DNA of 40,648 bases, taken from positions 1 to 40,648 of the forward strand of contig CALHRZ010000019.1 of assembly GCA_938038445.1 (NCBI GenBank). Reading direction: 5' to 3'. Below are positions 1-40,648 of the stretch, piece by piece. This DNA comes from an uncultured bacterium (GTDB lineage: Bacteria > Verrucomicrobiota > Kiritimatiellia > CAIKKV01). Under the pieces are notes generated by a model, which saw only the letters and a list, made by a program, of their open reading frames with translations, ran no database searches and was not told the DNA's origin. How positions within the stretch are numbered: position 1 is the first letter of the stretch; every line of letters starts with the position of its first letter. The translations under genes and the position numbers were made by a program.

Positions 1-40
1 GCCCGACAAAATTGGGAAAAGGGCGCATTGGGTTGAGGGC

Positions 41-313
41 GGCATCCGGCACAGAGTGCCGGAACTACAGGGGGAACACGCAGGGCATTTGGCTGTAGTT
101 GCGCCACTGGACTTACTGTAGTTCCGCCACTCTGTGGCGGAAAGGGAATAAGGCTTCCGGCACAGAGTGCCGGAACTACAGAAGTGCAAGGCGAGCGGCA
201 TCCGGCACAGAGTGCCGGAACTACAGGGAAAGAGATGCGGCATCCGGCACAGAGTGCCGGAACTACAGAAGTGCAAGGCGAGCGGCATCCGACACGGAGC
301 GCCGGAATTACAG
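41..313. repeat. Cluster of REP-like palindromic repeats
   Basis: Four clear direct copies and one decayed copy of an element whose core is CCGGCAC-AGA-GTGCCGG (perfect 7-bp stem, 3-nt loop) followed by AACTACAG lie at 41-70, 156-181, 197-226, 239-268 and (decayed) 284-313. An inverted copy at 116-141 has stem CCGCCAC/GTGGCGG, so both arms changed together and pairing is kept. A truncated inverted copy is at 93-108. Positions 180-203 and 267-290 are an exact direct repeat with a period of 87 bp, so part of the cluster grew by tandem duplication. The structure resembles REP elements mobilised by Y1 (RAYT) transposases, but no such transposase is in the window. Confidence 0.85.
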
Positions 314-415
314 AAGGAGAGGCAGAAATAAATCAACAAAATCAGATTTTATTGCTTGTTCACGAAGGGTTTGCTTGCTCATCATGCGAGAGGGGAAAAG
401 GAAACGGAGTAGAAA
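314..415 (+). promoter_or_regulatory. AT-rich leader of the first operon
   Basis: This is the only non-repeat sequence between the palindrome cluster and the first gene. It is more AT-rich than its surroundings and contains a 13-nt palindrome, AAAATC-A-GATTTT, at 338-350. A GGAG-containing purine stretch just before 416 serves as ribosome binding site. I see no convincing -35/-10 pair, so the promoter itself is not placed. The palindrome could be an operator, but nothing else supports that. Confidence 0.3.
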
Positions 416-2593
416 ATGGCATGGCATATTGCATTACCCTCATGTGGCATGTTTATCGGTACGGGCGTCTATCCCATGAGCAAAGACTACCTGCTCTCGG
501 CGTTGTATGCTCACCCGACCTGGACTCCTGAAGATTATCATCCGCTCGATATGATCGAACGGGTACTTGCGGACAATCAGGGTAATCTTATCCAGTTATG
601 GGGGCAGCCGCGAGGCTATGCGCCATGGGTTTACGCGGAATGGTTTTACGCGCTGGATGAGATCGGCCTAACGATTCCACCGCCCGATTGGGAGCACGGG
701 AAAAACCTCCGTCCTCAGGATTCTTTGGAATTGCAGCGACATGCGGACCGAAACGGTGCCGGAATTGTCCGGTTCATTCGGGCAGCGGCAGAAAAAGGGC
801 TTTATACGGTTTTGCTCTATGTGGAAGCGCGGCCCGAATGGGCCCGTCTGTTTCACGAAGCCGGCCATGGATATTACCTCGGGTATGACTTTGGTGAGCG
901 GTTCACCTTTCGTCTTGAAAATGCTTTGGCGAAAAATAGGGGCGAGGGCGTGATCAGCCTCCAATCTCTAGCGGATGATTTTGTTCGCCGTGTTCGGGAG
1001 CATGTGGAGGAACGGAAAGCAAACGGCTGGGGGCCCATTATGGCGACCAGCCTAAATTTTTATGTGGACTATGAGATCTTGGCGGGGACGGACATTCCGG
1101 TATTGGAGGATTTTGCCTTCAGTCACTTGAATATGGCCTCGGCGCTTTCCCGCGGGCTTTATCGTCAGTTTGATCTTCCGCTCTGGGGAAGTCATTTGGC
1201 CCATGAGCATTATTCGTGGATTCCGATCCGTCATCCCCACAAGTTTGAGCTTCTGCGGGCGGCGCTTTTTCAAAAGTACCTGGCCGGCTGCAAGATGGTG
1301 ATCAATGAAAGTGGCCAGTGGTTTGTGGAGGCCACGCTTTGCGAAGATTCCCCAAAATTCGAAGCGCCAGAGCTTCCTTTGACGCCGGGGGAGGTCTCCT
1401 GGGGAGGGGATCGTCCCATCCGGTTCGGGCCGTACATCGAAGCGGCTCGGCATCATTACCCGCGCATCGGGTATTCCTCGGAGGTCTGTCGGACCTATCG
1501 GAAGGTGATTTCGGATTTTTACGACTTTGTTCTACGCCACGGCACTCCCAAAGGGCAGCCCGAGACCCCCTTGGCGCTGGCGAAGGGCAACCTCGATTTT
1601 TGCGGTCATCGGTACAGTCCGAATGCCGCGATTGGCGGACTTTACGATCTCGCGGAGCAGGACCCGCGATGGTTTGAGGGCGCACCGGAGAGGGGATGGG
1701 AAATCGCGAAACGGGTTTTCTATCCTCTTCCGCCCATTCTAGAGCCTCATCCGAACCGGTTTCTTTCCGGCACTCCCTTCGGGCCCGTGGATGTGGTTTC
1801 CTTTGCGGACGATCGGATTTCCTCAGATTTTCTCAAGCGGCAGTACAGGGCGCTCCTGTTCTGCGGGTGGAACACCGCTTCTCCGTGGCAGTATGACATT
1901 CTGCTCGATTATGTTTTCTCGGGTGGGATCCTCTTTATCAGCATTCCCCATTTGAGCATGGACACGACCCGAAACTATGGGGCTTTTGGAGTTGCCGACT
2001 TGGTGCATCGGGGCGACTTCTCGGCGCTGTGCGGCGTTCGAGTGAAAGGGCGTGGAATACGCTATTATTGGGCAACGGCGATCAAAGGGAGGAATGATCT
2101 TGGCTTTCGGTATCCCCGACGCTTCGGCATCATGACGACGTGTCTCGGCGATATCGAGGTGACCGATTCCTCCGCCGAACCGCTTGTGGTGGAAGATGAG
2201 GGGGGGTATCCGCTTCTGCTTCGGCGGCGTTGCGGACAGGGCGAAGTTTATTTTTTGAATTCATGGGCCTATCCAGGGGCCCTGGATCAGGACGAAGGAC
2301 CCGGGGCGACGACCGACTCGCCGGGGTTGATCGGGTTCATATATCGTCATCTCGCGATGAAAGTGCGGGGGACGGTTTGGATCAGTGATGACGGGAGGGA
2401 GCCGGGAAACGAATGTCGTTTCATTGCCTTTTCGTATTTTCCAGAGGACGGCTCGCGTTGTTTTCAAAACGTTGATTTCGAGCGGTCGCATCGGTTTTAC
2501 TGCCATGAAGGGCAGGTGACTCGGTGTGTCGAGCTGTTGCCCGGCGAATTCCGGCTTCTCAATCCCTCCGAAGGAAAGGACATCCGATGTTGA
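416..2593 (+). CDS. Unassigned TIM-barrel glycosidase-like protein with GATase-like C-terminal domain
   Basis: The product has 725 residues and no clear signal peptide, so it is probably cytoplasmic. Residues 1 to about 400 read like a (beta/alpha)8 glycosidase fold, with many Trp, Tyr, His, Asp and Glu in strand-end positions, for example GYDFGERF and INESGQWFVE. A following domain with FCGWNTASPWQYDILLDYV and FSGGILFISIPHL resembles the beta-galactosidase trimerisation (GATase-like) domain. The last ~150 residues look beta-rich. I cannot place it in a numbered GH family. The start at 416 is chosen because a GGAG lies just upstream, whereas the next ATG (476) has none. Its stop overlaps the next start, so it leads the 416-9234 operon. 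Substrate is unknown. Confidence 0.7.
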   Translation: MAWHIALPSCGMFIGTGVYPMSKDYLLSALYAHPTWTPEDYHPLDMIERVLADNQGNLIQLWGQPRGYAPWVYAEWFYALDEIGLTIPPPDWEHGKNLRPQDSLELQRHADRNGAGIVRFIRAAAEKGLYTVLLYVEARPEWARLFHEAGHGYYLGYDFGERFTFRLENALAKNRGEGVISLQSLADDFVRRVREHVEERKANGWGPIMATSLNFYVDYEILAGTDIPVLEDFAFSHLNMASALSRGLYRQFDLPLWGSHLAHEHYSWIPIRHPHKFELLRAALFQKYLAGCKMVINESGQWFVEATLCEDSPKFEAPELPLTPGEVSWGGDRPIRFGPYIEAARHHYPRIGYSSEVCRTYRKVISDFYDFVLRHGTPKGQPETPLALAKGNLDFCGHRYSPNAAIGGLYDLAEQDPRWFEGAPERGWEIAKRVFYPLPPILEPHPNRFLSGTPFGPVDVVSFADDRISSDFLKRQYRALLFCGWNTASPWQYDILLDYVFSGGILFISIPHLSMDTTRNYGAFGVADLVHRGDFSALCGVRVKGRGIRYYWATAIKGRNDLGFRYPRRFGIMTTCLGDIEVTDSSAEPLVVEDEGGYPLLLRRRCGQGEVYFLNSWAYPGALDQDEGPGATTDSPGLIGFIYRHLAMKVRGTVWISDDGREPGNECRFIAFSYFPEDGSRCFQNVDFERSHRFYCHEGQVTRCVELLPGEFRLLNPSEGKDIRC

Positions 2594-3972
2594 CGCTTCG
2601 CGAAGCGCGCCGTCTTCCTCTGGCGGCGGAGGTGGATATTCTGGTGGCCGGCGGCGGTCCAGCGGGAGTGGCGGCTGCCTTTGCGGCGGCTCGTCGGTTG
2701 CGACGGACCTCTCCGGGCGATCCTCGTGTTCTCGTTGTGGAGCAATTCAATTGTCTGGGCGGTGTCGCGACGGCGGGGGGACATGGCCATATTTGCTTGT
2801 TTTCAGCGTGGGGAGACCGCAGGCGGGTTGTAGGGGGAATACCCTGGGAGATCGCGCGCCGCATTGTTTCTGCCGGTTACGGGGTGTGTACGACGAGTCA
2901 GGCGGACTTTGAGATCGAGGGCATGAGGAAAGTTCTGGAAGAGATGGCGGAGGAAAGCGGCGTCGGGCTCTTGTATCACACTTTTTGTAGCGATACCGTC
3001 GTTTCGCGCGGTCGAGTGATCGGGGCGGTGATTCAGAATAAAAGCGGCCGGCAATGGATTCATGCGCAACGAGTGGTGGATGCCACGGGCGATGGGGATG
3101 TAGCAGCCCACGCCGGCTGTGCGTTCTCGGTGGGCGATGAGGAGACCGGTCTTTGCCAACCGATGACCCTCATGTTTACGATTGGGGGCGTGGACTGGCC
3201 GAAGGTAAACGCATGGCGGACCAGCTATGAAATGCGGGAGGTATGGGAAGAAGCCCAGCGGCAAGGCGATATGCGCCCCTACCAGAAGGTGATCATGGGT
3301 TTCTGGTGGACCCCCACGCGTCCGGATCAAGTGGGAGTGAACTTTACCCATATCAACGGGATGAATGCCTGCCGGGCGGAGGATTTGACGCGGGCAACGA
3401 TCGAAGGGCGCAAACAGGTGTTTGAGACGATTCAGGTGTTCCGCAAATATGTACCGGACATGGCGCACTGTTATTTGATCAGCACTCCCCCCACGATCGG
3501 GATTCGCGAGAGCCGTCGTATCCACGGACGCTATCCATTGCGGAAGGGAGATCTGTTGGCCCAGCAAACGTTTCCCGATTCCATCGGATATGGCTCCTTT
3601 TTCATTGACATTCACAATACGAAGGGGCCTGGAATGGACGCAAAAACCTGGCGTCCTCCGCCGGGTTTCCGCTATCAAATTCCCTATCGGATTATGGTTC
3701 CCGCGGAGACCGAAGGGCTGTGGGTCGCCGGCCGTTGTGCCAGTTGCGATCATGAAGCCTTGGGCAGTTTGCGCGTGATGCCCCAATGCGGCGTGATGGG
3801 AGAAGCGGCCGGGACGGCGGCGGTGGTCTCCCTGGAAGAAAACTGCCGAGCGAGCGAGGTTCCGATCGAACGGCTTCAAACCATGCTGCGGGTCCAAGGC
3901 GCCATTCTGGACGAAGCAGGCATCGAGGCGGCTTGTCGGGCGGATGAGGAGAGAAGGGAAGCCGTTTCATGA
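2587..3972 (+). CDS. FAD-dependent oxidoreductase (FAD_oxidored family)
   Basis: The product has 461 residues with an N-terminal Rossmann dinucleotide site (VAGGGPAGVAAAFAAARR, residues ~20-37), a second FAD motif VVDATGDGDVAAHAG, and the C-terminal GRCASCDHEALGSLRVMPQ stretch typical of PF12831-type proteins. Family members are common in PVC genomes next to glycosidase genes, but their substrates are mostly unknown. The reading frame is open from 2524, but ATG 2587 is preferred because it follows the purine-rich GGAAAGGA and overlaps the upstream stop. There is no signal peptide, so it acts in the cytoplasm. Its stop overlaps the next gene's start (ATGA), implying translational coupling. An oxidation or dehydrogenation of a sugar-derived compound is inference only. 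Confidence 0.85.
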   Translation: MLTLREARRLPLAAEVDILVAGGGPAGVAAAFAAARRLRRTSPGDPRVLVVEQFNCLGGVATAGGHGHICLFSAWGDRRRVVGGIPWEIARRIVSAGYGVCTTSQADFEIEGMRKVLEEMAEESGVGLLYHTFCSDTVVSRGRVIGAVIQNKSGRQWIHAQRVVDATGDGDVAAHAGCAFSVGDEETGLCQPMTLMFTIGGVDWPKVNAWRTSYEMREVWEEAQRQGDMRPYQKVIMGFWWTPTRPDQVGVNFTHINGMNACRAEDLTRATIEGRKQVFETIQVFRKYVPDMAHCYLISTPPTIGIRESRRIHGRYPLRKGDLLAQQTFPDSIGYGSFFIDIHNTKGPGMDAKTWRPPPGFRYQIPYRIMVPAETEGLWVAGRCASCDHEALGSLRVMPQCGVMGEAAGTAAVVSLEENCRASEVPIERLQTMLRVQGAILDEAGIEAACRADEERREAVS

Positions 3973-5111
3973 CGGATGCCGTGAAGTTTCTGTACGCCGA
4001 CGCCGAAATCCCCGGCGGGAACATCCGCATCCTCAAAGTGGAGGGGGGTCATCTGTTTGTGGAGCCGGATCTTCGGGATACGGGGGGAGACTGGTTTTAT
4101 TGGTATTTTCGCGTTCGCAATGCCGCGGGCCGTCGGCTGACTGTGCATTTTTCCCGGCCCTGGGTTATGACCCTTCGGGGTCCTGCCGTGAGTTGGGACG
4201 GTGGAAATTCCTGGCAGTGGCTCGGCGCGGAATCTTTAACGAATGCCCAGAGTTTTGAAACAGAAGTTCCGGTCAACTGCGAAGAGGTTCGGTTCAGCAT
4301 GGGAATGCCGTATCTCGAAAAGAATTGGCGCAATTTCGTGGCGCGAATCGGAAAGGTTCCGGGTTTTGAAAGCGGGGTTTTATGCCGCTCGCGCAAAGGG
4401 CGTGCGGTGGAGTGGGTGCGCCTCGGTCTGCGCGAAGACCGCGCGCTGCATCGGGTGCTCCTCACGTGCCGGCATCATGCCTGCGAGATGATGGCGAATT
4501 ATGCGCTGGAGGGGCTTCTCGAAGCGGTTGGTTGGGAAGAGGAGTTCGAGTGGCTGCGGCAACACGTGGCGGTGATGGCGATTCCCTTTGTGGACAAGGA
4601 TGGGGTGGAGGAGGGAGACCAAGGGAAGAATCGGAAGCCGCGAGACCATAATCGGGATTACGATGGGGAGGGACTGTATCCTGAAACACGTGCCATTCGG
4701 GACCAGATCCCAGTTTGGGCCGACGGTCGCCTTCGGGTGGCTTTGGACCTGCATTGCCCTTGGATTCGGGGAGGACGCAACGAACGGCTTTATTTCGTGG
4801 GGGGGCCGGATCCCGCCGTTTGGGCAGAAACCGAGCGGTTCTCGGGTATTATGTCAGCGGTTGAGGAGGGCCCCTTGCGTCATGACTCTTCCGATAATCT
4901 TCCGTATGGACAGGAATGGAACACGGAGAAGAACGGTGCGGGCGGGCAGTCCTTCAGCCGATGGGCATCGAAGATTCCCGGAGTTGCCCTTGCCGTGACG
5001 CTTGAAATTCCTTATGCGGATGTTGCAGGCGCTGAAGTCAATCAGCTTACGGCACGATGGTTGGGACATGATCTCGCCCGAGCGCTTCAACGATATCTTT
5101 TCGAGAAGTAG
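3969..5111 (+). CDS. M14-family zinc carboxypeptidase, cytosolic-carboxypeptidase-like
   Basis: The 380-residue product has a beta-sandwich-like N-terminal domain (about 1-120, with WFYWYFRVRN) like that preceding the catalytic domain in cytosolic carboxypeptidases (M14). The catalytic domain keeps the zinc ligands HACE (H170, E173) and H262 (LDLHCPW), the substrate-binding Asn-Arg in HNRDY (N228, R229) and the catalytic Glu in TLEIPY (E346). All key residues are present, so it should be active as a metallo-carboxypeptidase or amidase. No signal peptide is seen. It starts by ATGA overlap with the oxidoreductase gene. Its presence inside a glycosidase-like operon suggests the substrate has a peptide or amide part, for example a glycopeptide; this is inference. 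Confidence 0.88.
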   Translation: MTDAVKFLYADAEIPGGNIRILKVEGGHLFVEPDLRDTGGDWFYWYFRVRNAAGRRLTVHFSRPWVMTLRGPAVSWDGGNSWQWLGAESLTNAQSFETEVPVNCEEVRFSMGMPYLEKNWRNFVARIGKVPGFESGVLCRSRKGRAVEWVRLGLREDRALHRVLLTCRHHACEMMANYALEGLLEAVGWEEEFEWLRQHVAVMAIPFVDKDGVEEGDQGKNRKPRDHNRDYDGEGLYPETRAIRDQIPVWADGRLRVALDLHCPWIRGGRNERLYFVGGPDPAVWAETERFSGIMSAVEEGPLRHDSSDNLPYGQEWNTEKNGAGGQSFSRWASKIPGVALAVTLEIPYADVAGAEVNQLTARWLGHDLARALQRYLFEK

Positions 5112-5139
5112 GCCGGGCGGAAAGGACAGAAGAACGGTC

Positions 5140-8100
5140 ATGAAATGGTGCTGGGCCGCTTGGGCTGCGGGGATTCTCGCGGTGAGTTTCGGGAAGGGGG
5201 AAATGCTCTTTGAGGAAAACTTCAGAAATTATCGGGAGCGCCTTCCTCTTTGCACCGACGAATCCGACGTCTGGATTGCCAATGATCCCATTTGGAGTCG
5301 GCGGGCCGAGGCCCAGTGCCGGATGAAAACGGACGGATTCGTCTTTCGGAAGTTCAGGCCGGATCGTTTTGCCGGCGGCGGGAACCCGTTCGCATTCGAT
5401 CTCGATTTTCGGTTTCGGTTTCTTTCCGATCGGCCGGAGGGGTTTGAAGGATGGCTTCGTTTTGGAACCGATCCTGCGTCGGACATGATTCTCTCCCTTA
5501 CGCCGACCGGCATGGCGATGCGGGGGACTGGCCGTATGGCTGCTCTTCGGGGACAGGGCACCTGGAAACGTTCAATCCCTCCGAACGAAGATCGGCGGCT
5601 TTTGACACGAGTTGAGAAGGGCCGATTGGGGATATGGCTCGAGGACAATCGGCGGTGGGAGTCGGTCCTCTCCCTGGAAATGCCGCCGGGGAATTTGCCT
5701 TTGGAAGGTGTGAACTTCTTCGGGTATCGTGGGACTGGCTTTGCCTTGAGCGCAATCCAGATCCGTGATCCGGCTCCGCTTCCCGACTATCGCATTACCC
5801 AGCTTTTGCCTCTTTCGCGTCCTTTCGATGGTCTTGCACTCGTTTCGGGCAGGGAACAGCCCGTCCTTCATGTGGAGCCTTCTGACCGATTGGGCCTGGT
5901 GTTTCGAACGGGGACTGATTCTGAGGGGGTTGTGTTGACGCTGGAATGGGCGGATGGGACGACTGATCAGGTTGCGTTTGCGGTTGGAAACGCCCGTCGG
6001 GATCAGCAGGAGTTTCCGGATGCCCTTCTCACCATTCGAGGGCTGTCGAAAGATGGGCCGCGCCAGTTTTATATTCGTCCCTTGTTGCGGCGCTATCATT
6101 CCGGTTACAGCTTGACCGACACCTATCGGGATCTCGTGCGGGATTGGAACCTGTTGCCGAAGGCATCCGAGCAACCGGTCAAAGTGGAGTTGCAACGCGA
6201 GCCGGGAGGCTGGTCTTTATATCTTAACGGACGATATGCCGACCGATTTTCCAAGGAAGGACTCCGCGGTCTTCGCGTCGTTCTTTCGCCTGGGGCGGCG
6301 GCGGGCGGGGTATTTTCTGAAACGGTACCGTTTGACGCGGATCGGTTCCTTCCTCTGGATCTGGAAATCTTGGGAAAGGCCCGCGCCTTTTTCCATGCGC
6401 ATCCCTCGCCACCCGCAGGGTGGGCGACCGTTCGAGGCATTCCTTTACGCGTAGCGGATGGCTCCTCAAGCGCGGATGTGGGGCTGGTGGCGGAGGGGCA
6501 AGGCAATTGGGCTTTGGAAGTGGATGAGTATCTGGCCCGTTCCCCCTTTGATGGGTTTCTCTCGGAAATTCATTTTTCCGTTCCGGCTGCGCCGTATCGT
6601 CGGGCATGGGTTCTTTGCGCCCTTGATCCCGATCCGACGAAGGATAATGTCTTGACCGTGCGGCTGGGTCGGTATTACGAGAACGGGAGTGGGAACAATC
6701 TTTTGGCCGATTCGGTGGTCACGCTGCCTCGGCCGGGGGAGAAAAGTTCTTCGCCGTTTCTTCAGGAGGTGGGCGTGGTATCCGTGGAGCGCGATGGCGC
6801 TCCCGAGGGGACAGTTCCCCTCTATCTTGTGGAGGTGCCCCTTCGGAGCGGGCTCCTGCTCGATCTGATTGCGCAGGAGTCGGCGTTGAATTTCGAGTTT
6901 CTGGGTCGAACCGGACCCAACTGGCAACAGATTGACAACCGATCCAAACCTGACCCTTCGAAGACCAGCGGGGTCCAGCTGTTCGGGGTGACGCTGGAGC
7001 GATCTCCTGCGGCCATGGAGGTGATTCTGAAGCAGCCGGGAAACGTGTTCTGCGGTCAGGAGAAGCCCGAAATGGGGGTGTTAGTCAAGGCGGAGGTCCC
7101 GACGGCAGGGGTTGTGGAATTGCGCGCATGGAACGACCGGGGTGCATCGGCCGGTTCGATCGTGTCCGCCCCCTTCCACTTCGCCCGACGTGGGGAGCAG
7201 GCGAAGCTTTCCCTTCCTTTGCCCGCACCGGAAGTGGGTTGGTTCGAGATGGTGCTTTCGTTGAAGGACGAAAAGGGGGATTGCCTGATCGAACATCCTG
7301 CTCGATATGCAATTTTGCCGGCAGACGAGCGACGAGCGGGGTATGAATCGCCGTTTGGCGTTTGGTGGTTCGATGGGGCGCATCGGACGCCGTCCGATCC
7401 CGCCGTTGCCGGTCCGCTGATGCTCAAAGCGGGCATTCGCGTTGTGGGGTGGACCAGCCGGTCGGAGGCCGAATTGGCGCCGTGGAAACTGACAAAGGAC
7501 CAGGTCAAAATGCCGTTTTCGTTCCGCGATTTGGCGATGGGCGAGGAACGGACGAGCGATCCCGATGCGCCGGAACGGAAATGGGCCGCGGCCGTTCAGC
7601 GTGCGAACCAAGCGATGACCGCCCATTTGCAAAAGTATCCCCATCTCCGCGAGGTGCTGATTTTCCACGAAAGTGGGCCGGGCAATGACGTTCCGGTCGA
7701 AGTGCTCGGCTTGACGCCCGATTTAAACGAAGCTCAACGGATTCGCGAAACACGCTATGCGGAACTGTATAATCGGGCAGGCGAGTTTTTTCGCGCGAAT
7801 CATCCGGAATTGAGGACGGTTGTCGGCAACAACAGTTGTTCTGCGGCGAGCTTGGCCGCCATTTTTCGGCACGGGGGACGTGTGGAATATCTGGACGCGA
7901 TCGGCATCGAGGCGCCCTCGCAGACGTTTATTCCCGAGAAGCTGCAAGAATGGGCGTTGCAGGGTCAGCACATTGCGCGCGACGTGGTGCGCACGTTGAC
8001 GGGCCGGGAAGTACCGGTTACTGGGTGTTATGAATTTACGTATCGGTGCGAACGGGATATTGGGGAACGGCAGCAGGCGGAATGGTATGTCCGTGACGCG

Positions 8101-9234
8101 CTGATTGGACTTGCTCATGGATTCACTCGGGTCGGTCCCGGCATTCTGTTTGATTGCGCCAACGCCTATTACAACACGCTTTGGGGGGCGAGCGGTTTGT
8201 TGCAACGGGGTCCGTATGGCTATCCCAAGCGGGCGTATGTCGGCCTTGCGACACTGACCGCTGTGCTCGACCGGGCACGAGTTTCCCGTCAACTCTCAAC
8301 CGGTTCCCGCACGATTTATGCGGTCGAGTTTCGGCGGGAGGATGGCCGATGGGCTACGGCGCTTTGGTGTGCTCGGGGGGAAGCGGATTTGGCCTTGGAA
8401 TTCGGTCACCCCCTGACGGTTGAAATCGTTGACTTTTACGGACGCCGGCGCCGAGTGCAAACGGACGGAGGACGCGTGAGGGTGACGGTATCCACCGCCG
8501 CCTCTTATTGTCTTGCCGACTCCCCCCTGCGAGCGATCCAGATTTCGGCTCGTCGTTTTCCTCAGGATGAGACGCGTGCCCGCCAGGCGGTGGCTCTTGC
8601 CCTGCAACGTTCCTCAGAAAGACTCCATCTTGTGCCGGATTGTTCATTGGACACACCCTTGAGGGCTCCCTTGCAGTTGCCGATTCGGCAAGCCGGGCTC
8701 TATCGGTGCGAGCAGGTCGAGGATGAGGAACGGGGGGTTTGCTGGGAGATCGGGCTGGAAGGTCCATCCCCACTGTCCGGGCGATACATTACGGAATACG
8801 CTTTTTTCCGGCTGCAAACGCCTGTCGAAGCCCCTGGCGAACCCGACGCGATCGGCCTTTGGGTGAAAGGAAATTCGGGATGGGGGCGAGTCTGGTTTGA
8901 GATCGAAGATGGCGAGGGTGAAGTTTGGCGAAGCGTGGGGACGGGGGGATGGGGATGCGACATTCTGGATTGGCCGGGTCAAGTCTCGATTAATTTCGAC
9001 GGATGGAATTTTATTTCGCTGCCGCTTCGCGAAAGTCCGCTTTTTGAGGATCGGAGCCCGGGCCCTGTTTTGGAGCAATGGGTTTCAGATGGCGGAGATA
9101 AGACGATTCAATATCCCATTCGGCTCCGTGGTATTGGGGTGGAAATGACACGAGAAGCGTTGGAACTGCGAGAGTTTCAGCCGGTCCATCCCGTCATTCG
9201 AATCCAGGATTTAAGCGTGGTTCGATCGGAATAA
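5140..9234 (+). CDS. Giant exported glycosidase-like protein (paralog of the 21278 product)
   Basis: The frame is open from 5002, but ATG 5140 is chosen because it gives a signal peptide (MKWCWAAWAAGILAVSFGKG) and avoids overlap with the upstream gene; AAAGGA lies 13 nt upstream. The product is 1364 residues. The N-terminal ~700 residues are beta-rich, with a lectin-like start. A TIM-barrel-like core spans about 735-1085 and contains FHESGPGND (E844) and GCYEFTYR (E965), a pair that could be acid/base and nucleophile. A C-terminal jelly-roll-like domain has GLWVKGNSGWG and INFDGWNF. The whole layout is repeated in the 21278 gene. I know no GH family that it clearly fits. It is the last gene of the 416-9234 operon. 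Confidence 0.75.
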   Translation: MKWCWAAWAAGILAVSFGKGEMLFEENFRNYRERLPLCTDESDVWIANDPIWSRRAEAQCRMKTDGFVFRKFRPDRFAGGGNPFAFDLDFRFRFLSDRPEGFEGWLRFGTDPASDMILSLTPTGMAMRGTGRMAALRGQGTWKRSIPPNEDRRLLTRVEKGRLGIWLEDNRRWESVLSLEMPPGNLPLEGVNFFGYRGTGFALSAIQIRDPAPLPDYRITQLLPLSRPFDGLALVSGREQPVLHVEPSDRLGLVFRTGTDSEGVVLTLEWADGTTDQVAFAVGNARRDQQEFPDALLTIRGLSKDGPRQFYIRPLLRRYHSGYSLTDTYRDLVRDWNLLPKASEQPVKVELQREPGGWSLYLNGRYADRFSKEGLRGLRVVLSPGAAAGGVFSETVPFDADRFLPLDLEILGKARAFFHAHPSPPAGWATVRGIPLRVADGSSSADVGLVAEGQGNWALEVDEYLARSPFDGFLSEIHFSVPAAPYRRAWVLCALDPDPTKDNVLTVRLGRYYENGSGNNLLADSVVTLPRPGEKSSSPFLQEVGVVSVERDGAPEGTVPLYLVEVPLRSGLLLDLIAQESALNFEFLGRTGPNWQQIDNRSKPDPSKTSGVQLFGVTLERSPAAMEVILKQPGNVFCGQEKPEMGVLVKAEVPTAGVVELRAWNDRGASAGSIVSAPFHFARRGEQAKLSLPLPAPEVGWFEMVLSLKDEKGDCLIEHPARYAILPADERRAGYESPFGVWWFDGAHRTPSDPAVAGPLMLKAGIRVVGWTSRSEAELAPWKLTKDQVKMPFSFRDLAMGEERTSDPDAPERKWAAAVQRANQAMTAHLQKYPHLREVLIFHESGPGNDVPVEVLGLTPDLNEAQRIRETRYAELYNRAGEFFRANHPELRTVVGNNSCSAASLAAIFRHGGRVEYLDAIGIEAPSQTFIPEKLQEWALQGQHIARDVVRTLTGREVPVTGCYEFTYRCERDIGERQQAEWYVRDALIGLAHGFTRVGPGILFDCANAYYNTLWGASGLLQRGPYGYPKRAYVGLATLTAVLDRARVSRQLSTGSRTIYAVEFRREDGRWATALWCARGEADLALEFGHPLTVEIVDFYGRRRRVQTDGGRVRVTVSTAASYCLADSPLRAIQISARRFPQDETRARQAVALALQRSSERLHLVPDCSLDTPLRAPLQLPIRQAGLYRCEQVEDEERGVCWEIGLEGPSPLSGRYITEYAFFRLQTPVEAPGEPDAIGLWVKGNSGWGRVWFEIEDGEGEVWRSVGTGGWGCDILDWPGQVSINFDGWNFISLPLRESPLFEDRSPGPVLEQWVSDGGDKTIQYPIRLRGIGVEMTREALELREFQPVHPVIRIQDLSVVRSE

Positions 9235-9337
9235 CGAAAACGACATCCTCCTCGCACTTGTTTGTTGAGACGCGTCCAACAGGGGAAGGAAATGGTATGA
9301 CGCCGCGTATTGGCCTTCGATGTGCACTTCTCTGTCC
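9235..9337. other. Intergenic gap between convergent genes
   Basis: The gap separates two genes that converge. A weak imperfect stem (TGTTG-A-GACG pairing with CGTC-CAACA, 9262-9281) is the only structure visible. It lacks a T-run on either side, so I do not call it a terminator with confidence. Confidence 0.3.
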
Positions 9338-10615
9338 CTAACGAATGGTGATGAGAGTGCCACGCGGCGGGGGCCGGTAGGCAATTTCGCCTTTTGTGTA
9401 AAGATCGGCGGTTATCCATTGACCCGCAATGGAAGGAAGCGTGATTGTGGCGAAGGTTCCGACGATTTCCACCGCGTCAATTATTTTAAATATGGTCGCC
9501 GCAGTGGGCTGAAAACCGGGTATTAATGATACTTCGAGGTGGATTCCATCGGCGAAAAGTTTTCCGGGACCTCGCGCACTGGCCTTCAAGACGAGCTGAC
9601 CATGTGCCGGCGGCCCCGACCCTCCCAGGGCGATCTGAAGGGTTCCGGTTCCTGGAGGCGCATTCGTGATCAAACCCGTGAAGGTCAGGGTTCCACCCTG
9701 GTTGGTTTCGCCCACGCGGATTGTTCCGTTACTGAGGATGATCCGGCTCATTTCCACCGTTCCGGTTCCTTGAATCATGGCGGCATTTCCCTTAAGATAG
9801 ATCCAGCCGTAATCGGGGTGGAGGAAATAGTAATAATATCGGGCGTTTTGCAAGGTTAAGTTCCCTTCAAAGTTCTGGTATTGTCCTATGCCTTGGATGA
9901 CTGCGCCGCCATCGAAGCGAACTGTTGCATTGGAGTGAATTCCCACTGTTCCGCCGAAGGCGATCGATGCCTGCGTGCCGGTGCCATGCACATGAATGAA
10001 ACCGCCTGCGCCTGGAGAAAGTCCATCCCCTGCAACCAGGGAAGCGCCGTTTGTTACGATCACAGTTCCCTGGAGTCTCTGCACATAGCCCAATGTTCGA
10101 AGGGATGCGCCTGTGCCGGATACAATGACAGCCGTATTGCTTTCAATCCACGGGTAGTAGGCGATCCGATCGCAGACTGCGTTCAGTACTCGCAACGTTG
10201 TACCGGCGCCCCGCAGATATAAAGTTGGCTTAAAGTTTCCTATGTATCCCGGATTCAATCGCTGGATGGTTCCATTCGTAACGGTAAGCATAGTGGGGCT
10301 ATTCAGCGTGCCGATGGTATTCGAGCTTTCACGATCCAGCGAGTAGATAAAACCTTGCAGGTCAAAGGTTACAGACCCGGCCGAAACGATCACCGTGTGG
10401 TTGGTGACAGATCCGGTCCAGAACACAGTGTAGGTATTGGATTGTGAAAAAATCACCGTATCGTTGGTGCCGGGCATCTGATTCGGCGACCAGTTATTCG
10501 GATCCTGAAAATTTCCGCCGGCATCATTGGTCCAATAGAACACGTCGGCCCGTGCGACGGCCGTTATGAAAGCCAGACCGATTATGTAAAACATAAGCCG
10601 CTTTTGGATTTTCAT
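9338..10615 (-). CDS. Secreted beta-rich surface protein, autotransporter/beta-helix-like
   Basis: The product is 425 residues with a signal peptide (MKIQKRLMFYIIGLAFITAV, cleavage near ARA-D). The mature start, FYWTNDAGGNFQDPNNW followed by PGTNDTVIF, is the pattern seen at the head of autotransporter-like and PEP-CTERM-like passenger proteins in Verrucomicrobiota and Planctomycetota. The rest is Gly/Thr/Asn-rich with repeated short strands (for example NGTIRVGETNQGGTLTFTG), suggesting a solenoid. It ends in PPRGTLITIR, a tail also seen on the 14692 product. An AGGAGG ribosome binding site sits 5 nt before the start. It is transcribed against its neighbours, so it is not part of either operon. 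Probable role: cell-surface or extracellular binding protein. Confidence 0.75.
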   Translation of the reverse strand: MKIQKRLMFYIIGLAFITAVARADVFYWTNDAGGNFQDPNNWSPNQMPGTNDTVIFSQSNTYTVFWTGSVTNHTVIVSAGSVTFDLQGFIYSLDRESSNTIGTLNSPTMLTVTNGTIQRLNPGYIGNFKPTLYLRGAGTTLRVLNAVCDRIAYYPWIESNTAVIVSGTGASLRTLGYVQRLQGTVIVTNGASLVAGDGLSPGAGGFIHVHGTGTQASIAFGGTVGIHSNATVRFDGGAVIQGIGQYQNFEGNLTLQNARYYYYFLHPDYGWIYLKGNAAMIQGTGTVEMSRIILSNGTIRVGETNQGGTLTFTGLITNAPPGTGTLQIALGGSGPPAHGQLVLKASARGPGKLFADGIHLEVSLIPGFQPTAATIFKIIDAVEIVGTFATITLPSIAGQWITADLYTKGEIAYRPPPRGTLITIR

Positions 10616-10758
10616 GACACCCTCCTCGGAACAACCTCGATTCCTTCATTCTCTATTCTACCCTCCACGCAACCGTTTGGAAGATCAAGTTTGAAATTGG
10701 AAAACTTTATCAGAAATTCGCCCTTGTCGGATTTCATCTGAACTGGCATGTTCATCCC
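10616..10758. promoter_or_regulatory. Divergent promoter region
   Basis: This 143-bp gap separates the divergent genes at 9338-10615 and 10759-12531 and must carry both promoters. It is AT-rich around 10677-10715. The hexamer TTGGAA occurs twice, at 10677-10682 and 10697-10702, 20 bp apart on the same face of the helix, as in AraC-type direct half-sites. No strong -35/-10 pair can be fixed. Confidence 0.35.
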
Positions 10759-12531
10759 ATGAAGGGCGTGAGGGTTCTATATTTCATGGGCGGCACGGTT
10801 TCTGCCGCACTCCGGTTGGGAACATGGTTATCCCTTTTTTTCAGATCCGACCCCCTTTGGGTCCAGGGGGCGCCTCCTTCCCTTGAGTGGTGGGAGGTCC
10901 CGGCACTTTCCGACGTCAGGCGGATGTTCGATACGGTTCCATGGGACGGTATTCCGGGAGGAGCCGTGCGGGTGATTGCCGCTCAGGGTGAATACGAGCC
11001 GGCCTCTTTTGTGCTCCGCTCGGATCGTATGCGAGAAAACGTGCGGCTGAGTGTGTCTGATCTAACCCAAGAGGATGGGCATCGTTTGTCGGCAGATCGT
11101 ATCGACCTTCGGGTGGTCAAGGTGTGGTATCAGAACGGCAACGCATGGCACAGTTACTTTGCCGACCCCGGTTCAATTCTCGTGCCGGAACTTCTGCTGC
11201 ATGACGAGAATCTCATTCGGGTGGATCGGGAGTCTCGGGCTAATTATGCCCGTCTTGATGAGCCCAGCGGCCCTCGATATGTCTGGATCAGTGCCCCCCG
11301 GGAACTGGATACAGGCTTTGACCCGTTCACGGCTCCCTTTGCCGATGCGTCCACGCTTCAGCCGGTCACCCTTCTTCCTGGCGAGTTCAAGCAGTTATGG
11401 TTGACGGTTCAGATTCCCCCGGAGGCGAAGCCGGGTTTATACCGGGGTGAAATCGTTGTCTCCGGGGATGATCCGCTTCGCGTTTTAATTCCCTTGTTGG
11501 TTCGGGTGTTGCCCTTTGAGCTTCCCTTGCCCAGAAGCTACTTCGATCTCGATCGTCCTTTTCTTGTTACACTGATGGGCGCCTGGCCTCCCGTGCCGCT
11601 CGATCATCCGGCGATGCGGCCCATTCTCCGGAATCTTCGGGCCCACAATGTGCTTCATCTCGACATGGCATGCCGGGTGAACATGCCGGAAGAAGAGATT
11701 GCCGGGCGAGCCGCCTTAGTGAAGGAAATGGGCTTTGAAACCCGACCCGTTTTTCTGGGTTGGCTTTCCTGGGTTGGGGCTCATGACGGAACGCCGCTGA
11801 CGTTTGACGAACTGATGAGTGTGAGGCGAGAAACGGTTCGTTGGCGGCAACTCTGCGAGCGGCTATTCGGTCACACGGAGGGCATCGTAGGGCTTGGCGA
11901 CGAACAGGGGGCCGCCTGGGTGGCTAAAACCCGGCCGATCTGGCGCTTGGTTCATGAGCAAGGCTTGCGTTCGGAATTGGCAGGGCATCGTCATTATTTG
12001 GTGAAGGCGGGGCACATGTTGGACGTTTATCCGGCGGCGGTTTCTCCCTCCGATTTGTTGGAAACCCGACCTTGGAATGCGGTGGGGCACACATGGATGA
12101 GTTTTTATGCCAATCAACACACGGGCGTAGAGAATCCGGCTTTTGTGCGCCGTCAGCATGGGCTTTTGGGGTATCTCTCGGACTTCAGTATGGTGAACAA
12201 TTACGAGTTTGCTTACGGGCCATGGAATGATTGGGTACAGGATCTCTACAAGCCCATGGTGCTGGCCTATCCGACTTGTCAAGGGTTGGTGGACACGCTG
12301 GCCTGGGAGGGGTTTCGGGAGGCCATTGACGACATCCGATACGCGACGCTACTCAAAACCCTTGCCCAGGCGGCTCTTCGGAGCGGGGATCTTGACCGGA
12401 TTTATGCCGGTCGAAAAGCTCTCCTTTGGCTTGCGCTGGTGAACGGGGCGACAGCGGACCTGAATGCGGTTCGTCTGGAAATGATCCGTTACATTCTGTT
12501 GTTGAGAAAAGGGCTTGAAAACGGAGGGTAA
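10759..12531 (+). CDS. DUF4091/GH123-like glycoside hydrolase
   Basis: The 590-residue product begins with a hydrophobic stretch that could be a signal peptide. An N-terminal beta-sandwich holds AAQGEYEPASFVLRS, a signature of GH123-type N-domains, and is followed by a TIM-barrel with GLGDEQGAAW (D381-E382), the place where DUF4091 proteins carry their Asp-Glu pair. The C-terminal EGFREAIDDIRYATLLKTL matches the conserved end of DUF4091 proteins. GH123 enzymes act on N-acetylgalactosaminides; whether this one does is unknown. The start at 10759 has no obvious ribosome binding site, and the in-frame ATG 27 nt later is an alternative. It leads the 10759-17403 operon with a 5-nt gap to the next gene. 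Confidence 0.8.
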   Translation: MKGVRVLYFMGGTVSAALRLGTWLSLFFRSDPLWVQGAPPSLEWWEVPALSDVRRMFDTVPWDGIPGGAVRVIAAQGEYEPASFVLRSDRMRENVRLSVSDLTQEDGHRLSADRIDLRVVKVWYQNGNAWHSYFADPGSILVPELLLHDENLIRVDRESRANYARLDEPSGPRYVWISAPRELDTGFDPFTAPFADASTLQPVTLLPGEFKQLWLTVQIPPEAKPGLYRGEIVVSGDDPLRVLIPLLVRVLPFELPLPRSYFDLDRPFLVTLMGAWPPVPLDHPAMRPILRNLRAHNVLHLDMACRVNMPEEEIAGRAALVKEMGFETRPVFLGWLSWVGAHDGTPLTFDELMSVRRETVRWRQLCERLFGHTEGIVGLGDEQGAAWVAKTRPIWRLVHEQGLRSELAGHRHYLVKAGHMLDVYPAAVSPSDLLETRPWNAVGHTWMSFYANQHTGVENPAFVRRQHGLLGYLSDFSMVNNYEFAYGPWNDWVQDLYKPMVLAYPTCQGLVDTLAWEGFREAIDDIRYATLLKTLAQAALRSGDLDRIYAGRKALLWLALVNGATADLNAVRLEMIRYILLLRKGLENGG

Positions 12532-12536
12532 GTCGG

Positions 12537-14678
12537 ATGGGTGGAAGCGTCTCCTCCAGGCTCGCAATGGTCCTGTTGGCGGTTGTTGTGGCGGAATACG
12601 CTCGAACCGAGGAAACTTCGCCCGCTGACCCCATGGCAGCCGTTGAGTGGCACCGGCGTCAGGCAGAGGACGTGTCGCTTCCTGCCCGAACGCGGATTGA
12701 AGCGTGGTCCAGGATGGCCGAGTCCTGGGTTCGGACGCAAGACGGGCTCGAATTGCATCGGATGGATCTTGCCCTGGCTGAGAAGGCGCTTCGGCGGGCG
12801 CTGGAGGTCGCGGATGCTTCGCCGAGTGATCTTGCAGACGCCTGGATCCATCTGGGGCGTTTTTATGAGCGGCAGGATCGGTTTGAAGAAGCACGTGCCT
12901 GTTATGCGAAGGCCGCGGAATTGGATCCTTCGCCTGCCGGGCAGGCCAAGGCGGCTCGCGCGCAGGCGTCTGCCTGGCTGGCGGAGGGGAACGAGGAACA
13001 GGCGCGGGCGATTTACGAGTCGCGGGGATTTGATCTCATCGAGCTTGATTCCAAACTCGGGCGATGGGACCGCGTGGCGGAACGGTGTGAACAGACCGTG
13101 GGGGACACGAACCTGGACATTCGGATCCGTTGGCGAGCCTTTTCGCGCCATTCCGTATGGAATTGGCGAAACGCTGAGGAGGAAACACTCCGCACGCTAT
13201 GCGATCGGTGGATGCCTTTGTTTGTGCAGTCGGACAGCAATCGGCCGTTGATTCTTCTTCAAAAATTCAAGAATGCTTTTTCTCGCCGGCCGACGTTTAT
13301 CGCATGGGCTGCGCCGTGGCTGCTGTCGGCTCCCGACTTGAGTTCAACCGATCGTGACCTTGTCCTTAGCGCGCAATTTCAGGCCTTGGCTTCCCTGGGA
13401 CGCGTGTCGGATTTGATGGCAGCTGCCGAACGGGCGGCAAGCGATTTGCGCGCGTCGCCGAAGGTTCGATATCGGGCAAGGCTGATCGTCCGCGCCTTTT
13501 CTCCCGAGTTCCGAGAGGGATCGGCATCGGCGGCGGCGGAGGATCTCGCGGTTTCTTTTCGTGAAGTCAAGTTGACGGCCGAGGAAAGATGCGATGCCGT
13601 TCAGGGGGTGGCGAGGGCGCTTTTGGCGGCGGGTCGTGAGTCCGAGGCTCGAAAGTGGCACAGGGCGGCTGAAGAGATGCGCGCGCCTTATCCTCGGGCG
13701 GTTCTTCCTTGTGTCTATCAATCGGAAGCTCCTCGAGACATCAGTGGATGGTTGGCCTCTCCTTTGATCCAGGATTTCACACGCGCGGGTCGGCTAAATC
13801 GGCCGTATGGGGAAAACCTGTCATTCCTTTTGGAAACCGATTCCGCGGTTACAGGGCGCAATGCGGCGCCGAAACAAAACGACGTTCGTGCGGGAGAAGA
13901 GGAGACCGCCGTATGGGCCGCATGCGATTCGGAAGGCATATGGTTTTTCTTTCTCACGCGGCATCTCCATCCTCCGAAAAAGATGGAAGGCCCCATTTGG
14001 GCCGGCAGTTACGAAGGGTATCTGACTTCCGGGCAAACAGATCCTTATTATTTCTTTCTGATCGAGATTCCGTCCGGCCGTCTTTCCTCCTCGTTTCGGA
14101 CGAGTTATCGGCATCGAACCCATCGGCTTGTCGATGTTGAGCGTGGGACGCTACGAACCGATACTCGGCGATGTGGCGATGGGATCGCAACCGTTCTGTT
14201 TTATGGTTGGGAGCTGTTTTACGATCGGCTGCCCACGGATGGAGGTGAATGGCTGTTTGAAACGATTCGATGGACGGCGGCGGGGGGCGTGAGCCTAGGA
14301 GGAAGTCGGTCGGTTCATAATCCCTCTCACTGGGCGTCCTTGATTTTCCAGGGGCTCAACGAGGAGAACCGAAGGGCGATCCGGCGACGCTTGATTCAAA
14401 AGGCCGTCGCCAGTTACCGGGAAATGCGACGTGATCCGGGAGGGCCGGTCGGCTGGTGGGCCGATTGGGATTTGGGGGATCCGGTGTTTTATAACAAAGC
14501 CGTTCGCCCGTTGGTCGAGCGGCTGGATGTCTGGGCAGAGGAAACTGTCTCCGATATGAGCGACGAAACGGTGGAACGGCTGTTCCGGGAGGCGGTGCCC
14601 CGATGGTTAGAGTTTGATCTTGAACTTTCCACATTGCGGGAGTATTATCTCAAAGAGATGTGGACGGAGATTCCGTAA
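12537..14678 (+). CDS. Exported TPR protein with C-terminal CBM9/DOMON-like domain
   Basis: The 713-residue product has a signal peptide (MGGSVSSRLAMVLLAVVVAE). Residues ~30-200 contain tetratricopeptide-like helices, for example ADAWIHLGRFYERQDRFEEA followed by an ACYAKAAELDP helix. The middle is also helical. From about residue 430 the sequence turns beta-rich with aromatic clusters (EGIWFFFLTRHLHPP, SYEGYLTSGQTDPYYFF, LFYGWELFYDRL), like family 9 carbohydrate-binding modules. A helical tail follows. No catalytic motif is recognised. The combination suggests an exported scaffold that binds glycan and partner proteins. It sits between the DUF4091-like gene and the beta-helix gene in one operon. 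Confidence 0.7.
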   Translation: MGGSVSSRLAMVLLAVVVAEYARTEETSPADPMAAVEWHRRQAEDVSLPARTRIEAWSRMAESWVRTQDGLELHRMDLALAEKALRRALEVADASPSDLADAWIHLGRFYERQDRFEEARACYAKAAELDPSPAGQAKAARAQASAWLAEGNEEQARAIYESRGFDLIELDSKLGRWDRVAERCEQTVGDTNLDIRIRWRAFSRHSVWNWRNAEEETLRTLCDRWMPLFVQSDSNRPLILLQKFKNAFSRRPTFIAWAAPWLLSAPDLSSTDRDLVLSAQFQALASLGRVSDLMAAAERAASDLRASPKVRYRARLIVRAFSPEFREGSASAAAEDLAVSFREVKLTAEERCDAVQGVARALLAAGRESEARKWHRAAEEMRAPYPRAVLPCVYQSEAPRDISGWLASPLIQDFTRAGRLNRPYGENLSFLLETDSAVTGRNAAPKQNDVRAGEEETAVWAACDSEGIWFFFLTRHLHPPKKMEGPIWAGSYEGYLTSGQTDPYYFFLIEIPSGRLSSSFRTSYRHRTHRLVDVERGTLRTDTRRCGDGIATVLFYGWELFYDRLPTDGGEWLFETIRWTAAGGVSLGGSRSVHNPSHWASLIFQGLNEENRRAIRRRLIQKAVASYREMRRDPGGPVGWWADWDLGDPVFYNKAVRPLVERLDVWAEETVSDMSDETVERLFREAVPRWLEFDLELSTLREYYLKEMWTEIP

Positions 14679-14691
14679 GGGAGGAAACGTG

Positions 14692-17403
14692 ATGATTGTG
14701 CGGAGGGCAATACGTCAAGCGCTCGAAGGGCTTCTCATTCAGACGGTTTTCTTGTCAGCGGGGTGGGGGCAGACAACGTATTACGTGGCGACCAACGGCA
14801 ATAATGAAGCCGACGGCTTGAGTTGGGCGACGGCCGTGAAGTCGGTGGAAATGGGCGTTCAGAAAGCCACCAATGCGGGGGATACCGTGCTGATCGGAGA
14901 CGGTCTCTTTTCCGTTACTTCTTTGTGGATTGAGGTGACGAATGGCATTACGATAACAAGTCTAAACGGTCCGACGAATACAATCCTGGACGCCGGGGAT
15001 GTAAACGGACGGCGCGTGATGTATGTCAACCATCCTGATGCGTTCGTGGCGGGGTTGACTTTAAGGCGTGGCCAAATGTCCCAATGGGTGGCGGGACCTG
15101 GAGGTCTTCGAGTCGATGCGGGTGTGGTCAGCAACTGTATCGTCACGCTCAATCGCGCCCTCCAAACGGGCGGGGGAGTTCGGATTACCGGGGGATTGTT
15201 GACCCACTCATTGGTCCATAATAATCAAGCGCACAGCACCCTCGGTACAGGGGGAGGCATTTACGTTTCCGGTGGGGAGGTGGCGCATTGCGTTGTATCC
15301 AACAACGATGCCTATGTCTCCGGCAGCGGCATTTATATGACAGGCGGCCGTGTCCGCGACACGTTGGTCATTGCCAACAAACACGAGACGATCTATTCAA
15401 CCGAAGGTTGTGGGGTTTATCTTTCCGGAGGGACGCTGGAACGGTGCATCATTCAAAACAATAAGGGGCGATACACCCGACGGGGTGGTGGGATTTATGC
15501 CACGGGAGCCGGTCGGATCGTGAATTGCCTGGTGATCGGCAACTGGTGTGAGGGCGAAGGGGGAGGGTTATATATCGCCGCCAGCACAGCGCAAGTCTAT
15601 CATGTGACGATCGCCGGTAACTACTCCAAGAGGGGAGGGCGCGGCCTTTATCAGTTGGGAGGTGCCGTCAGCAACAGCATTATCGTGGCCAATGGAAGCG
15701 TTCTCCGCGCAAGAAATGAAAATCTGGTTGCGCTTGGGGGCACCCGAGGGAATTTATGTTCCGATCATCCTGTTTCGGGGACAGCCATCGTAGTTCGCGA
15801 CCCTTTGTTTCAGGATGCCCAAGCGGGCGATTATCGCCTCAAACCCGGTTCTCCCTGCCGCGACGCGGGGGTTTCAATTCCCACCGTTGGGAACGATCTA
15901 CTGGGGCAACCGCGGCCGAACGACGGGGATGGGAACGGGTTTGCCGCTCCGGACTTGGGCGCTTATGAAGCCTCAGCTCTTAACGTCTTGGCCTGCCGTT
16001 TCGAAGCGGAGCCTTGGGAGGGGCTGGGGAATGCGACGGTCACACTCACGGCGGAAGCGGCGGGTCCGGACACGAATATCATCTGGTATGGATGGGACGT
16101 TACGGGTGACGGTCAGTGGGACTATGCGGGAGCCGATCAACAGACGATCCAACACGAGTTTGGCGTTGGATTTCATCGCGTCACACTTGCCGTCAGCAAT
16201 GCCTCGCTTGAGTCCGCCACAAGCGATCTTGCGGATGCGGTTCGGGTGGTGGCTTTGACCTCCTATGTCGCGCGGTCGGGGACCAATCGGGAAGAGCCGC
16301 CTTATGATACGTTGGATAAAGCAGCATCCAATATTCAAAGCGCGGTGGATACGGCATGGTCATTTCCCGGTTACCAGCCGGTGGTTCTCGTCACCAACGG
16401 CGTCTATCCACTCATTCAAACGGTCACACTGATTACCAATGTGACGGTCCTGAGCCTTGCAGGACCGGCGGTGACGATTGTGGATGCCAGTTCGATTTCC
16501 TTTGGGATCCGCCGCGCATTTCTTGTCAATCACCCGGCAGCCGTTTTGGCAGGATTTACTGGCCGGAACGGGGCGATTACCGATTGGGCGAACGGGGGAG
16601 GGGGATTATGGCTGGGGTCCGGTTTGGTCAGCAACTGTTGGTTCGGGGGAAATCAAACTTACGTGTACGGATCGGGGGCTTATGTGCAGGGAGGGGTGTT
16701 GAGCGACTGCCGGCTTACGAATAATACTTGCAATTCCAGCGGTGGGTCGGCGGGGGGACTCTATCTAGCGGGCGGTGTGGTGGAGCGCTGCCTGATTGCC
16801 CGAAATTCGTCCCTCGCGGGAGCGACCGGAATGGTCATGACGAACGGGCTTTTTTCGCATGGCATCATTGTAAGCAATGCGCCAACCTCGACCAAATCGC
16901 GAGGAGGCGGGGTGTTGATGTCGGACGGTATCCTCCGCAATTCACTTCTCGCATGGAACGGCAATCTGAATGTGACAAACGGCGGGGGTGCCGCGCTGAT
17001 AGGAGGACATATTGAGTCTTGTACAATTGTCAGCAATCGAGCCGCTTCGACCGGCGGAGGTCTCGCGGTTTACGGAGGAACCGTGACCAACACTCTTTTG
17101 GCGTTCAATCATGCTTCCAACGAGGTGAACGTGGCAGGATCCCTATCGTCAGTCGGCTATAGCTGTGCCCCGGAACTTCCTGGGGGCGTCAACGGCAATT
17201 TGGACGCGGAAGCGCGTTTCCAGAACGCGGCAAATGGCGATTTTCGTCTGGCTCCTGCGTCGCCCGGTGTGAATGCGGGAATCTATCAACCGTGGATGGC
17301 GGGCGCCGTGGATTTGAGTGGGGAACCCCGTCTCTGCGGCCGTGTGGATATGGGCGCTTTTGAATCGCCTTTCGTGGCCGGAACGATTTTGATTATTCGG
17401 TGA
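14692..17403 (+). CDS. Secreted double beta-helix protein with central PKD domain (choice-of-anchor Q type)
   Basis: ATG 14692 is preferred over the upstream in-frame start (14614) because GGGAGG lies just before it and it gives a signal peptide ending near GWGQT. The 903-residue product is two right-handed beta-helices (about 28-425 and 525-895), each opening with YYVATNGNN/SYVARSGTN and ending in a choice-of-anchor-Q type motif (PDLGAYEA and VDMGAFES). They flank a PKD-like domain containing IIWYGWDVTGDGQWDYAG. The two halves look like an internal duplication. Such proteins are surface-located in PVC bacteria and may bind or cleave polysaccharide; I see no lyase motif. The C-terminus is VAGTILIIR, like the 9338 product. 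It ends 3 bp from the convergent AraC gene. Confidence 0.82.
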   Translation: MIVRRAIRQALEGLLIQTVFLSAGWGQTTYYVATNGNNEADGLSWATAVKSVEMGVQKATNAGDTVLIGDGLFSVTSLWIEVTNGITITSLNGPTNTILDAGDVNGRRVMYVNHPDAFVAGLTLRRGQMSQWVAGPGGLRVDAGVVSNCIVTLNRALQTGGGVRITGGLLTHSLVHNNQAHSTLGTGGGIYVSGGEVAHCVVSNNDAYVSGSGIYMTGGRVRDTLVIANKHETIYSTEGCGVYLSGGTLERCIIQNNKGRYTRRGGGIYATGAGRIVNCLVIGNWCEGEGGGLYIAASTAQVYHVTIAGNYSKRGGRGLYQLGGAVSNSIIVANGSVLRARNENLVALGGTRGNLCSDHPVSGTAIVVRDPLFQDAQAGDYRLKPGSPCRDAGVSIPTVGNDLLGQPRPNDGDGNGFAAPDLGAYEASALNVLACRFEAEPWEGLGNATVTLTAEAAGPDTNIIWYGWDVTGDGQWDYAGADQQTIQHEFGVGFHRVTLAVSNASLESATSDLADAVRVVALTSYVARSGTNREEPPYDTLDKAASNIQSAVDTAWSFPGYQPVVLVTNGVYPLIQTVTLITNVTVLSLAGPAVTIVDASSISFGIRRAFLVNHPAAVLAGFTGRNGAITDWANGGGGLWLGSGLVSNCWFGGNQTYVYGSGAYVQGGVLSDCRLTNNTCNSSGGSAGGLYLAGGVVERCLIARNSSLAGATGMVMTNGLFSHGIIVSNAPTSTKSRGGGVLMSDGILRNSLLAWNGNLNVTNGGGAALIGGHIESCTIVSNRAASTGGGLAVYGGTVTNTLLAFNHASNEVNVAGSLSSVGYSCAPELPGGVNGNLDAEARFQNAANGDFRLAPASPGVNAGIYQPWMAGAVDLSGEPRLCGRVDMGAFESPFVAGTILIIR

Positions 17404-17406
17404 CCC

Positions 17407-18327
17407 TCAAGCGTCTCGCGGGCTCGTTGAACGAGCCGGCGAGCGAAGGGGACCGAAGGTGAGGGGGACAACGCCGGTCTCCCGGAACTCATGGGGCGGG
17501 ATGCCGACGATTCGGCGAAAGGTCCGCGTAAAACGAGCCGGTGTATCGTATCCCAGCCGAGCGGCGATTTCTTTGATCGTGACGGCCGGCGACTTGAGCA
17601 TGCTGCAGGCCGCAAGCATTTTCGCTTGCTGAATGTGTACATGAGGCGAAAGGCCGGTTTGCTGTTTAAAGACCCGGGCCAGATGTTCGGCGGAGACCGA
17701 GAGCCGAAGGGCGATGGCTCCGACGGTGAGCGGAGTCCCAATTTCCATCTGAACAATTTCCTGGAACCGACGAATCAGGACATGGTCGGCATGATGCTCC
17801 GGAATTGGCGAAACGGAACTGACCAGCGTTTGAAACAGATCATCCGCCAGCCGAAGACTTTCGCCGAGCGACAGCGTGCAACCCACTTCATGGTAGACGT
17901 GAAACGAGAGAAGCTTTCGGATGAAAGGATGCTCGATTGGAATGCAATAGACCGAGCCGAACCGTTGGATCAAATCCTTCGCCATTTCGTGAGCCGTCTG
18001 ACCGTAGAGGTCGATAAACACAAAGTGCCAGGGTGTACGAACCTCGGGTGGAAAATAATAGGCCATGGCAGGATCATGCGATTCGCAGAGAAAACCCTGA
18101 CCTGCCTTGACCGGCACGGTGCATCCTTTCCTTGCGAAGCGTCCTTCGCCGGCAAGGGTGTACTGGAAGATGACCCGCGAACGTTCCCGCTTCCATCGTC
18201 CTTCGTTTCGGTAATCTGGGCTTGATCGGGTCTCCTTGCCGATGCAATCCGGCCGGGGAAAATGGGGCAACGCGCCGAACGTGTGCAGATAGAGAAAAAA
18301 GTCCCGCATATCACCAAATGGCATCAT
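17407..18327 (-). CDS. AraC-family transcriptional regulator
   Basis: The 306-residue product has an N-terminal ligand-binding, cupin-like region (about 40-170, with QYTLAGEGRF) and a C-terminal pair of helix-turn-helix motifs (about 200-290: LTVGAIALRLSVSAEHLARV and IKEIAARLGYDTPARFTRTF, followed by GIPPHEFR). This is the XylS/AraC arrangement; ligands are usually small sugars or aromatic compounds. Start choice is uncertain: ATGs at 18327, 18324 and 18309 lack a strong ribosome binding site. It is divergent from the two-headed oxidoreductase gene, with a 114-bp gap carrying a perfect inverted repeat, so it most likely controls the 18442-24859 operon and perhaps the whole locus. Confidence 0.93.
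   Translation of the reverse strand: MMPFGDMRDFFLYLHTFGALPHFPRPDCIGKETRSSPDYRNEGRWKRERSRVIFQYTLAGEGRFARKGCTVPVKAGQGFLCESHDPAMAYYFPPEVRTPWHFVFIDLYGQTAHEMAKDLIQRFGSVYCIPIEHPFIRKLLSFHVYHEVGCTLSLGESLRLADDLFQTLVSSVSPIPEHHADHVLIRRFQEIVQMEIGTPLTVGAIALRLSVSAEHLARVFKQQTGLSPHVHIQQAKMLAACSMLKSPAVTIKEIAARLGYDTPARFTRTFRRIVGIPPHEFRETGVVPLTFGPLRSPARSTSPRDA
17421..17437. repeat. Palindrome between convergent genes
   Basis: GGCTCGTT-G-AACGAGCC is a perfect 8-bp inverted repeat inside the last codons of the AraC gene, 18 bp past the convergent stop at 17403. It could form a hairpin acting as a bidirectional terminator, but neither side has a T-run, so the role is uncertain. Confidence 0.45.
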
Positions 18328-18441
18328 TTCTCATAAAAACGCCGTCGATTCCAGGTTGCCACCATTCCCGACGTTCGATATTGTGTAATGCCAATGGATT
18401 GTTGTCAATCCACGCACGGCGGATCGAAACAAGGATGCGAA
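18328..18441. promoter_or_regulatory. Divergent regulatory region with operator-like inverted repeat
   Basis: The gap lies between the AraC gene and the 18442 gene. It contains a perfect inverted repeat TGGATTG-TTGT-CAATCCA at 18395-18412, 30 bp before the 18442 start. A symmetric operator is less usual for AraC proteins, which prefer direct repeats, so another repressor or a leader hairpin is possible. AAGGA at 18431-18435 is the ribosome binding site for the rightward gene. Confidence 0.5.
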
Positions 18442-21252
18442 ATGAACGGTTCCCATACCCTATCGGATAGGTTCTTTGATGTGATTGTCGTGGGCGCCGG
18501 CTGGATCGGAACGGCGGCAGCCCTTGAGCTTGCGGAGAAAAGGCGTTCGGTGCTTTTGCTTGATCCGGGCGCCGACTTGGTTTGGGAAAGCAGCCGTGCT
18601 TTTTTCCCCGAATGTGGGCCTGCGTTCGGGGATAAACGCTTTGAAGCGTTTTTGGCCGCGGCGGCGATCCGTACGGGAGTAACCGGACGGTTTCTCGATG
18701 GGGCGGTTGCGGAGCTCCTCGCAGGTGAACGACTCCAGGAAGCCGGCGTGACTCTTTTGTTTCAGGCGATGCCCCATACGGCCGAAGAGCGGCAGGGGAC
18801 TGTTTCCACCGTGTGGGTGACGGGAAAAAATGGGATATTACCCCTCCATGCGCGTCAATGGGTGGATGCCACGGAGACTGGACTCCTTGCGCGCCTGTTA
18901 CCGCTTGCCCAACCTTCGCGTTTTCCTGCGACGCTCGAACTGCGATATCACATTCAGAGGCGGGAAGGATTTCCCCGAATGGGCGTTTCGCGCTGGAATA
19001 CGGGAGGTTCGAAATGCCGCTGCATATGGACGGCTTCTCATTGGCCCGGCGAGTCGCTTTTGTGTTTGGAAATGGATGGCAGGGAAATGCGCCCCCTTCG
19101 CTACGTGGTTCCCGCACTTCGTTCTCTTCGGAAACGGCTGGGAGCGTCCGGAGCGGATGCCTTTGTCAGTCATTCCTCGTTTCGCCCCTTTCCCCGATAC
19201 GGCGGGACGGTTCGATCCGCGCTCCCGACCTTTGCCAATGCGGTGATCGCCTCGCCGGTCCTGCATCGTCGTGCCCTTCGGTTTCTCGGCGATCGGGTTG
19301 CGCTGGGTTATCAAGTCGCGCAAATGCTCGAAACGCTTCCGCGGTGTGAAGCGCCAACCGATGGCGTTTCACGTCCGTTCCGTCCGGCTCAACCGGACCG
19401 CTGTTTTTCTGCCGATGTGATGGTGGCAGGATTGGGGACCGGCGGCACCCTGGCCGCTCTGGCGGCTGCCCGCGAGGGCGTTCGCGTGTTGGCCATCGAA
19501 CCGCAGTCGTTTGCAGGCGGTATTGCGACGGGGGGCGGGATTCCGATGTATTATTGGGGCTGCGAGGGGGGTCTACAGGAGACGTTGGACGACCGAGTCC
19601 GTGAGTTGATGCCACTTTTTGCCCGTCGGGAGGAGTGGCCAGTCGGTTTTCATCCTGATGCCAAGCGGGTCGCGTGGGATGAACTTCTCCATGAGGCGGG
19701 TGTACAGGTTCTTTGGGAGTCCAGACCTGTTTCCGTTGTTCGGGAGGGACGCCACCTCCAATCGGTCACCCTCATGACCCCCTCCGGCCGGGTCGTAGTA
19801 GACGCTCCTGCCTGGATCGATGCGACGGGCGATGGCGATCTCGTTTTCCTCGCGGGCGCCTCCTTTTCCGAAGGACGATCCGTCGATGGGATGACCCAGC
19901 CTTACACGCAATCATGTGCCCGATTCGGCCTTCGCGAAACCTCGCTTAAGGGCATGATTTTCAATGTGGACACCGGCCGTCTTGATCCAACCGATAGCGC
20001 GGACTGGACTCGGGCGCGCTTGGCCGGACTTGCGGCACTGTCCGAACCGGTCTTCAACGCGCTCCACCGGCCGGCAGCCATTTCGCCCCATCTGGGAGTC
20101 CGCGAAAGCCGCCGCTATGACACGGATTATCGTTTGACCCTCGACGATTTGGTGGAACGACGTCGGTTTCCGGATGCCGTGGGCTATACGGGAGCGCATT
20201 ATGACAATCACTCGCGGGATTATGAATTTGAGAGCGACGACGTCTTTTTCTACGTCTCCTGTGCCGGCCTTTTTTGGGCCCGAACGGCTTGTGAAATCCC
20301 TTATCGGATGGTCGTGCCCAGCGATCTGGACAATCTTTGGATCGGCTGCCGGGCGGCGGGTATGACGGAGGAGGCCCTTCATAGTATGCGGATGCAGAGG
20401 GACATTCAACGACTGGGGGAGGTTTGTGGTTTTGCCGCCGCGCTGGCGGTGCGGCATCATACTGACAATCGAGGGGTGCCTTACCGCCAATTGCGCAAGC
20501 GACTTCTTCAGACGGGGGCGTTGAGGCTTCGGCCGCCTCGGCACATGGATTTCGGTGCTTCGATCGGTCCAGCAGACATGCGATACCAACCCCCAACAAC
20601 TGCGTCGCTCCGCCAAGACCTGGCCGCCGCATTGGGAAAAGGGGACGGCATGTCTCTGTGGCGGGTGTTCCGTCATGGGCGCAGCCTCCTTTCCCGGATT
20701 CTAACGGCAGTTCGAAGTAACGATCCGGATCGGTCATGGCATGCGGCGCAATTGCTGGCGGCCTGGGGGGACTTCCGAGCCGAACCCCGTCTTCTGACGG
20801 CCATCCGCCGGCAAGAAGTCGGCCCGGAATGTCAGATCGGGCAGGTGGATCCCCGGGAGGGGTCCCGAGGGATTCTTCCACGATGGTGGCAAGCGGTCAC
20901 TCTGTTGCGAATTTGCGGAGGGCGCAGGGCTTTTCGGGCACTGACCCATCTAACCGAATCGAAAGACCTGCCCTATCGGGTTCGCACAGCCGTCGCGCTA
21001 ACCCTCGCACGGTTGGCGGAACGGTTTCCCTGTCCGAAACGGGAACGTTGGAGGCTGGAATCTGCGCTGGAGGCGTTGGAAGGTCATCCTGAGAAAGACG
21101 ACTGGGCCGTGGTTTATGCCTGCGGACGAGCCCGTCGCCGGTTTGGGCTTCAGGATTCGCCGGCTCTTGCTCGCTTCATGAATGACTCGCGCAGACCTAT
21201 TCGACGCTTATTTCTGAGCCTGATTTCATCTCCCAAACAGGGGGTTCGATAA
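18442..21252 (+). CDS. Two-headed FAD-dependent oxidoreductase with HEAT-like C-terminus
   Basis: ATG 18442 is chosen over 18388 because AAGGA lies 6 nt upstream and the Rossmann fold then starts normally. The 936-residue product holds two FAD_oxidored-like halves. The first (about 10-310) has VIVVGAGWIGTAAALELA but a modified second motif (VDATETGLLARL) and no C-terminal hallmark. The second (about 323-700) is complete: VMVAGLGTGGTLAALAAA, IDATGDGDLVFLAG, LGVRESRRYDTDY and IGCRAAGMTEEALHSMRMQ. Residues ~716-936 are alpha-helical, HEAT-repeat-like. The first half may have lost activity or changed ligand. It is co-transcribed with the giant protein at 21278 and related to the single-headed 2587 gene. 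Substrate is unknown. Confidence 0.8.
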   Translation: MNGSHTLSDRFFDVIVVGAGWIGTAAALELAEKRRSVLLLDPGADLVWESSRAFFPECGPAFGDKRFEAFLAAAAIRTGVTGRFLDGAVAELLAGERLQEAGVTLLFQAMPHTAEERQGTVSTVWVTGKNGILPLHARQWVDATETGLLARLLPLAQPSRFPATLELRYHIQRREGFPRMGVSRWNTGGSKCRCIWTASHWPGESLLCLEMDGREMRPLRYVVPALRSLRKRLGASGADAFVSHSSFRPFPRYGGTVRSALPTFANAVIASPVLHRRALRFLGDRVALGYQVAQMLETLPRCEAPTDGVSRPFRPAQPDRCFSADVMVAGLGTGGTLAALAAAREGVRVLAIEPQSFAGGIATGGGIPMYYWGCEGGLQETLDDRVRELMPLFARREEWPVGFHPDAKRVAWDELLHEAGVQVLWESRPVSVVREGRHLQSVTLMTPSGRVVVDAPAWIDATGDGDLVFLAGASFSEGRSVDGMTQPYTQSCARFGLRETSLKGMIFNVDTGRLDPTDSADWTRARLAGLAALSEPVFNALHRPAAISPHLGVRESRRYDTDYRLTLDDLVERRRFPDAVGYTGAHYDNHSRDYEFESDDVFFYVSCAGLFWARTACEIPYRMVVPSDLDNLWIGCRAAGMTEEALHSMRMQRDIQRLGEVCGFAAALAVRHHTDNRGVPYRQLRKRLLQTGALRLRPPRHMDFGASIGPADMRYQPPTTASLRQDLAAALGKGDGMSLWRVFRHGRSLLSRILTAVRSNDPDRSWHAAQLLAAWGDFRAEPRLLTAIRRQEVGPECQIGQVDPREGSRGILPRWWQAVTLLRICGGRRAFRALTHLTESKDLPYRVRTAVALTLARLAERFPCPKRERWRLESALEALEGHPEKDDWAVVYACGRARRRFGLQDSPALARFMNDSRRPIRRLFLSLISSPKQGVR

Positions 21253-21277
21253 CCTTCCGTTGGGAAAGGATCCTCCG

Positions 21278-24200
21278 ATGAGAGTTCTGGACAGTGCCTT
21301 TCATGTGGATCGGGTGCTCGGAATCTGTTGCCTGTTGGTACCGATTGCTTTGGGGAAAGCCGAGGAGGGATATCGGGGATTTCCTCCGCACACTCGAATC
21401 GAAGCCGAAGGGGGGGATTGGGTCCCCTTTGCGATGGTCGAACGGGAAGGGGCGTGGGTCGCACAGTCACACGCGAAGATTCAAATCCCACTCCCCCCTC
21501 GGTCCCCTTCGATTCGTTTTGTCTGGCAAGCGGCTGCTGCCGATCCGGGGAATGATCTGTCGGCGACCCCTAGTCTGGAACCCTTGCCCGAAAAACGGAC
21601 AGTCGGCTCGCATTCTGCCGTTGGGGTTGACAAGCCGATATTGGAGGTTGAGTTGAGTTGGGAAGGAGGTCGAAAAGAAAAATGGCAAGCGATCCCTACG
21701 GACGGCGAAGCGACGGGTGCTCTTCCCGATGCGCGGTGGCACGTGCGTTTCAGCGGCGGTATTCCGCTCAGTGTATATGCTCGCCCCAACACCTTTTACT
21801 ACCGCGAAGATCGTCTGGCCCAAGTCAAAACCGAATGGAACCAGTTGCCTTCGGCTTCGACGTCGCCCTTGGCGGTGGAATTCAGGCGAAGGGATGATGA
21901 GACGGAACTGTGGCTTGCGGGACGGCTGGCCCAGACATGGACCGAAACAAATGGATGGCACTTACTGACGCTTCGGCTATCCCCCGGTTCGTTTCTGCGG
22001 GAATGGAGGATGGAAGACCAGGAGGACGAATCAGCGACCCGCATTGTTCCGCTGGACATTCCCTCCTTGGCGCGTCCGGCAGCAGGGCTTTCTAATTTTA
22101 CATTACACTTCCAAGAGCCGTCCATGAAGTCGGGAGGTGAGAGGGGACTTCGAATATCGACGTCTGGGGTTTATCTTGCCGTTGCGAATTTGGGGCGCCT
22201 TTCTTGCCCGGTGGACGACCTGGTCAGTTTTTATTGGCGGCGTACCGCTTTTGATGGTCTGCCTGAGTCTCGAATTGTGTCGGTTCCCTTGCGGCCTTAT
22301 CGAAGGATTCATTTGCTGGTTGCAGCGGCGGAAAATTCGGAACAGACGCCGGCCATGACGGTTCGTTTGACCCGGTTTGCCAATGGACGGGGGGATGCGA
22401 TGGCGGACACTCTGGTGCGTCTTCCCATAGCGGGCAAAGAAGAACCTCAGGGAAGCGATGTTGAAATGCGACCGGCTGGTTCGGTGGTCTATTTCCGCGA
22501 GGGGCAGGCGGAAACCGCGACGCTTTGGCGGGTTTGCGCTCCCCTTAAGACTGGTTTCATTCAGGACCTTCTGCTTGAGAACGAACAACGGTACGGATAT
22601 CGGGGTTCCATTCCGGCGCCCCGTTATTTGGACATCGAGTTTCTCGACCCGGTCGCCGGCGTGGAGGAAGAAGATCGTTTTCCTCCTTCATTGAAACCGA
22701 CGGGTCGGTCCTATACACCCTCCGGCCCTCCCAGTTCCCTGCTCGTATTTGGCGCGGCGCTGGAGATTTCTTCGGCGGCGATGACGGTTCGTTCGATACC
22801 GACTCCCAGCGTTTTTTATCGGGAGGAAAACCCGGTATGGGCGGTGGAAGTGAACGGGTGCGCGGGGCGGTATGGAGTCGAATGGCGGTTTGCCGATTTC
22901 GAAGGGCGGATCGTTCGGGAAGGAGAAGAGACCGTCTTGGTTCCGCAGGGAGAGGGAAGGGCGGCGATTCAGGTGAGCGTGGGGGAGTTGCCATACGACT
23001 GGTATGCGGCCCAATTCGTTCTTCGGGGGGAAGGGGGCGAGAGGTTGATGGAACATCGGGCCGGTTTTGTAGTGCTTCCACCGGATACCCGGAAGGCCGG
23101 ATTTGAGAGTCCGCACGGAGCGTGGTGGTTTCACTGGGCGCATGGAGGTGCGCCCGATTTTGAACGGGTCGGGGCGCTGTATCGACGGGCCGGCCTACGG
23201 CATGCCAACCTTCCACGGGTCACGGAAGCGGAAAGTTCCCGCCATGGCCTTTTCGAGTGGTGTGTCTATTGGAATGGAAAACTGACTTGGTTGCCTACGA
23301 TGGACGAGATCGTGTCGGCCTATGAAGCGCACATCCGTGCGGCCTTGAGCAACCATCCGAGTCTGAACACGATTATGATATGGCATGAATCGGATGCCGA
23401 TGGTGCCCGCATTCCGTCGGAATTGTGGGGCCGGCCACCCCCGCTGCTTTCCGATGAACAGGCGGTCCGCTGGAAATTGCGGACGGCGAAACTGACCGCC
23501 TTGGCCCAGATGGTTCGAGAGAAGTTTCCGGGGATGAAACTCCAGTTTGGAAACACCGGGGATAGTTGCGCGATCGTCGCTGAGCTTTTACGCCAGGGGT
23601 TTCCGACGTCCTACGTCGATTATGTGGCAGTGGAAGATCTTGGTCAGACGTTTATACCCGAGCGACCGTTGCCGGGTGCGATGCAATCGGCGTGGTTACT
23701 ACGGGAAACGGCGCGTGCGCTGGGATGCCCGACGGCTCGGATCACTGCTTGTTACGAATGGATAGGCCGAGGGCATCGGCCGCTTGGGCTTCACCAGCAA
23801 GCGGCGTGGTATGCCCGGGATGCGCTGCAGGCGCGAGCGTATGGATTTCATGCCATTGCACTCGGAACAATTCACGATGCAGGGCAGGGGTATTTCCACA
23901 CGATCTGGGGGGCAAACGGCTTAACCTCTCGCTATCCCTACATGTATCCCAAGCCGGCATATGCGGCGATGGCCACCCTGACGCTTCTGCTCGATGGGGC
24001 ACGGTTTTCGAGGGTGATCGAGACGGGAACGCACGCGTTGTTTGTGTTGGAATTCGAACGGCGGGAGGGCGGCTGGCTTTACACCTTTTGGACCCCAAGG
24101 GGGAAACGGGAGGTACGGCTGGAATTTGAAAAGGAAAGCCAGTGTCGTGTGATCAGCCTCTTGGGGCGCGAACGGTTGGCTCAACGACAAGCGCTTCTTT

Positions 24201-24859
24201 CGCTGGAGGTTGGAGAAGGGCCGGTCTATGTGGAAACCGAAGCGCCGCTCCAAAAGGTGGAGGCGGGACGTTCTTTTTTTCCAGACGAGCTTCCCCCCGA
24301 ACGCCTGGAAGTCGGCCATCCGCTGAATTCTCTGGACGGACTTGTTTTGATGGAAGAGCCGGATCCCCGCTTGGAACGTACCGACGGATGGCGATTGCCG
24401 CATCGTACCTTGGGCCAGTTCGATTTGCGAATCGTGGACGACGTGGAGAAAGGTCCGTGCCTTGAGGTGGCGTTACGCCCGGGCTCCCCCCTGTCTTGGG
24501 ACTTGGTGCATGAATACGCCATGATCCGGTTTGGCAATCCCCCGCTTATCCGGGGTCCGGTACGTTCTCTGGGGTTGTGGGTGAACGGCAACGGGGGGTG
24601 GGGGGATGTGATGTGGGAAGTGACCAATGCCAAGGGCGAAACGTGGTTGACGACCGGAGATTACTGGGATTGGCCTGGCCGGCTGGCCATCAATTTCGAC
24701 GGCTGGCACTTTCTACGCCTGGAACTTCCGCCTAAGTTTCAAACGGACTTGCGCATCACGGGCGTGGGCGTGACGATTCCCCGCAAGGCGCTGGCGGTTA
24801 CGGAAATGACCTCCGTTCGTTCGCTCCGGCTACGTTTGAAGGACGTCGGGGCTTTTTGA
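21278..24859 (+). CDS. Giant exported glycosidase-like protein (paralog of the 5140 product)
   Basis: ATG 21278 is preferred over 21260 because GGAAAGGA lies 7 nt upstream. A hydrophobic stretch (VLGICCLLVPIALGKAEE) acts as signal peptide. The 1193-residue product repeats the layout of the 5140 protein: beta-rich N-terminal half, TIM-barrel-like core (about 605-950) with IMIWHESDADG (E704) and ACYEWIGRG (E827), shared motif TIWGANGL (TLWGASGL in the paralog), and a C-terminal jelly-roll with GLWVNGNGGWG and INFDGWHF. The two glutamates are 123 residues apart here and 121 in the paralog. It follows the two-headed oxidoreductase by 25 nt, so they form one operon. No known GH family is recognised. 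Confidence 0.75.
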   Translation: MRVLDSAFHVDRVLGICCLLVPIALGKAEEGYRGFPPHTRIEAEGGDWVPFAMVEREGAWVAQSHAKIQIPLPPRSPSIRFVWQAAAADPGNDLSATPSLEPLPEKRTVGSHSAVGVDKPILEVELSWEGGRKEKWQAIPTDGEATGALPDARWHVRFSGGIPLSVYARPNTFYYREDRLAQVKTEWNQLPSASTSPLAVEFRRRDDETELWLAGRLAQTWTETNGWHLLTLRLSPGSFLREWRMEDQEDESATRIVPLDIPSLARPAAGLSNFTLHFQEPSMKSGGERGLRISTSGVYLAVANLGRLSCPVDDLVSFYWRRTAFDGLPESRIVSVPLRPYRRIHLLVAAAENSEQTPAMTVRLTRFANGRGDAMADTLVRLPIAGKEEPQGSDVEMRPAGSVVYFREGQAETATLWRVCAPLKTGFIQDLLLENEQRYGYRGSIPAPRYLDIEFLDPVAGVEEEDRFPPSLKPTGRSYTPSGPPSSLLVFGAALEISSAAMTVRSIPTPSVFYREENPVWAVEVNGCAGRYGVEWRFADFEGRIVREGEETVLVPQGEGRAAIQVSVGELPYDWYAAQFVLRGEGGERLMEHRAGFVVLPPDTRKAGFESPHGAWWFHWAHGGAPDFERVGALYRRAGLRHANLPRVTEAESSRHGLFEWCVYWNGKLTWLPTMDEIVSAYEAHIRAALSNHPSLNTIMIWHESDADGARIPSELWGRPPPLLSDEQAVRWKLRTAKLTALAQMVREKFPGMKLQFGNTGDSCAIVAELLRQGFPTSYVDYVAVEDLGQTFIPERPLPGAMQSAWLLRETARALGCPTARITACYEWIGRGHRPLGLHQQAAWYARDALQARAYGFHAIALGTIHDAGQGYFHTIWGANGLTSRYPYMYPKPAYAAMATLTLLLDGARFSRVIETGTHALFVLEFERREGGWLYTFWTPRGKREVRLEFEKESQCRVISLLGRERLAQRQALLSLEVGEGPVYVETEAPLQKVEAGRSFFPDELPPERLEVGHPLNSLDGLVLMEEPDPRLERTDGWRLPHRTLGQFDLRIVDDVEKGPCLEVALRPGSPLSWDLVHEYAMIRFGNPPLIRGPVRSLGLWVNGNGGWGDVMWEVTNAKGETWLTTGDYWDWPGRLAINFDGWHFLRLELPPKFQTDLRITGVGVTIPRKALAVTEMTSVRSLRLRLKDVGAF

Positions 24860-24875
24860 TACAGGCGGGGGAAAA

Positions 24876-26945
24876 TCAGAAGAGGACTCCCTTGGGGCTT
24901 TCGCCTTCCGGTTCGTCTTGCCACCATCGCGGTTTTTCGGGGCCGGCCGCGATCCGATCAATCCGTTTGGCGGTCATCTGATTTCCGCGCGCCTGTACCC
25001 CCTTGACCCCGACCTCGAGAGGGTTAAAGGTTTGTTGATGAATACGCTGGTGTTTGGCGGGCTTGTACTTGACGAAGAGGAGCGGACATTCCGCGTCATG
25101 GAAAAAAAGAATTCGGGATTCGGAGGGAGCGCAACGGTATTCTTTGTTTTGAATTGCCCCTCCGAAGGCGAAGCGCTTGAGGTAGGAGAGCCCCTCGTGT
25201 TCATAGACGAGCGTCATCACCCGGTCGCGCTCATGTTTGCCCGCGTAGACGAGAGTGGTATCCGTGAACAGTTTTTCGGGTGGCGGAATGACTTTATAGC
25301 GGCCATCGTTCCAGACGAGCACGATTTTATCGAGCGAGGAACATTCGAACAAGAGTTCGCCTTCGACGTCGTGGCCGAGATATCCCTTTTCGCGATCGAC
25401 TCGAATCTTGAGTTCCTGTGCGGTAAGGGTTCGCAATTCGATGGCTTCGAAGGAGGCCGGTTCGGTCCGGCGGGGGAATTGTGCTTCGTAGGTTTTGATG
25501 AGGTTTTGGAGGTAGTGGATGGCATACGGCACGAGGGCGCCGAGGTCTTTTTCGACTTGGGCTAACTCTTGGGCGAGTGTCAGACGTTGGTGTTCATTCT
25601 GTTCGCGGTCGAATTGAGAAATTCGACGGATACGGATGCCGAGGAGCATCTCAATATCGGCATCGGAGAGGTCCCGCTGAAGTTGTCGTCGGAAGGGGGC
25701 CATGCCGTCGCGCACCGCTTTTCGGAGGGCATCTTCGGAGCGGCAGGTTTCGAAACGCTTATAGACGCGGTTTTCCACAAACAGCTGAACGAGCGTTTTC
25801 GCATGGATTTCTTCGATCAGGGTATTCCGCCGGTGGCGAAGTTCCGCTTCCAGGAGCTGAAGAAGACGTTCGGTGTTTGCTTTGAGGACGGCGCGCACGT
25901 CCATTTCGACAGGCCGGTTGTCCCGGATGACAATGATACGGCTGGTCAGGGACTGCTCGCAGGCGGTGAAGGCGTAGAGGCTCTGAATGGCGCGTTCAAC
26001 ATCGGAGCCGGGCGAAAGAAGAAGTTCGATTTCCGGCTGGGCCGCTGTGTAATCGTGGATGGCTCGGACGGGGATTTTACCCGTCTTGGCGGCTTCCTCG
26101 ATCGATGCGATCAACGATTCGGTGGTCACGCCGAAGGGGATTTCAGTGATGACGAGAGTGGAGGTGGTTTTCTCTTTCGGGCGAATCCGGGCACGGACGC
26201 GGACGCGTCCGCGTCCGTCATCGTACTCCGACGCATCCATCAGACCACCCTGGATAAAGTCGGGTACAAGGGTGAAGGAGCGTTTGCGGAGGATGGCAAT
26301 CTGAGCCTTAAGAAGTTCGATGAAGTTGTGGGGGAGAATTCGGGTGGAAAGGCCGACGGCGATGCCTTCTGCGCCGAGCATCAACAAAAGCGGGATTTTA
26401 CAGGGAAGGACCACGGGTTCCTTGTTTCGTCCGTCGTAGCTTGGGATGAGGGGCGTCAGAGCGTCGTGAAAGAGTTCACGGCGAGCGAGGTCAGTCAAAC
26501 GGCACTCGATGTAACGAGCGGCAGCTGCGGAATCCCCGGTAATCAGGTTGCCGAAGTTCCCCTGTCCTTCGATGAGGTAACGTTTGTTTTGCAAATTGAC
26601 GAGTGCATCGGTGATGGACGCGTCGCCGTGCGGATGATACTGCATGGTATGGCCGACGACATTGGCCACCTTCATAAAGCGGCCGTCATCCAGCCGGTGA
26701 AGCGCCCATAGGATGCGGCGCTGAACAGGTTTTAACCCGTCTTCGAGGGCGGGGACAGCGCGATCGCAGATCACATAGGAGGCATATTGAAGAAAGTTGG
26801 AGTCCATCAAGCGGCGGAGCGCGGAAGGCGCGTGCGGATGTCCGGGTCCTTCCCGGTGCTCGGTGGATGTTGGAAGGGGGGCTCTCGGAGGGGCCGAAGG
26901 ATCGGACCCTTGCTCGAAGAGTTCGGGGTGATCGCGTTTACTCAT
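24876..26945 (-). CDS. parC: DNA topoisomerase IV subunit A
   Basis: The 689-residue product is the DNA breakage and rejoining subunit. It keeps the catalytic Arg-Tyr pair (AAARYIECRL, R144-Y145), the winged-helix region with YHPHGDASITDALV, and the GyrA-box-poor short C-terminal domain that separates ParC of the Bacteroidota/PVC type from full-length GyrA. Where E. coli GyrA has Ser83, this protein has Ala109; the Asp87 equivalent (D113) is kept. Its ATG overlaps the parE stop (ATGA at 26942-26945), so it is translationally coupled to parE. A gyrase A assignment is less likely because of the short tail and the ParE-like partner. Confidence 0.92.
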   Translation of the reverse strand: MSKRDHPELFEQGSDPSAPPRAPLPTSTEHREGPGHPHAPSALRRLMDSNFLQYASYVICDRAVPALEDGLKPVQRRILWALHRLDDGRFMKVANVVGHTMQYHPHGDASITDALVNLQNKRYLIEGQGNFGNLITGDSAAAARYIECRLTDLARRELFHDALTPLIPSYDGRNKEPVVLPCKIPLLLMLGAEGIAVGLSTRILPHNFIELLKAQIAILRKRSFTLVPDFIQGGLMDASEYDDGRGRVRVRARIRPKEKTTSTLVITEIPFGVTTESLIASIEEAAKTGKIPVRAIHDYTAAQPEIELLLSPGSDVERAIQSLYAFTACEQSLTSRIIVIRDNRPVEMDVRAVLKANTERLLQLLEAELRHRRNTLIEEIHAKTLVQLFVENRVYKRFETCRSEDALRKAVRDGMAPFRRQLQRDLSDADIEMLLGIRIRRISQFDREQNEHQRLTLAQELAQVEKDLGALVPYAIHYLQNLIKTYEAQFPRRTEPASFEAIELRTLTAQELKIRVDREKGYLGHDVEGELLFECSSLDKIVLVWNDGRYKVIPPPEKLFTDTTLVYAGKHERDRVMTLVYEHEGLSYLKRFAFGGAIQNKEYRCAPSESRILFFHDAECPLLFVKYKPAKHQRIHQQTFNPLEVGVKGVQARGNQMTAKRIDRIAAGPEKPRWWQDEPEGESPKGVLF
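26193..26218. repeat. 26-nt perfect palindrome inside parC
   Basis: The 13 bases at 26193-26205 are the exact reverse complement of 26206-26218, centred on ACGCGT. It encodes the Arg/Val-alternating stretch GRVRVRARI of ParC and combines with a GGACGC direct repeat. It may arise simply from codon choice. Confidence 0.85.
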
Positions 26946-28759
26946 AGCGCGGCGGGGTCCACGGTCAAGTGATTCATGATGTACTGCCGGCGTTCGGGGG
27001 TGTTGCGGCCCATATAAAAGGAGAGGAGTTCGGGGATTGCGGGTTCCTCCGCGAGCGCGACGGGTGTAAGCCGCATATCGGGGCCGATGAACGGTTTAAA
27101 TTCTGTCGGAGAGATTTCTCCCAACCCTTTGAAGCGCGTGACCTCCGGATGGGTGAGCCGACGCACGGCCTCATCCCGTTCCGCCTCGGAATAGCAATAG
27201 ACCGTTTCCTTTCGATTGCGCACGCGAAATAAAGGGGTTTCGAGAATGGCAAGGTGCCCCTCCTGCACAAGAGGGCGGAAGAAGCGAAGAAAGAAAGTGA
27301 TCATGAGGTTCCGAATATGGAGGCCGTCCACATCCGCATCGGTGGCGAGAATCACCCGGTAGTAGCGAAGGTTTTCGAGGGATTCTTCGATGTTCAGACT
27401 TCGCATCAGGTTGTAAATCTCATCGTTTTTATAAAGGGCGTCTCGATGGAGTTCCGCGACGTTAAGAGGTTTTCCTTTGAGCGTGAAAACGGCCTGGACG
27501 TTTGGATCGCGGCAACTGGTTAGGGAACCGGCCGCGGACTGGCCTTCGGTGATGAAGATTTGGGTGTCAAATCCTTTTTGGCGGCGACGATCAAAATGGA
27601 ACTTGCAGTCCTTGAGCTGTGGGACTCGGATCGAAACGGCGCGTGCCCGTTCGCGGGCCAGTTTTTTGACCGTTTGAAGTTCCTTGCGAAGCGCAGCAGT
27701 ATCCTGCACTTTTTCCAACAGACGGGAAGCGCGGGGGGGGTCGCGGTGGAGGAGATCCACGACGATATCGCGGATACGTTGGACCAGCGGGGCGCGAATC
27801 TCGGCATTTCCAAGCCGGTTTTTGGTTTGCGATTCGAACACCGGATCCTTGAGCCGGATGGCGATCGCGCCGACCAGACCTTCGCGAACGTCATCGCCCT
27901 CGAATTTTCCTTTGGCGTATTCGTTGACGGCTTTAAGAAGTCCTTCCCGAAAAGCGCTAAGATGGGTGCCGCCGTCCGTCGTGAATTGGCCGTTGACGAA
28001 GGAAAAGTGATCTTCGCTGAATCGGTTGGTGTGAACGAAGGCGAGTTCGAGTTGCTTTTCCCGAAAGTAGAAAGGCTCGTAAAGTTGTTCGCCCGCCGTT
28101 TCCTCCGTGATGAGGTCCAGAAGTCCATTTTCCGAATGGATATCCTGGCCGTTGTAGCGAAGGGTCAATCCGGCGTTTAGCCAGGCGTAGAAACGAAGGC
28201 GGCGCAACACATGTTCTTCCACGAAATGGAATCGGCCGAATACCGCCGGGTCGGGTGTAAAGGAAACAAAGGTGCCATTCCGTTCCTTGGGTTCGCGGCC
28301 TTTTTTCTGCCGGATAAGCCGTCCCTGTTCAAAATAGGCTTCCGCATATTCCCCGTCTCGGAAACTGCGGACGGTGAACGTCTGCGACAGGGCATTAACG
28401 GCCTTGCATCCCACGCCGTTGAGGCCGACACTGAACTGAAAAACGTCGTCATTGTATTTGGCGCCCGTATTGATGGTGGATACGCACTCCACGAGTTTAC
28501 CGAGGGGAATGCCTCGTCCAAAGTCGCGAACGGTGACGGTCTGATTTTCGATCGTGACGTCAATACGCTTGCCGTAGCCCATGATGAATTCATCTACGGC
28601 GTTGTCCACGACCTCCTTGAGGAGGATATAAATACCGTCCTCATATTGGGATCCGTCGCCGATTCGGCCGATGTACATTCCGGTCCGGAGTCGGATATGT
28701 TCCAAGGAGGAGAGCGTTTTGATCTTGCTCTCATCGTAGTGGTGACGAACGTTCGGCAT
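26942..28759 (-). CDS. parE: DNA topoisomerase IV subunit B
   Basis: The 605-residue ATPase subunit has the GHKL motifs EVVDNAVDEF (N53), RDFGRGIPLG (D79) and GLNGVGCKAVNAL, then a transducer domain and a TOPRIM domain with ITEGQSAAGSL and ATDADVDGLHI. The TOPRIM acidic motif reads EGQSA, where gyrases usually have EGDSA. The length is near E. coli ParE and there is no GyrB-type insertion. A GGAG sits 5-6 nt before the start and a clear promoter lies upstream. Together with parC it forms a two-gene operon for chromosome decatenation. Confidence 0.93.
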   Translation of the reverse strand: MPNVRHHYDESKIKTLSSLEHIRLRTGMYIGRIGDGSQYEDGIYILLKEVVDNAVDEFIMGYGKRIDVTIENQTVTVRDFGRGIPLGKLVECVSTINTGAKYNDDVFQFSVGLNGVGCKAVNALSQTFTVRSFRDGEYAEAYFEQGRLIRQKKGREPKERNGTFVSFTPDPAVFGRFHFVEEHVLRRLRFYAWLNAGLTLRYNGQDIHSENGLLDLITEETAGEQLYEPFYFREKQLELAFVHTNRFSEDHFSFVNGQFTTDGGTHLSAFREGLLKAVNEYAKGKFEGDDVREGLVGAIAIRLKDPVFESQTKNRLGNAEIRAPLVQRIRDIVVDLLHRDPPRASRLLEKVQDTAALRKELQTVKKLARERARAVSIRVPQLKDCKFHFDRRRQKGFDTQIFITEGQSAAGSLTSCRDPNVQAVFTLKGKPLNVAELHRDALYKNDEIYNLMRSLNIEESLENLRYYRVILATDADVDGLHIRNLMITFFLRFFRPLVQEGHLAILETPLFRVRNRKETVYCYSEAERDEAVRRLTHPEVTRFKGLGEISPTEFKPFIGPDMRLTPVALAEEPAIPELLSFYMGRNTPERRQYIMNHLTVDPAAL

Positions 28760-28789
28760 GAAACTCCAGATGGCGTTGGAATTCCGGCC

Positions 28790-28817
28790 ATTATACCACC
28801 CCTTGTATGGGGAGCAA
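28790..28817 (-). promoter_or_regulatory. Sigma70-type promoter of parE-parC
   Basis: On the minus strand TTGCTC (28817-28812) and a perfect TATAAT (28795-28790) are separated by 16 nt. Transcription would start about 25 nt before the parE ATG. The spacer contains CCCC-ATACAA-GGGG, a short palindrome. Confidence 0.75.
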
Positions 28818-28866
28818 TGACCAATCCATATTCAAAGTGGAATGAAGGGAAATGTTGAATGTTGAG

Positions 28867-28887
28867 GTCTGACCCCGGGGGTTAGAC
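28867..28887. repeat. Imperfect palindrome at the end of the 28882 gene
   Basis: GTCTGACCCC-G-GGGGTTAGAC pairs with one G-T wobble and overlaps the stop codon of the leftward gene. On the minus strand it is followed by a C/A-rich stretch with CAACATT repeated twice, not a T-run, so it is not a classic terminator. The wording GGGGTCAGACCTCAACATT resembles the ends of IS200-like/REP-associated elements; this is from memory and unproven. Confidence 0.4.
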
Positions 28888-30738
28888 GGAGAAGGGGGAC
28901 GGGGTCCAGCGGAAACGGTCGTCGGGAACATCGGGAAACCGCCGAGCGGAAAGGAATAGACGCATATTTTGCAGGTCTTCGCTGACCAGAATCGGATTAA
29001 TGCCGGCGCCCAATCCAAGGGTTCCAGATAGTGCGAGCTGACGCTCGCGTCCCTCGATTTCGGCTTCTATCAGGTTTCGCAGAGTGGCAGCGTCTTTTCG
29101 TTGCCATGCAGCCGCGGCCGCTACTGTTCTTCCGATGCTGACGATCAATTCGGCAGCCAGTTCGATCGTTGCGCTTTCCCGCCGAGCAAGGCGCGCCCCG
29201 TGAGGAGAGAACGCTTCGATGGAATCAGCCAGCGCACGGAAAGCCGCTCCCACCCGTTGCCATTGGGCGGAATCCTCTTTCTGAAATCGGGCAAAGGCTT
29301 CGGGACCAACCGGGTGAGCGAGAATCTCACCCAGCCCCCAATTCTTTTGGCGCAGAAAGGGAGGTATCAGAGGAGGGTAGAGTTTTCCGCGCGCGGCATC
29401 ACGTCCGATCGCATAGCTGAACCGTTGTCCCCAAGCGCATAGCGCCCAGTGGTCCGTGGCAGCGTTCCACATAAGCCAGCAGTCCAAGGCGCGACGTGCG
29501 GCCTCGGATTGTTCGGACACACTGTAGTGCCGTGCGATGGCACGGGACAGGAGGTTTTGATCCGTTGCCGCAGAGTCGGCGAGCCATTGTTGCAAAACTG
29601 CGTGGTTGGCATGGGGAATGAACGGGGAACGATTTCCCCAAAAATCCAGAACCGCTTCGATCCCCTCCAGCCTGTTTACGTTTCGAAGAAAGGCCAATGT
29701 CTTCAGGGGTGTCGGCATGTTGTGGCAGACGGGGTCCCACACTTCCGATTGGCTGATCTCGCCGAGTACCATCATGGGGCGATCGTTTTGGCGGGACTGT
29801 TGAAGCGTCCAGAGAAAAAGGTTGCCGGGTTCAGGGTATAGACTCCACGGTTGGTGAAAAACCATTGGACCGGATTTTCGCTGTTGCGTCGAAACATCCG
29901 GAAGACTCATGGCAAGGCCGATTCCAGGGGCGAGAGTCTGGACGAACCGGCGGATGATGTTCCGGCCCTCGACCGTATCGGGCCGATTCCAGATTGCCAC
30001 AAAGAATGGGATGTGGGGGCGTGACTCCTGGAGGGCGGCATACACGTTGTTAATATGGGACATCATGCGGTCCCACCCATCGTTTCCGGAGGCGCGGCAA
30101 CGGCCGCAGGTATCGTCACAGCATTCGGGATCGTTGTCTCCGGGGAAGAATAAGACACCGGAGAGGTCGGGGTATTCTTCGCGAATACGGCGGAACAGTT
30201 CTCGGTAGAATGCTGGAACGTCGGGTTGGGAGAGGCAGAGGGGGCGGCTGCCCCGCCAGCTTAGGGCGTGGGGATGTCGGCAGCCGAACAGAGCGGGAGA
30301 AGCTTCTTGCAAGGCATGCATCTCGAGTTTTGTGCGCCGATCGAAGAATCGGTTGGATTCGGCGGCTTCGCTTCCCTTGGAGTCGTCCGGTCCACAGATT
30401 CCCCAGACGCACAGCCATGGTGAAAGGCCGGACTGGCGAAGCAGGGCGCACCGGCGCCGCATTTCCTGCCGGTGGGCCCGGACGGTGAAGGGCATGAGAT
30501 CCGGAAGGGACTGGGTTTGAACGAGAGATTCGGGGCACATCATATCGGGACCGAACCCTGAGCCCCCGTTCACCAGCACGGCGTTGTACCCGGCTTCCTT
30601 CACAAAGGCGCAGGACTCCAACTGAAAATCGTGAGCGGCGCGCATTCCCCATCGTTCGAGAGACGTGATCCGCCATTTGGGTTTTCCCTGTTCCTTCATG
30701 GAGACTTCCTTTTGGTGCAGTGCCCGATATGAAGGCAT
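28882..30738 (-). CDS. Unassigned glycosidase-like TIM-barrel protein
   Basis: The frame is open from 31023. ATG 30738 is preferred because a perfect AAGGAGG lies 6 nt upstream, giving 618 residues; ATG 30699 (AAGGA upstream, 605 residues) is the alternative. No signal peptide is seen. The N-terminal half reads as a glycosidase-like barrel: WGMRAAHDFQLESCAFVKEA, WLCVWGICGPDD, and GVLFFPGDNDPECCDDTC followed by GRCRA, a cysteine-rich motif reminiscent of the acidic CxCxxC segment of DUF4838/GH20-like proteins. The last ~200 residues are helical. It is a single gene leftward of the IS remnants and ends 122 bp before parE. Function and substrate are unknown; cytoplasmic glycan processing is an inference. 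Confidence 0.7.
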   Translation of the reverse strand: MPSYRALHQKEVSMKEQGKPKWRITSLERWGMRAAHDFQLESCAFVKEAGYNAVLVNGGSGFGPDMMCPESLVQTQSLPDLMPFTVRAHRQEMRRRCALLRQSGLSPWLCVWGICGPDDSKGSEAAESNRFFDRRTKLEMHALQEASPALFGCRHPHALSWRGSRPLCLSQPDVPAFYRELFRRIREEYPDLSGVLFFPGDNDPECCDDTCGRCRASGNDGWDRMMSHINNVYAALQESRPHIPFFVAIWNRPDTVEGRNIIRRFVQTLAPGIGLAMSLPDVSTQQRKSGPMVFHQPWSLYPEPGNLFLWTLQQSRQNDRPMMVLGEISQSEVWDPVCHNMPTPLKTLAFLRNVNRLEGIEAVLDFWGNRSPFIPHANHAVLQQWLADSAATDQNLLSRAIARHYSVSEQSEAARRALDCWLMWNAATDHWALCAWGQRFSYAIGRDAARGKLYPPLIPPFLRQKNWGLGEILAHPVGPEAFARFQKEDSAQWQRVGAAFRALADSIEAFSPHGARLARRESATIELAAELIVSIGRTVAAAAAWQRKDAATLRNLIEAEIEGRERQLALSGTLGLGAGINPILVSEDLQNMRLFLSARRFPDVPDDRFRWTPSPFSV

Positions 30739-30985
30739 AAAACGCCTCCTTGCGCAAGACCCCCTTGTTCCTGCGGCCCGTCGCGTTTTTTTGAGATCGA
30801 AACACTTGCCTGTAATAATGGCCGACAAAAATGTCGCCCTGGTGGAGTATTTTTTACGGCAGACTCTTTGCCAAAAGAGAAACCCGATTGTCGCGGAAGC
30901 AAGTGGTTGTGCACCCCGTTTTTTTGGATGGGCAGCTAAGCCAAGGTTCTGGCGAGATGTTGTCCGAAAAAACGGGAGTGTGGAG
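30739..30985. promoter_or_regulatory. Upstream region of the 28882-30738 gene
   Basis: The stretch must carry the leftward promoter. It contains the ribosome binding site complement at 30745-30751 and a small inverted repeat CGACA-AAAA-TGTCG at 30823-30836. Several T-runs are present on the plus strand. No firm -35/-10 pair or gene is seen. Confidence 0.3.
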
Positions 30986-31117
30986 ATGGCGACGAAGCGA
31001 CGGAAGCATTCGGAAGAGTTCAAGGCGAAGGGAGCTTTGGAGGCGGTGAAGGACGAGCGTGGGGTGCCGGGTCGGCACGATTACCGGAATGGCCACCGGC
31101 GGCGCGGGGGAGAGTAG
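30986..31117 (+). pseudogene. IS3-family OrfA-like fragment
   Basis: The first ~24 codons (MATKRRKHSEEFKAKGALEA) match the start of IS3-family OrfA helix-turn-helix proteins. After that the similarity breaks down and a stop follows at codon 44, where an intact OrfA would have about 90-100 residues. No OrfB is present. The fragment runs straight into a remnant of a different transposase, so this is decayed insertion-sequence DNA. Confidence 0.7.
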
Positions 31118-31550
31118 GATGCGCTGTTGCCGGGAGCCTGTATCGGGGAGCTGAGCGGCCGGGCCGTGGCCGAAAGGATGGCACGGGTGGTGAGGAGCGG
31201 GTGCGGCGGCAGCACGGTTGGGCGGCTGCTGCAGACCCTGGAGGCAAGTCTGCAGAGCGTTCGCCAAGCGCCATGGGCCGACGATTACGTGGGAGTGATT
31301 CTGGAGGGTATGAACCTGCGGATCAAGCAGTGTGGCGCGAGAAAGCATCCCGTGGTGGTTGCACTCGGTGTCCAAGCGGAAGGAACGGTGAAACGGTGCC
31401 GGCCGTGCAGGTCTATTGCAGAGAGAACAGCACGGAAGTGGAGGGGATGCTCAGGAACCTGAAAGAGCGTGGGGTGCACCTAGCGAACCTCAAGCGGGTG
31501 GCCTTGGAGGGCGACAAGGAGTTGGAGACCGCGGTGTATAGCGTATGGGG
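31118..31550 (+). pseudogene. IS256/mutator-type transposase remnant, frameshifted
   Basis: Two reading frames join to give a degraded transposase core. One (31118 to ~31385) holds LSGRAVAERM and ILEGMNLRIKQ plus HPVVVALGVQAEG, as around the first catalytic Asp of IS256-type enzymes. The other (~31386-31550) holds VYCRENSTEVEGMLRNLKER and RVALEGDKELETAVYSVWG, the segment around the second catalytic residue. A frameshift lies near 31383-31389. The first motif reads LEG where intact enzymes have LDG, and the later one EGDKEL where intact enzymes have DGxKAL, so catalytic acids are also altered. Both ends are missing. Similarity stops at the 3' end of the next gene. Confidence 0.7.
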
Positions 31551-31551
31551 G

Positions 31552-31854
31552 TTAGAGCTCTGCCTTTAGCAGCGTCGTGTTGATCGTGGTCATCTCCTCC
31601 ACCAGTTCCCGCAGTCGGCGGTAGTTCTGCGAATACTGTTGGGCCAGACTTTCGCGCATTTTGCCCAGGTCGATCAGGCGCGTTTTGCCGCCCTTGTTCA
31701 AGGAGAAGTACGGCTGATTGTTGCGCCCGCCAATCACCACCACGCTGCCGCGCATTACGACGTCAAGCCCGCTTTTCTCCCGCTGGAGCTCGAGGAGCCG
31801 GGACTTCAGGACCTGCAGGTTCTGCGGCTCCATGCGTTTCGGACTCCTCGGCAT
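31552..31854 (-). CDS. Small DUF6788-like protein associated with mobile DNA
   Basis: ATG 31854 is preceded by GGAGGAG and starts MPRSPKRMEP, giving 100 residues; longer in-frame extensions have no support. The sequence has a predicted N-terminal helix (LQVLKSRLLELQREK), a beta core (GSVVVIGGRNNQPYFSLNKG) with GKTRLIDLG, and a C-terminal coiled-coil-like helix (YRRLRELVEEMTTIN). This resembles the small DUF6788-type proteins often annotated near transposases, but the CxxC of some relatives is absent. It is intact while the adjacent transposase is broken. Function is unknown; DNA binding is a guess. Confidence 0.65.
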   Translation of the reverse strand: MPRSPKRMEPQNLQVLKSRLLELQREKSGLDVVMRGSVVVIGGRNNQPYFSLNKGGKTRLIDLGKMRESLAQQYSQNYRRLRELVEEMTTINTTLLKAEL

Positions 31855-31907
31855 GGCTCCTCCTTCCTTCATGCGAGACGATGCTCCTAGGCATATTCTC
31901 ATGCAAC

Positions 31908-31943
31908 AAAAAAAGAGCTTCGGAGGTGATAGGCGCCCGAAGC
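31908..31943 (-). terminator. Rho-independent terminator upstream of the small gene
   Basis: On the minus strand GCTTCGG (31943-31937) and CCGAAGC (31923-31917) form a perfect 7-bp stem with a 13-nt loop, followed by TC and seven T residues. It lies 54 bp before the start of the 31854 gene, so it would stop leftward transcription entering from the ispE side, or act as an attenuator if the promoter is further upstream. Confidence 0.75.
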
Positions 31944-31965
31944 AGGGTTCCGCCTCACTCGTTTC

Positions 31966-31995
31966 TTGACAGACGCTTGGGGTCTGGGTTAGCGT
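31966..31995 (+). promoter_or_regulatory. Putative ispE promoter
   Basis: A perfect -35 TTGACA (31966-31971) is followed after 18 nt by TAGCGT (31990-31995), a weak -10. It would start the ispE-to-lpxD block about 20 nt before the GTG start. The -35 is clear, the -10 is not. Confidence 0.5.
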
Positions 31996-32020
31996 ACAAC
32001 CCTTTTCAGGGAGACGCCTC

Positions 32021-32959
32021 GTGCACCTGGAGGCGCTGGCCAAAATCAATTTATTTCTTGAGATATTGGGAAAGCGGAGCGACGGCTATCACGATCTGCG
32101 CACGCTGATCATGCCGATTTCTCTTGCCGATGAGATTCAGATTGATGTTTTGGGGGATTCGCGGATCGAGACCGAGATGGCGATGGAGGAGATTCCGGAC
32201 GTCGTGGGTGTTCCGATTGCCTCCGCCTCTGAGAATTTAGCCACGCGAGCGGCTCGTCTTCTTCAGGATGCGACGGGATGTCGGAAGGGGGCGAGAATCC
32301 GGATTCGGAAGCGCATTCCGTTAGGGGGGGGGCTTGGCGGCGGGAGTTCGGATGCTGCGGCTGTTCTGCGGGCTCTCAATCGGTTGTGGGGAACTGGGCT
32401 GGAGGTGAGGCACCTTGTGGAGTTGGGTGCGCAGTTGGGCAGCGACGTGCCGGCCCTGGTACAAGGGGGTGCGGTGATTGCCGAGGGGCGGGGAGAGAGG
32501 GTTCGGGCTGTAGCGGAGGAGGAAGGATCGTTGCGTGCACGGTGGTGGGGGGTGGTTGCTCATCCTGGGTTTGGCATCAGCACGGCGGACATTTACGCCC
32601 GTTATTGTCCACCCTTGACGGATGGGTTGCGATTTTATAATAATCTACAGCTTGCCTTGACGACGGGAGACGTTCATCTGGCGGGTCGAAGCCTGTACAA
32701 CGGCCTGGAGGAGACGGTATTCCGAAAATATCCTCTGCTCCGGCTGATTTCGGAAGGATTTCGGGCTGAGGGCGCGCTGGGTGTTCTCCTGTCGGGCAGT
32801 GGTTCCTCGGTATTCGCTTTAGCGGAGAATGAGGGACAAGCCTGGCGACTTCAACGGCGGTTGGAGGAGCGAGTCGAGGCGGCCTGTTGGAGTCGAATCG
32901 TGCAGACGTTGCCCGATGGTGTAATGGCAGCACACGACCCTTTGGAGGTCAGAGTCTAG
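32021..32959 (+). CDS. ispE: 4-diphosphocytidyl-2-C-methyl-D-erythritol kinase
   Basis: The 312-residue GHMP-family kinase phosphorylates CDP-methylerythritol in the MEP pathway to isoprenoids. It shows the substrate motif AKINLFLEILGKRSDGYHDL at the N-terminus, the ATP-binding loop PLGGGLGGGSSDAAAVLRAL, and the C-terminal GVLLSGSGSSVFAL. It starts with GTG (32021) after a GGGAGA ribosome binding site; a start there places AKIN at the usual distance. The last ~16 codons and the stop lie within the tRNA-Gln gene. It heads the housekeeping block. Confidence 0.95.
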   Translation: MHLEALAKINLFLEILGKRSDGYHDLRTLIMPISLADEIQIDVLGDSRIETEMAMEEIPDVVGVPIASASENLATRAARLLQDATGCRKGARIRIRKRIPLGGGLGGGSSDAAAVLRALNRLWGTGLEVRHLVELGAQLGSDVPALVQGGAVIAEGRGERVRAVAEEEGSLRARWWGVVAHPGFGISTADIYARYCPPLTDGLRFYNNLQLALTTGDVHLAGRSLYNGLEETVFRKYPLLRLISEGFRAEGALGVLLSGSGSSVFALAENEGQAWRLQRRLEERVEAACWSRIVQTLPDGVMAAHDPLEVRV

Positions 32960-32983
32960 GTTCGAATCCTAGTCGGGCAACCA
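32910..32983 (+). tRNA. tRNA-Gln (anticodon TTG)
   Basis: The gene is 74 nt with an encoded CCA. The acceptor stem TGCCCGA/TCGGGCA (32910-32916, 32973-32979) is perfect. The anticodon loop CTTTGGA (32940-32946) reads TTG for Gln codon CAA. The T-arm CTAGG-TTCGAAT-CCTAG (32956-32972) is perfect. The anticodon stem has one C-A mismatch at its outer pair. The first 50 nt overlap the 3' end of ispE, and the ispE stop codon TAG is part of the T-stem. Confidence 0.95.
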
Positions 32984-33039
32984 TTGAACGGGGTGGGGCG
33001 GGGGGTTCGGCGGGTTAGAAAAAGCGAGAAGGAGAGAAC

Positions 33040-33759
33040 ATGCCGAAGGAACTCAAGGTTGAAGCCAGCGTCCGCGGGAAGTCAGGTACGGGTGAAGCCC
33101 GGCGGCTTCGCCATCAAGGGGTGATCCCGGCGGTCGTGTATAATGAGAAAGCCCAATCGCAGCCAATTCAGCTCAACGCCCATGATTTTTCTAAGATTCT
33201 GAAGGGCCATGGAGCAGGCTCGGTTCTTTTGACGCTGGTCGTGGGGGGGGAGGAAAAGAAGGTGTTGATTCGGGAGGTTCAGCGTCATCCTGTGACGGAT
33301 ACGATTCTGCATGTGGATTTTCTCGAGGTTTCGATGACCCGCAAGATGCGTGTCGAGGTGCCTGTGAGGTTGGCGGGCGAACCGGTGGGAGTTACGATGG
33401 GTGGGGGCGTTTTGCAGCACCTGCTTCGTTCCGTTACCATAGAGTGTTTGCCGGGCGATTTGGTGGAGGAAGTCGTGGTTGACGTATCGGGGCTTCAAGT
33501 GGGCCGGACGCTGATGGCGGGAGATCTTTCTCTGCCTGTCGGATTGACGCTTGTGACGGCGAAAGACGTTGCGGTTGCCACGGTAACCGAGCAACGGGAG
33601 GAGGAAGCGGCTCCATCGGAAGCGGCCGAGGGGGCGGTTGCGGAGCCGGAACTGGTCGGCAAGAAGAAGGAAGAGGAGGAAGAGGAGGGTAGCGAAAAGG
33701 GCGAAGCGCAACCCGCCAAAGAAAAGGAGTCTGTTGAGAAGAAGGAGGCCAAGAAATAG
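33040..33759 (+). CDS. rplY: 50S ribosomal protein L25 (CTC/TL5 type)
   Basis: The 239-residue product binds 5S rRNA. The N-terminal L25 domain (1-90; ARRLRHQGVIPAVVYNEKAQ, HPVTDTILHVDFLEV) is followed by a TL5-type beta domain (90-185; PVRLAGEPVGVTMGGGVLQH) and a tail of about 50 residues rich in Glu, Lys and Ala. The long form is usual outside gamma-proteobacteria; the strongly charged tail is common in PVC and Bacteroidota members. A GGAGAG ribosome binding site precedes ATG 33040. It lies between tRNA-Gln and pth; prs, which often sits here, is missing. Confidence 0.95.
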   Translation: MPKELKVEASVRGKSGTGEARRLRHQGVIPAVVYNEKAQSQPIQLNAHDFSKILKGHGAGSVLLTLVVGGEEKKVLIREVQRHPVTDTILHVDFLEVSMTRKMRVEVPVRLAGEPVGVTMGGGVLQHLLRSVTIECLPGDLVEEVVVDVSGLQVGRTLMAGDLSLPVGLTLVTAKDVAVATVTEQREEEAAPSEAAEGAVAEPELVGKKKEEEEEEGSEKGEAQPAKEKESVEKKEAKK

Positions 33760-33794
33760 GCGTTCAGATGGCAGCCGTTGCGGAGTTAGAAGCC

Positions 33795-34388
33795 GTGAAT
33801 ATTGTCGTCGGCTTAGGAAATCCCGGACCGGAGTACGAGCGAACGCCGCACAATGCGGGATTTCTTTCGGTCCGCGAACTGGCGGAGCGTGCGGGGGCGA
33901 CGCTGCGACGTCGGCTTCGCGTTTCGGCACGGACCGCTCGGGCGACCTGCGGCGGACGCGACGTGCTGCTGGTTCAGCCTTTGACCTTCATGAATCTGAG
34001 CGGAAAGGCGGTCCAGGCGATTTTGAATTGCCATGGCGCCTCGCCTTCTGATATGATTGTTGTGTTGGATGATGCCGATCTGGAACTGGGCGTTCTCCGC
34101 ATTCGCCAACGAGGGGGAAGCGGGGGGCATAAAGGGCTGCAGTCCATCCTCGAGGGGGTGGGTACCGATGCGTTTTGTCGCGTTCGGATTGGGGTGGGGC
34201 GTGGTCCGACGGGTGGTGATTTGGCTCGGTTTCTGTTGACGCCTCTTACAGGCGATGACTGGGAACGGCTGAAGGAGACTGTGCAGAAAGCGGCTGATGC
34301 GGTAGAGATGATTCTGGAAAACGGGGCGGATGCGGCGATGAATCGCTATAACGCGTCGGCACCGCCGGCAGAGGGAGTTGGAATGTGA
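33795..34388 (+). CDS. pth: Peptidyl-tRNA hydrolase
   Basis: The enzyme recycles peptidyl-tRNA released from stalled ribosomes. It keeps VVGLGNPGPEYERTPHNAGF with catalytic His19 (E. coli His20 equivalent), QPLTFMNLSGKAV, VLDDADL and GSGGHKGLQSI. I prefer the GTG start at 33795 (GGAG 9 nt upstream; 197 residues, normal family N-terminus). The ATG at 33768 would add nine residues but has no ribosome binding site. Its stop overlaps the GTG of rpsF by 4 nt. Confidence 0.94.
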   Translation: MNIVVGLGNPGPEYERTPHNAGFLSVRELAERAGATLRRRLRVSARTARATCGGRDVLLVQPLTFMNLSGKAVQAILNCHGASPSDMIVVLDDADLELGVLRIRQRGGSGGHKGLQSILEGVGTDAFCRVRIGVGRGPTGGDLARFLLTPLTGDDWERLKETVQKAADAVEMILENGADAAMNRYNASAPPAEGVGM

Positions 34389-34705
34389 AATCCTACGAAG
34401 CGTTATTCATTTTGGCCGAAACGGTCCGGGAAGATCAGATGGATGCGTTCAACGAGCGCATTCGAACCGAGATTAACAAAGTTGGCGGTACGGTTCGCCA
34501 GATTGTGCCGATGGGACGTCGGCCCTTTGCGATTCCGCTGAAGAAGCGGGAGAGTGGAGTTTATGTGCGGTTTGATTTCGATCTGGATCCTGTTCAGATG
34601 GCGGCGTTGCAAGAGCGTTTGAAAATGAACGAAGACATTTTTCGTGTGCAGATCATTCGAGACGATCAACCCACGGGGGTAAAGTCACCGGCCCCTTCGG
34701 CATGA
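34385..34705 (+). CDS. rpsF: 30S ribosomal protein S6
   Basis: The 106-residue product starts with MKSYEALFILAETVREDQMD and contains MGRRPFAIPLKKRESGVYVR, both typical of S6, which binds the 16S central domain with S18. It uses a GTG start inside the pth stop (GTGA), with GGGAG upstream, so translation is coupled. It is the first gene of the conserved rpsF-ssb-rpsR-rplI set. Confidence 0.96.
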   Translation: MKSYEALFILAETVREDQMDAFNERIRTEINKVGGTVRQIVPMGRRPFAIPLKKRESGVYVRFDFDLDPVQMAALQERLKMNEDIFRVQIIRDDQPTGVKSPAPSA

Positions 34706-34727
34706 CGGGATCGGGTGTGGGGTTTGT

Positions 34728-35198
34728 ATGGCCTCGTTGAACAAAGTCCTTCTGATTGGCAATCTGACCCGCGATCCGGAGTTGAAAAGCATTGCGACGG
34801 GGAGGAAGGTGTGCGAATTGCGGTTGGCGGTGAGCCGACGGTATCGCTCGGCCAAAGGGGAGGATCGCGAAGAGACCTGTTTTGTGGACGTCCACGTCTG
34901 GGACCGCCAGGGCGAACAGTGCAAGGAGCATCTTCGGAAGGGGGCGTCCGTTTTCGTCGAAGGCCGCCTGATCTTTGACACATGGGATCGGAAAGATGGA
35001 ACGCGGGCGAGTCGGCATTCCGTATTGGCGGAGCGGATCCAGTTTCTGGATCGTTGGCGTTCGGCGGGGGAGGGGGTGAGCGGGCCTGCTCGAGAGTCTT
35101 CCCCGGTGGAATCGGCGGCCGAGGGTTCCCCCTCATCGGTGGCCGGATCGGATTCTTCCGGTGAACAGGGGGGAGACGACGAGGATCTTCCTTTTTAA
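34728..35198 (+). CDS. ssb: Single-stranded DNA-binding protein
   Basis: The 156-residue product has an OB fold (1-110: MASLNKVLLIGNLTRDPELK, TCFVDVHVWDRQGEQC, GASVFVEGRLIFDTW) and a disordered Ser/Gly/Glu-rich linker ending in the acidic protein-interaction tip DDEDLPF. It coats single-stranded DNA in replication and repair. It sits between rpsF and rpsR as in most bacteria. The ribosome binding site before ATG 34728 is weak (GGGG). Confidence 0.96.
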   Translation: MASLNKVLLIGNLTRDPELKSIATGRKVCELRLAVSRRYRSAKGEDREETCFVDVHVWDRQGEQCKEHLRKGASVFVEGRLIFDTWDRKDGTRASRHSVLAERIQFLDRWRSAGEGVSGPARESSPVESAAEGSPSSVAGSDSSGEQGGDDEDLPF

Positions 35199-35243
35199 AT
35201 AGGCGCAAACCCAAAACTGAGAGCAACGCAGGAGCGAACACTT

Positions 35244-35480
35244 ATGGCGGACCGCAAAAAAAACCGCGGCAGCAAACGAAAGAGCGTGAAAGTCCGGCGA
35301 CCCCTTGTTCAGCCTGAAGCCATCGCCCGGTTGAACCTTCGTGACGTGGAGACGTTGAAGCAGTTCACGACCGACCTGGGCAAGATCATGCCCCGGCGAC
35401 TGACGGGCGTGCCGCCGAAATTGCAGCGTCAACTGGCGCGGGCGATCAAGCGAGCCCGGGTGATGGGGCTCGTGCGATAA
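35244..35480 (+). CDS. rpsR: 30S ribosomal protein S18
   Basis: The 78-residue product carries the S18 core: LRDVETLKQFTTDLGKIMPR, RLTGVPPKLQRQLARAIKRA and RVMGLVR. A basic N-terminal extension (KKNRGSKRKSVKVRR) replaces the Cys-containing zinc-like start of some S18 forms. It partners S6 in the small subunit. An AGGAG lies upstream of ATG 35244. Confidence 0.95.
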   Translation: MADRKKNRGSKRKSVKVRRPLVQPEAIARLNLRDVETLKQFTTDLGKIMPRRLTGVPPKLQRQLARAIKRARVMGLVR

Positions 35481-35499
35481 CGAAGAAGGGGAACTTGAG

Positions 35500-35964
35500 A
35501 TGGAAGTCATGTTGCTTCAGGATGTGAAAGATCTGGGGGCGATGGGCCAGGTGGTTCGGGTAGCGGACGGCTACGCGCGGAACTTTTTGCTTCCCCGCAA
35601 TCTGGCGGCGCCGGTTACGGAGGCCACCCGCCGCCGTCTGGCCAAACTCCAGAAGGAGCGGGAGGAAGCGGAACGGAAACAGTTAGCGGAAGCGCGTCGG
35701 ATTGCTGCTGAAATTGCTCGCTGTTCGAACGAGGGGCTTTTTACCATTTCCGCTCGGGCAGGAGCGGGCGACTCGATGACCTTGTATGGCTCGGTGACGG
35801 CGGCGGACATTGCGGCGGTTCTCAAGCAGAATGGCTTTGAGGTGGATAAGCACCAGGTGTTGCTTGTGGAGCCGATCAAGGAGTTGGGGGCCTACGAGGT
35901 GCCTGTAAAACTTCATGCGCAGGTTGAAGTAGTGACCAAAATTTGGGTTGTGGAAGAGAAGTGA
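35500..35964 (+). CDS. rplI: 50S ribosomal protein L9
   Basis: The 154-residue product has the L9 signature GYARNFLLPRNLAAPVTEAT near the N-terminus, the long connecting helix (RRRLAKLQKEREEAERKQLA) and the C-terminal rRNA-binding domain (FTISARAGAGDSMTLYGSVT). Its N-terminus, MEVMLLQDVKDLGAMGQVV, is complete. It follows rpsR by 19 nt. Confidence 0.96.
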   Translation: MEVMLLQDVKDLGAMGQVVRVADGYARNFLLPRNLAAPVTEATRRRLAKLQKEREEAERKQLAEARRIAAEIARCSNEGLFTISARAGAGDSMTLYGSVTAADIAAVLKQNGFEVDKHQVLLVEPIKELGAYEVPVKLHAQVEVVTKIWVVEEK

Positions 35965-35980
35965 CCGATTGGGAGTCTCC

Positions 35981-37450
35981 ATGGCCCGCGTCCGTTCCAA
36001 CACGTCGAATCGAACGGTCGCCGGCCGTGTTCCTCCTCATAGTGAAGAAGCGGAGCGGGGGCTTCTGGGTTCGATCCTACTGGATGCCGAGCGTATTTTA
36101 GATCTTTGCCTCGAGCGGGGGTTGACCCCGGAGGCTTTTTATTTACCGGCGCATCGGCTCATTTTTGAAGCGGTACAGGATCTTGCCCGCGAGAGTCGGC
36201 CGGTGGATGCGTTGACGGTTGCGGATGCGCTGAAAGGGCGGGGAGCGCTCGACCGCGTGGGGGGAATGCTGTATCTCGACGCCCTTCTGGAGGGCACGCC
36301 CACGGCGGCTCATACCGAGTATTATCTCGACGTGGTTCTTCAGAAGCAACTGCTTCGGACGATCATTGATAGAGCCCGACGGGCGGAGGCGGCTTGTTTT
36401 GATCCCTCTTTGGATGCTTCTGCCGTGTTGAGCCGTGTGGAGCAGAGTTTTTTTGATCTTGGGGAGAACCCCAATCGCGGCACGGCGGTTCCCGCTTGCG
36501 ACGCTGTCATGGCGGTCATGACGCAGGTGGACACCTTTCTGAGCTCCCATGACGGCATCTATGGTCTATCCACCGGTTTCCGCAATTTGGACGAGGTTTT
36601 GCATGGCATGCGGCGGGGAAACATGATTGTACTGGCCGCACGTCCGTCCATGGGAAAGACCTCCTTGGCGATGAATATCGCGTATCATGTGGCCACGGGG
36701 CAGGGGATGAGCGACCATCGGCCTCGCGCCGTGGCCATCTTCAGCTTGGAAATGTCGAGAGACGACCTCGTACTGAGGTTGCTTTGCACGAAGGCCCGGG
36801 TTTCGATGGCGAAAGTCATGGGCGGACTGATTGCCCGTTACGGGCCTGAGCATGAGGCGCTCATTTTGGCCTCGAAAGAATTGAGTCGGGCGCCCATTTA
36901 TATCGATGATTCGGCGGGTCTCGACATTAACGAGCTTCGGGCTCGGGCGCGCCGGCTCCGCAAGAAACACCGCGTCGAACTTGTCGTGGTTGATTATCTA
37001 CAGTTGCTTCATGCGGATGAGGCGTCGGAACAGGGGAGGCAGATTGAAATTTCCACCGTTTCGGCCGGATTGAAGGCCATGGCCAAGGAATTAGACATTC
37101 CTGTGTTGTGCTTGAGTCAATTAAGCCGGGCGACCGAGACGCGGGATAAATTTGGAATCCCCCGACTTTCGGATCTTCGCGATTCCGGTTCGATTGAACA
37201 AGATGCCGACGTGGTTCTGTTGCTGCGGCGTCCCTGCAAGTATCCGAATGACCCGGAGCACAGCGATCCCTTGCTGGCGATTGTGGACGTAGCCAAGCAT
37301 CGGAATGGTCCGACGAAAGACCGCGTTCCCTTCAACTTCGAGGAGCAGTACACGCTTTTTTTGGACCGGGAGGAACAACGGTACGAGTCCTCCGCATATG
37401 CGCCGGAGGCGGAAACAGCGGTGGCCGATGGGGAGGGAGCCGTTTCGTGA
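35981..37450 (+). CDS. dnaB: Replicative DNA helicase
   Basis: ATG 35981 is chosen over the in-frame 35948 because GGGAG precedes it and it avoids overlap with rplI. The 489-residue hexameric helicase has the N-terminal helical domain (PPHSEEAERGLLGSILLDAE), a Walker A loop ARPSMGKTSLAMNIA (K226, T227), Walker B LVVVDYLQLL (D338), and the DnaB motif DLRDSGSIEQDADVVLLLRR. There is no intein in the P-loop. It unwinds DNA at the fork. Its stop overlaps the bamA GTG (GTGA). Confidence 0.96.
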   Translation: MARVRSNTSNRTVAGRVPPHSEEAERGLLGSILLDAERILDLCLERGLTPEAFYLPAHRLIFEAVQDLARESRPVDALTVADALKGRGALDRVGGMLYLDALLEGTPTAAHTEYYLDVVLQKQLLRTIIDRARRAEAACFDPSLDASAVLSRVEQSFFDLGENPNRGTAVPACDAVMAVMTQVDTFLSSHDGIYGLSTGFRNLDEVLHGMRRGNMIVLAARPSMGKTSLAMNIAYHVATGQGMSDHRPRAVAIFSLEMSRDDLVLRLLCTKARVSMAKVMGGLIARYGPEHEALILASKELSRAPIYIDDSAGLDINELRARARRLRKKHRVELVVVDYLQLLHADEASEQGRQIEISTVSAGLKAMAKELDIPVLCLSQLSRATETRDKFGIPRLSDLRDSGSIEQDADVVLLLRRPCKYPNDPEHSDPLLAIVDVAKHRNGPTKDRVPFNFEEQYTLFLDREEQRYESSAYAPEAETAVADGEGAVS

Positions 37451-39891
37451 TTCGTTTTTCCCGTTTCGTTTTTTGCGTTCATCTGATGGGAGTTTTTGTT
37501 TGGTGGAGGGTGCCTTTGAAGGCGGCCGAGCCGATCGAACCGGTCATACGACGCCTGGAGGTCGTGGTGGAAGGACCTCGGACGGTCGAAGAGGGATTCG
37601 TTCGGACCCACCTGAGTGTTCGGGAAGGCGATCGCTTCGATCGGGTCGTGTTGAATGGCGACATCCGGGCTCTTCTTGGGACGGAGCGATTTTCCGATGT
37701 ACGCATAGAGGCGATGGACGAGGATGGGGGAGTGGTTTTAAGAATTTTCGCTGTGGCCCGGTATCGTCTTGCCGCTGGGCCGTCTGTTGAAGGAGCCCGG
37801 CGGATCCGTTCGTCTCGAATCCTTGAGGCGCTGGGTCTGTATCGTGGTGCGTATGTGGATGATACGGTGATGGCATCCCGGATTAAAAGGGTGGAAGTGC
37901 TATATCGAAAAGCCGGCTACCCGGTGCCGGAGATTTCCTGGCAATGGCACGAGGCGCCGGACACGGCCCATTTGGGATTGCGGCAGGCGACCTTTCGCGT
38001 TCGGGAAACGCCGGCGGTTCGGGTCGCGGGGAAGAGGATCGAGGGGATCCGGGCTCCCCCTGAATCCTTTTTGTTGTTGCCGTTGGCGCCGATTCGAAAC
38101 CGGCTAATGCTTTGGTCGTTGAGACCGCCGATTGACGAACCGGTCTGGTACAATTTCCCCGTGAGGGCGTGGCGATATTTCTTTCCCCGCGCGTATGATG
38201 AAACGCAATCGCTTCGGGCGGCGGAAAACCTGCGGGCGGTTCTGCGGGCCCAGGGGTACTGGGATGCGGTAGTTCACGGGCCGGAGGTGGATCGGCAAGA
38301 CGGGCGAGTTCGTTTGAAATATCGTGTTGAACAGGGTCCGTTCTATCGGATTGGGGAAGTTCGGGTGGAGGGGGCCCATTTGTTTCCGACCGGCGCTTTA
38401 GATCGTTTTCGTTCGATTCGGCCTGGGATTCCGGCCACTCAGGATGCGATCGACGGGGCAGTGGAGGAGGTTCGGGCTCGTTACTACCAACGCGGTCATT
38501 TGGGGGTATGGGTTGATTATGAGCTGATTCCGGCTGGTGCGGAACGGATGACGGTGGTTATTCGAGTGCGAAACGAAGGACGACCGGTTCAGGTGGGACA
38601 GGTGGAGATTCGGGGAAATCGGGTCACGCGAGAAAAGGTGATTTTGCGGGAAGTCGGGCTTTATCCCGGCGAGCCCTTTGACATGACCAAGGTGGGGCAA
38701 TCGGAACGCCGCCTACGGAATCTCAACTATTTCGAGTGGGTGCGGGGTTATCCGGAGGAGCGGACGCCGAGCACGGCCGATTTGATATTCGAGGTTCAAG
38801 AGAAACCGACCGGCATGCTTTCTTTCGGTGCCAGTTTTTCATCCGTGGACTCGCTGGTGGGGCAGGTGGAGTTAACCCAGGGGAATTTCGATTTGTTTAA
38901 TTGGCCGACCTTTATGGGAGGCGGTCAGCGAATGAAACTGAGTCTCCGGGCGGGGAGCAAATTGAACGAATATTCCCTTTCGTTTGTCGAACCGTGGTTT
39001 TTAGACCGTCCCCTTTCCCTGGGGGTTGACACCTACCTGACCCGGCGATCCTATTCGGAGTATATTGAGCAGCGGGCGGGGGGAAGCCTTGCCCTGACCT
39101 ATCCCACCCGGCTTGGCTTCAACACGGAGTGGCGGTATCGCCTCGAACGGGTGGCCCTGGACGATGTTCGGGCGACCAATACCTACACCGATGTGGATGG
39201 AGTGACGAACTTTCGGTTTTTGGAAGAAGAAAGTCGATACGCCAGTTCCTTGGGGCTTACGCTTTGGCGGGATCGGCGCGATAATCCCTTTGTGCCGACT
39301 CGGGGGTACCGCATTTCGGCGGCGGCATTTCTGACCGGGGGTCCCCTGGGGTTTGATACGGACCTCTATCGGTTTTCGCTCCGGGGTGAGCAGCATATTC
39401 CGCTGATGTGGGGCCATGTTTTGAGTGTACGCGCTTCGGCGGAGGTGGTGGAGGCATTCGGCGATACGGAAACTGTTCCACTTTCCGAACGGCTTTATTG
39501 CGGAGGGCCAAGAACGGTTCGGGGGTTTAAATATCGGGATGTCGGCCCCAAAGCGTATCGAGCAATTTCTTATGCGGACGGCACAACGGATTACGAGTAT
39601 CGGGCTCGGGGCGGCCAGACGCTTGTATTGGGCAGTGTCGAGTATTCGGTTCCGACCCCTGTGCCTCAGATTCGACTGGCGGCCTTTGGGGATGTGGGCA
39701 GTTTAGCCATGGATCCATACGATTTCAGCCTTGATGAGCTGGCGTGGAGCTGGGGAGTCGGCGTTCGGTTCAACATTCCGTATTTTCCGATCCGGTTTGA
39801 TTACGCACTCGGCACGGGTGTGCACACGACGCGGGAGAAGGATCGGACACGGGAAGATCGTTTCAGTTTCTGGGTTGGTTACGGGTTCTGA
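37447..39891 (+). CDS. bamA: Outer membrane protein assembly factor BamA
   Basis: The 814-residue product has a signal peptide (MIRFSRFVFCVHLMGVFVWW, cleavage near KAA-EP), five POTRA-like domains (to about residue 455; for example VQVGQVEIRGNRVTREKVIL and RIGEVRVEGAHLFPTGALDR), and a 16-strand barrel with the conserved VRGF loop-6 motif (GPRTVRGFKYRDVGP) and a C-terminal Phe (FSFWVGYGF), the OMP insertion signal. It inserts beta-barrel proteins in the outer membrane, confirming a diderm cell. Start is GTG at 37447, overlapping dnaB. Confidence 0.94.
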   Translation: MIRFSRFVFCVHLMGVFVWWRVPLKAAEPIEPVIRRLEVVVEGPRTVEEGFVRTHLSVREGDRFDRVVLNGDIRALLGTERFSDVRIEAMDEDGGVVLRIFAVARYRLAAGPSVEGARRIRSSRILEALGLYRGAYVDDTVMASRIKRVEVLYRKAGYPVPEISWQWHEAPDTAHLGLRQATFRVRETPAVRVAGKRIEGIRAPPESFLLLPLAPIRNRLMLWSLRPPIDEPVWYNFPVRAWRYFFPRAYDETQSLRAAENLRAVLRAQGYWDAVVHGPEVDRQDGRVRLKYRVEQGPFYRIGEVRVEGAHLFPTGALDRFRSIRPGIPATQDAIDGAVEEVRARYYQRGHLGVWVDYELIPAGAERMTVVIRVRNEGRPVQVGQVEIRGNRVTREKVILREVGLYPGEPFDMTKVGQSERRLRNLNYFEWVRGYPEERTPSTADLIFEVQEKPTGMLSFGASFSSVDSLVGQVELTQGNFDLFNWPTFMGGGQRMKLSLRAGSKLNEYSLSFVEPWFLDRPLSLGVDTYLTRRSYSEYIEQRAGGSLALTYPTRLGFNTEWRYRLERVALDDVRATNTYTDVDGVTNFRFLEEESRYASSLGLTLWRDRRDNPFVPTRGYRISAAAFLTGGPLGFDTDLYRFSLRGEQHIPLMWGHVLSVRASAEVVEAFGDTETVPLSERLYCGGPRTVRGFKYRDVGPKAYRAISYADGTTDYEYRARGGQTLVLGSVEYSVPTPVPQIRLAAFGDVGSLAMDPYDFSLDELAWSWGVGVRFNIPYFPIRFDYALGTGVHTTREKDRTREDRFSFWVGYGF

Positions 39892-39916
39892 CCATGGAGA
39901 GAAAAGGAGTCACACG

Positions 39917-40483
39917 ATGCGAAGCATGCAGATCGTAGGGATGGGGCTCATGACGGCTTTTGCGTCCGTTATCCCGCTTCGGGGTGAGGAGAAAATAGGG
40001 GTTTTGAACGGGCAGGAGGTGTTCAAGCAGTTCCATAAAACTCAGGCGGCGATGGAGTCCCTTCGCAAGCTTGAGGAAGAGTTACGGGATGCCCAGCGAC
40101 GGATGATCCAGCAGCTTGAACAAATGGATGAGAATTTCAAAAAAATGGTGGCGGAGGCTGAGGACAAGGGGCTTAGCGAAGCCGCCCGTGCTCGGAAAAA
40201 GGGAGCGGCGGAGGAAAAACTGGCGGAGATGAAGGAATTCGAATTAAACATCCGTCGTTCTGATATGGAAAACCGAAGAAAACTGGAAGAACAGCATGCC
40301 CTGATGCTTCGGCCGATCATTCAGGAGATTCGGTCGGCGGCAGCGGCTGTTGCAAAGGAAAAGGGATTGTTGCTTGTCTTGGATTCTTCGGAGGCCGGGC
40401 TTGGGCCGGTTGTATTTGCCGAGGACCGGCTGGATATCACGGACGAGGTGTTGAGACGACTTGCCCCCAAGAAAAAGGAGTAA
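39917..40483 (+). CDS. skp: OmpH/Skp family periplasmic chaperone
   Basis: ATG 39917 is chosen over the longer open frame (39731) because AAAGGAG lies 8 nt upstream and a signal peptide follows (MRSMQIVGMGLMTAFASVIP). The 188-residue product starts its mature part with KIGVLNGQEVFKQFHKTQAA, has long charged coiled-coil helices and the C-terminal ...LLLVLDSSEAG strand of the family. It holds unfolded outer-membrane proteins for BamA. The bamA-skp-lpxD order is the classic one. Confidence 0.92.
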   Translation: MRSMQIVGMGLMTAFASVIPLRGEEKIGVLNGQEVFKQFHKTQAAMESLRKLEEELRDAQRRMIQQLEQMDENFKKMVAEAEDKGLSEAARARKKGAAEEKLAEMKEFELNIRRSDMENRRKLEEQHALMLRPIIQEIRSAAAAVAKEKGLLLVLDSSEAGLGPVVFAEDRLDITDEVLRRLAPKKKE

Positions 40484-40488
40484 GTGTT

Positions 40489-40648
40489 ATGACGTGGACG
40501 GTCGAAGCGCTGGCCCGTCATTTCGGCCTTCCGTGGGAAGGCGATGGGCGGGCTGTAATTGAGCGGACGGCGTCGTTGAAGGAAGCGGGGGAAGGGGACA
40601 TCACCTTTTTGGCTTCCCCGCGGTATGCAGAACTTGCGGCCAAAGCGG
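40489..40648 (+). CDS. lpxD: UDP-3-O-acylglucosamine N-acyltransferase, 5' part
   Basis: Only the first 53 codons are in the window, with an AAGGAG ribosome binding site 10 nt upstream. The sequence MTWTVEALARHFGLPWEGDG, then IERTASLKEAGEGDITFLAS and RYAELAAKA, matches the N-terminal uridine-binding domain of LpxD, which adds the second acyl chain in lipid A synthesis. The hexapeptide repeat domain lies beyond the edge. Confidence 0.88.
   Translation, partial: MTWTVEALARHFGLPWEGDGRAVIERTASLKEAGEGDITFLASPRYAELAAKA

Follow-up and report, generated by a model that had tools for sequence, protein, structure and literature searches.

Anciently diverged GH39-like giant proteins beside two unlike flavin oxidoreductases in a candidate glycan-breakdown locus of a Kiritimatiellia bacterium

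The stretch of DNA analysed here (the window) comprises 40,648 nucleotides (G000:C19:1-40648) within a 3.07-Mb genome of the class Kiritimatiellia. Four genes read on the forward strand form a first operon. P1 (P0001; 416..2593) encodes a 725-residue GH42-like candidate without a Pfam match of its own. The start of the second gene, for flavoprotein 1 (P0002; 2587..3972, ATG at 2587), overlaps the P1 stop. The third (P0003; 3969..5111) specifies an M14-like metallopeptidase or deacylase candidate, which matches PF00246 with 17.5 bits, under the cut-off of 21.6, and carries an HxxE pattern read by eye. The fourth encodes giant A (P0004; 5140..9234), 1364 residues long from the ATG at 5140. Window position 1 (G000:C19:1) is the end of the contig; therefore this operon may be incomplete.

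The second operon, also on the forward strand, consists of the gene for flavoprotein 2 (P0005; 18442..21252) followed, after a gap of 25 nt, by that for giant B (P0006; 21278..24859). Both operons are delimited by gene spacing only. An AraC-type regulator gene (17407..18327, minus strand; PF12833, 79 bits) diverges from flavoprotein 2, and a GH123-like protein (P0008; 10759..12531, plus strand) is recognised by its PF22680 GH123 N-terminal domain (36 bits). NCBIfam yielded no match for P0001, P0003, P0004, P0006 or P0008. The open reading frames with in-frame starts at 2587, 5140, 18442 and 21278, from which the initial annotation proceeded, are all present in the sequence. Its pairing of a flavoprotein gene with a giant is seen directly in the second operon, where flavoprotein 2 lies immediately before giant B, but only loosely in the first, where the M14-like gene separates flavoprotein 1 from giant A. 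Some 9 kb separate the two pairs.

Other genes of the window include two for beta-rich-looking proteins (9338-10615, minus strand; 14614-17403, plus strand) with similar C-termini, GTLITIR and GTILIIR, perhaps a common sorting tail. Gyrase/topoisomerase IV A- and B-like genes (PF00521, PF00204; 24876-28759, minus strand) adjoin giant B on the opposite strand, and a 713-residue reading frame (28882-31023, minus strand) has no Pfam or NCBIfam match.

Giants A and B are true homologues (31% identity over 1,200 alignment columns, E 7e-127). Giant A is longer by 171 residues, about 140 of them N-terminal, and both N-termini look signal-like to the eye. The fold was modelled for giant B alone of the giants. 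The prediction is a (beta/alpha)8 barrel with GH39 structures (clan GH-A) as nearest neighbours, the VIA-align lists leaving other families possible. In this model, E710 follows strand 704-708 and E833 follows strand 827-830, the clan GH-A arrangement of an acid/base glutamate after beta4 and a nucleophile glutamate after beta7. The catalytic-type glutamate pair is aligned and invariant in 24 of 24 giants, for which a retaining glycosidase activity is predicted. By homology to giant B, giant A probably has a GH39-like core as well. The giants are, as first proposed, glycosidase-like. Nine Pfam families match any of the 24 giants (E 0.1) and the GH39 model is not among them, which is why we file the giants as GH39-like rather than GH39.

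At E 1e-10, giants were detected in 35 of the 345 class genomes and in 28 of 387 genomes sampled from the phylum, eight genomes being common to both lists; one relative is a Lentisphaerae MAG. GH39-like giants are mostly 1,000-1,480 residues long. One genome, G180, carries two giants in tandem (L069:6592-13622) that are tree sisters (starred value of 100); here, in contrast to the window, the duplication is real and local. In another, G240, the giant gene (L075:420-4628) is interrupted by an in-frame TAG. The genome studied here contains a third, distant giant (C19:104044-106692), around which 19.9 kb were read and showed no flavoprotein gene. A nearby gene (L029:11986-13380, minus strand) is sulfatase-looking by its motif.

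The other candidate glycosidases of the locus are less sharply defined. PF08532, the GH42 trimerisation domain, is matched weakly in 9 of 17 P1 homologues (E up to 1, best E 7e-4) and not in P0001 itself; the GH42 catalytic domain is unmatched in P1, and PDB searches with P1 gave no credible relative. P1 and a giant share a locus in the window, in G005 and in G276, where P1 is beside the giant; in the G005 locus (L030) and in L066 a P1 homologue directly adjoins a giant. Giants occur in 16 of the 23 genomes with a strong P1 match, as against 35 of 345 overall, a contrast inflated by shared ancestry. A role for P1 as the giants' constant partner was rejected, since 20 further P1 loci (L121-L140) have no giant; six more strong P1 matches (G241:C121, G276:C272, G294:C255, G275, G289 and G297) fall outside the loci read. 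Homologues of the GH123-like protein adjoin the P1 genes of L130 and L132; their distance from P1 is about 1 kb in L128 and about 6.6 kb in L134 and L135.

Both flavoproteins belong to PF12831 (FAD_oxidored), as initially annotated, with 363 bits for P0002 and 259 bits for P0005 against a cut-off of 27 bits. Their layouts are unlike, and they are two different kinds of flavin oxidoreductase. P0002 (482 residues, 461 from the start at 2587) is a one-domain protein which, judged by eye, lacks an N-terminal signal. It has no sugar-specific feature, and PDB sequence searches return generic flavoproteins. P0005 (954 residues, 936 from the start at 18442) combines two flavin domains with HEAT repeats. 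Its AlphaFold2 model (pLDDT 87.6, pTM 0.90) shows a flavoprotein fold in each of the segments 23-321 and 338-690, in the numbering of the 954-residue frame. The best alignment of P0002 with P0005 gives 27% identity over 342 columns. Searching with P0005 finds 134 other proteins, some of which match one half only; in 30 aligned proteins of its type, the GxGxxG motif is found in 28 (domain 1) and 30 (domain 2).

The initial annotation named a rarity of FAD_oxidored genes next to the giants' homologues as a result that would count against it, and the neighbour counts show such rarity. Outside the window, 3 of 51 class pieces and 3 of 17 phylum loci (gaps of about 1.1, 2.0 and 1.9 kb) have a PF12831-type gene no more than 5 kb from the giant, that is 6 of 68 giants. 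These six represent four lineages: G016; G209 and G250, whose loci are near-identical; G503; and G370 with G374. Many giant-bearing contigs are short; 23 of the 51 class pieces have at least 3 kb on both sides, and all three positives are among these. Weak or fragmentary matches were left out of the class search (G233, G281, G282, G290:C75, G240:C36), as were matches under 80 bits from the phylum search (G448, G407, G394, G479, G547, G545, G422, G388, G497); L028 was dropped as lying on the same contig as L054, and L084 counts as two pieces. A fixed flavoprotein-giant pair is rejected by these counts.

The proximity seen in the window could then be a coincidence, PF12831 genes and large glycosidases both being common and gathering in catabolic islands. 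We give this explanation a substantial, though minority, chance. PF12831 genes are indeed plentiful, with 181 matches in 24 genomes (about 82 Mb). The window's own genome has nine (E 1e-20), seven of them away from all three of its giants, and all of the 20 further P1 loci lack one within 5 kb. As a control, at least 3 of 138 GH2 genes in 24 class genomes were found, by eye, within 5 kb of a PF12831 match among those listed. Against this figure, Fisher's test gives p 0.35 for the 3 of 51 class pieces, p 0.06 for 6 of 68, p 0.22 with each lineage counted once and p 0.008 for 8 of 70 with the window included; the comparison is a rough one, the giants coming from more genomes than the GH2 control and having been scanned with a custom profile. 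The first of these values favours coincidence; the counts of 6 of 68 and 8 of 70 speak against it, as does the class count including the window, where 5 of 53 pieces (two of them the window's own) are positive and genome density would give 1.1 (p 0.005). Together, the 6 of 68 giants and the Fisher values make a weak link possible rather than a fixed pair, and the neighbourhood link between flavoproteins and giants is weak at best.

Two related loci also argue against coincidence. In G005, from another family of the same order, giant, P1-type, AraC and flavoprotein genes lie within 13.8 kb (L030). The giant is 31-32% identical to the window giants and is directly adjoined by the P1 homologue (48% identity). 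The AraC protein is 47% identical to that of the window, and its gene again diverges from the flavoprotein gene. The flavoprotein (29% identity to P0002 in the best alignment) is encoded 6.2 kb from the giant, and the genes just past P1 are, by eye, esterase-like and MFS sugar transporter-like. The second locus belongs to G503, whose giant has the shortest tree path to giant A. Here, a double-flavin/HEAT gene, a PF01261 gene and the giant A relative follow one another on the same strand, so that a flavoprotein gene once more stands two upstream of the giant. The double-flavin protein (L163:3567-7064; 1,166 residues) has an F5/8-type C insert and, by eye, a signal-like N-terminus, which would put the redox reaction there outside the cytoplasm. 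It is a distant relative of P0005, with 26% identity over 462 columns from the second flavin domain onward. The earlier suggestion that a redox step and the giant serve one pathway draws support from the G005 gene set and the G503 order; it survives as a loose possibility only.

Alternatively, the flavoproteins might act on a non-sugar group (an aglycone, a lipid or an electron sink of fermentation) and not on sugar released by the giants. Solved structures closest in fold to P0005 include a geranylgeranyl-reductase-like protein, an electron-bifurcating Fix/EtfX protein and urocanate reductase, and the structural matches extend to aromatic monooxygenases. A sugar oxidase leads neither list, a single pyranose 2-oxidase appearing at Foldseek rank 34. 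These resemblances favour a non-sugar substrate, but the fold of P0005 is generic to flavoproteins. Also on the other side, a PF01261 sugar-isomerase-type gene lies within 1 kb of a double-flavin gene in 4 of 10 genomes where 0.2 are expected, a pattern noticed post hoc. We regard a non-sugar substrate as less likely than not, though a serious alternative. A redox gene lies beside a sugar-isomerase-like TIM-barrel gene in G159, G091, G093 and G503. A bolder proposal, which we consider a long shot, is that P0005-like proteins are single-chain two-flavin sugar oxidoreductases: one flavin would oxidise the sugar and the other take the electrons, the keto-sugar passing to a PF01261 isomerase or lyase, and such enzymes would have been recruited repeatedly beside GH39-like giants in PVC-type bacteria.

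UROD-type (PF01208) genes, considered as flavoprotein partners, were rejected as too abundant for a few close cases to prove much. Matches (E 1e-5, eight genomes searched) number 25 in the window's own genome, 40 in G006 and 0 in G159; two in the own genome, G000:C25:618-1340 and G000:C5:121455-122063, are separated from PF12831 genes by about 0.1 and 2.2 kb.

The remaining explanation, that a functional flavoprotein-giant pair was duplicated as a unit, was suggested by the homology of the giants, the common PF12831 membership of the flavoproteins and the closeness of the two pairs, and is now highly improbable because approximately unbiased (AU) tests reject a sister relationship for the giants (p 1.0e-12 on 57 rows and 2.3e-11 on 74 rows) as well as for the flavoproteins (p 2.7e-6), long branches in the trees being the main caveat. 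The pairs thus have unrelated histories, and co-duplication, as first proposed, falls. Other placements, whose exact positions the long branches make uncertain, agree with this. Giant A clusters with P0013, P0014, P0015 and the G503 protein (starred value of 97), and P0005 with other double-flavin proteins (starred values of 96 and 98). Giant B has a near-basal position in a set of 49 rows, and P0002 groups, at no starred node, with others that mostly have a single domain. The differing domain layouts of the flavoproteins likewise argue against the copying of a unit.

We therefore favour, with a probability of roughly 0.6, the interpretation that the locus is a gene cluster for glycan breakdown, where two GH39-like giants, separate since ancient times, lie beside two different flavin oxidoreductases, the pair not having been copied as a unit. 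On this reading, the locus would be a rather ordinary glycan-degradation island that contains a GH39-like family outside the coverage of Pfam and a redox step separately recruited and perhaps acting on sugar. The signal-like N-termini, taken with the predicted GH-A barrel and its acid/base and nucleophile glutamates, suggest that the giants would act outside the cytoplasm, cleaving a polysaccharide or glycoconjugate by a retaining mechanism. The products would be imported, and P1 (GH42-like) and the GH123-like protein would then trim them; a flavoprotein in the cytosol may oxidise the sugar set free, or a glycoside of it, and expression of the second operon would be turned on by the AraC protein. 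Action of a flavoprotein on the giants' product is a possible but weak element of this scheme.

The analysis removes the tempting but wrong story of a duplicated redox-glycosidase unit. It also brings to the fore two families to which no function is attached, the GH39-like giants without a Pfam model and the double-flavin/HEAT oxidoreductases, either of which could lead to new chemistry of polysaccharides in bacteria that are seldom cultured. A literature search, with most subscription journals out of reach, returned nothing on either family. Neighbouring literature includes work on Kiritimatiellales and sulfated polysaccharides and on the flavoproteome of Brucella.

Among known systems, the closest structures to giant B are the GH39 protein of Bacteroides cellulosilyticus WH2 (PDB 5jvk) and PslG (5bx9, 4zn2), with 16% identity. 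Giant B differs from them in extending beyond the matched part by about 500 residues on the N-terminal side and about 200 on the C-terminal side, and the giants differ from GH39 structures in lacking the Pfam GH39 match. Both flavoproteins fall within PF12831, P0005 departing from the family pattern by its second flavin fold and its HEAT repeats. In Bacteroidota, polysaccharide utilisation loci combine a regulator with clustered glycosidase-like genes. The window likewise has both; unlike those loci, it gave no SusC/SusD-type match in a scan of 23 of its proteins. A further comparison is offered by DgpA and DgpB-C, which are reported to cleave C-glycosides by a 3-keto-sugar route (PMC8563793). 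There, DgpA is described as a Gfo/Idh/MocA oxidoreductase and thus differs from a PF12831 flavoprotein; the 23 window proteins scanned include no Gfo/Idh/MocA or PF01261 match (E 0.01). The likeness to that route, of working only, lies in the redox gene beside an isomerase-like TIM-barrel gene in G159, G091, G093 and G503. Should the long-shot proposal of two-flavin sugar oxidoreductases prove true, P0005-type enzymes would be the flavin-based counterpart of the 3-keto-glycoside route.
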